Source: Nocardia vinacea | Lineage (GTDB): Bacteria; Actinomycetota; Actinomycetes; Mycobacteriales; Mycobacteriaceae | Reading direction: 5' to 3' | Assembly: GCF_035920345.1 (NCBI RefSeq) | Contig: NZ_CP109149.1 | Span: 6,386,001-6,450,000 of the forward strand | Length of the DNA stretch: 64,000 nucleotides | Part shown: one piece after another, positions 1-64,000 of the stretch | Layout: each line of letters starts with the position of its first letter | Position numbering within the stretch: the stretch's first letter is position 1 | Program-made: the position numbers and the translations under genes | The notes under the pieces: generated by a model | Told to the model about the DNA's origin: nothing | What the model saw: the letters and a program-made list of their open reading frames with translations, nothing else | Database searches by the model: none

Positions 1-9
1 GGCACAGCG

Positions 10-37
10 ATTCGCCCGGTGCACGCACCGGGCGAAT
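10..37. terminator. 13-bp perfect hairpin
   Basis: A perfect inverted repeat, ATTCGCCCGGTGC and its complement, closes a 2-nt loop. It lies 11 bp beyond the stop of the leftward NmrA-type gene. On the plus strand it is followed by a short T-rich stretch. It is most simply an intrinsic terminator for that gene or for whatever lies left of the window. Confidence 0.6.
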
Positions 38-48
38 TGCTTTGTGTA

Positions 49-819
49 TCAGGCGTAAGTAGCTTCGACCCACTCGGCGAACGTCGGACCCGCCAACTTC
101 GCGTGCGCACCCGGCAACAGCCCACCGTTCTCGAACTGCGCACGATCCGGGTTCGCCGGATCACTCGACTCGATCACCTGGGCAGGCGCACCGAGCTTTG
201 CCACGAGCAGACCTGCCGCACCCGCCATGGTCTCCGGCTGCGGACCAGCGATCTCGGGGAACGGCCCGTCGAGCGACTCCGGCGCCGGATGCACCGCCAA
301 TTCCACCAGCGCCTCGGCCACCGCACGCGCGGCGACCAACTGGGTGCGCATCTTCGGCAGGTAGGCGACCTCGCCCTGGGTCCCCCACTGCACCATCACC
401 TCGACCAACTCATGGAACTGCGCGGCCCGCAGAATCTGCACCGGCAGCGGCCCTTCCAGCAGCGCGGCCTCATGTGCCAGCTTCGCGGCGTTGTATCCGG
501 CGAGCGAGCCATCGATGCCGATGATGGACACCACGACCAGCCGCTCGACACCGGCCTTCTGCCCCGCCTCGTGCAGGTTGCGCGCCGCGGCCCGGAAGAA
601 TTCGGTCGCGATGGTCTGGTCCGCGGACGGCGTGCTCGACGCGTCGATGACGACATCCACCCCGTCGAGCGCTTCCACGAGCCCGACGCTGGTCTCGATA
701 TCCACACCTTTGGCCCGGGAGAATGCGACGACCTCGTGCCCCTGCTCGTTCAGCACATCCACGACGTGGCGGCCCAGCCGTCCGGTCGCTCCGGCCACCG
801 CGATCTTGATGTTCGACAT
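49..819 (-). CDS. NmrA-like / atypical SDR NAD(P)-binding oxidoreductase
   Basis: The 256-residue protein begins with a Rossmann nucleotide-binding motif, GATGRLG, at about residues 9-15. That motif is typical of NmrA-type and atypical short-chain dehydrogenases that act on, or sense, NAD(P)(H). The start is the ATG at 819, which has a CAGGAG ribosome-binding site 8 bp upstream; the open frame extends further but without a comparable site. The middle of the protein holds a serine-rich strand and a YNAAK segment resembling the SDR Tyr-X3-Lys pair. The substrate cannot be read from the sequence. The gene is divergent from the small secreted protein to its right, with about 220 bp between the starts. 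Confidence 0.8.
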   Translation of the reverse strand: MSNIKIAVAGATGRLGRHVVDVLNEQGHEVVAFSRAKGVDIETSVGLVEALDGVDVVIDASSTPSADQTIATEFFRAAARNLHEAGQKAGVERLVVVSIIGIDGSLAGYNAAKLAHEAALLEGPLPVQILRAAQFHELVEVMVQWGTQGEVAYLPKMRTQLVAARAVAEALVELAVHPAPESLDGPFPEIAGPQPETMAGAAGLLVAKLGAPAQVIESSDPANPDRAQFENGGLLPGAHAKLAGPTFAEWVEATYA

Positions 820-1036
820 GATTTCCGCTCCTGTTTTTCGCTGCGCTGTTCCGCTTTCACAGTGAGGACGACGCAGGGCGCACGAGTGTGACATGCCGTT
901 TCGGACCGTTCCTCGAGATCCCTTGACCTGATTCCTCGAAATCCTCTTAATGCGGCATTCATTCGAAACCCTTTCGCACGCCGCGAACTCCGGGAATGAT
1001 GATCCAGTTGCGCCAACTCCGACCATCAGGAAAAAC

Positions 1037-1426
1037 GTGAGAAGCATTTCGAGATTCGTCCTAACCGTCATCGGCGCACTCGTCGCCATCGCGCTCACGG
1101 TCGGCTTCGCCTCGACCGCATCGGCCGCACCGGGCGAAGCGCCGGAGCCGACCGCACCGGTCGCGACCGCGCCGATCGCCGCGGCAGCCGAACCGACCCC
1201 GCAGGCCGACCTCATCGGGCAGTGCCTGGCGCCCGGCGACACCATCGAGGTCAGGACGCTGGTCGGCGGTCTGCTCGGCGCCACCATCGGCGGCATCGCA
1301 GGCCTGCCCCTTTTCTTCGTCGGCGCTATTCCGGGACTGATCATCGGTGGACTCCTCGGCGTCCTCATCGGTTCCACCTCCTACGCGGTCGACGAGGGCC
1401 ACATGCAGCAGGCAGGGCTCTGCTGA
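1037..1426 (+). CDS. Small secreted protein with glycine-rich hydrophobic hairpin
   Basis: Starting at GTG 1037, preceded by an AGGAA site, the 129-residue product has a clean Sec signal peptide: positive start, hydrophobic core, cleavage expected after ASTASA near residue 27. The mature part has a Pro/Thr/Ala-rich linker. A C-terminal region of about 50 residues is rich in Gly, Leu and Ile (GGLLGATIGGIAG, then GLIIGGLLGVLIG), which looks like two short membrane-inserting helices around a Pro-containing turn. Two cysteines flank this region. Similar small exported Gly-zipper proteins are frequent in Nocardia and Rhodococcus, but no function is known to me. An upstream in-frame ATG at 950 would place the signal peptide internally and is less likely. 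Confidence 0.65.
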   Translation: MRSISRFVLTVIGALVAIALTVGFASTASAAPGEAPEPTAPVATAPIAAAAEPTPQADLIGQCLAPGDTIEVRTLVGGLLGATIGGIAGLPLFFVGAIPGLIIGGLLGVLIGSTSYAVDEGHMQQAGLC

Positions 1427-1466
1427 CAGCGAATTCCCTTTAGTGGCAAGCTGTTAGCGTGCGGGT

Positions 1467-2501
1467 ATGAGTTCGACCACCGATCGATTCATCGACGCCG
1501 TATTCGATTTCGAGAGCGCAGTGCACGCGCAGGACCCGCAGGCTCAGCAACAAGCTCATTCGGAACTGCATCGCCACTACCAATCGGCGACTCCGGAAGA
1601 GCTTGCGCAGGGCGGGAAGCGGCTCGCGGAGTTGCTGCCCGATGTGCCGACGGGACCGCGAGCGAATATCGCGGTCCTCATCGGCGCGTGCGTCGAGGGT
1701 GGTGCGGATCCGGCGGCTTGCGCACCCGGCGTGCTGGCAAATCTCGCGATAACACTCGACGGCGCAAAGGAATTCGCCGAGAAGTGGACGGCGGCGGCCG
1801 ATGGCGTCGACGTACCCGACCCCGAACAGTTCGAGCTGGACCCGGACCTGTTCGAAATCTTCGGATTCGACCAGACGCTGGCGTGGTGGACACTGGACCT
1901 CTGGAGCCGTGCCGGTCTGGCCATGTTGCAGCACAAGGCGGTTCGACAGAAGTTCGGACAATCGGGTCGCGAGATCATCCGGGAGCGGCACGACGCACTC
2001 GGCGAAGTCTCCGACCGGTGGGACAAATGCCTCGGCTACGCGCTGATCGTGCTGGACGACGAGCCGGTCATCGTGCTGCACCGCGAGACCGGCACCGGCT
2101 ATGCCGTGCGCATGACCGGCATCGGCGACAATTTCCAATTGCACACCCTGCTCGCCGACGCTCTCATCGGCGGCGGACATATTCCGGGTGAGGCACCGGC
2201 GGCGGAGGCGGTCGCCATGTGCCGCGATATGCCCGGCATGGTGCACACCACCGGATCGTTCAATCTGGTCGCGCCGGACGGCAGCTGGATCTGGAACGAG
2301 GGCACGCCATCTGATATTCCGGTCGTCGACGGCACCCGCCTGCTGGTGCTGGATCCGCCTCCGTACCAACGCACTTGGCCAGCCGGACGCTTCTTTCCAC
2401 ATATGGTCGGCGATCTGACGCTGGACCGGGTGCTCACCGCGGACGAGACGGCCGCCTGGTTCCAGCATGTGTCACCGGCGAAGGATTCGAACGAGGACTA
2501 G
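1467..2501 (+). CDS. Conserved hypothetical protein, 344 aa
   Basis: An acidic, soluble protein with no signal peptide or membrane segment and no motif that I recognise. The N-terminal third is predicted helical and repeat-like, rich in Glu, Ala and Gln. The second half contains alternating hydrophobic strands and Trp/Tyr-rich patches. Codon usage and GC at the third position look native, so this is a real gene. It is followed by a strong hairpin and a convergent TetR gene, so it is probably transcribed alone. No function is assigned. Confidence 0.7.
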   Translation: MSSTTDRFIDAVFDFESAVHAQDPQAQQQAHSELHRHYQSATPEELAQGGKRLAELLPDVPTGPRANIAVLIGACVEGGADPAACAPGVLANLAITLDGAKEFAEKWTAAADGVDVPDPEQFELDPDLFEIFGFDQTLAWWTLDLWSRAGLAMLQHKAVRQKFGQSGREIIRERHDALGEVSDRWDKCLGYALIVLDDEPVIVLHRETGTGYAVRMTGIGDNFQLHTLLADALIGGGHIPGEAPAAEAVAMCRDMPGMVHTTGSFNLVAPDGSWIWNEGTPSDIPVVDGTRLLVLDPPPYQRTWPAGRFFPHMVGDLTLDRVLTADETAAWFQHVSPAKDSNED

Positions 2502-2545
2502 CGGCGCACGCCCTGGTCCGCCCGGCGACCCGGCAATCCAGCCCG

Positions 2546-2572
2546 GCCCGGCGCCTGAGCAGAGCGCCGGGC
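2546..2572. terminator. GC-rich hairpin between convergent genes
   Basis: GCCCGGCGC at 2546 pairs perfectly with GCGCCGGGC ending at 2572 across a 9-nt loop. It sits between the stop of the 344-residue protein (2501) and the stop of the leftward TetR gene (2574), so it probably terminates both transcripts. Confidence 0.6.
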
Positions 2573-2573
2573 G

Positions 2574-3191
2574 TCAGGGCGGTGGGGCGTGCAGTGCGGC
2601 GTGCAGCGTGGCCGCCCATTGCGAGACGATCTGTTTGCGGCGCGCCGAGTCGTCGGTCAGGACATCGGCCAGACCGAGCCCACGCGCCATATCGAGCGTG
2701 GCCTGAACGAGGTGATGGGCGACCGGATCACCGTCGTCCACACCCAGCGCCGCCACGGCCCGGCGATGCGATATACGCCCGAATTTGGCCTCCAGCGGCA
2801 CAATTCGCTCCCGCAGCGCCGGATCGGCCGCCGCATGCGTCCACACCTGCAGCGCCGCTTTGAATAGCGGGCTGGTGTAGGAGTCGACCAGACCGGCGAC
2901 CACTGCCTCGGTGCGCTCGACCCCACCGGCCAGCGCGGCCATCGCCAGCGCCTCGTCCTTGGACTGCTGGGTGCGGGTGTCGAACATGTACTCGAGCGCG
3001 GCGGTGATCAAGTCTTCCCTGGTCGGGAAGTGATGCTGGGCAGCGCCCCTCGACACCCCGGCCCGTTCCGCGACGACCGAGACTGTGGCCGCCGCCCAGC
3101 CCATTTCGGCCAGGCAGTCGATGGTCGCCTCGAGCAGGCGCTGCCGGGTGGCCCGGCTGCGGTCCTGCTTGGGTTCGTGGGGAGTCACCAT
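2574..3191 (-). CDS. TetR-family regulator of the acyl-CoA carboxylase operon
   Basis: The 205-residue protein has a TetR helix-turn-helix at about residues 15-60 (the segments RLLEATIDCLAEMG and VSRGAAQHHFPTREDL). The C-terminal helices would form the ligand pocket. It is the last gene of a leftward run that begins at 11925 and lies 60 bp after the enoyl-CoA hydratase. Regulators in this position usually repress the catabolic operon and respond to an acyl-CoA intermediate. A candidate operator, CAAGCATGCGTGCTTG, lies upstream of the first gene of the operon. Regulation of that site by this protein is inferred from position only. Confidence 0.85.
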   Translation of the reverse strand: MVTPHEPKQDRSRATRQRLLEATIDCLAEMGWAAATVSVVAERAGVSRGAAQHHFPTREDLITAALEYMFDTRTQQSKDEALAMAALAGGVERTEAVVAGLVDSYTSPLFKAALQVWTHAAADPALRERIVPLEAKFGRISHRRAVAALGVDDGDPVAHHLVQATLDMARGLGLADVLTDDSARRKQIVSQWAATLHAALHAPPP

Positions 3192-3251
3192 CGGCTCACT
3201 CCGAACAGGCTGGCGGCCGTGGCGGCATTGGTCGTCGGCGATGTCACGGCG

Positions 3252-4034
3252 CTATTCTGCCCAGGTCGGTGGACGGCGCTGCAAGAAGGCCATCATGCCC
3301 TCCTGTACCTCTGGCGTGCCGAAGAAGCTCGCGGAACGTTTCGCCAGCTCCTCGGCGGAGCTGTCGAACTCGGCCAGGATGCCCGCGTTGACCAGTCGCT
3401 TGGCCTCGGCGAGACCCTGTGGGGAGCCCTTGCGCAGCTCCGCGCACAGCCGGGCCACCTCGGCCGCCGGATCGTCGGCGGTGATCGTGACCAGACCGAT
3501 CTGCTCGGCGATATCCGCGCCGAACTTCTCGCCGGTGAGGTAGTAGCGACTGGCCGCGCGCGGGCTGAGCCGCGGCAGCAGGGTCAGCGAAATCATGAAC
3601 GGCGCCAACCCGATTCGCACCTCGGTGAGTGCGAAGCTGCTGCCGGGACCGGCCACCACGACGTCACACGCCGCGACGATGCCCATGCCGCCCGCGCGCA
3701 CATTGCCGTCGATCTGCGCAATGATCGGCTTCGGTGTTTCGACGAGTCGGCGCAGTACGCCGATCATCACGCGGGTGCGCTCGTCGGCGGCAACGGCCGG
3801 ATCGGCATTGCTGGCTTCACTCAAGTCGGCCCCCGCGCAGAAGGTATTGCCGGTGTGCGCGAGCACGATGCCGCGCACGGCGGGGTCGGCTGCGGCATCG
3901 TCGAGGCCCTGCAGCAGCTCGGCGACCAGCCGCGAGGACAGCGCATTGCGGTTGTGCGGCGAGTCGAACGTCAGCATCGCGAATCCATTGCCGACCTCGT
4001 AACGCACGTATGGCGCGGTGGATGTCTCGGTCAT
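3252..4034 (-). CDS. Enoyl-CoA hydratase/isomerase (crotonase family)
   Basis: At 260 residues the protein has normal crotonase length. It shows the family oxyanion-hole segments (HNRNALS near residue 27, GNTFCAGADLSEA near residue 65) and the GGMGIVAACDVVVAG segment around residues 115-130. The start at 4034 has a strong CAGGAGG site. It occupies the place of echA7 in the M. tuberculosis Rv0971c-Rv0976c cluster and of the AtuE or LiuC-type hydratase in terpene and leucine catabolism. It probably hydrates an unsaturated or 3-methylglutaconyl-type CoA ester made by the dehydrogenases and carboxylase encoded upstream. Exact substrate is not readable. Confidence 0.85.
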   Translation of the reverse strand: MTETSTAPYVRYEVGNGFAMLTFDSPHNRNALSSRLVAELLQGLDDAAADPAVRGIVLAHTGNTFCAGADLSEASNADPAVAADERTRVMIGVLRRLVETPKPIIAQIDGNVRAGGMGIVAACDVVVAGPGSSFALTEVRIGLAPFMISLTLLPRLSPRAASRYYLTGEKFGADIAEQIGLVTITADDPAAEVARLCAELRKGSPQGLAEAKRLVNAGILAEFDSSAEELAKRSASFFGTPEVQEGMMAFLQRRPPTWAE

Positions 4035-4102
4035 CGAGCCTCCTGTCGTGGCATCCGGTCCCGCCCTCGTCGCCCCGGCATCGGAACGACGAGGGCTGGA
4101 TA

Positions 4103-5263
4103 TCAGTAGGACTTCGGCAGGCCCAGCGAGTACTGGGCGACGAAATTCAGCACCATCTCGCGGCTGACCGGGGCGATGCGACCGATGCGGGCGGCCGCGA
4201 GCATCGCGGCGAGTCCGTACTCCTTGGTGAGGCCCGCGCCACCGTGGGTCTGGATGGCTTGATCGAGCGCCTTGATACTGGCCTCGGCCGCAGCGTATTT
4301 CGCCATATTCGCGGCCTCGGCCGCACCCATCTCGTCACCCGCGTCGTAGAGTGTCGCGGCCTTCTGCATCATCAGCCTGGCCAACTCCACCTCGACCTTC
4401 ACCGCGGCGAGTGGATGCGAAATGCCTTGGTGCGCACCGATCGGCGTCTTCCACACCGTGCGTTCCTTGGCGTATTCGACGGCACGATCGATGGCGTAGC
4501 GCCCCATGCCGACTGCCATGGCGGCGCCCATGATGCGCTCCGGGTTGAGGCCCGCGAACAGCTGCATGAGTGCGGCATCTTCCTTGCCCACCAAGGCATC
4601 CGACGGCAGGCGCACGTCATCGAGGAACAGCGTGAACTGGTGGTCCGGCTCGATGATGTCCATTTCCTGCGGCGTCTTGACGAAGCCCGGGGCATCGGTG
4701 GGCACGATGAACAGCGCCGGCTTGAGCTTACCGGTCTTGTGGTCCTCGGTGCGCGACACGATGAGCACTGCCTCGGCCTGGTCCACGCCGGAAATAAAGA
4801 TCTTGCGGCCGTTGAGGATCCAGTCGTCACCGTCGCGACGCGCGGTGGTGGTGATCTGGTGCGAGTTCGAACCGGCGTCGGGTTCGGTAATGCCGAAGAC
4901 CATCTTGGCGGTTCCGTCGGCGAGTTCGGGCAGCCACTGCTGCTTCTGCTCGTCGGTGCCGTATTTGGTGATGATGGTGCCGCAGATGGCCGGTGAGACC
5001 ACCATCAGCAGCAGGCCCGCGCCCTGCGCGGACAACTCCTCCATGACCAGCGCGAGCTCGTACATGCCCGCACCACCACCGCCGTACTCCTCCGGCAGAT
5101 TCACACCGAGGAAGCCGAGTTTGCCTGCCTCATCCCACAATTCGGTGAGCGGCTCGTTCTTGCGCGCCTTCGGCAGCACGTAGTCACGGAAGTTGTACTT
5201 CGCAGCAAGCGCGGCGACCGCGGCCCGTAGCGCCTTCTGCTCGTCGGTTTCGATAAAACTCAT
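4103..5263 (-). CDS. Acyl-CoA dehydrogenase, FadE12-like
   Basis: A 386-residue FAD-dependent acyl-CoA dehydrogenase. Visible family segments are EYGGGGAGMYELALVMEE, the FGITEPDAGSN flavin/substrate motif near residue 130, and a C-terminal QTHGGAGLTKEYG region. The start chosen is ATG 5263, whose A is the last base of the upstream carboxylase stop codon (TGATG), with AGGAG just before it. Translation is therefore coupled to the alpha subunit. It is the second dehydrogenase of the operon, in the position of M. tuberculosis fadE12. It should oxidise the alpha-beta bond of a branched acyl-CoA and pass electrons to ETF. Confidence 0.88.
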   Translation of the reverse strand: MSFIETDEQKALRAAVAALAAKYNFRDYVLPKARKNEPLTELWDEAGKLGFLGVNLPEEYGGGGAGMYELALVMEELSAQGAGLLLMVVSPAICGTIITKYGTDEQKQQWLPELADGTAKMVFGITEPDAGSNSHQITTTARRDGDDWILNGRKIFISGVDQAEAVLIVSRTEDHKTGKLKPALFIVPTDAPGFVKTPQEMDIIEPDHQFTLFLDDVRLPSDALVGKEDAALMQLFAGLNPERIMGAAMAVGMGRYAIDRAVEYAKERTVWKTPIGAHQGISHPLAAVKVEVELARLMMQKAATLYDAGDEMGAAEAANMAKYAAAEASIKALDQAIQTHGGAGLTKEYGLAAMLAAARIGRIAPVSREMVLNFVAQYSLGLPKSY

Positions 5264-7425
5264 CAGTTCTCCTGGGATTCGGTGGGATCGACGACGGCGA
5301 GCACGGCGCCGACATCGACCTGCTGGCCGACGGTGACATTGAGGGCGCTGAGCACGCCGGCGGCGGGCGCGGAGATGGTGTGCTCCATCTTCATGGCCTC
5401 CAGCCACAGAATCGGCTGGCCCTGTTCGACGGCGCTGCCGACCTCGGCGCCGATGCGAATCACGCTGCCCGGCATGGGCGCGAGCAGTGAACCGTGCGCG
5501 ACCTGATCGGCCGGATCGCTGAAGCGCGGCAGTCTGCGCACCGATACCGGCCCGAGTGGGGAATCCACGCAGACCAGATCGCCGTAGCGGGCGATATCGA
5601 ATTGCCTACGCACCAGCCCGCGTTCGCCCGGAACCGCGAGGACCACGCGCTCGGGCCCCGCCTGCACCAATTCGAGTCCGTCGTGACCGTCCACCGCGAC
5701 GCCGGTTCGGGTGAAGCGGTAACCGATGTCATGTGTTCCGCTGGTGCGGCTTTCGTACGATTTGTGCTGCGACTGCGACGGCAGATTTCGCCAGCCCGCG
5801 GGCAGCCCGCCGCCGACCCTGGCCGCCTGCCGGTTCGCCGCGGCATCCGCGAGTGCGGCGGCGACGATGGACAGTGCCTCATCGGTCTCGGTCGCCAAAG
5901 GTGCAGAGAGCGAATCCAATCCGTGCGTTTCGAAAAATGCGGTATCGGTGTCTCCGGCCAGGAACGCCGGATGCCGCAGCACCCGTACAAGCAGATCGCG
6001 GTTGGTCACCAAACCGTGAATCTTGGCTCGCTGCAACGCCGTTGCCAACAACCGTGCCGCTTCGTCACGAGTGTCGGCGTAGGAGATGACCTTCGCGAGC
6101 ATCGGGTCGTAGTGCACACCGACATCCGAACCATCCACCACACCGGTATCCAGACGCACGCCCGGCCGATCGAGAACATCGAATTCGGTTACTACCGAAG
6201 GGATATCGAGCCGGTGCACCGTCCCGCTCTGCGGCTGCCACTCGTTCGCGGGATCCTCGGCATACAACCGAACCTCGATCGAGTGCCCATGCAGTGGTGG
6301 CGGCACGGCAGCCAACTCGCCACCGGCCGCGACCTCCAACTGGGACCGCACCAGGTCCAGTCCGGTGGTGCACTCGGTGACCGGATGTTCCACCTGCAGC
6401 CGGGTATTCATCTCCAGGAAGAAGAAGTCACCCGCCTCGTCGGCGAGAAATTCCACGGTCCCGGCACCGGTGTACCCGATCGCACCGGCCGCCAGCCGGG
6501 CCGCCTCGAACAGCCGCTCGCGCATGCTCTGTCCATCGGCCGTGCGCGCTGGCCCTGCGTGCGCGCGTACACCTTGCGATGTACCGCTTTGTCGGCCCCC
6601 ACCGCGTGCCTCCGGGCCTGACGCGCGCATGGCGTCGATCCGCTCGACCAGCGGGGACGGCGCCTCCTCGACCACCTTCTGATGGCGGCGCTGAATGGAG
6701 CATTCCCGCTCGCCGACGGCCCAGATGGTGCCGTAGGTATCGGCCATGACCTGGACCTCGATATGTCTGCCGGTCTCCAGGTACCGCTCGCAGAACACCG
6801 TCGGATCGCCGAATGCCGATTCGGCTTCCCGGCGCGCGGCGGCGATCTGCGGTTCCAGATCGGCGAGTTCGCGCACCACACGCATGCCGCGCCCGCCACC
6901 ACCTGCGGAGGCCTTGATCAGCACCGGCAGCTGCGCCGCGGTGACCTCGTCGGGATCGAGTTCGGCGAGTACCGGCACTCCGGCCGCGTCCATCATCTTC
7001 TTGGAAGCGACTTTCGAACCCATCTGCTCGATGGCCTCGACCGGCGGCCCGATCCACACCAGCCCGGCCGCCAGCACAGCCCGTGCGAATTCCGCATTCT
7101 CGGAAAGAAATCCGTAGCCGGGATGGATGGCGTCAGCACCGGTGGCCAAGGCCGCCTCGATGATCAGTTCGCCGCGCAGGTAGGTCTCGGCCGGTGTGTT
7201 GCCCGGAAGACGCACCGCCGCATCGGCTTCGGTGACATGTGGTGCCGCGGCATCCGCATCGGAGTAGACCGCGACCGTGCCGATCCCCATACGACGACAG
7301 GTCGCGAAAACCCGGCGGGCGATCTCACCACGGTTGGCTACCAAAACATTGGTGATGCGCCCACCCATCACCCGACCGCCACCCCTCATCGAATCGCTGT
7401 GCGATGCTGTCATTTCGGCCCTCAC
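5263..7425 (-). CDS. Biotin-dependent acyl-CoA carboxylase alpha subunit (AccA2/AtuF-like), with in-frame insertion
   Basis: The 720-residue protein joins an N-terminal biotin carboxylase (VLVANRGEIARR near residue 27, ATP-grasp loop SAGGGGRGMR near residue 170) to a C-terminal biotinyl domain with the EAMKMEH biotinylation motif. It carboxylates biotin for the beta subunit encoded just upstream. Two oddities are visible. First, about 18 residues before the conserved start match a repeat shared with the beta subunit and ackA. Second, about 36 Gly/Arg-rich residues encoded at 6539-6633 interrupt the carboxylase domain between EEAPSPLVERID and the RERLFEAARLA helix. Start is GTG 7425, overlapping the beta stop as GTGA, or ATG 7413. 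Operon order matches Rv0973c. Confidence 0.88.
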   Translation of the reverse strand: MRAEMTASHSDSMRGGGRVMGGRITNVLVANRGEIARRVFATCRRMGIGTVAVYSDADAAAPHVTEADAAVRLPGNTPAETYLRGELIIEAALATGADAIHPGYGFLSENAEFARAVLAAGLVWIGPPVEAIEQMGSKVASKKMMDAAGVPVLAELDPDEVTAAQLPVLIKASAGGGGRGMRVVRELADLEPQIAAARREAESAFGDPTVFCERYLETGRHIEVQVMADTYGTIWAVGERECSIQRRHQKVVEEAPSPLVERIDAMRASGPEARGGGRQSGTSQGVRAHAGPARTADGQSMRERLFEAARLAAGAIGYTGAGTVEFLADEAGDFFFLEMNTRLQVEHPVTECTTGLDLVRSQLEVAAGGELAAVPPPLHGHSIEVRLYAEDPANEWQPQSGTVHRLDIPSVVTEFDVLDRPGVRLDTGVVDGSDVGVHYDPMLAKVISYADTRDEAARLLATALQRAKIHGLVTNRDLLVRVLRHPAFLAGDTDTAFFETHGLDSLSAPLATETDEALSIVAAALADAAANRQAARVGGGLPAGWRNLPSQSQHKSYESRTSGTHDIGYRFTRTGVAVDGHDGLELVQAGPERVVLAVPGERGLVRRQFDIARYGDLVCVDSPLGPVSVRRLPRFSDPADQVAHGSLLAPMPGSVIRIGAEVGSAVEQGQPILWLEAMKMEHTISAPAAGVLSALNVTVGQQVDVGAVLAVVDPTESQEN
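6539..6633. repeat. Palindromic interspersed element, copy 1 (in carboxylase alpha)
   Basis: The 95-bp segment is bounded by the near-perfect inverted repeat GCCGTGCGCGC / GCGCGCATGGC. Inside are GGCCCTGCGTG on one side and GCCTCCGGGCCTGACGC on the other, both shared with the copies at 14738 and 37336. It carries about 40 extra bp in the centre compared with those copies. It stays in frame in the host gene and encodes a Gly/Arg/Ala-rich loop. Confidence 0.75.
7360..7413 (-). repeat. Start-codon-proximal repeat, copy 1 (carboxylase alpha)
   Basis: The 54 bp from ATG 7413 are nearly identical to the first 54 bp of the beta subunit gene (9071) and close to the beginning of ackA (26157). They encode TASHSDSMRGGGRVMGG. 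The repeat lies exactly between the start codon and the conserved domain. Confidence 0.85.
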
Positions 7426-9071
7426 ATCCGGAAGACGCCGAAGCCATCGGCGCCCTTGACTGGGGCACTGTGAATGGCCGACAACGCCATTCCCAATACC
7501 GTGCGGGTATCACGGGGGTCGATCACACCGTCGTCGTACAGCCGCCCCGACATGAACATCGGCAGTGATTCGGCCTCGATCTGCGCCTCCACCATCGCGC
7601 GCATCCCGGCATCGGCCTCCTCGTCGAACGGTATGCCCTTGGACTCGGCGGCCGCGCGGCCCACGATCGAGATCACACCGGCCAGCTGTGCGCCGCCCAT
7701 GACCGCGGATTTCGCACTGGGCCAAGCGAAAACGAACCGCGGATCGTAGGCGCGACCGCACATGCCGTAATGGCCCGCACCATAGGACGCGCCCATCAGC
7801 AGCGAAATATGCGGCACCTTCGAATTCGAGACCGCGTTGATCATCATCGCGCCGTGTTTGATGATGCCCTTCTGTTCGAACTCCTTGCCGACCATGTAGC
7901 CGGTGGTGTTGTGCAGGAACAGCAGTGGCGTATTCGACTGGTTGGCCAGCTGGATGAACTGGGTCGCCTTCTGTGACTCCTCCGAGAACAGCACGCCGCG
8001 CGCATTGGCGAGAATGCCGACCGGATAGCCGTGCAGTTCCGCCCATCCGGTGACCAGGCTGCTGCCGTAGAGGGGTTTGAATTCGTCGAAATCGGAGCCG
8101 TCGACGACGCGGGCGATCACCTCGCGCGGATCGAACGGAATCTTCAGATCGGACGGGACGATACCGAGCAGATCCTCCTGGTCGTACCGCGGCTCGATCA
8201 CCTCGGCGCGCGGTGACGGGCCCTGCTTCTTCCAGTTCAGGCGCTTGATAATGGAGCGGCCGATGCGGATCGCGTCCTGCTCGTCGACCGCCAGATAATC
8301 CGCCAGACCCGAGACGCGCGCGTGCATATCCGCGCCGCCGAGCGATTCGTCATCGGATTCCTCGCCGGTGGCCATCTTGACCAGCGGTGGTCCGCCGAGG
8401 AATACCTTGGAGCGCTCCTTGATCATCACCGTGTAGTCGGACATGCCCGGGATGTAGGCACCGCCTGCGGTGGAATTACCGAAAACCAAAGCGATGGTGG
8501 GGATTCCGGCCGCCGATGCCCTGGTGAGATCACGGAACATCCGCCCGCCGGGTACGAAGACTTCCTTCTGCGTCGGCAGATCCGCGCCGCCGGATTCGAC
8601 GAGTCCGATCACCGGTAGTCGGTTCTGCATGACGATGTCGTTCATGCGCAGGTTCTTGCGCAACGTCCACGGATTCGAGGTGCCGCCGCGTACCGTGGGA
8701 TCCGGCGCGACGATCATGCATTCCACACCCTCGACAATGCCGATACCGCACACCACGCTCGCCCCGACGTGGAAGTCGCTGCCCCACGCGGCAAGTGGGC
8801 ACAGTTCGAGGAATGGCGAATCCTCGTCGATGAGCAGTTCGATGCGCTCGCGCGCGGTCAACTTGCCGCGCTTGCGATGCCGGGCCAGCTTATCCGGGCC
8901 ACCGCCCGCGATGGCCTTGGCGAATTCGGCCTCCACCTCGGCGAGTTTGCTGGTCATGGCCTCGGCCGCGGCCGTGTACTCCGGCGATGCGGTATCGAGT
9001 GTGGTGCGTAGTGTCGGCCCACCCGTCGCCCGACCGCCACCCCTCATCGAATCGCTGCGCGATGCTGTCAT
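7422..9071 (-). CDS. Acyl-CoA carboxylase beta subunit (carboxyltransferase, AccD2/AtuC-like)
   Basis: The 549-residue carboxyltransferase has the two crotonase-like halves of the family. Examples are RKRGKLTARERIELL near residue 70, SGGADLPTQ near residue 150, and the second oxyanion region GASYGAGHYGMCGRAYDP near residue 435. With the alpha subunit it should transfer CO2 to a methylcrotonyl- or geranyl-type CoA. ATG 9071 overlaps the upstream stop as TGATG, so translation is coupled and this start is favoured over a longer open frame. The first 18 residues are the repeat-derived leader shared with carboxylase alpha and AckA; homologues normally start near LRTTLDTASPEY. Confidence 0.9.
   Translation of the reverse strand: MTASRSDSMRGGGRATGGPTLRTTLDTASPEYTAAAEAMTSKLAEVEAEFAKAIAGGGPDKLARHRKRGKLTARERIELLIDEDSPFLELCPLAAWGSDFHVGASVVCGIGIVEGVECMIVAPDPTVRGGTSNPWTLRKNLRMNDIVMQNRLPVIGLVESGGADLPTQKEVFVPGGRMFRDLTRASAAGIPTIALVFGNSTAGGAYIPGMSDYTVMIKERSKVFLGGPPLVKMATGEESDDESLGGADMHARVSGLADYLAVDEQDAIRIGRSIIKRLNWKKQGPSPRAEVIEPRYDQEDLLGIVPSDLKIPFDPREVIARVVDGSDFDEFKPLYGSSLVTGWAELHGYPVGILANARGVLFSEESQKATQFIQLANQSNTPLLFLHNTTGYMVGKEFEQKGIIKHGAMMINAVSNSKVPHISLLMGASYGAGHYGMCGRAYDPRFVFAWPSAKSAVMGGAQLAGVISIVGRAAAESKGIPFDEEADAGMRAMVEAQIEAESLPMFMSGRLYDDGVIDPRDTRTVLGMALSAIHSAPVKGADGFGVFRM
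9018..9071 (-). repeat. Start-codon-proximal repeat, copy 2 (carboxylase beta)
   Basis: The first 54 bp of the beta gene encode [17 protein letters not shown]. This matches the copy at 7413 with only a few substitutions, in the same reading frame and in the same position directly after ATG. Confidence 0.85.
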
Positions 9072-10216
9072 CACTGGTACCCCAATCGTTTCGCCGCCAG
9101 TCCGGTCAGGATTTCCGTGGTGCCACCGCCGATGCCGAGAATGCGGATATCGCGGTACTGCCGCTCGACCTCGGATTCGCGCATATAGCCGAGGCCGCCG
9201 AACAGTTGCACGGCCTGATTGGCCACCCATTCGCCCGCCTCCACAGCGGTGTTCTTCGCGAAGCAGACCTCGGCGATCAAATCGGTTTCGCCATCGGCGC
9301 TGCGCTGCACCACATCTCGGGTATAGACGCGGGCCACGTCGATGCGGCGCGCCATTTCGGTCACCGTGTTCTGCACGGCCTGCCTGCTGATCAGCGGGCG
9401 ACCGAAGGTCTCTCGGTTGCGCACCCAGTCCAAGGTCAGGTCGAGGCAACGCTGGGCCTGTGAATATGCCTGCACCGCGAGCCCGACCCGCTCGCTGACG
9501 AATGCACCGGCGATCTGATAGAAGCCGGAATTCTCCGGTCCGACCAGATTCTCCACCGGCACCCGAACATCCACATAGGACAGTTCGGCGGTATCGGAGG
9601 CCAGCCATCCCATCTTGTCGAGCTTGCGGCTGACCGTGAAGCCCGGAGTGCCCTTCTCCACCACCAGCAGCGAAATACCGCCGGAGCCGGGGCCGCCCGT
9701 GCGCACGGCGGTCACCACGAAATCGGCGCGCACACCCGAGGTGATATAGGTCTTCGCGCCATTGACGATGTAATGGTCGCCGTCGCGGCGCGCGGTGGTG
9801 GTGAGGTGGCCGACATCGGAGCCGCCACCAGGTTCGGTGATGGCGAGCGAGCCGATCTTCTCCCCGGCCAGTGTCGGCCGTGCGAAGCGCTCGATCAGAT
9901 CTTCGTTGCCCGAGGCGATAATGTGCGGCACCGCGATACCGCAGGTGAACAGCGAGGCGAACAGGCCACCCGAGCAACCGGCCTGATGCATTTCCTCGCA
10001 GACGATCATGGCGTCGATACCGTCACCACCGGAACCGCCTGCGAATTCCGGGAATTGGATGCCGAGCAGTCCGAGCGCTCCGGCCTTCTTGTGCAGTTCG
10101 CGCGGGATCTCGCCGTCGCGCTCCCAGGCGTCCAGGTACGGAAGAACCTCACGCTCGGCGAAACCCCTTACGGTGGCGCGCAATTCGCGCCGTTCCGGCG
10201 TATTCCACGGACTCAT
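9071..10216 (-). CDS. Acyl-CoA dehydrogenase, FadE13/AtuD-like (citronellyl-CoA dehydrogenase type)
   Basis: A 381-residue acyl-CoA dehydrogenase with the LAITEPGGGSDVGHL motif near residue 127 and the NRETFGRPL segment near residue 265. The usual C-terminal catalytic Glu of the YEGT motif is replaced (GIGGGTTEI). A Glu in SERVGLA near residue 242 lies where isovaleryl- and long-chain enzymes carry their base, so catalysis is probably of that type. It overlaps the AtuA-like gene by 4 bp (ATGA). Position corresponds to M. tuberculosis fadE13. It probably performs the first oxidation of a branched or terpenoid acyl-CoA. Confidence 0.85.
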   Translation of the reverse strand: MSPWNTPERRELRATVRGFAEREVLPYLDAWERDGEIPRELHKKAGALGLLGIQFPEFAGGSGGDGIDAMIVCEEMHQAGCSGGLFASLFTCGIAVPHIIASGNEDLIERFARPTLAGEKIGSLAITEPGGGSDVGHLTTTARRDGDHYIVNGAKTYITSGVRADFVVTAVRTGGPGSGGISLLVVEKGTPGFTVSRKLDKMGWLASDTAELSYVDVRVPVENLVGPENSGFYQIAGAFVSERVGLAVQAYSQAQRCLDLTLDWVRNRETFGRPLISRQAVQNTVTEMARRIDVARVYTRDVVQRSADGETDLIAEVCFAKNTAVEAGEWVANQAVQLFGGLGYMRESEVERQYRDIRILGIGGGTTEILTGLAAKRLGYQ

Positions 10217-11925
10217 AGCAACTCCAATGGGATATCAACATGACGCGAGCGCAGCCATTCGCCGAGCCCCTTGGCCTGCGGATCGAAGCGGGCCTGGTAG
10301 GCCACACCCTGTCCGAGCAGACCCTCGATAATGAAGTTCACGGCACGCAGATTCGGCAGCACGTGCCGGGTGACGGTCAGCGGCGCGGCTTCGGGCAACA
10401 GTTCCTTGATCCGCTCCACCGTCAGCGTATGCGCAAGCCACCGCCACTGCTCATCGGTGCGCACCCACACGCCGATATTGGCATTGCCGCCCTTATCGCC
10501 GCTGCGGGCCAGCGCGATCGCGCCCAGTGGTGCCCGGCGAGTTCCGCTGGCGGGCAATGGCTCCGGCAGTTCCGGCTCGGCCACGTCCGCCAATTCCAGC
10601 GTGTCCGATGCGGGTGCGATATCGACGCGAGTGCCCTGCGGGAGCACGGCCGCGTGCGGCACCTCGGCGGCATCGACGAATCCCGGTGTGTACACGCCGT
10701 ACGGCGAACCATTGCCGGGCAGGCTGGTGAAGTTGGTACCCGGATAACTGGCCAATGCCAGCTCGACCGCGACATTGGAGAAGGAGCGGCCGACCTTGTT
10801 CGGATCCGGATCACGAACCACGCAGCGCAGCAAAGCGCTTGCCTGCTCCTCGGTTTCGGCGTCCGGCCGGTCGAGACGCGCCAAGGTCCAGGTCAACTCG
10901 GCGGGCCGCACGGGCAGCCAGGACTCCAGCTGTCGTTGCGCCAGTCCGGCTTTCGCCTCGATATCGAGTCCGGTGAGCACGAACTCCATCTCGTTGCGGA
11001 AACCGCCGAGAGTATTGAGCGAAACCTTGAGCTGCGGCGGCGGCGCTTCGCCGGTCACCCCGCTGATCAGTACCCGATCCGGACCTTCTTGATTCAGCTC
11101 GATCGTGTCCAGCCGCGTGGTGACATCCGGCCCCGCATAACGCGCACCCTGGATCTCGTACATCAGCTGTGCCGCAACAGTATCCACCGTAACCGCACCA
11201 CCCGTGCCCTGATGCTTCGTGATGACGCTGCTGCCATCCCTGCGCACTTCGGCGATCGGGAAACCGGGCCGTCCGAGATCGGCCAACTCGGTGAAGAATG
11301 CGAAGTTACCGCCGGTGGCCTGCGTACTGCACTCGATGACATGTCCGGCCACCACCGCACCGGCAAGCTGGTCGTAATCGGTTCGCCCCCAACCGAAATG
11401 AGCGGCGGCCGGGCCGACGATCACGGAGGCGTCGGTGACCCGACCGGTAACCACGATATCGGCGCCCGCATTCAAACATTCGACGATGCCCCAGGCACCG
11501 AGATAGGCATTCGCGGTCAGCGGTGACCCGAGGCCGAGTTCGCCCGCACGACTGAGCAGGTCGTCACCCTCGACGTGCGCGACCTTGGCATCGAGTCCGA
11601 GATCCGCCGCAACCTTGCGCAGCTTCTGCGCCAACCCGGCCGGGTTGAGTCCGCCAGCATTGGTGACGATCTGAACATTGCGTTCCAGTGCCAGCCCGAG
11701 GCAGTCCTCGATCTGCCGGACGAAGGTCTTGGCATAGCCGAGACTGGGATCCTTCATCCGGTCGCGGCCGAGGATCAGCATGGTCAACTCGGCGAGATAG
11801 TCCCCGGTGAGCACATCGAGCTGCCCGCCCTCGAGCATCTCCCGCATGGCGCTGAGCCGATCACCGTAGAACCCGGAACAGTTGCCGATTCGGATCAGCT
11901 CCGGATCGGCGGCCAGCATACTCAT
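10213..11925 (-). CDS. AtuA-like acyclic terpene utilisation protein (DUF1446 family)
   Basis: The 570-residue product begins with IRIGNCSGFYGDRLSAM and contains LTGDYLAELTMLIL and IVTNAGGLNPAGLA. These are characteristic of the AtuA/DUF1446 family encoded beside geranyl-CoA carboxylases; the M. tuberculosis counterpart is Rv0976c. A second, C-terminal domain begins near residue 450. The biochemical role of AtuA is not established, and a hydratase or carboxylase-accessory role has been proposed for such operons. It is the first gene of the leftward operon, starts at ATG 11925 and has a palindromic operator about 105 bp upstream. Confidence 0.82.
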   Translation of the reverse strand: MSMLAADPELIRIGNCSGFYGDRLSAMREMLEGGQLDVLTGDYLAELTMLILGRDRMKDPSLGYAKTFVRQIEDCLGLALERNVQIVTNAGGLNPAGLAQKLRKVAADLGLDAKVAHVEGDDLLSRAGELGLGSPLTANAYLGAWGIVECLNAGADIVVTGRVTDASVIVGPAAAHFGWGRTDYDQLAGAVVAGHVIECSTQATGGNFAFFTELADLGRPGFPIAEVRRDGSSVITKHQGTGGAVTVDTVAAQLMYEIQGARYAGPDVTTRLDTIELNQEGPDRVLISGVTGEAPPPQLKVSLNTLGGFRNEMEFVLTGLDIEAKAGLAQRQLESWLPVRPAELTWTLARLDRPDAETEEQASALLRCVVRDPDPNKVGRSFSNVAVELALASYPGTNFTSLPGNGSPYGVYTPGFVDAAEVPHAAVLPQGTRVDIAPASDTLELADVAEPELPEPLPASGTRRAPLGAIALARSGDKGGNANIGVWVRTDEQWRWLAHTLTVERIKELLPEAAPLTVTRHVLPNLRAVNFIIEGLLGQGVAYQARFDPQAKGLGEWLRSRHVDIPLELL

Positions 11926-12031
11926 CAGCTGGAAGGCCCTCCTGTGCGGCGAACCGTCCCGGCGCGCCGCGTTGCGCCGCCGGTGGAGTCCGCGTTCCGG
12001 AGTCCAGCATCACACCCGGTCCAGAAAAAAG

Positions 12032-12047
12032 CAAGCATGCGTGCTTG
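12032..12047. promoter_or_regulatory. Palindromic TetR-type operator
   Basis: CAAGCATGCGTGCTTG is an inverted repeat of CAAGCA around TGCG. It lies between the divergent AtuA-like gene (start 11925) and the small membrane protein (start 12083). Its A/T-flanked, 16-bp form is typical of fatty-acid TetR operators. The TetR at 2574-3191 is the natural candidate ligand; binding is inferred. Confidence 0.55.
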
Positions 12048-12082
12048 TTAATCGAGCAGGGCACGCGAGGCAGAATGACCAG

Positions 12083-12226
12083 ATGTCGTCCGTCATCCTG
12101 TTCGCGCTGGCCGGATTCCTGCTGGGCGGGGCCTACTCCACCTGGAAGACCGCCCGCCCACTCGCCATCGCCCTCATGGTGCTCGCCGCCTTAGCGGCTG
12201 CAGGCGCGGTCGCCTGGTTGATGTAG
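12083..12226 (+). CDS. Very small two-helix membrane protein
   Basis: A 47-residue protein that is almost entirely hydrophobic. It has one helix from residue 3 to 16 (VILFALAGFLLGGA), a short YSTWKTAR loop, and a second helix to the end (IALMVLAALAAAGAVAWLM). It is oriented divergently from the AtuA-like operon and shares its regulatory region. Small proteins of this form are common in Nocardia and Rhodococcus and have no known role. The only ribosome-binding candidate is a weak GAGGC about 15 bp upstream. Confidence 0.6.
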   Translation: MSSVILFALAGFLLGGAYSTWKTARPLAIALMVLAALAAAGAVAWLM

Positions 12227-12658
12227 GCACTCACAGCCCCACTCGACCACCACGGAGCGAGTCTTACGCGGCCCGTCTCGCGTCCGAGCCGTCGAAGCGC
12301 ATGCGCCGCACGCGTCGTAGGACTCGGCCATCCGGCGCATGTGCATCGGTGGCCGAACGATCCACCATCAGTGACCCCAACGGAGCGAGTCTTACGAGCG
12401 ACCGTTCGCGGCCCGTCTCGCGTCCCAGTCGTCGAAGCGCATCCGCTGCACGCGCGGGACTCCACCGCCCGGCATGAGGGCATCAGGTGCTGAACGATCC
12501 GCCGTCAGTGACCCCAACGGAGCGAGTCTTACGAGCGACCGTTCGCGGCCCGTCTCGCGTCCGAGTCGTCGAAGCGCATGCGACGAAGTCGCGAGTCTCG
12601 ACGGCTCGGACGCGAGACACAGGGGGCCGCGAACACGCCGCGCCGAAGGCGCGGCAAA
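12227..12658. repeat. Gene-free stretch with three direct repeats and a long hairpin
   Basis: No gene is supported here. A module of about 50-63 bp containing CGGAGCGAGTCTTACG, CGGCCCGTCTCGCGTCC and CGTCGAAGCGCAT occurs three times, starting at 12253, 12381 and 12518. The last two copies also share a preceding CAGTGACCCCAA. The third copy pairs with a complementary arm: 12542-12571 is complementary to 12599-12633 except for one mismatch and a 5-nt bulge, with a further GCGAC-GAA-GTCGC hairpin inside. This could terminate transcription from either flank, but the triplication is unexplained. Confidence 0.75.
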
Positions 12659-13582
12659 TTAGACAGAGCTCAGGCGGAAGATCCGCAGATCCTCCGGCAC
12701 GCCACTCAGTGGTGCGGCGAAGAAACTGCGCTTATACGGCTTGACCGAGAACCCGAGTTCCTCGAGCGTCTCCGGCGCGACGGACTGCAATGTCGCGTGC
12801 GAAAGCATGGTGTTGCCGTTGCCGCCGGCCTCCATCACGCGAGCGGCAATCGTCACATCCACGCCGAGCCAGTCGCCGCCGATCTCGCGCGGCGAGCCGG
12901 TGTGCAGACCGATCCGCATCTGCGGGCGATAACCGCGCACGCTGACGTCGGCCAGATTCCGTTTTGCCTGCACAGCGGCACGCACGGCACGATCAGCCGA
13001 GGTGAACACAGCCATCACGCCGTCACCCATGCGCTTGACCACCTGGCCGCCGCGATCGGCGATCGGCGGCTCGATGGCCTTGGCTACCCCGCGCAACAAT
13101 TCGAGGGTCGCCTCATCGCCTGCAGAGAGCGACCAACTGGAGAACGCCACCAGATCGGTGAACATCACAGTTATTTCTTCGCTACCTCGACCGCGGCCGA
13201 CATGCTCCAGCATGGCCTGCCAGACCTGCAGTGCGCCGAACCCGATTTCCCGGGCCGCGCTCGGCGTATCGCCGACCAACTTATCTGCCGCGCGCGCCAC
13301 CGCGCGGGCGCCACCTGGACCCGAAACCGATAGCGGGTCACCGAAAGACGGGTCACCCGGCAGCTGTTCACGCGCCTTGCGCAGCACACCGATGATGTCC
13401 GGCCGCTGGTTCGCAGCGTTCATCAAGGCGGAGAACTGCCCGCGTCGCATTCCCGAGCCGGGACGACGAGCAGATCGGTCCTCATCGGCGGGCACCAACG
13501 GTATGGTCACCTCGGACGGAACGCCCCCGTTGTCTTCCGGTTCCGGCCCCGGCTCAGCACCGCCGGAAGGTGTTTCGGTCAC
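12659..13582 (-). CDS. Class III adenylate/guanylate cyclase
   Basis: The C-terminal half is a class III nucleotidyl cyclase domain. It has the metal-binding FTDLVAFSSWS segment, the second metal Asp in KRMGDGVMAVF, and the RIGLHTG and DWLGVDVTIAARV segments. The N-terminal half of about 130 residues is a soluble region of unknown type rich in Gly and Ala. I chose GTG 13582 (307 residues) over an upstream ATG at 13636 that adds only a low-complexity leader. The protein is expected to be cytosolic and to make cAMP as a probable homodimer. It lacks membrane helices, so its input signal is unknown. Confidence 0.82.
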   Translation of the reverse strand: MTETPSGGAEPGPEPEDNGGVPSEVTIPLVPADEDRSARRPGSGMRRGQFSALMNAANQRPDIIGVLRKAREQLPGDPSFGDPLSVSGPGGARAVARAADKLVGDTPSAAREIGFGALQVWQAMLEHVGRGRGSEEITVMFTDLVAFSSWSLSAGDEATLELLRGVAKAIEPPIADRGGQVVKRMGDGVMAVFTSADRAVRAAVQAKRNLADVSVRGYRPQMRIGLHTGSPREIGGDWLGVDVTIAARVMEAGGNGNTMLSHATLQSVAPETLEELGFSVKPYKRSFFAAPLSGVPEDLRIFRLSSV

Positions 13583-13636
13583 GCCCCGAGCGTATCTCAG
13601 CCGACCAACCGTCGGCGGGTTACTTATTGTCGCCAC

Positions 13637-13951
13637 CTGTGCCCCCTCGATCAGACTGAGCGGGCACTACGCCGGGTCCGCCAATGGGTAACTCACTGGT
13701 TGCCGACTCCGAGAGTAGCCAGCATCGATTCTGGATGGAAGCGATGCCCGGCTTAGTTTCCGGGAAGTTCACATACTGCCTGGATTGCCCGAATACATAC
13801 ACCGGCCCGGTGTGGAAGGGGATTCGCACACCGGGCCGATGTTCGCATCGTCCGCCGGGCAGTGGCGGACAGTGCGCGGGGTGCTCGGACCTCCCGACAA
13901 GGTCGGCACCCGTCACCCGAGCGGCGAGGGAGGGCAACTCGGGTAGTTCAA
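13637..13951. other. Gene-free intergenic stretch
   Basis: This stretch of about 315 bp lies between the ABC permease stop and the cyclase start, both leftward. It holds one strong hairpin (13803-13838) and otherwise nothing that I can assign. The cyclase promoter should lie in its left part. Confidence 0.6.
13803..13838 (-). terminator. 12-bp perfect hairpin after the ABC exporter operon
   Basis: CGGCCCGGTGTG pairs perfectly with CACACCGGGCCG over a 12-nt loop, about 115 bp downstream of the permease stop. It is the likely end of the two-gene exporter transcript. Confidence 0.55.
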
Positions 13952-14710
13952 TCATGCATCGCGTTGGTTGACCATAACCAGTGCGCCGCCGAAGACAATT
14001 GCGACGAAAGCCGCGAAGTAGAGCAGGCCGCCCCACGGTCCCCAGTGCCAGTTCGCCGTCGATTCCGAGGCGCTGTAGAAGTGGCTCGCATTCGCGAAGG
14101 GCAGGAACGGCTGCACATTGCGCCCGAAGCTGCCGAACGCGCCGAGCAGCGGCTCGATCAGCAGTGGCCAGAGCACGATCAGCGAAATCGCCGCGGCCGA
14201 CTGCCGGACCAGCACACCGATACCGACCGCGAGAATGACGCTGAGCAGGGCATAGACCGGAATGCCGTAGATCTCGCGCCAGGCATCGCCACCGGAGAGC
14301 TTCAGGTTGTTGCTCGCATCGCCGCCGATCGCCTTGGCGATCGCGAAGGCGGCGAAGGCCAGCACGATGGTGAGTACCGCCCCGTACACGCCGACCAGAC
14401 CCGCCTTGGTGGCGATCACCTTGGCGCGATGCGGTGTCGCCTGGTAGGTGGTCCGGATGATGCCGAAGCGGTATTCGCTGGTCACGGTCAAGGTGGCCAT
14501 GATCATCAGGACCATCACGCCGAATCCGCTGATCCCGCCGACCGCGGTGGCGACGGTCAGGTCGAGCGCATTCTCCTTGCCCGACGACGAGCGGGCCACC
14601 GCCGCGAACAGCGCGGCCAGGCCGAGGGCGAGCACCACCACGATCGCCGAGCACCACCACGGCGACCTGGTCGAGGTGAGCTTGATACGTTCCGCTGCCA
14701 GCACGCCCAT
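13952..14710 (-). CDS. ABC-2 type transporter permease
   Basis: The 252-residue protein has about six hydrophobic membrane segments, beginning WWCSAIVVVLALGLAALFAAV near residue 18. It has the layout of an ABC-2 or bacitracin-exporter-like permease. It shares the stop/start region with the ATPase upstream (both boundaries at 14710), so the two form one translationally coupled exporter. The substrate is not identifiable. Similar pairs in actinobacteria export lipids or small toxic compounds. Confidence 0.82.
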   Translation of the reverse strand: MGVLAAERIKLTSTRSPWWCSAIVVVLALGLAALFAAVARSSSGKENALDLTVATAVGGISGFGVMVLMIMATLTVTSEYRFGIIRTTYQATPHRAKVIATKAGLVGVYGAVLTIVLAFAAFAIAKAIGGDASNNLKLSGGDAWREIYGIPVYALLSVILAVGIGVLVRQSAAAISLIVLWPLLIEPLLGAFGSFGRNVQPFLPFANASHFYSASESTANWHWGPWGGLLYFAAFVAIVFGGALVMVNQRDA

Positions 14711-15726
14711 CAGAGCGCACCTCCCATCGCTGTGTAGGACCCGGCGTCCGCGGGGCCCTGCGTGGTTACGCGAGCTGCCGCCTCCGGGCCTGACGCTCCC
14801 GCCGGGTCGAAGCCTTCGCCGTGGTACTGCACCGCGCCGCCGGTCATCCGCATGAATGCCTCCTCCAGCGAGGCCCGCTGCGGCGCCAATTCGTACAGGG
14901 TGATGTCGTTCGAACCGGCCAGCTTGCCGACCGCGTCGCTGGTCACCCCGGCCACGACCAATGCGGCGCCGTCCTGGCCCGTGCCGTCCTCGCGGACGGT
15001 CATGCCATTGGAGGTGAGCAGGCTGCGCAACTGCTCCAGCTGCGGACTGCGCACGCGCACCGACTGTTCCGAGGCGCGCTCGATGAATTCCTTGGTGGTC
15101 GAATCGGAAATCAGCTGACCGCGTCCGATCACGACCAAATGCTCTGCGGTCTGGGCCATTTCGGAGAGCAGATGGCTGGAGACCAGCACGGTCCGCCCCT
15201 CGGCCGCGAGCCGCTGCATGAACCGGCGGATCCAGAGGATGCCCTCGGGGTCCAGGCCGTTCACGGGCTCGTCGAACAGCAGTACCGGCGGATCGCCGAG
15301 CAGCGCCCCGGCCAGGCCGAGCCGCTGCGACATGCCGAGGGAGAAGCCACCGGCATTCTTACTCGCCACCTCGGACAGGCCGACCAGCCGCAGCACCTCG
15401 TCCACGCGGGACATGGCGATTTCGTTGGATGCGGCCATCCACTGCAGATGCGCGCGGGCCGAACGGTTCGGATGCACCCACTTGGCATCCAGCAGCGCAC
15501 CGACGGCGCGCAGCGGATGGTCCAGTTCGTGGTACGGCTTGCCCTGGATCAATGCGGTGCCCGCGGTGGGCTTGTCCAGGCCGAGGATCATCCGCATGGT
15601 GGTGGATTTACCGGCGCCGTTCGGCCCAAGAAAGCCCGTCACCTGTCCGGGTCGAACGGTGAAGGAGAGATCTTGAACCGCGACAGTCTGCCCGTAATGC
15701 TTGGTCAGGCCCCTCAGCTCGATCAT
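14710..15726 (-). CDS. ABC transporter ATP-binding protein with repeat-encoded tail
   Basis: A 338-residue ATPase with Walker A GPNGAGKSTT at about residue 35, signature SLGMSQRLGLAGAL near 130, Walker B LLFDEPVNGLDPEG near 155 and the H-loop SSHLLSEM. The domain order matches BcrA/CcmA-like exporters. The last 30 residues, after MRMTGGAVQYHGEG, are not typical of the family. They are encoded by a palindromic element (14738-14808) that also occurs in two other genes of this window. The gene starts at ATG 15726, downstream of a 16-bp palindrome at 15785. Confidence 0.87.
   Translation of the reverse strand: MIELRGLTKHYGQTVAVQDLSFTVRPGQVTGFLGPNGAGKSTTMRMILGLDKPTAGTALIQGKPYHELDHPLRAVGALLDAKWVHPNRSARAHLQWMAASNEIAMSRVDEVLRLVGLSEVASKNAGGFSLGMSQRLGLAGALLGDPPVLLFDEPVNGLDPEGILWIRRFMQRLAAEGRTVLVSSHLLSEMAQTAEHLVVIGRGQLISDSTTKEFIERASEQSVRVRSPQLEQLRSLLTSNGMTVREDGTGQDGAALVVAGVTSDAVGKLAGSNDITLYELAPQRASLEEAFMRMTGGAVQYHGEGFDPAGASGPEAAARVTTQGPADAGSYTAMGGAL
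14738..14808. repeat. Palindromic interspersed element, copy 2 (in ABC ATPase 3' end)
   Basis: Ends GACCCGGCG / CGCCGGGTC form a perfect 9-bp inverted repeat. The core reads GGGCCCTGCGTGGTTACGCG and then GCCGCCTCCGGGCCTGACGC, closely matching the copy at 37336. In the host gene it is read from the opposite strand to the copy in the ferredoxin reductase, and it adds an in-frame tail containing SGPEAAARVTTQGPADAG. Confidence 0.8.
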
Positions 15727-15784
15727 GGTGACCAGCTTTCCTCATCGCGCGGCCACACGCGTCATTAAATGGTGCCGAGTTCAA

Positions 15785-15800
15785 TCATCCTCGAGGATGA
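15785..15800. promoter_or_regulatory. 16-bp perfect palindrome upstream of ABC exporter
   Basis: TCATCCTCGAGGATGA is a perfect palindrome 59 bp upstream of the ABC ATPase start and about 50 bp after the thiG stop. It could be an operator for the exporter; a role as a thiG terminator is less likely because it has no loop or T tract. Confidence 0.4.
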
Positions 15801-15848
15801 CGAAGGCCCCCGGGCCGCATCAGGGAATCACCCTGAACGCTTTCTCCG

Positions 15849-16823
<975 letters not shown>

Positions 16824-16827
<4 letters not shown>

Positions 16828-17921
16828 CGAACTCCTCCTGCAGATGTAGCGAGTGACGACGGGTGCGCCGTCGAAAAACGTTGGGGGTCAGCGGCTTTCG
16901 CGTCATCGAGCGGCGCGCCGTCGAGCAGGCTCAGCACCGCGTCCACGGTGAGCGGCACCGCGAGCATGCCGTTGCGGCCGTGGCCGGTGGCCGCCACGAT
17001 CCGGTCGGTGAGCCGTCCGATCAGGGGCAGGTTGTCGGGGGTGCCCGGCCTGGATCCGGCACTGGCCTCGGCCAATTCGTATTCGCCGATACCGGGCAGC
17101 ACCGCCTCGGCGTCGGCGATCAGATCGCGGACACCGGCGACGGTCACCGTCGTGTCGTAGCCCGCCTCGTATTGTGTTGCGCCGACGACGATTCCGTCCA
17201 CGCGCGGCACCAAGTAGACCTGCCTGCCGTGCACTCGCGCGCGAATCACGCGCTGTGGCGGTGGTGTCGCGCCCGGACGATGGCGCAGCCGCAGTATCTC
17301 GCCCTTCACCGGGCGGACCGGGAGACCGGGCCACAGCAGTGCCGATGCCGCGCCCGCGGCGAGCACGATTTGGTCGTGCGGCAGTGCGTTCACCGCGTCG
17401 ACCGTTTCGGCACGTAGCTCGACTCCGGCTGTGCCACAAGCCTTTTGGAGTGCATCCAGCAGTCGCCGGTTGTCGACGGCGGGTTCGGCGGCGGCTCGCA
17501 GACCGGCGCGCACGGTGCGTGCCAGCTCGGGTTCCAGCGCACGCACACCGGCTCGGTCGAGCACCTCGAGTTCATGGCCTCGAGCACCGACCCATTCGGC
17601 CACCGTGCGGAGGTCGGCGGCGTCCGCGCCATCCAGCGCGACGGTCAGGGTTTCATCGGCGACGAATACCGAGACACCGGTCGTCGATTCGAGTCGCGCG
17701 GCGAATTCGGGCCAGCGGGCCAGTGAGGCGGCGCCGAATTCCAGGACCAGATCCTCCCCCGGCCAGCCCTCGGACAGTGGTGCGAGCATCCCCCCGGCAA
17801 CCCACGAGGCACCGGAGCCGATGGCGGGATCGAATACGGTGACCGACCACCCCGCCTCGGCCGCGCGCCAGGCGGCGGCGAGTCCGATGGCGCCGCCACC
17901 GACGACGGCCAGAGTCCGCAT
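16824..17921 (-). CDS. thiO: Glycine oxidase ThiO
   Basis: The 365-residue DAAO-family flavoprotein begins with the FAD dinucleotide motif [19 protein letters not shown]. It shows [20 protein letters not shown] near residue 45 and a C-terminal [13 protein letters not shown] flavin region. It oxidises glycine to dehydroglycine for ThiG. I chose ATG 17921 because the dinucleotide motif then starts at residue 6; the open frame extends 24 codons further, across the thiE start region. It is divergent from thiE with 57 bp between starts, too little space for a TPP riboswitch, and none was seen. Confidence 0.93.
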
Positions 17922-17978
17922 TTGATCCACCTGCCTCACTATTCGCATCCCCACGGTAGCGCGACTACGGTCGAGCAC

Positions 17979-18686
17979 GTGCAACCCTCCCACCAGTTCC
18001 GGTCCCTACCGCCCAGGGAGCGTTTGGCTACCGCCCGGCTGTATCTCTGCACGGACGCACGCAGGGAGAAGGGCGATCTGGCCAGGTTCGCCGAGGCCGC
18101 GTTCGCGGGCGGTGTCGACATCATTCAGCTCAGGGATAAGGGTTCGCCGGGTGAGGCGAAGTTCGGCCCGCTCGAGGCCAAGGCCGAGATCGGCGCACTC
18201 GCCGAATTGAAGGCCGCGGCCCGCAGGCACGGCGCACTGGTCGGGGTAAACGACCGTGCCGATATCGCGCTCGCCGCCGTGGCCGATGTGTTGCACCTCG
18301 GACAGAACGATCTGCCGCCGTGGTACGCGCGACGCATTCTCGGACCCGATGTGGTGATCGGGCGCTCCACCAACAACCGCGCGCAGGCCGGGCTCGCGGC
18401 GATCGACGAGAACGTCGACTATTTCTGCACCGGACCGGTATGGGCCACGCCGACGAAGCCGGGACGTCAGGCGGCGGGCCTGGACCTGGTGCGTTCCACC
18501 GCCGACGCCCACCCGACCCGACCGTGGTTCGCGATCGGCGGCATCGATGCCGAGCGACTTCCCGAGGTGCTGGCGGCGGGAGCCGAGCGCGTCGTCGTGG
18601 TGCGTGCGATTACCGAAGCGCGTGATCCAGAGGCGGCAGCCCGGCATCTGAAAACAGCGCTGCTGCACAACGCACAGCTCCGCTGA
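17979..18686 (+). CDS. thiE: Thiamine-phosphate synthase ThiE
   Basis: A 235-residue TIM-barrel protein with [13 protein letters not shown], a [12 protein letters not shown] segment, [11 protein letters not shown], and the phosphate loops [13 protein letters not shown] and [14 protein letters not shown]. It joins HMP-pyrophosphate to thiazole phosphate to give thiamine phosphate. GTG 17979 is the most plausible start because homologues begin shortly before [12 protein letters not shown]; an ATG-like start at 17922 would overlap the thiO start codon. It is divergent from thiOSG, as in mycobacteria. Confidence 0.93.
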
Positions 18687-18795
18687 CACTCGCAGCGCGG
18701 CTAAGGCTCATCGAGCGCAGTCGAATGGCGGCCCAGAACCTCGCCGCCAACCACCATGTGAGTACCTCGACAAAGCCCACACGGACCCCACAGCT

Positions 18796-19503
18796 TCAAG
18801 ACAGCACCTGAACCCGGGTGAGCGACAAGACCGAATCGGGCGGGGCGAGCTCCGAATTCGCGGCTGTCTGCACGGCATCCGTCGCATCAATATCCGGGTC
18901 GACGATGCGGGCGTAGGCACCTGGACCTTCGGGCTCGGCGTGCAACCAGACGAAGCCCTGATCGGCGAGGTCGACGGTGCGAGGCAGCGCGGCCGCGACC
19001 GTATCGGCGTCGTCCACGTCGATGTCGTCGAGGCAGACGCGCGCCGGAGCCGCCCGCAACGCAGGCCAGGAGGCAGCGAAGCCGGGGTGCAGCGGGTGGC
19101 TGTCGACCTCGTCCTCGGGGACCCAGGCCAACGCACTGCTCTCCCGGTTGCGACTGGTAGGCAGAGTCATCACGGCATCGGCCACCACGGTGGTGTACGT
19201 CCAGCCGCTCAATGCCGTCGCGGTGATTCGCTCGCCGCGCACCCGAACATCGGCGGGATCGATACCCGCCTCCTCCCATGCCTCGCGGACCGCCGCATGC
19301 ACCGGGGTCTCGTGGCTGTCGCGGGCGCCGCCGGGCAGCGCCCAGGTGCCGCCCTGATGACTCCACGGCGCGCGGTGCTGCAACAACACCGCGGAAACGC
19401 CGCCCGCGAGCGGGGCGCGCAGCAGAAGTCCGGCGGCGCCGAAGCGGCCCCAATGCCGCAATCCGTCCGAGCCGCGTGACCAACCGTCACCGTCACCACG
19501 CAT
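18796..19503 (-). CDS. Nudix hydrolase, MutT3-like
   Basis: From ATG 19503 the product is 235 residues. It contains a full Nudix box starting GGARDSHETPVHAAVREAWE and continuing EAGI (about residues 62-85), so it hydrolyses a nucleoside diphosphate-X substrate with Mg2+. Its place between thiE and the glnX-glnH-pknG operon equals that of mutT3 (Rv0413), a proposed 8-oxo-GTP/dGTP sanitiser. The C-terminal 100 residues are less conserved. It is convergent with thiE and divergent from glnX, with about 115 bp between starts. Confidence 0.85.
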   Translation of the reverse strand: MRGDGDGWSRGSDGLRHWGRFGAAGLLLRAPLAGGVSAVLLQHRAPWSHQGGTWALPGGARDSHETPVHAAVREAWEEAGIDPADVRVRGERITATALSGWTYTTVVADAVMTLPTSRNRESSALAWVPEDEVDSHPLHPGFAASWPALRAAPARVCLDDIDVDDADTVAAALPRTVDLADQGFVWLHAEPEGPGAYARIVDPDIDATDAVQTAANSELAPPDSVLSLTRVQVLS

Positions 19504-19617
19504 CTGGTTACCATCCTCATCTAGCCGTTGCGCGGTTGTTTCACACGCCACGGCGCCGGTAAGACCACAATAAGCTCCCAGCAGGAGCACATGTGCGCAC
19601 CAACCGGGGAGGTGGAG

Positions 19618-20996
19618 ATGGCAGCGCTCGATTCGACGACGGCCCCGCGGCCGCCGTCGGTCATGACGGCCGATGTCGGGCCCGAGCGGCTGGACGTGCC
19701 GCGCGAGGCTGGGCTACGCGCCCATCTGGACCCGGCCAACCTACGATCCTTCGCGCTATCGACACCGGGCCGGCTCATCGCCATCGGTCTGCTGCTCGTC
19801 GGCCTGTGCCTGGCCGCGGGCATGATGACCGCCGCGACGGTGAGCGACCGCCAGCAGGCACTGGACATCCTGCTCGACGACACCGAGCCGGACGCGAACT
19901 CCTCCCATCACCTCTACACCTCGCTGTCCATCGCGGACGCCGCGGCGAGTACCGCGTTCATCGCGGGCGGCCTGGAACCGGAGACCGTGCGCGACCGCTA
20001 CAGCCAGGCGCTCGGCGAGGCCTCCGCGGAATTGGTGACGCAATCGGGTCATGCGGCCGGCGAGGCGACCGCTGACGATCCGGACACCCGGCTGCGCACG
20101 GGCATCGCCACCGGCCTTCCGGTCTACTCTGGTCTTGTCGAAACCGCCCGTGCGAACAACCGCAACGGGTACCCGGTCGGCGCCGCGTATTTGAGCGAGG
20201 CATCGAATCAGATGCAGACCGTCCTGCTGCCGATGGCCGCACAGCTGCAGAGCCATCGCTCCGATGCTGTCAGCGCGGCCCAGCGGCATCATGTGCAGCC
20301 GCCGTGGTCCGCGATCGGTGTGCTGATTCTGGCGTTGGGCGCACTGGTCTGGTCGCAGTTCGATCTGTCGAAGCGCTGGCACCGCGTGCTCAATCCGGGA
20401 CTGCTGCTCGCCTCGGCCGCGATACTGATCCTGTTGGCGTGGACGCTGATCGCCGGATCCGTCTCCGCGGCGGAAATGATCGGTGGCCGTGACCACGGCG
20501 CGGTGCCGAGCTCCCGTTTGACCGAGAGCCGCATTCTGACCCAGCAGGCCCGTTCGGCGGAGACGCTGAAGCTGGTGCGTCGCGACGCGACCGGCGACTA
20601 CGACCGGACCTACGAGTCGAGTGTCACCCGACTCGACGAACTACTCAGCGGCTATCCCTCCGATGCGCCCGCCGCCGATGAGATCGAGCAGGCCCGTGCG
20701 GCACTTATCCGTTGGCGAGCGGCCCATCAGCGCATGAACGACAGCCTCGCGCACGGCGACTTCGTCGGGGCGGCAACGGTGGCGACCGGGCCTGGTACGG
20801 CGGATGCCGAAGCACAGGTGGAATCGCTGGACCGCGCACTGGGACTGGGTTTGGACGCAACGCGCGATACGTTGCGCGACAACATCTCCGGCGCGGCCCG
20901 ATCACTCGACTTCCTGGCACCGGGCGCGATGGTGCTGGGGATACTCGCCGCGGCCTATGTCGGCCTCGGTATCTGGCCGCGACTTCGGGAGTACCG

Positions 20997-21000
<4 letters not shown>
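19618..21000 (+). CDS. glnX: GlnX-like transmembrane sensor of the PknG pathway
   Basis: A 460-residue membrane protein. One helix near residues 48-70 (LIAIGLLLVGLCLAAGMMTAA) is followed by an extracytoplasmic helical domain of about 150 residues. A central pair of helices (WSAIGVLILALGALVW, LLLASAAILILLAWTLIAG), a second external domain and a C-terminal helix follow. In mycobacteria GlnX couples the lipoprotein GlnH to PknG. The operon here is the same: glnX overlaps glnH by 4 bp and pknG follows by 5 bp. ATG 19618 has the better ribosome-binding site (GGAGGTGGAG); ATG 19591 is an alternative. Confidence 0.88.
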
Positions 21001-24520
<3,520 letters not shown>

Positions 24521-24894
24521 ATTCGAAGCTGGACGACTGATCTCGTACGAACATGGGTAACTCATCGGGTACCCCCAAAACCGAGCCACCCTCGCAACCG
24601 CCGGCCCGCGACGACCGGCCCCCCACCTCCCAACGACCGGCAAAAGGCCCGGGGAGGCGGGGGAGCCTCGGATCTCGATTCGCGGAGCAGTCGGCACACC
24701 GATGATCCCCCGGGATTCCGCGCTTCCGGCCCGCCCCGGGGGCAGCCGGAGCGGGCACATCGGGAGTGGCGAGGGCATCGCGGTCCCGATAGCGGCGGAG
24801 GTCCGGCCCCGGTTTCGGCGTCCGGCGCGAACCTGATCCGATACCAATACTGCCGCGGCGAGTGTGAGGATTCCGTGAGGTTTTCTAGAGTCGC
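24521..24894. other. Gene-free stretch between convergent pknG and ackA
   Basis: About 374 bp of GC-rich DNA. No open frame with native codon use, RNA gene or convincing terminator hairpin was found. It must contain the 3' ends of both convergent transcripts. Confidence 0.55.
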
Positions 24895-26157
24895 TCAATC
24901 AGCGCGCTGAGCTGCGACAACGCGGAGCGCGGCCTGCGCTATCGCCAATTCCTCATTGGTCGGCACGACCAGCACGGCAACCTCTGCGCCCGGTGCGGAG
25001 ATATGCCGGGCCGCGCGGTCCGCAGCGGTGTTGCGGGCCGGGTCGACTGCGATGCCGAAGCGGGACAGCCCGGCGAGTGCGTCGGCGCGGACCTGCGGGC
25101 TGTTCTCGCCGACGCCCGCGGTGAAGGTGATGGCATCGACGCCACCGAGCTCGATCAGATACGCGCCGAGGTAGCGGCGCAGGCGGTGGATGTACACGTC
25201 GTAGGCCAGGCGCGCCGCGGCGTCGCCCCCGTCGATGAGCCGCTGCAACTCACGGAAGTCGTTGACGCCGGATAGGCCCTTGAGTCCGGCGTTGCGGTTC
25301 AGCATTTCGTCGATCTGGTCGACATCCATGTGGGCCGCGCGGACCAGATGCGCGAAGATCCCGGGATCGAGATCGCCGCCCCTGGTCCCCATCACCAAGC
25401 CTTCCAGCGGGGTGAGGCCCATGGTGGTGTCGATCGGGTGTCCGCCGCGTATGGCCGATGCCGACGCGCCGTTGCCGAGGTGGAAGATAATCTGATTCAG
25501 GTCTGCGGGATCGCGATCGAGCAGCGCGGCGACCCGGCCGGAGACGTACTCGTGCGACGTGCCGTGGAAGCCGTACTTCCGGATGCCATGCGCGGCAGCG
25601 AGTTTCGCATCGATGGCGTAGGTCTTGGCGGCATCGGGGAGGCCGTGGAAGAACGCGGTGTCGAAGACCGCCACCTGCGGTACGCCGGGCAGCAGTTCGC
25701 GCGCGCTCTCGATGCCCGCGACATTCGCCGGATTGTGCAGCGGCGCAAGCGAAGACAGGTCGGATATGGCCGCGACCACGTCGTCATCGATGAGCGTCGG
25801 CCGGTAGAACACTTCGCCGCCGTGCACCACGCGGTGCCCGACCGCGCGCACCCCGGCGGTGGCCAGATCGTGGCCGGATTCGGCGAACACATCGAAAACC
25901 AGCCGCAGCCCCGCCGTGTGATCGGCGATCGGCTGTCGATGCTGGATGGTTCGGCCATCGACCTGATGCTCGATCCCGGCCTGCTCCTCGCCGATCCGAT
26001 CGACCATGCCGGACGCGGCGACCACACCCGACTCCGGGTCCAGCAGCTGGTATTTGATCGACGACGAGCCGGAATTGATCACCAGCACGAGGTCATTGCG
26101 CCCACCGGTCGCCCGACCACCGCTCCGCATCGAATCGCTGCGCGATGCCGCGTTCAT
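24895..26157 (-). CDS. ackA: Acetate kinase AckA with repeat-derived leader
   Basis: A 420-residue acetate kinase: [17 protein letters not shown] phosphate-binding start, [41 protein letters not shown] and [10 protein letters not shown]. It interconverts acetyl phosphate and ADP with acetate and ATP. The start at ATG 26157 is supported by an excellent AGGAGG site 8 bp upstream. About 20 residues then precede the conserved fold and match the leaders of the carboxylase subunits ([16 protein letters not shown]). Homologues lack this leader. It lies 90 bp after pta in the same direction and corresponds to Rv0409. Confidence 0.95.
26101..26157 (-). repeat. Start-codon-proximal repeat, copy 3 (ackA)
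   Basis: The first 57 bp of ackA carry the same repeat as the two carboxylase genes, offset by one added codon after ATG. It contains GCATCGCGCAGCGATTCGAT and GGTCGGGCGACC; the latter is a small inverted repeat. Confidence 0.8.
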
Positions 26158-26247
26158 ATCTGCACCTCCTGCATCACGCGCGTGCCCCGCACTCGGTCAG
26201 CAACCGCGAACCCGGTCGCATTGTTCCGCTGTGTGCCACACCGCACA

Positions 26248-28320
26248 TCAGCTCTCCTCTGCCTGGATCGCGGTGATGGCAACCGTATTGACGATATCGG
26301 CGACGAGCGCACCGCGGGACAGGTCGTTGACCGGTTTGCGCAGCCCCTGCAGCACCGGGCCGATCGCGATCGCACCGGCGCTGCGCTGGACCGCCTTGTA
26401 GGTGTTGTTACCGGTGTTGAGGTCGGGAAACACGAAGACCGTTGCGCGCCCCGCCACTTCGGAATCCGGGAGTTTGGTGGTGGCCACCGTGGGTTCGATC
26501 GCGGCGTCGTACTGGATCGGGCCCTCCACCAGCAGTTCCGGCTCGCGCTCGCGAACCAGTTTGGTGGCCACGCGCACCTTGTCCACATCGGCGCCGCTGC
26601 CGGATTCACCGGTCGAGTAGGACAGCATCGCGACGCGCGGGTCGATGCCGAAGCGAGCCGCGGTGCGCGCGGAGGAGATCGCGATATCGGCCAGCTGCTC
26701 CGAGGTCGGATCGGGCACAACGGCACAGTCGCCGTAGGCGAGCACCCGATCGGCCAGGCACATGAGGAACACACTGGAGACCGTGGACACCCCCGGGACG
26801 GTCTTGATGATCTCGAAGGACGGCCGGATGGTGTGCGCCGTGGTGTGGGCCGCACCGGAGACCATGCCGTCCGCAATGCCTTTGTGCACCATCATGGTGC
26901 CGAAATACGAGATATCGGCCATGGTTTCGCGGGCGCGCTCGAGTGTCATGCCCTTGTGCTTGCGCAGTTCGGTGTATTCCGCGGCGAATTCGTCGAGGTA
27001 ACCGGAGGTGCGCGGGTCGAGTACCCGTGCTGCCGAGATATCGACGCCGAGTTCGGCGGCACGGGCACGCACCGCCGCCTCGTCGCCGAGAATGACCAGA
27101 TCCGCGATCTTGCGCTGCAGCACCCGCCCCGCCGCACGCAGGATGCGGTCGTCGTCGCCCTCGGGCAGCACAATGGTCTTGCGGTTCGCCCTGGCGCGTT
27201 CGATCAGCTGGTATTCGAACATTTGCGGCGTCACCACCGAGGTATCCGGGATTTCGATGCGCTGCAACAACTCCGACGCGTCGACATGCTGTTCCATCAG
27301 GGCCAGCGCGGTGTCGACCTTGCGCGGGCTGCCCGCCGACATGCGGCCGCGGGTGCGGTAGGCGGCGCTCGCGGCGTCGTAGGTGCCCAGTTCCGTGGTG
27401 AGGATGGGCAGTTTGGGTTTGAGGCCGTTCATCAGCCTGGCTATGGCCGGATGCGGCAGCATGCCACCGTTCATGATGATGCCCGACAGCGACGGAAAGC
27501 CTTCCGCCTCATGCGCATTCACGACACTGAGCAGCACGTCTGAACGATCGCCCGGCGCGATGACCACGACACCGTCGACCAACCGCTCGAGAATATGTTC
27601 GGCCGTCATGCCGCCGACCATGACCTTCAATGCCTCACGCTGCAGCAATTCCACATCACCGCTGTACATTTCGCCGCCGATCGCGGTGCACAGCTCGGCT
27701 ACTGTCGGCGAAATCAGCAGCGGCACTTCGGGTAACGTCCAGGACGGCACATCGAAGCCCTCGAGAGCAACACCGACTTCATCCAATTGCTCTGGGGCGC
27801 AACGGTTGGCGATGATGGCCACCAAGTGCGCGTGTTCGAGGGAAAGCTCGTGTGCACACAGCTCGGCCAGCTGCTCGACCTCGTCGGGAGTGCGGCCAGA
27901 ACCACGCACGACCAGCAGTACGGGCGCGCCGAGGTTCACTGCGATGCGGGCATTGAAGCGCAGTTCGCTCGGGCTGGCCACATCGGTGTAGTCGCTGCCG
28001 ACGATCACTACCGCGTCACACAGCTTCGCGACCTCGTGGAAGCGCATGACGATCTCGCTGATCGCGGCATCCGGATCCGCGTGTACCTGCTCGTAGGTGA
28101 CGCCGATGGCCTGCGCGTAATCGATATCGGCGGTGCTGTGCTCGAGCAGCAGTTCCAGGACGTAATCCGGCTCGGTGGTCGAGCGGGTGATCGGCCGGAA
28201 TACGCCGACCCGGGCGGTGGTCGCGCACAGCATCTGGAGCATGCCGAGGGCCACCGTCGATTTTCCGGTGTCACCCTCCGGAGATGCGATGTACACAGCG
28301 GATGGAGCGGAATCGGCCAT
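26248..28320 (-). CDS. pta: Phosphate acetyltransferase Pta (long form)
   Basis: The 690-residue long-form enzyme has an N-terminal P-loop domain (IASPEGDTGKSTVALG), a central DRTGG-type domain and a C-terminal catalytic domain from about residue 370. The catalytic domain contains TIVLPEGDDDRILRA and MLSYSTGESGSG. It makes acetyl phosphate from acetyl-CoA and feeds AckA. ATG 28320 is preferred because the P-loop domain then begins at residue 8; the longer frame adds an unconserved leader. The N-terminal P-loop domain is thought to be regulatory. Equivalent to Rv0408. Confidence 0.95.
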   Translation of the reverse strand: MADSAPSAVYIASPEGDTGKSTVALGMLQMLCATTARVGVFRPITRSTTEPDYVLELLLEHSTADIDYAQAIGVTYEQVHADPDAAISEIVMRFHEVAKLCDAVVIVGSDYTDVASPSELRFNARIAVNLGAPVLLVVRGSGRTPDEVEQLAELCAHELSLEHAHLVAIIANRCAPEQLDEVGVALEGFDVPSWTLPEVPLLISPTVAELCTAIGGEMYSGDVELLQREALKVMVGGMTAEHILERLVDGVVVIAPGDRSDVLLSVVNAHEAEGFPSLSGIIMNGGMLPHPAIARLMNGLKPKLPILTTELGTYDAASAAYRTRGRMSAGSPRKVDTALALMEQHVDASELLQRIEIPDTSVVTPQMFEYQLIERARANRKTIVLPEGDDDRILRAAGRVLQRKIADLVILGDEAAVRARAAELGVDISAARVLDPRTSGYLDEFAAEYTELRKHKGMTLERARETMADISYFGTMMVHKGIADGMVSGAAHTTAHTIRPSFEIIKTVPGVSTVSSVFLMCLADRVLAYGDCAVVPDPTSEQLADIAISSARTAARFGIDPRVAMLSYSTGESGSGADVDKVRVATKLVREREPELLVEGPIQYDAAIEPTVATTKLPDSEVAGRATVFVFPDLNTGNNTYKAVQRSAGAIAIGPVLQGLRKPVNDLSRGALVADIVNTVAITAIQAEES

Positions 28321-28414
28321 GCCCCAGAGCTTAGTAAAGCCGCGGCTACCTCGACCGTTCGGCGAGACGGCGATCACGAACTCCTATTCGCACCGGTCCG
28401 GATATAGTCCGGGC

Positions 28415-28918
28415 ATGGCTGAGCAATTCCCGAAGCGGCAGTGGGGTTCGAACACCAATTTTCTTGCCCGGCTAGCGACCAAGCTCGCTTCCACCAAACC
28501 CGGGTCGTGGCTGATTCGGAAGGTTACCCCGCTGGATCGGGCCATCCTCGAGCGCACGAATGCCAAGTACACGCTCCTCGGTCCGATCGGTGCCCCGGTC
28601 ATGCTGCTGACCACCACCGGCCGCAAATCCGGTGAGCCGCGCACCCAACCGCTGCTCTGCCTGCACGACGGTGCCACCATCTACGTGATCGGCAGCAACT
28701 TCGGCCAGCAGCAGCATCCGGCCTGGACCACCAACCTCCTGGCGAACCCGAATGCCACCGTCGCCATCGCAGGTCAACGCATCCCCGTGCGCGCCACCCT
28801 GGTCGAGTCCGACAAGGACGCCCTGTTCGCCCGCTTCGTCGAGATCACCAGCGCCTACGGCATCTACCGCACCCGCACCACCCGAGACCTGCGCATCTTC
28901 GCCCTCACCCGCGCCTGA
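28415..28918 (+). CDS. Deazaflavin (F420)-dependent nitroreductase family protein, Ddn-like
   Basis: A 167-residue split beta-barrel protein of the Ddn/DUF385 family. It shows PVMLLTTTGRKSGEPRTQPL near residue 60, YVIGSNFGQQQHPAWTTNL near 91 and the C-terminal RTTRDLRIFALTR. Members bind coenzyme F420 and reduce quinones, nitro compounds or lipids. It lies between pta and fgd, whose product reduces F420, so a supply-and-use link is plausible. It is divergent from pta, with 94 bp between the starts. Confidence 0.85.
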   Translation: MAEQFPKRQWGSNTNFLARLATKLASTKPGSWLIRKVTPLDRAILERTNAKYTLLGPIGAPVMLLTTTGRKSGEPRTQPLLCLHDGATIYVIGSNFGQQQHPAWTTNLLANPNATVAIAGQRIPVRATLVESDKDALFARFVEITSAYGIYRTRTTRDLRIFALTRA

Positions 28919-29045
28919 CCAATCGCGGGAACCGGACCCACACACCGAGTGCATGCCCCGGCTTACCAGCGCGCCGAAGCCAGTCGAATGGTCGCTGCGG
29001 AACCAATCGCGGCCAGACTCACCTCAATTGGCCATTTCGCCTGAG

Positions 29046-29106
29046 CCGGCCGAGCATCGCGGATCCGGCCGAACATGGGCAGGCAAGCCCGTCGATGCTC
29101 GGCCGG
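29046..29106. terminator. 14-bp inverted repeat between convergent genes
   Basis: CCGGCCGAGCATCG and CGATGCTCGGCCGG are perfectly complementary with 33 nt between them. They lie between the Ddn-like gene and fgd, which converge, so bidirectional termination is likely. Confidence 0.5.
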
Positions 29107-29122
29107 TGCGACCAGTTGCGGC

Positions 29123-30133
29123 TCAGCCCAAGGCGCGGAGGCGGGGAGCCAGGTCGCGCTGGAAGAGGTCGAGGAAGCGGGACTGGTCGTGGCCGGGGGC
29201 GTGGAAGACCAGGTGGTTGAGGCCGGCGTCGAGGTACGGCTTGATTTGTTCGACGGCCTGGTCCGGATCATTGGCGACGATCCAGCGCTTGGCGATCTGC
29301 TCGATCGGGAGGGCGTCGGCGGCGGCCTCCATTTCGATCGGATCGGTAATGGAATGCTTCTGCTCGGCGGTCAGCGAGAGCGGGGCCCAGAAGCGCGTAT
29401 TCTCCAGTGCCAGTTCGGGATCGGTGTCGTAGGAGATCTTGATCTCGATCATCCGGTCGATCTGCTCGACGGCGCGTCCGGCCTTGGCGGCGCCCTCCGC
29501 GACGGCGGGCATCAACTTCTCGGTGTACAGGTCCATACCCTTGCCGGAGGTACAGATGAAACCGTCACCGGCGCGGCCCGCGTAGCGCGCGACCAGCGGT
29601 CCGCCCGCGGCGATATAGATCGGGATGCCGCCCTTGGGCACGTCGTAGATCGAGGCGCCGACGGTCTTGTAGTACTCGCCGTCGAAGTCGGTGCGTTCAC
29701 CGGTCCACAGCGCGCGCATGAGGTCGACCGATTCGCGCAGCCGAGCGAAACGCTCCTTGAATTCGGGCCATTCGCCGGTGTAGCCGGTGGCGATCTCATT
29801 GAGCGCCTCACCGCTGCCGACACCGAGCATGACACGATCGGGGTAAAGACAACCCATGGTCGCGAAGGCCTGCGCGATCACGGCGGGGTTGTAGCGAAAG
29901 GTCGGGGTGAGCACCGAGGTGCCGAGTTGGATGCGCTTGGTGCGCTCACCGACCGCGGCCATCCAGGCCAGCGAGAACGGCGCATGCCCGCCCTTGTGCC
30001 GCCACGGCTGGAAATGGTCGCTCACCGTCGCGCTGTCGAGGCCGTGGTCCTCGGCCGCCACCGCGATTTCCACCAATTCCCGCGGTCCGAACTGTTCCGC
30101 CGACGCCTTGTATCCGAGCTTGAGATCACCCAT
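29123..30133 (-). CDS. fgd: F420-dependent glucose-6-phosphate dehydrogenase
   Basis: At 336 residues it has exactly the length of M. tuberculosis Fgd1 and shares long identical stretches, for example [26 protein letters not shown] and [20 protein letters not shown]. It oxidises glucose 6-phosphate and reduces F420 to F420H2, the main source of this cofactor in actinobacteria. ATG 30133 has a CAGGAG site 9 bp upstream. The long open frame upstream of it is a non-coding and pseudogene region and is not part of this gene. Confidence 0.96.
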
Positions 30134-30875
30134 ATGCGCCACTCCTGTCGCTTCGCTCAACGGTCCGTGCGGGAGGTTCCGCACACCGTCGGCCGCCTGA
30201 ATCCCGCGACCGCATCCCGGTACAACCGCAAGGGCGACACCGGAGTTCCCGAGCCGCGATCGGCCTACCTGAGCGCTGCGCGATCGGTTCTCACACGGCC
30301 TCCCCTCGACCATAGTCAGCGCGTCCTGGGAAGGTGCGCAGGGCCGCACCCCGTGATCGCAATAACCAGTCGGCATCACGCTCCGGGGACTGGATCTGCG
30401 TCGGCAGAAGAACCGGACATTCGAGGTGCTGCGTATCGCTGAGGTGCGACTCCCGGCGGGTTGCAGCCTGCGGCGCAGCAAGTCGCTGACGGCTCTCGGG
30501 GGAAGTCGGTATCGGCTCACGATGCGGCCGCAAGCCGGGGACGGCTCACGGCGAGGCAGCCAGTCGAAATCCCCGATCACGGTGACACCCCGGGCATTCG
30601 GCAGACCGCGAACGAGGTGCCATCCACCTCGCCGTCGAGGGTGGTGTAGTGACGCGGGTGCGCGCCGAGCACATCCCACAGGTGTTCGTGGCGCCCCTCG
30701 CCGATGAGGTGCAGGTCCAGCTCGCCGACGATGGGCAGGAAGCGCTAGCCGTCTGCGCTGATCTGCGACGACTCAGAGCGACGCGGCAAGTGGGTGGCTC
30801 TCAGGGCGGTGTGGGGATGGTCGCATCGGGTCCGGTATTCACACGCTGGGTGGGCGGATAGCCGACAATTGACTC
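30134..30875. other. Long gap upstream of fgd holding only a glgB fragment
   Basis: About 740 bp lie between the divergent fgd and HAD phosphatase starts. Apart from the decayed glgB piece at 30555-30765 no coding region is supported; short open frames here lack ribosome-binding sites and consistent codon use. The fgd promoter and 5' leader must lie within it. Confidence 0.6.
30555..30765 (-). pseudogene. Decayed fragment of glycogen branching enzyme gene (glgB)
   Basis: Read leftward, the segment encodes [20 protein letters not shown], then [13 protein letters not shown], then [10 protein letters not shown] one-base shift follows, then [15 protein letters not shown]. Actinobacterial GlgB N-terminal domains have exactly this series, including [17 protein letters not shown]. 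An in-frame TAG at 30745-30747 replaces the usual Tyr codon before RFLP. Nothing resembling the catalytic barrel follows. This is a truncated, frameshifted, nonsense-bearing relic. Confidence 0.65.
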
Positions 30876-31673
<798 letters not shown>

Positions 31674-31696
31674 CCCCCGCCCCCGCGGGCGATCAA

Positions 31697-31757
31697 GATC
31701 AGGTGGAACTGGTGGCGTAGCCTTCTCGCGGTTTGCCGCGATGGTTTCCACCTGATC
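31697..31757. terminator. Two-level palindrome between convergent genes
   Basis: Outer arms GATCAGGTGGAA / TTCCACCTGATC are a perfect 12-bp inverted repeat. An inner CGCGG-TTTG-CCGCG hairpin sits near the centre. It separates the HAD phosphatase from the leftward MarR gene and is probably a bidirectional terminator. Confidence 0.55.
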
Positions 31758-31810
31758 ATTTGTCCATTCGGGCGCTGGGATTAGCGACAGTGCCGAACAG
31801 CAGCTGGGGA

Positions 31811-32263
31811 TCAGGTTTCGTCGGTGATGGTGGCTAGGGCGGTGGAGAGTTGGGTCATGAGGTGGGCGGTGAGGGCGAGTTGGTCGGGGCCGAGTTTGGC
31901 GGCGAGCCGTTTCGCCATGACTGCGTGCTGCGGGTTTATGCGTTTGATTGCCTCGCGGCCTGTGTCGGTGACCGCTACGAGTTTGGCGCGGCGGTGCGCC
32001 GGATTGGGTTGGAATTCGGCAAGTCCCTTGTCCACCAATAGGTCCGCGATGCGCTGCACGCTCTGCCTGGTGATCCCCATGGCTCGGGCGATTCCGGCCA
32101 CCGGCAGCGGTTCGCGCAGCACCGCGCCGAGCACCTGCCACCAGGCCGCCGTAATTCCGGCGGGAGCGGCCAATTCCTCTGCGATGGTGAGGAATTGACC
32201 GTTCAGCTGGAATGACGTGATAGCGGCCGTTGCGAAGAGATCCTGCTCGGGCGTGTCACTCAT
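31811..32263 (-). CDS. MarR-family transcriptional regulator
   Basis: The 150-residue protein has the MarR winged-helix pattern: GITAAWWQVLGAVL, then VAGIARAMGITRQSVQRIAD, then a wing with NPAHRRAKLVAVTDTGREA. It is 45 bp downstream of the DJ-1/PfpI gene in the same direction, so the two probably form an operon. A large palindromic operator covers the start of the DJ-1 gene; autoregulation through it is the simplest model but is inferred from position. Confidence 0.85.
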   Translation of the reverse strand: MSDTPEQDLFATAAITSFQLNGQFLTIAEELAAPAGITAAWWQVLGAVLREPLPVAGIARAMGITRQSVQRIADLLVDKGLAEFQPNPAHRRAKLVAVTDTGREAIKRINPQHAVMAKRLAAKLGPDQLALTAHLMTQLSTALATITDET

Positions 32264-32308
32264 ATCGGAAACTCCTATCCGGGTCCGCGACTCACCGCGG
32301 ATTCTTCC

Positions 32309-32950
32309 TCACGCGGAAGCGACGACCCGCTGCGCCTCGTACTCGGAAAGCGCGGCGAATCCCGCCGGATCGCTCTTGCCGAACAAGCGGTACCACGCGT
32401 CCAGCACGTAGGGCTCGTAGACGTCGAGCCTGCGAAGCACCTCGCGAGCGAATTCGAAAGGCGCGGTCGGACCCGCGGTGATGAGATCGCCATCCAGTAC
32501 CGCCGCCTGGTCCAGATAGCGATCACCACCCGAATATCCGCTGTAGGCAAGGTATTCCGCAGCCGCGCCGGTATGGGCGTGGTTATCGAGTAGACCCTCC
32601 TTCGCCAATCCGAAGGTGGCACCGCAGATCGCCGCGACCGGAACCCCCGCGTCCAGGAACTCCCGCGCCTTGTGCGCGAAGGGCACTAGTTCGCCCGTCT
32701 CCCAGGTGTCGGCGCCGGGCAGGATCAACATCGCGCTCGCGGCGGGCGTGAGATCGGCGAGCAGCACATCCGGCACGATGCGCATTCCACCCGTCGTGAT
32801 GATCGGATCGGCGGTGAGCCCAACGGTTCGCACCCGGAAGGTTCCCGGCGCTTTCTGCCAGCTGGGCCGATTGATATGCGCGGTCGCCGCACCGACCTCC
32901 CAATCGGCGAGCGTGTCGTAAACGGCCATGTGAACTGTCTTCGTAGCCAT
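32309..32950 (-). CDS. DJ-1/PfpI-family protein
   Basis: The 213-residue protein has a DJ-1/PfpI glutamine-amidotransferase-like fold with the nucleophile elbow AAICGATFGLA (Cys near residue 110). It also has MLILPGADTW and a conserved ADW near the start, typical of the GATase1 proteins related to ThiJ/PfpI. The function may be a chaperone, glyoxalase or isonitrile-hydratase-like activity; the sequence does not decide. The ATG at 32950 lies at the edge of a 36-bp operator, so transcription and initiation are probably strongly controlled. Confidence 0.82.
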   Translation of the reverse strand: MATKTVHMAVYDTLADWEVGAATAHINRPSWQKAPGTFRVRTVGLTADPIITTGGMRIVPDVLLADLTPAASAMLILPGADTWETGELVPFAHKAREFLDAGVPVAAICGATFGLAKEGLLDNHAHTGAAAEYLAYSGYSGGDRYLDQAAVLDGDLITAGPTAPFEFAREVLRRLDVYEPYVLDAWYRLFGKSDPAGFAALSEYEAQRVVASA

Positions 32951-32985
32951 GACAGTATGCTGTCATATTTGACAGCATACTGTCA
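32950..32985. promoter_or_regulatory. 36-bp double-dyad operator
   Basis: TGACAGTATGCTGTCA and TGACAGCATACTGTCA are exact inverted copies separated by TATT, and each arm is itself a TGACAG-N4-CTGTCA dyad. The site overlaps the DJ-1 start codon and extends toward its promoter. It could bind two regulator dimers, with the MarR protein encoded downstream the first candidate. Confidence 0.7.
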
Positions 32986-32990
32986 ATGCC

Positions 32991-33437
32991 TCAGCGTCCG
33001 CGTTCGATCTTCGCCAAATGCGCGATATTGGCGCGATCCTGCGCATCAGCACTCGGTTCACCGCCGAACCACGCGTCCAGAATCTCCGTCAGTTCCGCCC
33101 GGGATGTCGAACGCAGGCTCAGCGCAAGCACATTCGCGTCATTCCACTTCCGCGCACCAGCCGCCGTCGCCGCATCACCACACAGCGCTGCCCGGATCCC
33201 CGCCACCTTGTTGGCGGCAATAGAAGCCCCGGTCCCCGTCCAACAGCACACCACCCCCTGCTCCGCCCGCCCCTCGGCCACATCGCGCGCTGCCGCCGCA
33301 CTGGCCCAAGCCCAGTCATCCCGCTCACTATCCGACAACGCCCCATGCACCAACGTCTCGAACCCCCGCCGCCCGAGCTCCACCACCAGCTCCTCGGCCA
33401 CCCCCACCCGCTCATCCGCCGCAACCGAAATTCGCAT
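32991..33437 (-). CDS. RpiB/LacAB-family sugar-phosphate isomerase
   Basis: The 148-residue protein shows the RpiB-type pattern: ISVAADERVGVAEELV start, GVVCCWTGTGASIAANKVAGIRAAL containing the catalytic Cys region, and NDANVLALSLR. Ribose-5-phosphate isomerase B and galactose-6-phosphate isomerase share this fold. Because a bona fide rpiB normally lies elsewhere in these genomes and this protein lacks the usual GSDHAG start, its sugar substrate is uncertain. ATG 33437 is chosen; upstream sequence is a terminator region. Its stop is only 5 bp from the DJ-1 operator, so read-through is possible. Confidence 0.78.
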   Translation of the reverse strand: MRISVAADERVGVAEELVVELGRRGFETLVHGALSDSERDDWAWASAAAARDVAEGRAEQGVVCCWTGTGASIAANKVAGIRAALCGDAATAAGARKWNDANVLALSLRSTSRAELTEILDAWFGGEPSADAQDRANIAHLAKIERGR

Positions 33438-33486
33438 ACCCCAAGCGTAATAACGTCCCCACTGCACAGCACCGAAAACCGCGAGC

Positions 33487-33516
33487 GGGCCCGTCCTCGG
33501 TGCCGAGGACGGGCCC
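33487..33516 (-). terminator. 14-bp perfect hairpin after SDR gene
   Basis: GGGCCCGTCCTCGG and its complement flank a 2-nt loop, 11 bp past the SDR stop and 50 bp before the RpiB-like start. It is a strong terminator candidate. Confidence 0.65.
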
Positions 33517-33526
33517 ACCGCACCGG

Positions 33527-34270
33527 TCACCAGGCAACGGGGCCGAGGCGATCGATGAAGATCCCGCTCGGCCCGTCGGCGTCGATCGTGGCGAGTTCGA
33601 GGATCGAGTCGGTGCCCTCGGTGACCGTCAGTTGGCCGGTGTGATGGTTCATATCGGTCGCCGCGAATTTACGATTCGCGACCTCACCAGGAGTCGCGAC
33701 GTTGAACTTGATCTTCGGCAGCGCCTGGGCGTACCGCAGGGTGATCATGTTCAGCGCCGCTTTCGACGAGCTGTAGGCGAGCTCGTGCATCTTCGAGACG
33801 GGCTGCTCCGGATCGGTCACGACCGCGAAGGAACCGCCACCACTGGACACCATCACCACCCGCGGATTGTCCGCCGCCTGCAGCAAGGGCAGGAACGCGT
33901 GCGTGACCCTGATCGGTCCGTACACGTTGGTGTCGTAGACGGAATGGATTTCGTCCGCGGTCGCGTCCGCGGGCGCAACAATATTCCCCGGTGCACCGGC
34001 GTTGTTGATCAACACATCCAGCCGGTCGGTGTGCCCGCTAACGAGCCGTACCGCATCCGACACCGACTCCTCCGAGGTCACATCCAGCGGCACCATCACG
34101 ACGTTCACCCCCTCAGCGGCGAGTTTGTCCGCGGCGGCCTGTCCTCGAGCCGCGTCGCGCGAGCCGAGGAAAACCGTCCACCCCTGCGCCCCGAGCCGCC
34201 GCGCCGCTTCGAGACCGAGTCCCTTATTGGCTCCGGTGATCAACACTGTGGTTTGTTCCGTGTTCGTCAT
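33527..34270 (-). CDS. Short-chain dehydrogenase/reductase
   Basis: A 247-residue classical SDR with TGANKGLGLEAARRLG cofactor motif, LINNAGAPG, and the catalytic Ser plus YSSSK tetrad (near residues 145-165). It probably uses NADP(H) given the NKG and downstream Arg residues. ATG 34270 is chosen; a GTG two codons upstream is possible. It resembles actinobacterial NAD(P)-dependent carbonyl reductases with unknown substrate. It is transcribed divergently from the DUF456 membrane protein. Confidence 0.88.
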   Translation of the reverse strand: MTNTEQTTVLITGANKGLGLEAARRLGAQGWTVFLGSRDAARGQAAADKLAAEGVNVVMVPLDVTSEESVSDAVRLVSGHTDRLDVLINNAGAPGNIVAPADATADEIHSVYDTNVYGPIRVTHAFLPLLQAADNPRVVMVSSGGGSFAVVTDPEQPVSKMHELAYSSSKAALNMITLRYAQALPKIKFNVATPGEVANRKFAATDMNHHTGQLTVTEGTDSILELATIDADGPSGIFIDRLGPVAW

Positions 34271-34415
34271 GCCCACTAAGACGCACCAGCCCGCTCGCGC
34301 TGTGACAACCTGTGAGCGGCCTCACAAACACCGGGAATCGACACTGTGCACCGACCCGGCGAATAGGCCAGAATCCTGGCAGCGTGACAAGACGCGGAAA
34401 GCGGAGGGACCGGCA

Positions 34416-34898
34416 GTGTCAGCTTGGGGTGAGGTCGTTGTCGGCCTGGTAATTCTGGTCGGTCTGGTCGGGATCATCGTCCCGATTCTGCCGGGGGCCA
34501 TTTTGATCTTCGGGGCCATTGCCGTGTGGGCGTTCATGACCGGGGGCGCGACGGCGTGGATCGTACTCGCCATCAGCACAGCATTTTTGGTGCTGTCCGG
34601 CATCGTCAAATACACCTGGCCGGGCCGGAAGATGAAGGATGCGGGCGTATCCAATCGCGCGCTGTTCATCGGCGCGATCTTCGGCATTGTCGGCTTCTTC
34701 ATCATCCCGGTGGTCGGGTTGTTCGTGGGATTCGTTCTGGGTGTGTATCTTTCGGAGCTGCACCGACTCCGCGACAACCAACCTGCTTGGCAGGCAACGG
34801 TTCACGCCCTCAAGGGTGTGGGCCTGTCGATGCTGATCGAGCTCTTCGGTGCGCTGTTGGCCACGGGCGTCTGGGGCGTCGGCGCGATTATCGCCTGA
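34416..34898 (+). CDS. DUF456 membrane protein
   Basis: A 160-residue protein with four or five hydrophobic helices and Gly-rich turns. It shows LVGIIVPILPGAILIFGAIA near residue 16 and GIFGIVGFFIIPVVGLFVGF-like segments near 90, matching the DUF456 family, whose function is unknown. GTG 34416 has a GGAGGG ribosome-binding site 8 bp upstream; the longer open frame reads through the SDR gene and is not real. Confidence 0.85.
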   Translation: MSAWGEVVVGLVILVGLVGIIVPILPGAILIFGAIAVWAFMTGGATAWIVLAISTAFLVLSGIVKYTWPGRKMKDAGVSNRALFIGAIFGIVGFFIIPVVGLFVGFVLGVYLSELHRLRDNQPAWQATVHALKGVGLSMLIELFGALLATGVWGVGAIIA

Positions 34899-34965
34899 TC
34901 GTCAGCGTTTACCTGCCCGCCGTCGCTGCACCTGTGGATCGCGCATGCCCACTGCCAGGTCGCGC

Positions 34966-35838
34966 TCACTCGATGATCGGGAACGGAATCGTATCCGCCG
35001 GTTCGAGTTTCGGTAGCTCATCGCGCCGCAGCGGCAGGGTCGGCTGCTCGGTGCGGTGGATCGGCAGGGTCGGCGTCGGATCGGCCTGGATCACTCGTTC
35101 GCGGGCGGGCAGTCGATAGAACGCCCGCGCATTGTCTTCCAGCACCTTGAACATATCGGTGCCCACCACATCGCAGATCAGATCGACATCGGAATCCTGG
35201 AACGGTCGCCCCGCGCGGGTGCCGGGCAGATCGGTGCCGAACATCAGCGCTTCGGGATTGACCGCGTGGATCCGGCGCAGCGTATCGGCCACTTTCATAT
35301 GCACCCGCCCGAAACCGGTCGCTTTCACCCGCGCCCCGCGATCCACCAGATCCAGCAGATAGGGCAGACCCTCCTCGGACATGCCGAGATGGTCGATGGA
35401 GAACACCGGCAGCTTCGAGATCACCGGCTGCATCGAGGTGAGCATGTTGCCGTCGATATACACCTCGACGTGCCAGCCGACGAGGTCGTGCGCACGCAAT
35501 GCCTGCAGTGTCAGCGCGGTGATATCCGCGGCTGCGCGCTTGACGTTGAACCGCAGCGCGCGCACACCGATCCGGTCGAGTTCGATGATCTCTTCGTCGG
35601 TGGCGTCGGGGTCCAGCGCGGTGACGCCGACCCACCCCGCGCCGAGCTCCGCCAGCGCCGCTTTCAGGTACGTCTGATCGCTGCCTTGGAAGGATCCGCT
35701 GACCACGGCGCCGCCGCCGACATCGAAGCGCGACATACGCTTTCGATAATCGGCGATGGTGAACGGGTCGGGCAGGTAGCCCTGGTTCTCGGCCAGCGGG
35801 AACCGCGGGTCGAAGATGTGGAGATGGGCATCGAACAC
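34966..35838 (-). CDS. Amidohydrolase family 2 (TIM-barrel metal-dependent hydrolase)
   Basis: The 290-residue protein begins with the metal-binding FDAHLHIFDPRFP and ends the barrel with MFGTDLPGTR. Intermediate His residues (GWHVEVY, IDHLG) fit the amidohydrolase-2 family that includes 2-pyrone-4,6-dicarboxylate lactonase. A Pro/Leu-rich C-terminal extension of about 40 residues is unusual. GTG 35838 is the start. Substrate is unknown; lactone or decarboxylase chemistry is typical of the family. It is not obviously co-transcribed with the ferredoxin reductase downstream of it on the map. Confidence 0.8.
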   Translation of the reverse strand: MFDAHLHIFDPRFPLAENQGYLPDPFTIADYRKRMSRFDVGGGAVVSGSFQGSDQTYLKAALAELGAGWVGVTALDPDATDEEIIELDRIGVRALRFNVKRAAADITALTLQALRAHDLVGWHVEVYIDGNMLTSMQPVISKLPVFSIDHLGMSEEGLPYLLDLVDRGARVKATGFGRVHMKVADTLRRIHAVNPEALMFGTDLPGTRAGRPFQDSDVDLICDVVGTDMFKVLEDNARAFYRLPARERVIQADPTPTLPIHRTEQPTLPLRRDELPKLEPADTIPFPIIE

Positions 35839-35963
35839 TTGTACAGAATGCCTCAGTCACGGAATTTCCGCTGCCGCGGACCCGACAGATTTCGCGCTGC
35901 CGCAGCCGTGTCGGATTGTCGAGAACCACAGGAGGTGACGGTCACCCCCTGTGGGCATTCGCG

Positions 35964-37427
35964 CTAGACCTTGTGCGGCTCGCTGGCGCGCAGCATGTCC
36001 TCGCGCTCGACGACCTTGACGCGCTCGCGGCCCTCCGGCTCGCCGAGGGCGCGCTCGTGCGCGTCCAGGCGGTACCAGCCCTGCCAGGTGGTGAACGGGA
36101 TGCCCTTGCTCTCGAGGAATTCGGTGACTGCCTGTAGCTCCGGATGCTTAGCCGGTGCGAAGTTCACGCTGTCGTCGAGCAGGCAAGCAACGGTCTCGTT
36201 GGCGTCGCCCTTGGTGTGACCGATGAGGCCGACCGGACCGCGCTTGATCCAGCCGGTGACGTAGGTGGCGGGCAGATAGCGATCCGGACCGTCGGCGTCT
36301 TCGTCGGCGAGGACGCGTCCGGCCTCGTTCGGAACGACACCGGCCTGATCGTCGAACGGCAGGTTGGTGAGGTTCTGCGACAGGTAGCCGACGGCGCGGT
36401 AGACGGCCTGGACGTCCCAGTCCCTGAACACGCCGGTGCCCTTGACATTGCCGGTGCCGTCGAGCTGGGTGCGCTCGGTGCGCAGGCCGGCGACCTTGCC
36501 GTCCTCGCCGAGGATCTCGGCCGGGGACTCGAAGAAGTGCAGGAAAAGCTTGTGCGGGCGGTTGCCGACGTCGCGGATGGCCCACTGCTCCAGGGTGTTG
36601 GAGATCATGTCGACCTGCTTGGAGTGCCGGCGCGCGGCCTCGGAACCCTCGTCGTAGTCGATGTCCTCGGGATCGACGATGACCTCGATGGTCGGCGAAT
36701 GGTCGAGTTCGCGCAGCTCGAGCGGGGTGAACTTGGCCTGCGCCGGGCCGCGACGGCCGAAGACGTGCACCTCGATCGCCTTATTGGCCTTCAGGCCGTT
36801 GTAGACGTTCGGCGGGATCTCGGTCGGCAGCAGTTCGTCGCCGGTCTTGGCCAGCACGCGCGCCACGTCGAGTGCGACATTGCCGACACCGAGGACCGCG
36901 ACCTTCTCCGCCTCCAGCGGCCAGGTGCGCGGCACGTCCGGATGACCGTCGTACCAGGAGACGAAGTCCGCGGCGCCGTAGCTGCCGTCCAGGTCGATGC
37001 CGGGGATCGGCAGCGCGCGGTCGGCGTTGGCGCCGGTGGAGAAGATCACCGCGTCATAGAACGTGCGCAGATCGTCGAGGGTGATGTCGGTGCCGTAGTC
37101 GATATTGCCGAGCAGGCGGACCTGCGGCTTGTCCAGCACCTTGTGCAGAGCGGTGATGATGCCCTTGATGCGCGGATGATCCGGCGCGACGCCGTAGCGG
37201 ATCAACCCGAACGGCGCGGGCATGCGCTCGTACAGGTCGATGCTCACCTCGGCATCGGACTTCATCAACGCGTCGGCGGCGTAGATACCGGCCGGTCCTG
37301 CGCCCACGATCGCGATGCGAAGCGGGCGAGGCCCCGCGGTGTGCGCGTCAGGCCCGGAGGAGGCAGCTTGCGTGACCACGGAGGGCCCGTGCACACCGCT
37401 AGTCGACTCTGCACTGTGTTCGGTCAT
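35964..37427 (-). CDS. Adrenodoxin-reductase-type ferredoxin-NADP+ reductase, with repeat insertion
   Basis: The 487-residue flavoprotein has the FprA layout: FAD motif IAIVGAGPAGIYAADALM, APFGLIRYGVAPDHPRIK, NADP motif VLGVGNVALDVARVL, and GWIKRGPVGLIGHTKGDA. It moves electrons between NADPH and ferredoxins, for P450 or iron metabolism. The first 34 residues precede the FAD motif and are mostly encoded by a palindromic element (37336-37399). A DtxR/IdeR-like iron box lies 46 bp upstream, so iron-responsive control is likely. It could serve the P450-ferredoxin pair encoded at 40-41.6 kb, but this is inference. Confidence 0.9.
   Translation of the reverse strand: MTEHSAESTSGVHGPSVVTQAASSGPDAHTAGPRPLRIAIVGAGPAGIYAADALMKSDAEVSIDLYERMPAPFGLIRYGVAPDHPRIKGIITALHKVLDKPQVRLLGNIDYGTDITLDDLRTFYDAVIFSTGANADRALPIPGIDLDGSYGAADFVSWYDGHPDVPRTWPLEAEKVAVLGVGNVALDVARVLAKTGDELLPTEIPPNVYNGLKANKAIEVHVFGRRGPAQAKFTPLELRELDHSPTIEVIVDPEDIDYDEGSEAARRHSKQVDMISNTLEQWAIRDVGNRPHKLFLHFFESPAEILGEDGKVAGLRTERTQLDGTGNVKGTGVFRDWDVQAVYRAVGYLSQNLTNLPFDDQAGVVPNEAGRVLADEDADGPDRYLPATYVTGWIKRGPVGLIGHTKGDANETVACLLDDSVNFAPAKHPELQAVTEFLESKGIPFTTWQGWYRLDAHERALGEPEGRERVKVVEREDMLRASEPHKV
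37336..37399. repeat. Palindromic interspersed element, copy 3 (in ferredoxin reductase)
   Basis: Perfect 9-bp ends GCGGTGTGC / GCACACCGC enclose the same core as the copies at 6539 and 14738 (GCGTCAGGCCCGGAGG on the plus strand). It encodes GVHGPSVVTQAASSGPDAH in frame near the N-terminus of the host protein. The orientation relative to the gene is opposite to that of the copy in the ABC ATPase. Confidence 0.8.
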
Positions 37428-37472
37428 CTTTTACGCGCACCCTTATGGTCGAAACAATTAACGGCGTCAGTC

Positions 37473-37491
37473 TTAGCTTAGGCTAACTTGA
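37473..37491 (-). promoter_or_regulatory. DtxR/IdeR-like iron box
   Basis: TTAGCTTAGGCTAACTTGA agrees with the actinobacterial iron box TTAGGTTAGGCTAACCTAA at 16 of 19 positions. It lies 46 bp upstream of the ferredoxin reductase start, where an iron-loaded repressor would block transcription. Confidence 0.7.
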
Positions 37492-37733
37492 CGCACCCTC
37501 TCGGTCGCATCTGCCGATGCGGACAGGCGGCCATCTCGGCTATGACAGCAGGCCGCAGTCTCGCGATTCTATCGGTGGCACAGCGCGCACCCTGCGGCGG
37601 TGCGTACACCGGGTGTTTGCTGCCCCGGCCCACCTACCGTGACTACCCGCTCTGCGCACATCTATCAAATCCTCGTGACGCAGGTCTCGGGGCCGAATGC
37701 CGGATACCGCCGTCCACCAGGGATGATCGACCC

Positions 37734-38189
37734 ATGACAGAGCAGCAGGGCACCGATGAAGAACCCGTAATCGAGGTCGATCAGACCGATCGTCGCTCCA
37801 TCGCGCCGTTCATCGCGGCGGCCGTCTTCGCCGCTGTCGTGCTGGTCGCGATCGTGCTCGGTGCGGTGCTTTCGCCCGCTGAGAAAAATGTCACAGAATC
37901 GGACAAGATCGCGGCCGCGGTGCAGCGCTACGCGGAGGCCCGCGCCACCACCGACAGCACGCCGCCGCCGGGCGTGGCCTGTCTGGGCTTCGACGAGAGC
38001 AAGACACCGCTCGCCGGTCAGTTCGGTGGGGCCGCGGCCGGAAAGTCGATCAAGGTCACCAAGATTGAGAATGCGATGGTCGACGGCGATCGGGCCAAGG
38101 CGACGGTGACCATCGCGGTCGACGGCCGGGAGACCCCGGCTACCTGGAATCTGACCCGCTCCCAAGACCGATGGATCGTCTGCGGTTGA
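37734..38189 (+). CDS. Single-pass membrane protein with small extracytoplasmic domain
   Basis: The 151-residue protein has an acidic cytoplasmic tail, one helix (FIAAAVFAAVVLVAIVLGAV, about residues 25-45) and an external domain of about 100 residues. That domain has two cysteines (VACLGF and the terminal IVCG) that could form a disulfide. Size and layout resemble the Rv0361-type lumazine-binding-like proteins of mycobacteria. The role is unknown. It starts at ATG 37734 and ends just before the SAM-IV riboswitch leader. Confidence 0.72.
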   Translation: MTEQQGTDEEPVIEVDQTDRRSIAPFIAAAVFAAVVLVAIVLGAVLSPAEKNVTESDKIAAAVQRYAEARATTDSTPPPGVACLGFDESKTPLAGQFGGAAAGKSIKVTKIENAMVDGDRAKATVTIAVDGRETPATWNLTRSQDRWIVCG

Positions 38190-38253
38190 TTCCTTATGCG
38201 CGGCGCGAACTGGGGTTTGACATGGCGGCCCCTGCCCAGGCAATCTCATTTTC

Positions 38254-38368
38254 GGGTCATGAGTACCAGCGCCAAGCCCCGGCTGGCTGGTCGGCAACCC
38301 TCCTCCGCGGTGGGGTGCTCCGGGTGACGACCTGGCCGCGCACCGAAACCCAGGTGCGGCAAGCGTGG
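38254..38368 (+). ncRNA. SAM-IV riboswitch
   Basis: The leader contains the hallmark SAM-IV core: GGTCATGAGTACCAGCG, CCAAGCCCCGGCTGGCTGG, GGCAACCCTCC, GCGGTGGGGTGCTCCGGGTG, then ACGACC. A 3' hairpin CGCACCGAAACCCAGGTGCG is followed by GCAAGCG. It ends 18 bp before the rhodanese start. SAM-IV RNAs are known from actinobacteria, where they repress methionine and sulfur genes when S-adenosylmethionine is abundant. Here it controls the rhodanese-metZ operon. Confidence 0.9.
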
Positions 38369-38385
38369 ATTCACAGGAGGATCGC

Positions 38386-38802
38386 ATGACATATGCCGGT
38401 GACATCACCCCACAGCAGGCGTGGGAGTTGTTGCAAGACAATCCCGAAGCCGTCTTGGTAGACGTGCGCACCGAGGCCGAATGGCGTTTCGTCGGTGTGC
38501 CGGATACGACTTCGATCGAACGGCCGACGGTGCTGATCGAATGGGTCGACAGCAACGGCGCCCGCAACGGTGAGTTCGTCGAGCAGTTGACCAAGGCGCT
38601 GGAGGGTCGCGATCCGGCGGCGCCCGTCGTCTTCCTCTGTCGCTCCGGACAGCGTTCCATCGGTGCGGCGGTCGCCGCGACCGGGGCAGGCATCGCCCCG
38701 TCGTTCAATGTGCTGGAGGGCTTCGAAGGCCCGATCGATGAGCTCGGACATCGCGGCGGCTCCGGCTGGCGCGCCATCGGCCTGCCCTGGCGGCAGTCAT
38801 GA
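38386..38802 (+). CDS. Rhodanese-domain sulfurtransferase
   Basis: The 138-residue single-domain rhodanese has VLVDVRTEAEWRFVGVP and the active-site loop FLCRSGQRSIGAA, with the persulfide Cys near residue 85. It has a perfect AGGAGG ribosome-binding site and overlaps metZ by 4 bp (ATGA), the same pair as Rv0390-Rv0391. It may supply or dispose of sulfane sulfur for homocysteine formation by MetZ. The SAM-IV riboswitch upstream ties it to methionine status. Confidence 0.93.
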   Translation: MTYAGDITPQQAWELLQDNPEAVLVDVRTEAEWRFVGVPDTTSIERPTVLIEWVDSNGARNGEFVEQLTKALEGRDPAAPVVFLCRSGQRSIGAAVAATGAGIAPSFNVLEGFEGPIDELGHRGGSGWRAIGLPWRQS

Positions 38803-40013
38803 TCACCGGTGGTGCGTTCGACAAGCCGCTGCCCGAAGGTGTCGGTCCCGCGACGCTCGGCGTGCGAGGTGGCCTGCGCCGCTCGGGATTCGAGGAGACC
38901 GCCGAGGCGCTGTATCTGTCCTCCGGTTTCGTCTATGAGAGCGCCGAGGCGGCCGAGGCCGCGTTCACCGGCGATATCGAGCATTTCGTCTACTCCCGCT
39001 ACGGCAACCCGACAGTCGCCATGTTCGAGGAGCGGCTGCGTCTGATCGACGGCGCCGAAGCATGTTTCGCGACCGCGAGCGGCATGTCCGCCGTATTCAC
39101 CGCGCTCGGTGCGCTTTTGGGCGCGGGCGATCGACTTGTGGCCGCGCGCAGCCTATTCGGCTCGTGCTTCGTGGTGTGCAACGAGATTCTGCCGCGCTGG
39201 GGTGTGGAGACGGTCTTCGTCGACGGCGATGATCTGGATCAGTGGGAGCAGGCGCTTTCGGTGCCGACCCAGGCCGTGTTCTTCGAGACACCGGCCAATC
39301 CGATGCAGACGCTGGTCGATGTGCGCCGGGTGACCGAACTCGCGCATGCCGCGGGTGCGAAAGTGGTGCTGGACAACGTCTTCGCCACGCCGCTGCTGCA
39401 GCGCGGTTTCGAACTCGGTGCGGATGTACTGGTGTATTCGGGCACCAAACACATCGATGGTCAGGGCCGGGTGCTCGGCGGTGCGATCCTCGGCGCCCAG
39501 GACTACATCGACGGTCCGGTGAAAACCCTTATGCGCCATACCGGTCCGGCGCTGAGCCCGTTCAACGCATGGACCCTGCTCAAGGGTTTGGAGACCATGC
39601 CACTGCGCGTGCGTCACTCGACCGAATCCGCACTGCGCATCGCCCGCTTCCTCGAGGGCAACAAAGCCGTCTCGTGGGTGCGCTACCCGTACGTGGAGTC
39701 GCATCCGCAGTACGAACTGGCGACCAGCCAGATGAGCGGCGGCGGCACCGTGGTCACCTTCGAACTGAACGCGCCGGAGGCTGAGGCCAAGAAGCGCGCC
39801 TTCGAGGTCCTCAACCGCCTGCGCATCATCGATATCTCCAACAACCTCGGCGATTCCAAAACCCTCATCACCCACCCCGCCACCACAACCCACCGCGCCA
39901 TGGGCCCCGAAGGCCGCGCCACCATCGGCCTGTCCGACGGTGTGGTCCGCATCTCGGTGGGACTCGAGGATGTCGAGGATCTGCTGGGGGATCTGGATTA
40001 CGCCCTGAGCTAG
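38799..40013 (+). CDS. metZ: O-succinylhomoserine sulfhydrylase MetZ
   Basis: A 404-residue PLP enzyme of the Cys/Met metabolism family: YSRYGNPTVAMFEERL, ATASGMSAVFTALG, FFETPANPMQTLVD, and YSGTKHIDGQGRVLGG carrying the PLP lysine (Lys217). It converts O-succinylhomoserine and sulfide to homocysteine, skipping cystathionine. Translation is coupled to the rhodanese gene by ATGA. A strong terminator follows directly. Confidence 0.95.
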   Translation: MITGGAFDKPLPEGVGPATLGVRGGLRRSGFEETAEALYLSSGFVYESAEAAEAAFTGDIEHFVYSRYGNPTVAMFEERLRLIDGAEACFATASGMSAVFTALGALLGAGDRLVAARSLFGSCFVVCNEILPRWGVETVFVDGDDLDQWEQALSVPTQAVFFETPANPMQTLVDVRRVTELAHAAGAKVVLDNVFATPLLQRGFELGADVLVYSGTKHIDGQGRVLGGAILGAQDYIDGPVKTLMRHTGPALSPFNAWTLLKGLETMPLRVRHSTESALRIARFLEGNKAVSWVRYPYVESHPQYELATSQMSGGGTVVTFELNAPEAEAKKRAFEVLNRLRIIDISNNLGDSKTLITHPATTTHRAMGPEGRATIGLSDGVVRISVGLEDVEDLLGDLDYALS

Positions 40014-40026
40014 CCCGCACGCCATC

Positions 40027-40060
40027 GGCGTCGCCGCGTTCAGTTCAGCGCGGCGGCGCC
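40027..40060. terminator. Strong hairpin between metZ and P450 gene
   Basis: GGCGTCGCCGCG pairs with CGCGGCGGCGCC (one G-T pair) over a 10-nt loop and is followed by TTT on the plus strand. It lies between the convergent metZ and P450 stops. Confidence 0.7.
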
Positions 40061-40061
40061 T

Positions 40062-41288
40062 TTACCGGGCCGTTTCCGTCCAGGTGACCGGCAGTTCGTG
40101 GACGCCGTAGATGTTCATGTCGGTCCTGAGTTTCACCTCGTCGGCGGGGATGGCGAGTTCGAGGGTCGGGAAGCGACGCAGCAGTCCGTCGAAACCGGCG
40201 CGCATTTCGATGCGGGCCAGCTGCTGGCCGAGGCATTGGTGGATGCCGTGGCCGAAGGCCACCAGACCGCGGGCCCTGCGGTGGATGTCCAGGGTGTCGG
40301 AGTTGTGGAAGCGCCGAGGGTCGCGGTTGGCGGCCAGCAGCGAGATAACGACGGTCGATCCCTTGCCGATCGTTTCGCCGCCGAGTTCGATGTCCTCCGT
40401 GGCGTAGCGATAGAAGATATCGGCAACCGACAGGTAGCGCATGAGCTCCTCGACGGCATCGGGAACCAACTCCGGGTCGGCGCACAGTTCGGCCAGCTGC
40501 ACGGGGTGCTCCAAGAGCGCGAAGGTGCCGAGTCCCAGCATGTTGGCGGTGGTTTCGTGGCCAGCGAGCAGCAGCAGGAAGGCGATGCCGGTCAGTTCCT
40601 CGATGGTGAGGTCGTCATCGCGGGCCAGGTCGGACAGGATGTCCTCGCCGGGTTCGGCGCGTTTGCGCGTGACAAGTCCGGCCAGGTACATGGTCATTGC
40701 GCCGTACGCGGCCATCTTCTCCTCGAGCGCCTGGTCCTTGACCAGGAACTTGGCGGAGTTGACCTGGAAGGTGTCCCGGTCCTCGTAGGGGACACCGAGC
40801 AATTCGCAGATCACCAGCGAGGGCACCGGCAGCGCGAACGCTTTGACCAGGTCGACCGGCGGGGTCAGGCGCGCCATCTCGTCCAGTTGCCGCTCGACGA
40901 GGTCGATGATGTGCTCTTCGAGCTGCTTCATGCGCTTGACGGTGAAGGCGCCGGTGAGCTTGCGCCGCAACCGGGTGTGGTCCGGCGGGTCCATGGCGAC
41001 GAACAAGCCCGGAATCTGCGGGGAGGGTTCGGTAGCGACCGGCATGCCGGGAGTCTCGTACGGCACGTGGACAATGCCGATGTCCTGGCGGGAGCTGAAC
41101 CGGGTGTCGGCCATGAGCTGGCGGACCTCCTCGTAGCCGGTGACCAACCAGCCCTCGTGACCGTCGGGGAAGACGAGAGGACTGACCGGGCGAGCCTCGC
41201 GCAGCCGGCTGATTTCGCGAGGCGGGTCGAAGGGGCCCGCATTGCGGTCCATGGGGAGGCCGTGGGGGACGGGAACTGTTTCACTCAT
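40062..41288 (-). CDS. Cytochrome P450 (CYP105-like)
   Basis: The 408-residue P450 shows the I-helix LLLLAGHETTANM, the K-helix ELMRYLS (Glu-X-X-Arg), and the heme loop FGHGIHQCLGQQLAR with the axial Cys near residue 352. It also has the DPPDHTRLRRKL segment. Sequence style is that of CYP105/CYP107 bacterial hydroxylases of drugs and natural products. It lies about 100 bp after a one-cluster ferredoxin in the same direction and is the last gene of a run whose promoter carries SARP-type repeats. It is probably an inducible hydroxylase with unknown substrate. Confidence 0.92.
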   Translation of the reverse strand: MSETVPVPHGLPMDRNAGPFDPPREISRLREARPVSPLVFPDGHEGWLVTGYEEVRQLMADTRFSSRQDIGIVHVPYETPGMPVATEPSPQIPGLFVAMDPPDHTRLRRKLTGAFTVKRMKQLEEHIIDLVERQLDEMARLTPPVDLVKAFALPVPSLVICELLGVPYEDRDTFQVNSAKFLVKDQALEEKMAAYGAMTMYLAGLVTRKRAEPGEDILSDLARDDDLTIEELTGIAFLLLLAGHETTANMLGLGTFALLEHPVQLAELCADPELVPDAVEELMRYLSVADIFYRYATEDIELGGETIGKGSTVVISLLAANRDPRRFHNSDTLDIHRRARGLVAFGHGIHQCLGQQLARIEMRAGFDGLLRRFPTLELAIPADEVKLRTDMNIYGVHELPVTWTETAR

Positions 41289-41390
41289 CAGGTTTTCCTA
41301 ATCAGCTAGTAGCGATAAGTTGACCGGCCGACAGGCCGTAGAACCACGCAGCGTCTCCGTTGCGGGCGGTGGTGGGGAAGCCGGTTGGCG

Positions 41391-41591
41391 CTAATCGCCG
41401 GAGACGATGGTGATCGCGCCGGACGGGCACACTTCGGCGGCCTCGCGGACGGCCGGCTCCCGCTCGGGCGCGGGTGTGCGGTCCAGCGGCACCACCCGGC
41501 CGTCCGCGATGTCCTGGTCGAACACTCCGGGGGCGGTCAGGACGCACATGCCGGCGCCGATGCAGCGCTCCCGGTCCACTCTGAGTTCCAT
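41391..41591 (-). CDS. Small P450-partner ferredoxin (3Fe-4S type)
   Basis: The 66-residue ferredoxin has CIGAGMC near residue 10 with only two cysteines in the first motif and a single CPSGAI cysteine near the C-terminus. That is the three-Cys pattern of 3Fe-4S ferredoxins that feed actinobacterial P450s. It begins 4 bp after the stop of a 41-codon chimeric frame and is followed by the P450 gene after about 100 bp. That gap has no clear function; its GC-rich ACGGCCTGTCGGCCGGTC could form a hairpin. Confidence 0.9.
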   Translation of the reverse strand: MELRVDRERCIGAGMCVLTAPGVFDQDIADGRVVPLDRTPAPEREPAVREAAEVCPSGAITIVSGD

Positions 41592-41594
41592 CGG

Positions 41595-41720
41595 TTATCC
41601 CTTGTTCCAAGTGACCGGGAAGGAGCGCACGCCGTCGCTGAGCGCGTCGGTGCCATCGGGGAACGCCTTGTCCCCGTATGCCTTCCGCAGTCCAGAAGCT
41701 GAAATTGCTGAACTATTCAC
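41595..41720 (-). pseudogene. 41-codon chimera of ABC ATPase start and P450 end
   Basis: The frame from GTG 41720 encodes SSAISASGLRKAYGDK, nearly identical to the first residues of the exporter ATPase at 47953 (TTSAIAASGLRKAYGDK). It then switches to SDGVRSFPVTWNKG, which looks like the last residues of a P450 (the intact P450 here ends ...GVHELPVTW). The promoter region in front is also shared. This is best explained by recombination that fused a copied promoter and gene start to the tail of a lost P450 gene. It may still be translated as the first, leaderless, frame of the ferredoxin-P450 transcript. Confidence 0.6.
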
Positions 41721-41738
41721 ATGAACACTGTCGCCAGC

Positions 41739-41771
41739 CCGGCTGATATCGACCTGACACCGACCTGACAC
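41739..41771 (-). promoter_or_regulatory. SARP-type direct repeats, ferredoxin-P450 promoter
   Basis: Read leftward: GTGTCAGGTCG, GTGTCAGGTCG, ATATCAGCCGG, in exact 11-bp register. Eight bp later comes CAGTGT as a -10-like hexamer, and 6 bp later the GTG of the chimeric frame. SARP activators bind heptamer repeats with 11-bp period ending 8 bp before -10. Confidence 0.7.
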
Positions 41772-41785
41772 GGTGTTCGACCTGG

Positions 41786-41860
41786 TCACACGGCCGCCGC
41801 CGCGCCCAGCGAATTACCGGCCAGCACAACGTCGTCCATCTCCGTTACGGTCGGAACCCC
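41786..41860 (-). pseudogene. Fragment of an alpha/beta-hydrolase gene
   Basis: A short leftward frame ends GVPTVTEMDDVVLAGNSLG then AAAAV and stop. MDDVVLAGNSLG is a typical nucleophile-elbow stretch (G-N-S-L-G) of alpha/beta hydrolases. The sequence breaks off just after the elbow, exactly where the SARP-type promoter repeat begins. It is probably a truncated relic; only about 25 codons are recognisable. Confidence 0.35.
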
Positions 41861-41978
41861 GTGCTGGCGTTGATCGTCGTAGTGGCGAGCGCAAAGTCGC
41901 GTGAGCCCCCACCGAAGCCCCGCCCATAGAACACGCCTTCCTTTTGCGACCCTCGCGGTTAGAAGCGGCCACCCCGGT

Positions 41979-42003
41979 GCACGACGCCGATGTGGCGTCG
42001 TGC
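41979..42003 (-). terminator. 10-bp hairpin after DUF4097 gene
   Basis: GCACGACGCC-GATGT-GGCGTCGTGC is a perfect stem 50 bp beyond the DUF4097-like stop and probably ends that transcript. Confidence 0.55.
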
Positions 42004-42053
42004 AGCCGGTAGCGGTTTGCGGAAGCAGGCCCGGGGTGCCGGAGCCGGGTGCA

Positions 42054-42698
42054 CTAGGCGGCGATGGCGTGCCGAATGATGATGTTGCCGTATGAGTTTC
42101 GCGCATACACCTGCACGGTGTCCGCATTGCGTTCCGCGCGGTCGACCGGTTGCATCTGGTTCTGCACGGTGCCGTACTGGGCGTTGGTTTCCAGCCGGGC
42201 CGCGCTGCCCGGATGGATGCCCACCTCCAGCTCGCCCATGGAGGTTTCCAGCCGGAGCACGCCGCGCGATGCTTCGCCGATGCGGATATTGCCCTTGGCG
42301 GTTTTCGCGGTCACCGAACCGCGCGGGCGCTCGACGATGATGTCTCCGGCAGCGATCTCCAGGTCGCACTGGCCGAGTTCGCCGGCGCCGAGCAATCGGC
42401 CCACACCGGCGGTGCCATCGAGCCGGGAGCCGGTGGGCACCTCGATGGTCACCTCGATCGACGGGTTGCCGCCGAACGGTGTGTAGGTCCGCCAGTCTTT
42501 CGGCGTTTTCACGGTCAGGGTGCCCGCGACGAAATCGACCTCGGTCTGCTCGGCGGCGCGCACGTCACCCTTCTTGGACGCATCGGCCGGCCGGACCTCG
42601 ACGATGGTGTCGATGCGGTCGGAGGCGATGACCGTGACGTTGCCGGAGAGCACCTCGACGGTGACGGCGATCGGTTCCGGGGTCTGGAACGTAGTCAT
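42054..42698 (-). CDS. DUF4097-like beta-helix protein
   Basis: The 214-residue protein is made of short alternating strands with repeated patterns (NVTVIAS, GTLTVKTPK, GDIIVERPRGSVTAKTAKGNIRIGE, GELEVG). They resemble the DUF4097/DUF4098 putative adhesin family, which forms a right-handed beta-helix. No signal peptide or membrane segment is present, so it is probably cytosolic. ATG 42698 has a GAAGGAG site. Its promoter carries the same 11-bp repeats as the ferredoxin-P450 and exporter promoters. It lies divergent from the SARP regulator. Such proteins often accompany actinobacterial ABC exporters, role unknown. Confidence 0.78.
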   Translation of the reverse strand: MTTFQTPEPIAVTVEVLSGNVTVIASDRIDTIVEVRPADASKKGDVRAAEQTEVDFVAGTLTVKTPKDWRTYTPFGGNPSIEVTIEVPTGSRLDGTAGVGRLLGAGELGQCDLEIAAGDIIVERPRGSVTAKTAKGNIRIGEASRGVLRLETSMGELEVGIHPGSAARLETNAQYGTVQNQMQPVDRAERNADTVQVYARNSYGNIIIRHAIAA

Positions 42699-43015
42699 GG
42701 CTGTAACTCCTTCAGCGTGGTGTGTTAATTGGGAGGCCGGGTCAGCGGACCCAGCCGGTGGTTGCCGTGTTGATGACATGAACACTGTCGCGAGCCCGGC
42801 TGATATCGACCTGACACCGATCTGACACGCGCACTGACATGGCGTTCGGCCTGGTCACAGCCGACAAAGGAGTGCCGAACAGGGACCGAGCCACGCGCGA
42901 CAATGCCGCATATCGCGCGGTCGGCGGCATCGAATGGACCGCCCGGCAACATGTTCCGCCATCGGAGCGTGGTCATCCGAGGGGCGGGCCGCGCTGATCT
43001 CTCGTTCACGGCAGA
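42699..43015. promoter_or_regulatory. Divergent promoter region of DUF4097 gene and SARP gene
   Basis: No gene lies in these 317 bp. The left half is the long leader of the DUF4097 gene. The middle has SARP-type repeats at 42796-42840. The right 150 bp should contain the SARP gene promoter, for which I see no clear -10/-35 pair. The whole left portion is homologous to the regions at 41715-41790 and 47950-48040. Confidence 0.65.
42796..42840 (-). promoter_or_regulatory. SARP-type direct repeats, DUF4097 promoter
   Basis: Read leftward: a degenerate ATGTCAGTGC, then GTGTCAGATCG, GTGTCAGGTCG, ATATCAGCCGG in 11-bp register, then 8 bp to CAGTGT. The last two units are identical to those of the ferredoxin-P450 promoter. 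Confidence 0.7.
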
Positions 43016-46000
43016 ATGGTCCGGGTGCAGATCGGGATGCTTGGACCGCTCGAAATCCGACTAGATGACGGCGGATTGATCGAGGTACCGGGCACCCGGT
43101 TACGGGCGCTGTTGATCGCCCTTGCGCTCGAACCCGGCCGCGCGGTCCCGAAAGCGACGCTGGTCGACTGGATTTGGGGTGAACAGCCGCCCTCCGATGC
43201 GGCGAACGCCCTGCAGGCACTGGTCTCCCGGCTGCGGAGGGTGCTGCCGGACGGGTCGCTGGACGTGCAGGCGGGCGGATACCGGCTCACGGTGGAATCC
43301 GACGCTGTCGACGCCGTGCGGTTCGAACAGCTTCTCGACCAGGCCCGCGGCGGTGACCACGTACAACAGGCCGAACTGCTGCGCGAGGCCCTCGGCCTGT
43401 GGCGCGGTGCGCTGATGCAGGACATCGGTGTGCAGGACAGTGCGGCCCTCGACGTGGTGATCACCCGCCTCGAGGGGCTGCGCCTGACCGCCATGGAGGA
43501 TCTGTACGAAGCGGAGATCCGCCTCGGCCGGGGTGCGGAGCTGGTCGCCGAGCTGACCGAGCTGGTGGCCCGGCATCCGGTGCGGGAACGGCTCGTCGCC
43601 GCGCTGATGCGGGCATTGGTCGCCGCGGGTCGTGGCGCCGAAGCACTGGTCGTGTACCAACGTGCCAGGGAAGCACTCGCCGACACGCTGGGCGTGGATC
43701 CCGCACCGGAACTCTCCGCACTGCACGTTGCGCTGCTGCGCGGCGAAATCGGAGCGCAGGACAACGACCGCAAGACGAACCTGCGGGCCGAGTTGACCAG
43801 CTTCGTCGGCAAGAACGGGGACATTGCCGCGGTGCGCGAACTCATTGCGGCACACCGGCTCACCACGGTGACCGGGCCCGGTGGCTCAGGGAAAACCAGG
43901 CTGGCCCTGGAAACCGCACGGACCCTGCTCGACGACCTACCGGACGGGGCCTGGCTGGTCGAACTGGCGTCCGTCGGCGCAAGTGGTGACGTGGCACAAT
44001 CTGCGCTCGCCGCACTCGGGCTCCGGGATGCGCTGCTCGGCGCCGCACCGAATGCGGAACCGATGGACCGGCTCATCGCGGCGCTCCGCGAGCGCGAGAC
44101 GTTGTTGATCCTGGACAACTGTGAACACGTGATCGACGCCGCGGCGGCATTCGCCCACCGGCTGCTCGGGGAATGCCGGCGGCTGCGGATCCTTGCGACG
44201 AGCAGGGAATCGCTCGGCATCACGGGCGAGGCGTTATGGCAGGTCGTGCCGCTGGCGTTGCCCGCGGAGGACGCAGACCCCGGCGAGATCGAGTCCTCCC
44301 CGGCCGTTCGGCTGCTGCGGGACCGGGCCGGTGCGGTGCACAAGGATCTCGCGGCCGATGCCCGCACACTGTCGACCATGGCGCGCGTCTGCCGGGCGCT
44401 CGACGGGATACCGCTGGCGATCGAACTGGCCGCGGCCAGACTGCGCACCATGTCCCTCGATCAGCTCGCCAACCGCCTCGACGATCGGTTCCGCCTGCTG
44501 ACCGGCGGCAGCCGTACCGCGATTCCACAGCACCGGACGTTGCGAGCGGTGGTCGACTGGAGCTGGGAGCTGCTCACCGACGCCGAACGGATGGTGCTGC
44601 GCAGGCTCGCGGTGTTCTCCGGCGGCGCGAGTTTGGAGGCGGCCGAGCAGGTCTGCGCGGATACGGGGGGCGGACCGGAAGGGCAGGGGACGGGGGGCGG
44701 GCCCGAAGGGCAGGGGGGTGGGAAGAACACAGCGGTCGAGCGGTGGGAGGTGCTGGAGCTGCTGACCGCGCTGACCGAGAAATCGCTGCTGCTCACCGTG
44801 GAGGACAGTGCTCCTCCCACCGGCTCGCCCGGTGGGCCGCGCTATCGGATGCTCGACACGATCAAGCAGTACGCCCGGGACCGGCTCGTGGAGTCGGGGG
44901 AATCGGAGCTTGTACGCCGAGAGCATCTTTCGTACGTCACCGAACTCACCGCGACCGCGGAGCCGCACCTGCGCCGCACCGACCAGCTGGTGTGGCTCGC
45001 CACGCTCGAGGCCGAGCACGACAACATCGCCGTCGCGATGCGTGGCGCGCTCGCGGCCGGGGACGCGGTCGGAGCGATGCGGCTCGCGGCGGCAGCGGGC
45101 TGGTACTGGTGGCTCAGCGGGCACAAGGCCGAGGGCATGGAGCTGATCACCGCGGCCGCCGACCTGCCCGGCGAGGTGGACGATGAGACCCTGGCCATCG
45201 TGTACGGGCTGATCGTGCACTTCATGTCCTCCGGACCGAGTGACGAGCGCCAGATGGACGAATGGATCCACAAGGCATACCGGTTCAGCCGGCGAAGTCG
45301 CTCCCGCTACCCGCTGCTGGCGTTCACCGCCGCGCTGGAACATATGTTGCAGGGGCCGGACCAGTATCTGTCCGCGTTCGAACCGCTGCTCACCGACGAA
45401 GACCCCTGGGTGCGTGCACTGGCCCGGCTGCTCCTGGGCAGGATGCGGATCGTGCTCGGCCAGGACGGGCGGGAGGCGGACGAGTATCTCGAGACTGCGC
45501 TCGCCGAGTTCCGGGCCATCGGCGAGCGCTGGGGGATTTCGTTCGCGCTCACCGAGCTGGCGGATCGAATCGCGGTGCGCGGCGAATTCGCCACTGCCTG
45601 CGCGTATTTCGATCAGGCGATCGCGGTGGTCACCGAGGTGGGCACGATCGACGATGTCGTCCGGATGCGCTCGCGGCAGGCGCAGCTGTACTGGCTACTG
45701 GGTGATGCGGAGGCGAGCGTGGCGGCCATGGGCGAGGCGCAACGGTGCGCGGATCAGTCCGCCTGGCCGAACACACTGGCCGTTTTGGCCCTGGAGAAGG
45801 CGGAGCTGGCCCGTTGGAACGGCGACACCGAGCAGACATACCGGCAGATCGGCGTCGCGACAACCGCGCTGGGCAGCGATGCGGAGCAGGCGCAGATCAG
45901 GGCGGTGACACACAACCTGCTGGGCTACCTCGCAGACGGTCTCGACGAAGCCCGCGAGGAATACACAGCGGCCTTCCGGGCGGCGTCCGAGGCCGGATAC

Positions 46001-46252
46001 GCGCCCCTGCTCGCCCAGGTACTCGTCGGGATCGCGGACCTGGCGCTGCGTGCCGACCAAATCGAGCAGGCCGTGCGCCTGCTCGCGGCGAGTGCCGGAG
46101 TACGCGGACTGCCCGATCGTTCCCAACCGGATGTGGCTCGCATCGAGCAGACAGCGCGACATCGCCTCGGTGAAGCGCGCTTCACCGAGGCGATGAGGGA
46201 GGGTGCGGAGGCGGACTGGCGTGAACTGGTCGCGACTACGCTCGCTTGTTGA
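43016..46252 (+). CDS. Large SARP/AfsR-type transcriptional activator
   Basis: The 1078-residue regulator has an OmpR-like winged helix at about residues 1-95 (TRLRALLIALALEPGRAV, NALQALVSRLRRVLPDG). A bacterial transcriptional activation domain runs to about 245. An NB-ARC-type ATPase follows with Walker A GPGGSGKTRLAL near 285 and LLILDNCEHV near 362. C-terminal TPR-like helices complete it. A Gly/Gln-rich linker near 551-569 is duplicated (GGGPEGQG). Such regulators activate antibiotic and resistance clusters by binding 11-bp-spaced repeats near -35. Three promoters around it carry such repeats. ATG 43016 or GTG 43025 are both possible starts. Confidence 0.9.
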   Translation: MVRVQIGMLGPLEIRLDDGGLIEVPGTRLRALLIALALEPGRAVPKATLVDWIWGEQPPSDAANALQALVSRLRRVLPDGSLDVQAGGYRLTVESDAVDAVRFEQLLDQARGGDHVQQAELLREALGLWRGALMQDIGVQDSAALDVVITRLEGLRLTAMEDLYEAEIRLGRGAELVAELTELVARHPVRERLVAALMRALVAAGRGAEALVVYQRAREALADTLGVDPAPELSALHVALLRGEIGAQDNDRKTNLRAELTSFVGKNGDIAAVRELIAAHRLTTVTGPGGSGKTRLALETARTLLDDLPDGAWLVELASVGASGDVAQSALAALGLRDALLGAAPNAEPMDRLIAALRERETLLILDNCEHVIDAAAAFAHRLLGECRRLRILATSRESLGITGEALWQVVPLALPAEDADPGEIESSPAVRLLRDRAGAVHKDLAADARTLSTMARVCRALDGIPLAIELAAARLRTMSLDQLANRLDDRFRLLTGGSRTAIPQHRTLRAVVDWSWELLTDAERMVLRRLAVFSGGASLEAAEQVCADTGGGPEGQGTGGGPEGQGGGKNTAVERWEVLELLTALTEKSLLLTVEDSAPPTGSPGGPRYRMLDTIKQYARDRLVESGESELVRREHLSYVTELTATAEPHLRRTDQLVWLATLEAEHDNIAVAMRGALAAGDAVGAMRLAAAAGWYWWLSGHKAEGMELITAAADLPGEVDDETLAIVYGLIVHFMSSGPSDERQMDEWIHKAYRFSRRSRSRYPLLAFTAALEHMLQGPDQYLSAFEPLLTDEDPWVRALARLLLGRMRIVLGQDGREADEYLETALAEFRAIGERWGISFALTELADRIAVRGEFATACAYFDQAIAVVTEVGTIDDVVRMRSRQAQLYWLLGDAEASVAAMGEAQRCADQSAWPNTLAVLALEKAELARWNGDTEQTYRQIGVATTALGSDAEQAQIRAVTHNLLGYLADGLDEAREEYTAAFRAASEAGYAPLLAQVLVGIADLALRADQIEQAVRLLAASAGVRGLPDRSQPDVARIEQTARHRLGEARFTEAMREGAEADWRELVATTLAC

Positions 46253-47012
46253 ACGTGGCACGTGACCACAGGTATCCGACGATGGCGAACCCGGCACACC
46301 AGGCGAGCGCCGCGGCCGTGTAGCCGCCTGACGGGTGACCGTTGAGAAATCCACGCAACGCTTCGATGATCGGCGTGAAGGGCTGATACTGCGCGAACTG
46401 CCGGACGCCCTGTCCCATCTTGTCGGCCGGCACGACCGCGCTGCTGACAAAGGGCAGCATGATCAGCGGCACCACGCCCATGCCCGCGGATTCCGGAGTT
46501 TTCGCGGCCATACCCAACGCGACCGTGAGCCAGGAGGCCGCGAAAGACGTCGCCGCCATGATGCCGATCGCGCCGAGCCAGTCGAATGCGGTCGCGGCCG
46601 GCCGGAACCCCAGCGCGAAGGCCACACCGATAACGGCCGCGATGGCTACCGCATTGGTCAGTATGGTGGCCACGACGTGACCGGTCAGTACGGCGCTACG
46701 GGAGACATCCATAACCTTGAACCGGTTGATGATGCCCTTCGCCATGTCGGAGCTCACCGATACCGCGGTGCCCGACAACCCGTAGCTGATGGCCAGCAGA
46801 ATCATGCCCGGTGTCGCGTAATCGATGTAGTGTTCGCCGACATCGAAGGCGCTGCCGAACACGTACACGAAGATCAACATCATCACGACCGGCATCAGAG
46901 CCGCGTTGAATACCGTGACCGGCGTCCGGGCGATGTGTTTGAAGTTGCGCCGCAGCATGATCGTCGAATCGGCCAGCGGTGCGAATGTGTTTACCGAAGA
47001 AATGGTGCTCAT
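46236..47012 (-). CDS. DrrB-like ABC-2 permease
   Basis: The 258-residue permease has six hydrophobic segments and the family layout of daunorubicin-type exporters (PVTVFNAALMPVVMMLIFVYV near residue 32, PLIMLPFVSSAVVP near 178). It overlaps the ATPase gene by 4 bp and its 3' end overlaps the end of the oppositely oriented SARP gene by 17 bp. With the ATPase it should export a hydrophobic small molecule, perhaps the substrate or product of the P450. Confidence 0.88.
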   Translation of the reverse strand: MSTISSVNTFAPLADSTIMLRRNFKHIARTPVTVFNAALMPVVMMLIFVYVFGSAFDVGEHYIDYATPGMILLAISYGLSGTAVSVSSDMAKGIINRFKVMDVSRSAVLTGHVVATILTNAVAIAAVIGVAFALGFRPAATAFDWLGAIGIMAATSFAASWLTVALGMAAKTPESAGMGVVPLIMLPFVSSAVVPADKMGQGVRQFAQYQPFTPIIEALRGFLNGHPSGGYTAAALAWCAGFAIVGYLWSRATFNKRA

Positions 47013-47953
47013 TGTGCGTTGGCCTCCGTGGTCGCGTGACCGGTCAGGGAAAGGAAAACATCATCGAGGTCGGGGGTGTGGACGGAGACCTCCGCGGCCT
47101 CGATCGCGATTTCGGCGAGCCGATCCAGCAGGTGGCGCAATGATTTCGTGCCGCCGTCGCCCGGCACCCGCAAGGTCAGAGCCTCGTCGTCCCGGGTAGA
47201 GCCGGGCAGGATCCGCGCCGCCGCATCCAGTTCCACGACCGTGGTGAACCGGAGCCGGATGTGGCTGCCCGGTACCCGGCGCTTGAGATCGTCGGGAGTG
47301 CCCTCGGCGACTATCCGGCCCTGGTCGAGCACCGCGATCCGGTCGGCCAACTGATCGGCTTCCTCGAGATACTGGGTGGTGAGGAAGATCGTCACACCAT
47401 CGGCCGTCAAATCCCGCACGATTTCCCACATCGTGCGGCGGCTACGCGGATCCAGCCCCGTTGTCGGCTCGTCCAGGAAGACGATGTCCGGCCTGGTGAC
47501 CAGCGTCATCGCCAGGTCCAGCTTCCGGCGCATACCGCCGGAATAGGTCGCCGCCCGCTTTCGCGCCGACTCCACCAGATCGAACCGTTCCAGCAGTTCG
47601 GTGATCACCCGCTTGCTCTCGCCGCCCCGCAGACGGTGCAGATCCGCCATCAACTGCAGGTTCTCTTCCCCCGTCAGCAGATCATCCACCGCCGCGAACT
47701 GACCGGTGACCCCGATCGCCGCGCGCACCGCCTTGGTCTCGGACGCGATATCGTGCCCGGCGACATGCGCCGTGCCGCCATCGGCCTTCAACAGCGTGGT
47801 CAGCACGTTCACTGTCGTCGTCTTACCCGCCCCATTCGGACCGAGCAGCGAAAAAATCGTGCCGGCACCGATATTCAAATCAATGCCATCGAGGACGACC
47901 TTGTCCCCGTAGGCCTTCCGCAGCCCGGAAGCCGCAATTGCTGAAGTTGTCAT
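47009..47953 (-). CDS. DrrA-like ABC exporter ATPase
   Basis: From ATG 47953 the 314-residue protein has Walker A GPNGAGKTTTVNVL near residue 39, signature YSGGMRRKLDLAMTL, Walker B IVFLDEPTTGLDPRSR, and a C-terminal DrrA-type domain ending FLSLTGHA. A -10-like CAGTCG ends only 4 bp before ATG, so the mRNA is probably leaderless. The promoter carries SARP-type 11-bp repeats. Its first 16 codons recur at the 5' end of the chimeric frame at 41720. Confidence 0.92.
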   Translation of the reverse strand: MTTSAIAASGLRKAYGDKVVLDGIDLNIGAGTIFSLLGPNGAGKTTTVNVLTTLLKADGGTAHVAGHDIASETKAVRAAIGVTGQFAAVDDLLTGEENLQLMADLHRLRGGESKRVITELLERFDLVESARKRAATYSGGMRRKLDLAMTLVTRPDIVFLDEPTTGLDPRSRRTMWEIVRDLTADGVTIFLTTQYLEEADQLADRIAVLDQGRIVAEGTPDDLKRRVPGSHIRLRFTTVVELDAAARILPGSTRDDEALTLRVPGDGGTKSLRHLLDRLAEIAIEAAEVSVHTPDLDDVFLSLTGHATTEANAQ

Positions 47954-47971
47954 GCGACGACTGTCAACGGT

Positions 47972-48016
47972 CGGCCTGATACTGACCTGACACCGACCTG
48001 ACACGTCCACTGACGC
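47972..48016 (-). promoter_or_regulatory. SARP-type direct repeats, exporter promoter
   Basis: Read leftward: GCGTCAGTGG (12 bp off), then GTGTCAGGTCG, GTGTCAGGTCA, GTATCAGGCCG in exact 11-bp steps, 8 bp, CAGTCG, and ATG 4 bp later. Same architecture as at 41739 and 42796. Confidence 0.7.
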
Positions 48017-48064
48017 GGTGTTCGACCTGGTCACCTCGGACAAGCCGACATCGATCCGCGGCCA

Positions 48065-48661
48065 CTACTTACGACCAGTCGAGCCATCCGAGGGTTCGGC
48101 CGTTGGGCCGCAGGCGATGTCGAGGAAGGCTTCGCGGAGCAGGGCGGTGATTCGCTCGGGCGGGGCGTCGCGCAGTCCGTCGAGCTGGAGCAAGTGCCGA
48201 CCGATGACGGTGCCGATGGTGATCGCGCCGATGAGCCCGGCGCGCAGGTCCGCATCGTCGTCGGCCAGATGCTGTGCGGCCTGCCGCTGCCGGGACACCA
48301 TGGCGAGTTGCACTTCGGCGGCGGCGTCGGGATGGGTGAACATGGACCGGATCGCGGCGAGCGCGTCGGTGGGCTGCTGGGCGAGCTTGGTTTCGAGGGC
48401 CGCGAGCAGTTGGCCGGCCGCCTCTTCGGGCGTACCGGTCACGAGGTCTTCCTGTTCGAAACCGGAAGCCTGGGCGAAGAGGTTGTCTTTCGACCCGAAA
48501 TAGCGCATCACCAGTCCGGGATCGGTCTGCGCCTCGGCGGCGATCGCGCGAATGGTGGCCCGGTCGTAGCCGACCTCCGCGAACAACCGCTGGGCCGCGT
48601 CCAGGATCCGGGATTGTGTGCTCTGCCGTTGCTCGGCGCGGCTGAGAGGGCCAGAATTCAT
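48065..48661 (-). CDS. TetR-family regulator
   Basis: The 198-residue protein has a clear TetR N-terminus (QSRILDAAQRLFAEVGYDRATIRAIAAEA, DPGLVMRYFGSKDNLF, about residues 15-60) and a variable ligand domain. It is divergent from the 104-residue membrane protein, and the 86 bp between them contain two identical-type dyads. It probably represses itself and the membrane protein gene. The exporter operon starts 110 bp beyond its stop. Confidence 0.88.
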   Translation of the reverse strand: MNSGPLSRAEQRQSTQSRILDAAQRLFAEVGYDRATIRAIAAEAQTDPGLVMRYFGSKDNLFAQASGFEQEDLVTGTPEEAAGQLLAALETKLAQQPTDALAAIRSMFTHPDAAAEVQLAMVSRQRQAAQHLADDDADLRAGLIGAITIGTVIGRHLLQLDGLRDAPPERITALLREAFLDIACGPTAEPSDGSTGRK

Positions 48662-48668
48662 GAGCTCA

Positions 48669-48684
48669 GTCTACGAGCGTTGAC
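48669..48684. promoter_or_regulatory. Operator dyad 1, TetR/membrane protein
   Basis: GTCTAC-GAGC-GTTGAC has the same half-sites as the dyad at 48712. It lies 8 bp from the TetR start codon. Confidence 0.5.
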
Positions 48685-48711
48685 CGACGCTGGGCGCCAT
48701 GCTAGTTTTCG

Positions 48712-48727
48712 GTCTACAACCGTTGAC
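48712..48727. promoter_or_regulatory. Operator dyad 2, TetR/membrane protein
   Basis: GTCTAC-AACC-GTTGAC, 43 bp (about four helical turns) from dyad 1 and 20 bp upstream of the membrane protein start. Confidence 0.5.
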
Positions 48728-48746
48728 TGAAAGAAGGTGGCTCATC

Positions 48747-49061
48747 ATGTGGCACACGATTCTGTTATCCGCGCTGGCCGGACTGTTCGGCGTGAATGCG
48801 GTACCGCATTTCGTCAAAGGCATGGTCGGCGAACAGTTTCCGAATGTGTGGGGTAACGATCCGCTGCGCAATGCGGTGGCAGGCACATGCGGACTCGCAC
48901 TCGCGGTCGTCATCGGATACTGGGCCGACCTGCCGTCGCATGTCTACGCGGGAATCGGCGCCGCCCTGGTGGGCGCGCTGCTGATGGCGGTATTCCACGG
49001 CCGTGGCGGGGCTTATCGACTCAACTCCACCCTAGGGCTCGCGAACCCATCTCGCAGATAG
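48747..49061 (+). CDS. Small integral membrane protein under TetR control
   Basis: The 104-residue protein has three hydrophobic stretches: TILLSALAGLFGVNAVPHF, GTCGLALAVVIGYWAD and YAGIGAALVGALLMAVF. ATG 48747 follows GAAGG. It is of the small multi-helix type often placed next to TetR repressors (DoxX- or SMR-like in size, but with no diagnostic motif). Role is unknown; a permeability or efflux function is possible. Confidence 0.72.
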   Translation: MWHTILLSALAGLFGVNAVPHFVKGMVGEQFPNVWGNDPLRNAVAGTCGLALAVVIGYWADLPSHVYAGIGAALVGALLMAVFHGRGGAYRLNSTLGLANPSRR

Positions 49062-49142
49062 CTTCGGCGTTATTGTCATACTGTCAATACAGCCTCGGGT
49101 CGCCCCGGGGAGCGCTGGATCAACGACGAACCGAGGTAGGGC

Positions 49143-50240
49143 GTGAGCACACCATCCACCGCCAAGCAGGGCCCGCTCGCGGGCATCAAGGTCATCGAGC
49201 TGGCCGGTATCGGCCCCGGTCCGCATGCGGCGCTGCTGCTGGCCGACCTCGGCGCCGATGTGGTGCGGGTACAGCGGCCCAATATGCTGCCCGGCTTCAT
49301 GGAGCGGCCGCAGTGGCGCGGGCGCACTATCGTCGAGGCGAACCTGAAGGATCCGGCGGATATCGAGAAGGTGCTCACGCTCGCCGAGAAGGCCGATGTG
49401 CTGATCGAGGGCTTCCGGCCCGGCGTCACCGAGCGCATGGGCCTCGGCCCGGATGCCGTGCTCGCGCGCAACCCGAAGCTGGTCTACGGCCGGATGACCG
49501 GTTGGGGCCAGGACGGCCCGCTGGCCGAACGCGCCGGACACGACATCAACTACATCTCGCTGACCGGCGTGCTGCATGCCATCGGCCGCAAGGGCGAGCG
49601 GCCGGTGCCGCCGCTGAATATGGTCGGCGACTTCGGTGGCGGCTCGATGTTCCTGGTATTCGGCATTCTCGCGGCGCTGGTGGAGCGGCAGAGTTCGGGC
49701 AAGGGTCAGGTCATCGACTCGGCGATGATCGATGGGGCGCTTGCCCTTTCGCACATGATCTGGGGTATGCGCGGTATGGGCCTGTGGTCGGATGAGCGCG
49801 GCACCAACCTGCTCGATACCGGCATGTCGTTCTACGACACCTACGAAACCTCCGACGGCAAGTACATGGCGGTCGGCGCCATCGAACCGCAGTTCTACGC
49901 GGAACTGCTGCAGAGCTTGGAGATCGACCCCGAAGGTCTGCCTGCACAGCTCGATCCGAATGGTCAGGATCAGCTGAAGAAGCTGTTCGCGGAGAAGTTC
50001 AAGACCAAGACGCGGGACGAGTGGGCCGCGATCTTCGATGGCACCGATGCGTGCACCACACCGGTGCTGACTTTCACTGAGGCAGAACAGAATCCGCACA
50101 TCGTCGCCCGCACCGGATTGATCGAGATCGACGGTGTCGTCCAGCACGCGCCGGCCCCGCGCTTCTCGCGCACCCCTGCCGGTACGCCCACCCCGCCGCC
50201 CAGCGAGGCGACGCCGTTCGAATCCGTCTGGGCGGATTGA
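49143..50240 (+). CDS. mcr: Alpha-methylacyl-CoA racemase
   Basis: The 365-residue class III CoA-transferase-fold protein shows [46 protein letters not shown] and [18 protein letters not shown] with the catalytic His. [13 protein letters not shown] carries the catalytic Asp. It matches M. tuberculosis MCR (360 residues). It interconverts 2R- and 2S-methylacyl-CoA esters so that beta-oxidation of methyl-branched chains and the cholesterol side chain can proceed, which fits the nearby steroid genes. Start is GTG 49143. Confidence 0.93.
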
Positions 50241-50247
50241 TAATTCG

Positions 50248-50949
50248 CTAGTGGCGCGTCCAGTCCGGCTGGGCGAAGTGTGCGATTCGTGCGGCGGCCG
50301 GGTCGCGGCCCAGCAGCACAACTTCGCGGAACTGCCAGAGCATGGCACCGGTCGGTGCATGGATGGTCATGTTCTCGGCGAGGCGCATCTGCAGTAGACC
50401 GGGGCCTTCGTAGGGCACAGAAGGCGTATCGGACCGCAGATCCTGTTGCCGCACTGCCTCGTTCGGATGCACCCAATGCGGGACATCGTCGGCGGCCAGC
50501 CGGGCGAGATCCACTTGATGGACCGAGTGGACCTCGTCCGGACTTGGCCGCAACTCGGACACATCGGCGAGAGCCGCCACGATCGGGGTGATGACGAAAC
50601 CCGATGCGGCGGGAAAGTCGTCGAGCCTGCCGAGCAGATCGGCCGGGCTCGCGGTCAGTCCGAGTTCCTCGTGCAATTCGCGTATCGCCGCCTGCTCAAC
50701 GGTTTCCCCGTCGTCGACCCGCCCACCCGGCAGCGCCCATTGCCCGGCATTCCGCCCGCGATACGCGCGTCTGATGACCATCAGCGACGGCGGACCGTCT
50801 ACTGCCACCACGCACAGCAACACCGCCGCCCGACGAAGACCTGGCGCGTCGGCAACCTCCGTATGCGGAAATCCGCCCAACCGCGCGCCCGCCAATTCAC
50901 GGAAGCCGTCAACACTATCGGGGACACGCGGTCCCGAAATGAGATCCAT
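50248..50949 (-). CDS. Nudix hydrolase, CoA-pyrophosphatase-like
   Basis: The 233-residue protein has the Nudix box GGRVDDGETVEQAAIRELHE followed by ELGL (about residues 75-97), preceded by RRAYRGRNAGQWALP. A long C-terminal part resembles NUDT7/CoA-hydrolysing members of the family. It converges with mcr, with 7 bp between stops. A role in acyl-CoA or CoA turnover next to mcr is plausible but not shown. Confidence 0.85.
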   Translation of the reverse strand: MDLISGPRVPDSVDGFRELAGARLGGFPHTEVADAPGLRRAAVLLCVVAVDGPPSLMVIRRAYRGRNAGQWALPGGRVDDGETVEQAAIRELHEELGLTASPADLLGRLDDFPAASGFVITPIVAALADVSELRPSPDEVHSVHQVDLARLAADDVPHWVHPNEAVRQQDLRSDTPSVPYEGPGLLQMRLAENMTIHAPTGAMLWQFREVVLLGRDPAAARIAHFAQPDWTRH

Positions 50950-50972
50950 ACCCTCGATATTGCACTACCCCG

Positions 50973-52475
50973 TCAGTAACAGGTGAGCGGTTGGAGGGGG
51001 TCGGCGGCGCGGGGGGTGAGGGCTTCATAGGCGGTGGCGATGGACTTCACCGCCAAACGGAGTTCGGGTTCGGGGTGGGTGAAGGGCAGGCGGATGAAGC
51101 GTTCGAAGGCACCTTGGACACCGAATCTCGGTCCGGCGGCGAGCAATACACCGTGGTTGGGGGCGGTGGCGGCCAGTGCCGTCGAGACCGGAGCCGGTAG
51201 CTGCGCCCAGACGGACATGCCGCCGTCGCCGACGATCGTGCGCCAGTCCGGGAGCTCTTCGCCGAGCGTGGCGAGCAGGGCCGCACGCTGGGCGCGGAGT
51301 TGGTCACGACGGCGGGTGAGGATGGTGCCGGCATTCTCCAGCAGGTGGATGGTGGCCAACTGATCCATGACGGGCGTGCCGAGGTCGACGGTGGAGCGGA
51401 TGCCGAGCAGTTTGGTGATCAGCGACTGGTTGGTGCGGATCCAGCCGACGCGCAGACCACCCCAGAAGGATTTCGAGGCCGAGCCGATGGTGATGATCTC
51501 GCTGCCCTTGGCAAAGGCCGCGACCGGCGGGGGCGCGGTCCGGTCGGTCAGACTCAGGTCCACCATCGACTCGTCGATCACCACGGTCATCCGGGTCTCG
51601 CGGGCGATGGCGGTCAGTTCGGCGCGGCCGTCGGCGTCGAGCAGCAGGCCGGTCGGGTTGTTGAAATCCGGCACCAGGTAGGCCAGGGTGGCCGCGGTTT
51701 GCCTTGCGGCACTGCGGATTCCGTCGAGATCCCAGCCGGATTCCGGGGTTTCGGGGCGCAGCGGCACCGGCACCGGGCGGGCACCGACATCGCGGATCGC
51801 CTCGATGGCATTCGGATACGTCGGGTGGTCGATGAGCACCCGGGCCGCGGGCGCGGTGAGCACATTGAGCAGCAGGCGCAGGCCGTGCTGGGCACCCAGG
51901 GTGACCAGGATCTGGTCCGGCTCGGTGGGCAGGCCGCGTTCGGTATAGCGGCGGGCCAGTGCCTCGCGCAGCGCGAGCACACCGACCGGATCCATACCAT
52001 GCGTGCCGAGATAGGCCGGAAGGCCTTGCAGCGCAACGGAGTACGCCTCCTGCATCTCCAGGGGCGCGGCCATGGCGGCGTAGGTCATATCGATGGTCGG
52101 CAGTTCTGGTTGGGCCATCATCGCCAGGATGCTGCGGGCCGGTTTGGTGCCGTCGTGCTGCACGTCGCGCGGGAGGGCGACGGTACTGCGCGAACCTTGA
52201 CGGCTGATCAGATAGCCGTGTTCGCGCAGCAGGCTGTAGGTGGAGGTGATGGTCGTGCGACTGACGCCGAGAGTGGTGGCGAGGTCGCGTTCACTGGGCA
52301 GTGCGACGCCGAGCGGCGCGCGACCATCATGGATGAGCAGGCGGATGCCTTCGGCGAGAGCCAGATAGGCCGGACGCGTCGACCGGCGCTCCCCCGGTTC
52401 GCCGTTCTCGTCCGCACTGCGCCAACTCCCCAGATCGCGGGCAAGGCTGGCGGCACCGATAACTCTCGTCGACAT
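50973..52475 (-). CDS. MocR-type GntR/aminotransferase fusion regulator
   Basis: The 500-residue protein has an N-terminal GntR winged helix (ALAEGIRLLIHDGRAPLGVA, LPSERDLATTLGVSRTTITS, about residues 35-100). A class I aminotransferase-like domain follows with YLVPDFNNPTGLLLDADGR and the PLP-lysine region TIGSASKSFWGGLRVG. MocR regulators use PLP or a PLP adduct to control vitamin B6, GABA or related genes. It is divergent from a small one-helix protein, the usual position of a MocR target, with 62 bp between starts. Confidence 0.9.
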   Translation of the reverse strand: MSTRVIGAASLARDLGSWRSADENGEPGERRSTRPAYLALAEGIRLLIHDGRAPLGVALPSERDLATTLGVSRTTITSTYSLLREHGYLISRQGSRSTVALPRDVQHDGTKPARSILAMMAQPELPTIDMTYAAMAAPLEMQEAYSVALQGLPAYLGTHGMDPVGVLALREALARRYTERGLPTEPDQILVTLGAQHGLRLLLNVLTAPAARVLIDHPTYPNAIEAIRDVGARPVPVPLRPETPESGWDLDGIRSAARQTAATLAYLVPDFNNPTGLLLDADGRAELTAIARETRMTVVIDESMVDLSLTDRTAPPPVAAFAKGSEIITIGSASKSFWGGLRVGWIRTNQSLITKLLGIRSTVDLGTPVMDQLATIHLLENAGTILTRRRDQLRAQRAALLATLGEELPDWRTIVGDGGMSVWAQLPAPVSTALAATAPNHGVLLAAGPRFGVQGAFERFIRLPFTHPEPELRLAVKSIATAYEALTPRAADPLQPLTCY

Positions 52476-52537
52476 AAAGTCCAGTATTAGCCAAGTGGAT
52501 ATTTAATGGCAAGGCCAGTGCGCGCACGCTGACTTCT

Positions 52538-52852
52538 ATGACCGCCCTCGCCACTCTGCTCGTCATCGCCGCCTTCGCCTATCTCGTCCACCGGTTCGCA
52601 CCGCGGCGCCCGAGCGAGGTTTTCCGCCTCGAACGGTTCCACGCGCCGGGACCGCTGACCGACTGGTCGCCGTCCTACTACGAAAACCAGCGCCAATACG
52701 CGGATCTCGCCGCGATCTACGGCCGCAATGATGTTCCGGATCCGGATGCGTCGGCCCTCGCGCATCCCGAGCGAGCCGTGCAGCACCGGATCTCGAACCC
52801 GAGTTGCGGAGCAGTGAAGCCGACCATCGTTGGCATCCAGGCCAGTTTCTGA
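52538..52852 (+). CDS. Small single-helix protein divergent from MocR gene
   Basis: The 104-residue product has one N-terminal membrane helix (TALATLLVIAAFAYLVHRF) followed by a Pro/Arg/Tyr-rich tail (PLTDWSPSYYENQRQYADLAA). No ribosome-binding site is seen before ATG 52538, so it may be leaderless. The last 20 residues look less constrained. No family is recognised. Possible MocR target. Confidence 0.6.
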   Translation: MTALATLLVIAAFAYLVHRFAPRRPSEVFRLERFHAPGPLTDWSPSYYENQRQYADLAAIYGRNDVPDPDASALAHPERAVQHRISNPSCGAVKPTIVGIQASF

Positions 52853-52904
52853 GAACTGGACTGGTCTGCTCGAAGATGTCGGACCCGGCGTGCACACTGA
52901 CCGT

Positions 52905-53477
52905 ATGAGTGCTTCCGCTCGCCCGGTCACCGGGTCGGCGCTGTTCGAGACCGCGATCGGCACCTGCGCGATCGCCTGGACCGACGACTTCGTATTCCGA
53001 TTCGGACTGCCCGAGGCGAGCTCTGCCGCGACGCGGACCCGGATCATGCGTCGCAGCAGCCGAATTCCGGACTCCGAGGAAATTTCGGAGGCGAAACCCA
53101 CCGGCCCGATCGCCGATGCCGTCGCCCGCATCCAGGCCCACCTCGCCGGGGAACTCGACGATCTGCGCTGGGTTCCCGTGACCACCAATGGAATTCCGGA
53201 ATTCCACCGCGCCGTCTACGAAGTGACCCGTGCGATCGATCCCGGCCACACCCTCAGCTACGGCCAGGTCGCCGACCGTATCGGCGCGCCCGGCGCGGCC
53301 CAAGCCGTCGGACAGGCCCTCGGCCGCAACCCGATCCCCCTGATCATCCCCTGCCATCGAGTCCTGGCCGCCGACCACGCCCTCACCGGCTTCTCCGCCC
53401 CCGGCGGCATCACCACCAAACAACGCCTTCTGGAAATCGAACGCACACCCGGCTTCGGCGAACCCACCCTCTTCTAA
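52905..53477 (+). CDS. ogt: Methylated-DNA-protein cysteine methyltransferase
   Basis: The 190-residue protein carries the alkyl-acceptor motif IPCHRVLA near residue 146 and the helix-turn-helix GQVADRIGAPGAAQAVGQALGRNP that flips the base. It transfers alkyl groups from O6-alkylguanine to its own Cys. ATG 52905 is chosen; the upstream open frame is not conserved. The N-terminal domain is of the short Ogt type. Confidence 0.92.
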   Translation: MSASARPVTGSALFETAIGTCAIAWTDDFVFRFGLPEASSAATRTRIMRRSSRIPDSEEISEAKPTGPIADAVARIQAHLAGELDDLRWVPVTTNGIPEFHRAVYEVTRAIDPGHTLSYGQVADRIGAPGAAQAVGQALGRNPIPLIIPCHRVLAADHALTGFSAPGGITTKQRLLEIERTPGFGEPTLF

Positions 53478-53514
53478 CCAGCCCGAGAGACCATCGATCG
53501 GGCATAGTCGGGGC

Positions 53515-53925
53515 ATGAGTGATGACCGACCGGCGCTGGCTGTTGCACTGGATTTGGAGCCGCATCCGGAGGGCGGGTGGTATCGGCAAACCTGGCGTAG
53601 TGCGGCGGAATTCAGGCCGGAGGGCTACCCCGGGCCGCGAGCCAGTGGGACCGCGATCTATTTCCTGTTGATGCCTGGTGAGCGGTCAGCGCCGCATACG
53701 GTGCGGTCGGATGAGGTGTGGTTGTGGCATCGGGGTGGGGCGCTGGCGCTCGACATCGGGGGCGAGGAGATTATCCTCGGGCCCGATGTCGAGCACGGGC
53801 AGGTATTGCAGGCGGTGGTGCCCGGCGGGGTCAGTCAGGCCGCGCGGCCAGTCGGCGCTGAATATGTGCTGGTGAGCTGCATCGTTGCACCGGGATTCGA
53901 CTTCGCCGACTTCACTCTCGACTGA
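53515..53925 (+). CDS. DUF985 cupin
   Basis: The 136-residue protein matches the DUF985 cupin family: LDLEPHPEGGWYRQTWRS, TAIYFLLMPGERSAPHTVRSDEVWLWHRGG with possible metal-ligand His, and SCIVAPGFDFADF near the end. Cupins of this family bind small ligands or sugars; the activity is unknown. It follows ogt by 37 bp and is convergent with the kshA-linked gene, with adjacent stops. Confidence 0.85.
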   Translation: MSDDRPALAVALDLEPHPEGGWYRQTWRSAAEFRPEGYPGPRASGTAIYFLLMPGERSAPHTVRSDEVWLWHRGGALALDIGGEEIILGPDVEHGQVLQAVVPGGVSQAARPVGAEYVLVSCIVAPGFDFADFTLD

Positions 53926-54255
53926 TCAGTCGATTTCCAGCACACCCTCGTCGACGGCCCATTTGATCGTCTTCTCCAGTTGCGCACAGGTTTCCGGACG
54001 CCCCGGTCCGTAGCCCTCCGCGCTGAGCCTGGCGAAAACCGGGCAGCGCGCGGCCGGATTCTCGGTCCACTGCACCGAGGTCTGGTGCGACGAACTCTTG
54101 CGCACCAGCACCTCGGTCTGGCATGACTGACACCGCAGCGGCGTCAGCCCCTCCTCCAGATAGCGCTGCTTGTCGACCACGGTCTGGGCCTGCACCGCGG
54201 CCCGCCGCGCCGGTTGGTCGGCGAAGTCGGGCGCTTTCGCCCAGGTTCCCGCCAT
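53926..54255 (-). CDS. Cysteine-containing protein coupled to kshA
   Basis: A 109-residue soluble protein with CQSCQ near residue 52 and further Cys at RCPVF and ETCAQ. That gives a possible four-Cys metal site with KSSSHQTSVQW between. ATG 54255 shares one base with the kshA stop (TGATG), so the two are translationally coupled. In M. tuberculosis kshA (Rv3526) is also followed by a small conserved gene. Its role, perhaps as an assembly or accessory factor of the Rieske oxygenase, is not known. Confidence 0.75.
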   Translation of the reverse strand: MAGTWAKAPDFADQPARRAAVQAQTVVDKQRYLEEGLTPLRCQSCQTEVLVRKSSSHQTSVQWTENPAARCPVFARLSAEGYGPGRPETCAQLEKTIKWAVDEGVLEID

Positions 54256-55451
54256 CAGACGCCTGCTTCCGCTTCCGTTTCCCGCTTGCGTCGCAGGTTC
54301 TCGGCGACCTCGGCCTCCCATGCCTCATTCGCCTTGGTGGTATCCACCTCGAATTCGAAGCGCTGGGTCATCTTGTCGGTCACGTCGGCCAGATCCACAT
54401 AGAACTGGTCGTACCACCGACGCAGCTGGTAGACGGGGCCGTCCTCCTCGCAGAGCAGCGGATTCTCGACCTTGGACTTGTGCTTCCAGATCTCGACATC
54501 CTGCAGGAACCCGACGCTGATGCCTTCGGTCATCTTCGCGGCCAACTTATCGGCCATCTCACCGTCGACGCCCTTCGGCTTCTCCAGCGAGACGCCCCAC
54601 TGCAGCACGAACGAATCCTGTGTCACCGGGTAGTGGCAGTTGATCAGGACGCTCTTGACCTCGTATCCGCTGTAAATATTGACCAGCGGATTGATCATGT
54701 AAGAGGGCCCGAAGTACGACGCCTCGGACTTCAGCAGGGTATCGCCGCCGTACTTGGAGGCCATGCCGATATCGGGACGACCCTTGGTCTCCAGGAACTG
54801 GGTGGCGATATGCCCCTCGAAGACGTTCTTGAAGTACGTCGGGAAGGCGAAGTGGATATAGAAGAAGTGGGCCATATCCACCACGTTGTCGATGATCTCG
54901 CGGCAGTTCGCGCCTTCGATCAGCAGCGAGTTCCACGTCCATTCGGTCCACCCGCTGTCGAGCTCTTCACTCGGGTTGCCATCCGCGTCGGTGTAGGGCC
55001 CGACGATGTGCGGAATGGTGACCTCCGGCGGCGGCTGGCTCCCCTCGTGGTCATGCCAGACGAACAGCTGTCCATTGCGCTCGAGCGTGGTCCACTTGCG
55101 GGTCCGCGCCAGCGGCGGCACGCGCCGCGCATAGGGAATCGCGGTGCATTTGCCACTGGTGCCGGACCAGCGCCAGTCGTGGAACGGGCAGGCGATATCG
55201 CCGTCCTTGACCTCGCCCATGGTCAGGTCGCCACCCATATGCCTGCAGTAGGCGTCCAGCACCCGGAGTTCGTCATTGCTGTCGACCCAGACGACGAGCT
55301 TGGTTCCGAACACCTCGACCGCGTGCGGCTTGCCGTCGCGGAACGTTTTCGCCAAACCGAGGCAATGCCATCCCCGCGCATATCGGGTGGGTGCGGAGCC
55401 CACATCGAGCTCGCGGACCTTCGCACCGCTCCCCAGTGGGGTAACTGCCAT
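54255..55451 (-). CDS. kshA: 3-ketosteroid 9-alpha-hydroxylase oxygenase KshA
   Basis: The 398-residue Rieske oxygenase has the 2Fe-2S ligands C69-X-H71 and C88-PF-H91 (CRHMGG, CPFHDWRW) and the mononuclear-iron region DNVVDMAHFFYIHFAFP near residue 180. It hydroxylates C9 of androstadienedione-type steroids so that ring B opens. ATG 55451 follows GGAGG. A perfect KstR-type box lies 24 bp upstream, and it is divergent from hsaA. Its reductase partner (KshB) is not in the window. Confidence 0.93.
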   Translation of the reverse strand: MAVTPLGSGAKVRELDVGSAPTRYARGWHCLGLAKTFRDGKPHAVEVFGTKLVVWVDSNDELRVLDAYCRHMGGDLTMGEVKDGDIACPFHDWRWSGTSGKCTAIPYARRVPPLARTRKWTTLERNGQLFVWHDHEGSQPPPEVTIPHIVGPYTDADGNPSEELDSGWTEWTWNSLLIEGANCREIIDNVVDMAHFFYIHFAFPTYFKNVFEGHIATQFLETKGRPDIGMASKYGGDTLLKSEASYFGPSYMINPLVNIYSGYEVKSVLINCHYPVTQDSFVLQWGVSLEKPKGVDGEMADKLAAKMTEGISVGFLQDVEIWKHKSKVENPLLCEEDGPVYQLRRWYDQFYVDLADVTDKMTQRFEFEVDTTKANEAWEAEVAENLRRKRETEAEAGV

Positions 55452-55474
55452 CGCGATTCCTCCTCCTTCTGTAC

Positions 55475-55488
55475 TAGAACACGTTACA
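55475..55488. promoter_or_regulatory. KstR box 1
   Basis: TAGAACACGTTACA fits the published KstR motif TnnAACnnGTTnnA at every fixed position. It lies 24 bp upstream of kshA. Confidence 0.8.
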
Positions 55489-55577
55489 AAAATGTCGCGT
55501 TCCACGCCAGCGATTCCGGCGACCACCTGCGAATCGGTGACGAATGCCCCTTATGGTCACCCGTTCTCGACAGAAAT

Positions 55578-55591
55578 AAGAACCTGTTCTA
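55578..55591. promoter_or_regulatory. KstR box 2
   Basis: AAGAACCTGTTCTA fits TnnAACnnGTTnnA except for the first base. It lies 14 bp upstream of hsaA. Confidence 0.7.
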
Positions 55592-55604
55592 GTCTCAGAG
55601 GCAA

Positions 55605-58599
<2,995 letters not shown>

Positions 58600-58625
58600 T
58601 GTTCGACAGGGCGAGCGGGGAGACG

Positions 58626-59201
58626 ATGACGACCGACGAATATCCGGCGATCGACGGGCGACAGTTCCGAAATGTCCTTGGACAGTTCTGCACCGGCATT
58701 ACGGTGATCACCACCTTCGATGCCGACGGGGCCCCGATCGGGTTCGCCTGCCAATCCTTCGCCGCCCTGTCCCTGGACCCGCCCCTGGTGCTGTTCTGCC
58801 CGACCAAGACCTCCCGGTCCTGGGCGGCCATCGAACAGGCCGGAGGCTTCTGCGTGAATGTCCTTGCCGAGGAGCAGCAGCAACTGTGTGCCCGCTTCGG
58901 TTCCCGCGAACCCGATAAGTTCGCCGAAACCAATTGGCACACCTCGGAACTGGAGCTTCCGCTCCTGGACGACGCCTTGGCCACCATCCAGTGCAAGGTG
59001 GACAGCGTCGTCGACGGCGGCGATCACTACATCGTGATCGGCCGAGTACTGGCCCTGTCGGAGTCGACCAGCTCCGGCAGGCCGCTGTTGTTCTACCGCG
59101 GCCAGTACACCGCCATCGAACCGGATAAGACCGTCCCGGCTCCCTGGCGGCACGACCTGGAGCATTTCCTCACAACGACAACGCTGGACACCTGGCTGTA
59201 G
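58626..59201 (+). CDS. hsaB: Flavin reductase HsaB
   Basis: The 191-residue split-barrel flavin reductase shows FRNVLGQFCTGITVITTFDADG and FACQSFAALSLDPPLVLFCP. It supplies reduced flavin to HsaA using NADH or NADPH. ATG 58626 has a GGGGAG site; an ATG at 58599 that overlaps the hsaC stop would add 9 residues. Last gene of the hsa operon and followed by a strong terminator. Confidence 0.93.
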   Translation: MTTDEYPAIDGRQFRNVLGQFCTGITVITTFDADGAPIGFACQSFAALSLDPPLVLFCPTKTSRSWAAIEQAGGFCVNVLAEEQQQLCARFGSREPDKFAETNWHTSELELPLLDDALATIQCKVDSVVDGGDHYIVIGRVLALSESTSSGRPLLFYRGQYTAIEPDKTVPAPWRHDLEHFLTTTTLDTWL

Positions 59202-59207
59202 AAAATG

Positions 59208-59239
59208 TGGCCCCGCCCGGAATCACCTGGGCAGGGCCA
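59208..59239. terminator. Bidirectional terminator after hsaB and MFS gene
   Basis: TGGCCCCGCCC pairs with GGGCAGGGCCA (one mismatch) and is flanked by AAAA on the left and TATTT on the right, so it can act on both strands. It sits between convergent stops at 59201 and 59244. Confidence 0.8.
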
Positions 59240-59243
59240 TATT

Positions 59244-60686
59244 TCACTCCGCAGGACGCGTGCTGCGGAAGGTGAGAGCGACGACGAAGGTCAGCGCGGC
59301 GATAACCACGGCACCGGCGAAGGCGGTGGTGATGCCGCTGACCAGGGCGTGGTGTGCCGAACCTCCGGCATCGCGGGCGGCGGTGCCGAAGATGGTGACC
59401 AGAATAGCGAGGCCGAGGGAGGCACCGGTCTGCTGCAGGGTCTGCAGTGCGCCGCCCGCGGCACCGGCTTCGGTCGGCGCAACGCTCGACATGATGATCA
59501 CATTGAGCGGCGAAAAGGCGAGGCCGATACCGCTTCCCATCAGGATCATGGCGATGAACAGCATAGGGAAGTAGGCGGTGTCGACGGTCAGTCGGGTCAG
59601 CAGCACCAAACCGGCCGCCATCAGCAGCGTGCCGATTACCGTCACCGGTTTCGGACCGAAGCGCGGCAGCAGCCGCGGAATCAGCCGGATCATGGTGAAC
59701 ATCATCAGCGCGGTCGGCATGAAGGCGAAACCTGTTGCCAGCGCGCTCAATCCGCGCACTTCCTGCAGGTACTGGGTGAGGAAGAAGAACATCGACATAC
59801 CGGCCATCGGGCCGAGGAACATATTGGCGTAGGCCGCGGCGCGATTGCGATCGGCGAACAGCCGCAGCGGCAGCAGAGGCTGGGCCGTGCGCGCCTCGAT
59901 GGCCAGGAAGGCGATGACCAGTGCCACGCCGACAGCCAGCCAGATATCGGTTCCCGCATCGCTCCAGCCATGTGATGCGGCGCTGATGAAGCCGTAGACC
60001 AGGGCGGCGACGCCCCCCGTCGCGGTTACTGCACCGGGCAGGTCGAGGCGGGCGGGCTGACGTTCGGCAACCGGCAGATAGCGCAGCGCGAGCACGACGA
60101 CGGCCAGGCCGAAGGGCACATTGATGAACAGCGCCGAGCGCCAACTCAGCCATTCGGTCAGCAGGCCGCCGATGATCAGACCGATCGCAAAACCCGCACT
60201 GGACATGCCGGAGAACAGCGCGAGCACCCGCATCCGGGCCTTGGGTTCACTGAATGTGGTGGTCAGCAGCGCGAGGGTGCTGGGACCGGCCATGGCCCCG
60301 CCGATGCCCTGCACAACACGGGCGATGAGGAGCCAGGTGGCCGACGGCGCCAGCCCGCCAGCCAGCGAGGCCAGCGTGAACAGTGCCGTACCGGCGATGA
60401 ACAGGTTGCGACGGCCGAACAGATCACCGGCACGGCCGCCGAGCAGCAGTAGACCGCCGAAGACCAGGGTGTAGGCGTTCATCACCCAGGACAGATTGGT
60501 CGCGCTGAAGTGCAGGTCGGTGCGGATGCGCGGCAGCGCCACATTCATCACGGTGATGTCGAGGATGATCATCAATTGGCAGGTCAGCAGCGTGACCAGC
60601 ACAATGCCGGATCGGAGCCGACCGGCGCTGGAGGTTACGGGCACACGGGTGTCCGCGGACATGGTTGTGGACAAAGAATGCTCCAT
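59244..60686 (-). CDS. MFS multidrug exporter, EmrB/QacA (DHA2) type
   Basis: A 480-residue transporter with about 14 membrane helices. The first is LVTLLTCQLMIILDITVMNV with the family DITVMNVALP motif, then GGRAGDLFGRRNLF between helices 2 and 3, and GPSTLALL in helix 5. DHA2 proteins export drugs, dyes or metabolites with protons. It is divergent from a TetR gene across three GGAGG-N3-CCTCC-type dyads, a standard inducible-efflux arrangement. Confidence 0.92.
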   Translation of the reverse strand: MEHSLSTTMSADTRVPVTSSAGRLRSGIVLVTLLTCQLMIILDITVMNVALPRIRTDLHFSATNLSWVMNAYTLVFGGLLLLGGRAGDLFGRRNLFIAGTALFTLASLAGGLAPSATWLLIARVVQGIGGAMAGPSTLALLTTTFSEPKARMRVLALFSGMSSAGFAIGLIIGGLLTEWLSWRSALFINVPFGLAVVVLALRYLPVAERQPARLDLPGAVTATGGVAALVYGFISAASHGWSDAGTDIWLAVGVALVIAFLAIEARTAQPLLPLRLFADRNRAAAYANMFLGPMAGMSMFFFLTQYLQEVRGLSALATGFAFMPTALMMFTMIRLIPRLLPRFGPKPVTVIGTLLMAAGLVLLTRLTVDTAYFPMLFIAMILMGSGIGLAFSPLNVIIMSSVAPTEAGAAGGALQTLQQTGASLGLAILVTIFGTAARDAGGSAHHALVSGITTAFAGAVVIAALTFVVALTFRSTRPAE

Positions 60687-60701
60687 CGAATGGGACTCAA
60701 A

Positions 60702-60781
60702 CGGAGGGAGCCTCCGCTTCCGATAGAGCTATCATATGGAGGGTTCCTCCAGTTACGCAAGCCTATCTGGAGGGTCCTTCC
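60702..60781. promoter_or_regulatory. Three operator dyads between MFS and TetR genes
   Basis: CGGAGG-GAG-CCTCCG (60702-60716), TGGAGG-GTT-CCTCCA (60737-60751) and GGAGG-GTC-CTTCC (60769-60781) lie about 33 bp apart. The first touches the MFS start side and the last the TetR start side. They are the likely binding sites of the TetR encoded at 60801. Confidence 0.65.
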
Positions 60782-60800
60782 GTTTTCCAGTGGAGGGAAT

Positions 60801-61370
60801 ATGGCAGCACCGTCGACGGGACGGCCGATGCGCGCGGACGCCCGGCGCAACTACGAGCGGATCGTGACATCCGCTCAGGAGGCATTCGCCGAACAGGGAC
60901 CAGACGCCCCACTGGAAGAGATCGCCCGCCGCGCCGGAGTCGGCATCGGCACGCTCTACCGGCACTTTCCGAGCCGCGAGGTGCTGATCGAAGCCGTATA
61001 CCGTTCCAGCATCGAACAATTGAGCGCCCGCGCTCACGAGTTGCTCGAAACCCATTCGGCCGCTGTGGCTTTCGAGACGTGGCTGCGCGAACAGGTGCAG
61101 TGGGTGATGGACAATCGCAGCCTCGCGACCACCATGAAGGCCGGTATGGACAAGGGCTCACCGACCTTCACCCTGTGTCGAACGATGATCACCGATGCGG
61201 CGGCCGCGCTACTGAACGCGGCACAGGATTCCGGCGATATCCGTCGCGATATCGAGCCGCGCGACCTGCTCAGGTTCGGTCACGGGATCGGGGTCGCCTG
61301 CGAAACGGTCCCCGAGGCCGCCGGTCGCATGCTCGATGTGACGCTGGACGGTATGCGCGCGCCGAACTGA
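60801..61370 (+). CDS. TetR-family regulator of MFS exporter
   Basis: The 189-residue protein has a TetR helix-turn-helix (NYERIVTSAQEAFAEQGPDA, IARRAGVGIGTLYRHFPSRE, about residues 17-62) and a ligand domain with a Trp-rich segment (FETWLREQVQWVMDN). ATG 60801 has a GGAGGG site. Divergent from the MFS gene. It resembles actinobacterial regulators of DHA2 efflux pumps. Confidence 0.9.
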   Translation: MAAPSTGRPMRADARRNYERIVTSAQEAFAEQGPDAPLEEIARRAGVGIGTLYRHFPSREVLIEAVYRSSIEQLSARAHELLETHSAAVAFETWLREQVQWVMDNRSLATTMKAGMDKGSPTFTLCRTMITDAAAALLNAAQDSGDIRRDIEPRDLLRFGHGIGVACETVPEAAGRMLDVTLDGMRAPN

Positions 61371-61378
61371 GCAGGTGG

Positions 61379-61466
61379 TGGAAAGCCGAGGTGTCGATCC
61401 CCATCCCATTCGCATGGGACCAGCCGTTTTCAAGACGGTGACGGACGCCGGTCCGCATGACTTTCC
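61379..61466 (-). tRNA. tRNA-Ser(UGA)
   Basis: The 88-nt sequence folds with acceptor GGAAAGT/GCTTTCC, anticodon loop CTTGAAA (anticodon TGA) and a long class II variable arm CCCAT-GCGA-ATGGG. CCA may be encoded directly after the discriminator (61376-61378). The T-loop starts with A instead of T54, which is unusual. Confidence 0.75.
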
Positions 61467-61490
61467 AGGGTGAGCACCGGGTGCTCGATG

Positions 61491-61564
61491 TGCGCGTAGC
61501 AGGATTCGAACCTGCACTGACCAACTTTTGAAAATGGTGCCTCTGCCGCTTGGGCTATACGCGC
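61491..61564 (-). tRNA. tRNA-like gene, anticodon probably CAA, identity unclear
   Basis: Acceptor GCGCGTA/TACGCGC and T-arm GCAGG-TTCGAAT-CCTGC are perfect, and the D-arm is normal. The anticodon arm CCATT-TTCAAAA-GTTGG has a T-T mismatch and a G-T pair. The anticodon reads CAA (Leu), yet the variable loop is only 5 nt, unlike real tRNA-Leu. It may be a decayed or mobile-element tRNA. Confidence 0.55.
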
Positions 61565-61568
61565 GGCA

Positions 61569-61652
61569 CGGAAAGACGAGGGCACGATCCCCAAGGTTTA
61601 GGCCTCGATTCGCTTAGCAAGCGATCCCAGACACCCGTCTGGTTGACTTTCC
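61569..61652 (-). tRNA. tRNA-Ser(GCU)
   Basis: The 84-nt sequence has acceptor GGAAAGT/TCTTTCC (one mismatch), anticodon loop TTGCTAA (anticodon GCT), and a variable arm typical of serine tRNAs. The T-arm matches that of the neighbouring tRNA-Ser(UGA), which suggests common origin by duplication. Confidence 0.65.
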
Positions 61653-61658
61653 CGATAG

Positions 61659-61731
61659 TGCGCCCGGTAGGGATCGAACCCACGACTTCCGACTTAAAAG
61701 GGCGGAGCTCTACCAACTGAGCTACAGGCGC
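61659..61731 (-). tRNA. tRNA-Lys(UUU)
   Basis: Acceptor GCGCCTG/CGGGCGC, D-arm GCTC-AGTTGGTA-GAGC, anticodon loop CTTTTAA, T-arm GTGGG-TTCGATC-CCTAC. One C-T mismatch lies in the anticodon stem. No encoded CCA. Confidence 0.8.
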
Positions 61732-61735
61732 ATCG

Positions 61736-61808
61736 CGACCCCGACTGGAATCGAACCCGCGTCGCTCTGATCGACAATCAGAGTGCTCAACCAACAGAGC
61801 ACGAGGCC
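61736..61808 (-). tRNA. tRNA-Asp(GUC), degenerate
   Basis: Acceptor GGCCTCG/CGGGGTC, anticodon arm TCTGA-TTGTCGA-TCAGA with anticodon GTC, T-loop TTCGATT. One base is missing between acceptor and D-arm and one is extra before the anticodon arm; the T-stem has a G-A mismatch. Confidence 0.65.
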
Positions 61809-61813
61809 ATGGA

Positions 61814-61886
61814 TACCCGTTGAGAGAATCGAACTCCCATCTCCTCCGTATCAGAGAGGCGCTCTTTACCGTTGAGCTAAACGGGT
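61814..61886 (-). tRNA. tRNA-Ile(GAU)
   Basis: Acceptor ACCCGTT/AACGGGT, D-arm GCTC-AACGGTAAA-GAGC, anticodon arm CCTCT-CTGATAC-GGAGG, T-arm GGGAG-TTCGATT-CTCTC. Fully foldable; the A-U-rich acceptor and A at position 1 are unlike the usual chromosomal tRNA-Ile. Confidence 0.78.
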
Positions 61887-61887
61887 G

Positions 61888-61963
61888 TGACGCAGATCGG
61901 AATCGAACCGACGTGGTCCCTGAATGAAAGTCAGGTTGCCCATACCAACAGAGCAACTGCGCC
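61888..61963 (-). tRNA. tRNA-Glu(UUC)
   Basis: Acceptor GGCGCAG/CTGCGTC, anticodon loop CTTTCAT (anticodon TTC), T-arm GTCGG-TTCGATT-CCGAT. It is separated from tRNA-Ile by a single base, so processing must be precise. First gene of the leftward array. Confidence 0.75.
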
Positions 61964-62330
61964 GGAAATGAAGAAGGGCCGCTCCCCGGCATTTGCCTGG
62001 TGCGACCCTGTGACACAAGAGATCTATGTCATGGACCGCAGCCAGTATCGGCCGAAATACTCTGGGGCAGAGCACTTTCCAAGGCAGCATCGAACAAGCG
62101 CGCACGCCCCTCGGATTTCGCCTTGATGGTCATTGCCGGGCCCTTCCTTTGAACTTCGGTGTATCCAAGGTAAGCACGCCCCCGCACGATCGCAACCGAA
62201 TTAAATCGGCAACTTACGCCCAAATCGGCTGTCGCACACTGCATAGTCACCTCGCATAGGTTGCACCATTTGCGAGCCGACCACTGGATTTGCGAGCGCT
62301 ACTCAGGTCTCCGACAGCGCACACGGTGAG
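61964..62330. other. Gene-free stretch upstream of tRNA array
   Basis: About 367 bp with no supported gene. The part next to the tRNA array should carry its promoter, but I see no clear -10/-35 pair. The part near 62330 is the 3' flank of the leftward 243-residue protein. Confidence 0.5.
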
Positions 62331-63062
62331 CTACCCGAGCGATGTACAGGTGGCGGAATCCGGCAATTCCTCTGCGAGGAAGACGGTTTGGGCCATCATT
62401 TTGAAGCCGGACATCTGTTCGCGGAAGACCTCGATGGACTCCTCCGGATGGACCGAGTCGATGACGGCGTGGGGGCCGATGGCATTGAACTGATGGCTCA
62501 CGCCGCGGGGGATCTGCATATCGACGAAGGAGCAGGGCGGGACGATCAGGTTGTACCTGGTGCGATGCAGGCCAGGTGGGGTGTCGGGTAGGTCGTCCTC
62601 GAATTGGTTGGGTGCGAAGGGCGTAACGCCTTCGACGTCGGTTACGCGGAACGGCGAGAGGCTGCTCACCCGGATGTGCGTGTCCGGACCGGTCATCATG
62701 CGGACGAAGCGCAGGCCGGTGTGCAGATGCATGCGCGAGCAGATGCCGCGTTCCTCGGCATTGTAGAAATCCATGATGTAGCGGTCGGCGAAGAAGCCGT
62801 CGAAGGGCGACTCGATCATGTAGACGTCGCCCTCTTCGAAGGTCTGTGAGCGGATGATGCCATCCGCGTCGGGGACGGTCGCGGCACGACTTGCCTTCGC
62901 ATTCCGGACTATCTGAGCGAACGCCTGGACGACCACCGCGGCGACCTCGGGCGGGAATTGTGCTACGGGCGTAACGACATTGCGTCCAGCGTCGACGAAT
63001 TCGGCCAGGTTGTGGATCTCGTTCTCATCGTCCGCGTGGTGCTTTATTCGGGGATCGGACAT
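62331..63062 (-). CDS. Cupin-like protein of unknown function, 243 aa
   Basis: A soluble 243-residue protein. The centre has a cupin-type pattern with ICSRMHLHTGLRFVRMMTGPD, in which two His could bind metal. A later IPRGVSHQFNAIGPHAVIDSVHPEES segment has a third His and the Pro-Gly-His style of cupin motif 2. The N-terminal 70 residues are helical. It lies 110 bp downstream of an asparagine-synthase-type gene in the same direction, suggesting one operon, possibly a small specialised-metabolite pathway. No specific function is assigned. Confidence 0.68.
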   Translation of the reverse strand: MSDPRIKHHADDENEIHNLAEFVDAGRNVVTPVAQFPPEVAAVVVQAFAQIVRNAKASRAATVPDADGIIRSQTFEEGDVYMIESPFDGFFADRYIMDFYNAEERGICSRMHLHTGLRFVRMMTGPDTHIRVSSLSPFRVTDVEGVTPFAPNQFEDDLPDTPPGLHRTRYNLIVPPCSFVDMQIPRGVSHQFNAIGPHAVIDSVHPEESIEVFREQMSGFKMMAQTVFLAEELPDSATCTSLG

Positions 63063-63172
63063 TCGGCTCCTACTTCAACATACGAATGCGACTCACGGCT
63101 GCGCCTCCTGACGCTCGCCTCCGCCGTGCGCCGCGGTCGCGCTGTGTCCTTGGTTCACTCGCTGACGCTCGC

Positions 63173-64000
63173 TCACGGCCCGACTTCGAAGGACCGCAAC
63201 CACAGCTCCAACGACAGCACCAGCCACAACTTGCCGCCCTGCCGCGGCAGCAGCGCACCGTCGCCGCGCAGCCACGAGCGGATGGTGTCCGCACGGAACA
63301 GGCCGCGCGCCCGGGCGGACGAACCGAGCAGCAGGTCGTGTCCGAGTTCGCGCAGCGGCCCGGAGAGCCACTGCTGCACCGGAACTCGCATACCGCTCTT
63401 CGGGCGGTCCACGATGGTCGCCGGAAGTAGGTCGCGCACGGCCTGTTTGAGAATCCACTTTTCGCTGGTACCGGCCAGTTTGAACCGGCCTGGGACGCGG
63501 AAGGCGTGGTCGATGACGGCGCGGTCGAACAACGGCGCTCGGCCCTCCAAACCGCTTGCGGCGGTGAGTCGTTCGACCTTGGTGAGAATGTGATGTGCGC
63601 CTTTGGTGCGCAGGTTGGTGTGCAGCAGTTGGTTCAGCAGGCTGGTCATCCGGCCTTGGCTCAGGTAGGGCGAGAGCAGATCGGTGAGTGGCGGTGCGTC
63701 TGCCAATGCGGTCAGGACGTCGGGGCTGAGCAACACCGGCAGGTCGCTGTAGCACTTGCGGTAGCTGTCCAGATAGGCCAGCGCCCTGGCGTCCGGAGAC
63801 GGGTCGTCGCGAGATAATTCGAAGATCAGCATCGGCAGATTCTTGGGGCCGCCGAAGACCGGATCGCCGCCCTCACCGTTGAGCACAACCCGAATACCTT
63901 CTGCGGCAACAGCTTCCGCGAGCAGCAGGTTGGGTACGGTGAGTGGGTCGCCGACCGGGCAGTCGAGTAGCGACACAGTCTCCGCCAATCGCGATGCGAC
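63173..64000 (-). CDS. Asparagine synthase-type protein, C-terminal part (runs off window)
   Basis: About 275 residues are visible and the frame is still open at the window edge. GDPLTVPNLLLAEAVAAEGI, VVLNGEGGDPVFGG and KVERLTAASGLEGRAPLFDR match the synthetase domain of AsnB-type enzymes (the GEGGDE-like loop here reads GEGGDP). The C-terminal DRPKSGMRVPVQQWL is also typical. The pyrophosphate-binding SGGxDS loop and any glutaminase domain lie beyond 64000. The Glu-to-Pro change in the GEGGDE motif hints at a specialised amidotransferase or ligase rather than housekeeping asparagine synthesis. Confidence 0.78.
   Translation of the reverse strand, partial: VASRLAETVSLLDCPVGDPLTVPNLLLAEAVAAEGIRVVLNGEGGDPVFGGPKNLPMLIFELSRDDPSPDARALAYLDSYRKCYSDLPVLLSPDVLTALADAPPLTDLLSPYLSQGRMTSLLNQLLHTNLRTKGAHHILTKVERLTAASGLEGRAPLFDRAVIDHAFRVPGRFKLAGTSEKWILKQAVRDLLPATIVDRPKSGMRVPVQQWLSGPLRELGHDLLLGSSARARGLFRADTIRSWLRGDGALLPRQGGKLWLVLSLELWLRSFEVGP

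Follow-up and report, generated by a model that had tools for sequence, protein, structure and literature searches.

The 64-kb window analysed here, meaning the whole stretch of Nocardia vinacea DNA from position 6,386,001 to 6,450,000 of the forward strand of NZ_CP109149.1 (assembly GCF_035920345.1), holds short palindromic segments in three different genes, and raises the question of whether these are copies of one mobile element that adds peptide in frame to unrelated proteins. To our knowledge, palindromes that code for protein have been regarded as peculiar to Rickettsia and related bacteria. Our preferred reading, to which we give a probability of roughly 0.7, is that these are non-autonomous mobile palindromes forming a family specific to the genus, that they are moved in trans, and that they occur in three settings: within genes, between genes and at start codons.

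Anatomy of the three window copies

The element consists, in order, of a tail (TGTGTTCGATTT, 10–13 nt), arm 1, a conserved and itself foldable core of 38 nt (38–39 nt among copies) and arm 2. The sequence-only reading had proposed a core common to all three segments, and this is borne out by exact occurrences of CCTCCGGGCCTGACGC at 6609–6624 (+), 14781–14796 (+) and 37345–37360 (−). Its proposal of copy-specific, self-complementary arms is likewise matched by GGCCGTGCGCGC/GCGCGCATGGC (with one G–T pair), GACCCGGCG/CGCCGGGTC and GCGGTGTGC/GCACACCGC. The segments stand as it delimited them, except that the AT-richer tail outside one arm had been left out; since the tail is part of the full insertion, the copies extend to about 6529, 14731 and 37408. 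In the following list the arms, the ABC and reductase tails and the carboxylase core were read from the sequence, with any further evidence given on the line.

5263..7425, − strand: host gene, biotin carboxylase / biotin carrier protein (Pfam Biotin_carb_N, CPSase_L_D2, Biotin_carb_C, Biotin_lipoyl)
6529..6538, + strand: carboxylase copy, tail (CTGTCCATCG), aligned by eye to the family tail; absent in 14 empty orthologous loci
6538..6549, + strand: carboxylase copy, arm 1 GGCCGTGCGCGC; pairs with 6623–6633, with compensatory double changes in orthologous arms
6550..6624, + strand: carboxylase copy, core with enlarged inner loop (TGGCCCTGCGTG ... CCTCCGGGCCTGACGC); at this site the core in relative G009 is of normal length
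6623..6633, + strand: carboxylase copy, arm 2 GCGCGCATGGC
14710..15726, − strand: host gene, ABC transporter ATPase, the insert forming its C-terminal tail (Pfam ABC_tran; net +72 nt relative to locus L162)
14731..14739, + strand: ABC copy, tail TGTGTAGGA; missing from empty orthologues
14738..14746, + strand: ABC copy, arm 1 GACCCGGCG
14753..14790, + strand: ABC copy, 38-nt core; top own-genome match of model R1 (see below), E 4.1e-14
14800..14808, + strand: ABC copy, arm 2 CGCCGGGTC
35964..37427, − strand: host gene, flavoprotein reductase, the insert forming an N-terminal extension (Pfam Pyr_redox_2; net +75 nt relative to locus L132)
37336..37344, − strand: reductase copy, arm 2 (GCACACCGC on the − strand)
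37351..37388, − strand: reductase copy, 38-nt core; model R1, E 1.9e-13
37391..37399, − strand: reductase copy, arm 1 (GCGGTGTGC on the − strand)
37400..37408, − strand: reductase copy, tail (AGTCGACTA on the − strand); AGTATCGGATG in orthologues L131 and L136

All three copies lie in open frames; the reading direction runs against the core in two of them and with it in the third, so that both orientations are open, as had been proposed. The peptides added are ASGPEARGGG.., GASGPEAAARVTTQGPA and GPSVVTQAASSGPDA. The earlier description of insertion inside genes holds throughout, while insertion within a domain (ATP-grasp, Pfam) applies to the carboxylase copy only: the ABC copy (14738) is a C-terminal extension and the reductase copy (37336) an N-terminal extension. 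The third host, previously called a ferredoxin reductase, is named here a flavoprotein reductase on its Pfam match. The carboxylase insert corresponds to about residues 265–299 in the protein alignment, and in a predicted structure these residues (about 266–300) appear as a coil between two helices, a placement that is weakly suggestive given the mean pLDDT of 52. The enlarged inner loop of this copy recurs, among the 30 loci compared, only in the relative G061; the normal-length core in G009 is at locus L191. The carboxylase copy is absent from the matches of model R1.

Copy number, host range and placement

A search of the window with the core 16-mer, allowing up to 3 mismatches, gave 4 matches against 2.96 expected. 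This lack of enrichment is what would be seen if the resemblance arose by chance or from ancestral protein sequence. The 16-mer is unremarkable within the window alone; significance is drawn from the genome, where a core-only model (R1; 47 core positions, cut-off E ≤ 0.01) matches 75 copies in 10.36 Mb, 62 of them below 1e-6. The sequence-only reading had named a lack of further copies, or ancestral residues at the orthologous sites, as grounds for abandoning it; besides the 75 copies, we found empty orthologous sites at all three window loci, and the host proteins are mutually unrelated. Chance similarity and ancestral sequence are thereby refuted, and all three copies in the window are members of a genuine repeat family.

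The family is found in 147 of 150 Nocardia genomes, the own genome included. An order-wide scan with R1, in which 20 candidates were scored per genome and 271 empty rows went unlisted, matched 7 of 298 genomes, every one Nocardia; the 291 genomes from other genera, among which mycobacteria are to be expected, gave no match. Tandem arrays occur with periods of 71–82, often 75 in relatives, in 2–3 units and with variable copy number, and these could provide typing markers for Nocardia. No Rfam family covers the element. A single query gave no phage match, and from two plasmid queries the sole match is the 2.66-Mb replicon of N. farcinica NCTC11134. Literature searches brought up no account of the palindromic family among the papers listed, and passages of a survey of stem-loop families (PMC2267715) do not mention Nocardia.

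In-frame insertion accounts for a minority of the copies, about 17 of 76 in the own genome with the window copies counted in. Nine in-gene sites were compared, one of which had no usable alignment; in all eight measurable cases the net length, 72–105 nt, is a multiple of 3. Other in-gene hosts include a Mur ligase, an Lhr-type helicase and NRPS condensation domains. The majority of copies are called intergenic, and some copies lie at start codons; there, a small ORF within the element ends in an ATGA that overlaps the start of the next gene. This coupling is true of a subset. Among relatives, it occurs in 16 of 67 copies, compared to 3 of 67 when the opposite orientation is read and 12 of 402 control positions obtained by shifting, for copies drawn from the best-scoring and tandem loci rather than at random; in the own genome it is weak (5 of 74 copies, compared to 2 of 74 for the opposite orientation and 8 of 444 for the shifted positions).

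With genes called by a crude codon model (1,608 training codons), the 45 intergenic cases comprise 13 divergent, 26 antisense and 6 sense co-directional placements, and no convergent ones, and all 45 lie 5′ of at least one gene. The transcript-sense bias (26 to 6) and the lack of convergent placements favour a different explanation, namely that the elements function as regulatory hairpins in intercistronic RNA, being selected at the RNA level and spread by ordinary duplication; the conserved core and the complementary arms agree with it as well. The in-frame copies within enzymes and NRPS condensation domains speak against it, as does further evidence given below.

Empty sites, arms and mobility

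Orthologous loci were compared using the 30 best-scoring for each window site, from those found in 59 genomes. A further 29 own-genome copies, hand-picked from 74, were compared with three relatives; by our reading 28 were comparable, and at 22 the site is empty in at least one relative. Single presence/absence cases could represent deletion, and core-deleted remnants are seen at 9780032 in G061 and 4448048 in G009; no new transposition event was seen. Target duplications measure 0–2 bp at those empty sites that could be read cleanly, with TCATG-type repeats at start-codon sites, and there is no long target duplication of constant length at the sites read.

The arms of a copy match each other well beyond chance: over 138 copies, complementarity was 6.96, compared to 4.83 (sd 0.10) under shuffled pairing (0 of 2000 shuffles). 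In hand-picked sets of orthologous stems there were 13 double changes where 3.5 were expected, 9 of them paired, and 23 of 41 single changes broke a pair. The selection for a hairpin that had been proposed from the covarying arms may therefore account for part of the pattern: double changes are in excess, but many single changes leave the pair broken. The same applies to the regulatory hairpin: the double changes favour it, while the broken pairs, the remnants that have lost the core, and the variable presence among close relatives (22 of 28 comparable sites) count against it, and we consider it unlikely.

The pairing could also be mutational in origin, without selection or function. Correction of imperfect palindromes is an established process, in this case operating by template switching during replication, with one arm copied onto the other, and it would account for double changes at orthologous sites and for arms that are complementary in genes and between genes alike. 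Single changes are however often left uncorrected, and the process does not explain why arms already differ between copies whose cores are 97–100% identical. On balance we regard it as somewhat improbable as the full explanation. Arm variety lies mostly between copies, where the likeness of the arms hardly depends on that of the cores. When own-genome copies from different sites are compared, arm likeness is 0.67 both where their cores are 92–100% identical and where they are 70–85% identical, compared to 0.83–0.98 for hand-picked orthologous copies of one site at comparable core identity.

A further possibility is that the arms derive from the target, with arm 2 duplicated from the target site and arm 1 the reverse complement of arm 2. 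Individual sites are suggestive: CTCATGC is duplicated at 3792465 and CGCGCATGC at the carboxylase site in locus L200, and the empty ABC site reads CGCCTGGTC compared to CGCCGGGTC in arm 2. An anchored test on 93 pooled copies (45 of the 138 being omitted as internal tandem units or because the tail or stem was unrecognisable) gave 3.95, against 3.64 when shuffled (7 of 5000). This excess vanishes within classes, with 4.78 against 4.49 for the 18 start-codon-like copies (927 of 5000 shuffles) and 3.75 against 3.63 for the 75 others (729 of 5000). Direct repeats between the left flank and arm 2 show no excess in local alignments (10.96 against 10.96) of 71 own copies, one of 75 not having been extracted and three of the remaining 74 dropped for unclear anchors, and the arm sequence is absent from the empty site of 7626733. 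Target-derived arms are thus rejected as a general rule, start-codon sites being exempt from the rejection, and as an explanation of the family they are very improbable.

Arms that are specific to a copy and yet complementary constitute a puzzle of mobility. Since they match neither the empty target (not significantly within classes) nor sister copies, yet are self-complementary, the mobile unit may be the core plus tail, with the outer stem newly made at each insertion; one arm would be synthesised first and serve as template for the other in a hairpin-primed step. We advance this stem remaking only tentatively, and consider it rather doubtful. The arm pairing may arise from template-switch correction or from remaking of the arms at insertion.

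Returning to mobile palindromes moved in trans, a trans-acting enzyme would recognise the core and tail together with the way the outer stem folds. If it is the fold rather than the stem sequence that is recognised, any self-complementary arms would suffice, and the stem would be kept after insertion by weak selection mixed with palindrome correction. A tail-pattern search of the own genome, intended as a route to an autonomous parent, yielded a second, longer palindrome family with the same tail and no insertion sequence. The shared tail suggests that both families use common mobilising machinery. Neither a mobilising enzyme nor an autonomous parent was found by the tail-pattern and Y1 searches of the own genome, and no complete tail-bounded transposon was seen in it.

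Comparison with known systems

REP elements mobilised by RAYT consist of a hairpin with a conserved unpaired 5′ tag, and insert without evident target duplication. The Nocardia element similarly combines a hairpin and a tail and inserts without evident target duplication. It differs in that neither of the two Y1_Tnp loci of the own genome (L389, L390) has core-like or tail-like sequence in the surrounding 3.4 kb, on which grounds we reject a Y1 transposase link; the scanner used recovered 30 of 30 control loci and covered both Y1 loci.

MITEs are in general small, non-autonomous, palindromic and multi-copy, and so is the Nocardia element. It differs in that its terminal inverted repeats vary from copy to copy, the sites read have no constant target duplication, and the tail-pattern search of the own genome found no parent insertion sequence. 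Correia elements, ERIC and RUP are examples of MITEs, described in part in passages of PMC10969869.

Rickettsia palindromic elements (RPEs) are described in passages of the same source as short palindromes lying in frame in unrelated protein genes, to which they add a recognisable peptide (PMC10969869). Compared by description, the Nocardia element resembles them as an in-frame palindrome in unrelated coding genes. It is about half as long (72–105 nt net, against about 150 bp), and has a 38-nt core with freely varying outer arms, a tail, and MIRU-like copies at start codons; its copies are read in both orientations and in more than one frame, those within genes are a minority, and the host is a GC-rich actinobacterium.

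MIRUs are described as 40–100 bp repeats that are tandem, variable in copy number and mobile-looking, and that insert at start codons, where a −4 nt overlap couples the small ORF they contain (PMC12548453, PMC2734929). Their host range is given as ‘many mycobacteria’ in one passage (PMC12548453) and as only M. leprae and the M. tuberculosis complex in another (PMC4213456). Also compared by description, the Nocardia element is like them in its start-codon subset with the ATGA overlap of ORF and start, and in its tandem arrays of variable copy number; it differs in its strong outer hairpin, in an R1 core matched only in Nocardia among the 298 genomes of the order scanned, and in having many copies away from start codons, some of them in frame in proteins.

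The parallel with Rickettsia drawn in the sequence-only reading holds for mobile palindromes that lie in frame in unrelated proteins in both orientations, and is incomplete in that most copies are called intergenic, some lie at start codons, and the likeness to MIRUs is just as great. A second, unrelated and GC-rich lineage shows that conserved enzymes can gain peptide repeatedly from small hairpin elements. In this family in-frame palindromes and start-codon MIRUs, so far treated separately, come together, which makes it possible to study jointly how elements of this kind persist in dense genomes. Our best reading, by analogy, is that the element works like both Rickettsia palindromic elements and MIRUs.

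A palindromic family throughout Nocardia

The core CCTCCGGGCCTGACGC was found in the window copies at 6609 (biotin carboxylase gene), 14781 (ABC ATPase gene) and 37345 (flavoprotein reductase gene), each with a second core half resembling GGGCCCTGCGTGG; the outer arms differ from copy to copy, yet pair within a copy. In the window alone, a core 16-mer with mismatches gave 4 occurrences against 2.96 by chance, which is no enrichment, and the proof that the three segments are real comes from genome-wide matches rather than window counts. A core profile model (R1; sequence only, 47 positions, built from 15 copies with the arms purposely left out) was run on the 10.36 Mb genome, where at least 75 sites match with E ≤ 0.01 and 62 of these have E below 1e-6. 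This number is probably a lower bound, because scoring covered only 150 of the 14,021 candidates from the first look. The three segments singled out by the sequence-only reading are thus borne out, and further genomic copies, whose absence would have counted against it, exist. R1 missed the carboxylase copy at 6539 owing to an enlarged inner loop; with it, 76 copies are known, and two further degenerate copies were found via their tails (loci L399 and L403). A Mur ligase gene and its immediate surroundings hold three copies in less than 1 kb (9779546, 9780032 and 9780523; L126).

R1 copies occur in 147 of 150 Nocardia genomes, N. vinacea included (under stricter filters, with 41 candidates scored in each). 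Across the order, 7 of 298 genomes match at E ≤ 1e-5, all of them Nocardia, with no match in the other 291 (20 candidates scored per genome; 271 of the empty genomes unlisted). A smaller search scoring 150 candidates per genome matched 23/23 other Nocardia genomes and 0/16 other genomes of the order. On replicon NZ_LN868939 of N. farcinica NCTC11134, 25 places resemble a tandem copy.

Anatomy of the element, from the 15-copy alignment and comparison with empty sites
Tail: TGTGTTCGATTT, often TGTRT..; first part of the element
Arm 1: 7–14 nt; after the tail
Core: 38–39 nt, GGGCCCTNCGTGGTTACGC..GCTRCCKCCTCCGGGCC; after arm 1
Spacer: short, TGAC or CGTCG; from core to arm 2
Arm 2: last part of the element, after the spacer

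An 18-mer of the tail and the start of arm 1, with 2 mismatches, matched 31 times, against once for a reversed control. By our reading, R1 copies account for 14 of these and degenerate members of the family for 2; a further 8 come from a second and longer family of palindromes, and 7 are unrelated. The second family forms a hairpin of about 110 nt and begins with the same tail, TGTGTTTGATTTGC, usually after C; one more copy lies in L408, and some copies repeat parts again downstream.

Second palindromic family in the N. vinacea genome
1228507 (L393)
3237724 (L391)
5278920 (L408)
5302913 (L396)
6520713 (L398)
7041810 (L400)
7700559 (L404)
9729800 (L407)
7179429 (L402), truncated copy

Occupied sites, empty sites and host genes

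For each window site we examined 30 orthologous loci, our own included, taken as the top scorers among the loci that 59 genomes yielded. By our reading, the carboxylase site holds the element in 10, is empty in 14 and shows other length variants in 6; the reductase site holds it in 7, with one deleted remnant and 22 without; and the ABC site holds it in 4, with one remnant and 25 without. The orthologue comparison that had been proposed thus finds all three sites empty in many loci. Among named species (two named Nocardia loci being left out), the element is present at the carboxylase site in N. neocaledoniensis, N. carnea has another variant, and the site is empty in N. colli, N. amamiensis, N. 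concava, N. bovistercoris, N. suismassiliense, N. sp. SYP-A9097 and N. mikamii. Other length variants of the same carboxylase loop (window 6534–6633) in other Nocardia (L192, L197, L199, L201, L202, L203) indicate a generally tolerant site. A SAM-IV riboswitch (window 38255–38371) follows just past the reductase copy, and a cluster of five tRNA genes occupies 61491–61963 on the minus strand.

Of 29 further copies, hand-picked and compared with three relatives, 28 were comparable, and at 22 of these the element is absent, by our reading, from at least one relative. Clean examples, with a target duplication of 0–2 bp, are listed below.

Clean empty sites (slash, junction)
7626733: CTGAGC / AGAAAGC
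4439171: AACGCATT / ACCC
5937582: CCAACTG / TCGGAAG

TCATG-type repeats flank the element at start-codon sites (3792465, 9578732), and decay through internal deletion is seen at 9780032 in one relative (G061) and 4448048 in another (G009). No element copy or tail lies near either Y1 (IS200-type) transposase gene (2764267–2764629 and 8507603–8507965; L389 and L390, with nearly equal scores). We conclude that the family is real, genus-wide in Nocardia and mobile, and the core claim of the sequence-only reading stands.

According to a crude codon-model gene call, 47 of 74 copies are intergenic, 18 fall in genes and 9 at their edges. Under a stricter test, which asks for a frame that stays open across the element and for coding sequence to either side, 14/74 are in genes; the C-terminal ABC, N-terminal reductase and carboxylase copies bring this to 17/76. 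Net insertions relative to empty orthologues at eight sites (a ninth had no usable alignment) are 72, 72, 72, 75, 75, 78, 81 and 105 nt, each divisible by 3. The hosts are unrelated, so the proposed in-frame insertion into unrelated proteins is upheld: they are the biotin carboxylase, ABC ATPases, the flavoprotein reductase, NRPS condensation domains and a linker, a prolyl oligopeptidase, an Lhr-type helicase, two acyl-CoA dehydrogenases, an MFS transporter, a PucR regulator, a molybdopterin oxidoreductase and a Mur ligase. A small number of frames supplies the added peptides: GPSVVTQAASSGPDA in core sense, GATGPEAAARVTTQGPA and GGGSLRDHGGP-like in antisense. In three NRPS condensation domains the in-frame copies sit at almost one profile position, about 128–130 (5937582, 7912577, 7919189; L107, L114, L127), which would reflect a hot spot or else an insert duplicated together with its module.

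For 45 copies a gene was called on either side and the copy does not lie entirely inside one. Of these, 26 are antisense and 6 sense between co-directional genes, 13 separate divergent genes, and no convergent pair has a copy.

Complementarity and origin of the arms

We measured the longest stretch of exact complementarity shared by arms 1 and 2 in 138 copies, 71 of them own and 67 taken from loci of relatives. It averages 6.96, against 4.83 (sd 0.10) with arms dealt between copies. This was reached in 0/2000 shuffles, likewise when dealing only inside two sub-families, and pairing of at least 8 bp occurs in 33% of true and 3.8% of mismatched pairs. The arms are therefore copy-specific and self-complementary, as had been claimed.

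The accompanying suggestion of selection for a hairpin is plausible but not demonstrated. In its favour, hand-picked orthologous stem sets contain double-sided changes in 13 of 322 pair cells, against 3.5 expected under independence, some common to related sequences and so representing fewer events than cells; 9/13 still pair, compared with 11/37 in a control with partners slid by 1–3 nt. On the other hand, pairing is lost through 23 of the 41 single changes, which argues against strong selection on the stem.

Between own copies at different sites (tandem pairs excluded), arm similarity is independent of core similarity, at 0.67 for cores 70–85% identical and 0.67 for cores 92–100% identical, and much alike inside sub-families; one relative (G290) shows a weak rise, from 0.64 to 0.72. 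In orthologous pairs arm similarity is 0.83–0.98, with cores at least 97% identical in only 3 of 40 pairs. Either insertion is accompanied or soon followed by a rewriting of the arms, or homogenisation acts on the cores across sites; this choice is in our view the most interesting point. The target was rejected as a general source of arms: a direct-repeat test gave no excess, and a pooled excess in an anchored arm/target test (7/5000 shuffles) was lost inside two site classes.

Gene starts and comparison with known systems

Start-codon coupling was defined as an ORF running from an ATG/GTG in the arm-2 region through the element to a stop in ATGA/GTGA, where the next frame, 50 codons or longer, begins. 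It is clear among relatives' copies, which were picked for high scores and tandem arrangement (16/67, against 12/402 shifted controls and 3/67 in the other orientation), and weak in the N. vinacea genome (5/74, against 8/444 and 2/74). The tail region of these copies resembles a ribosome-binding site (e.g., AGAAGGACACAGCATGA). Tandem arrays in this genome and in relatives have units of 71–82 bp, often 75 bp.

Our literature searches, in open-licence papers, found no published description of the family. Its start-codon copies and tandem arrays match the behaviour described for MIRUs in a 2025 review, namely start-codon-coupled small ORFs and tandem arrays (PMC12548453). Membership of either known group is not shown, but within genes the family works as Rickettsia palindromic elements do, and at gene starts as MIRUs do.
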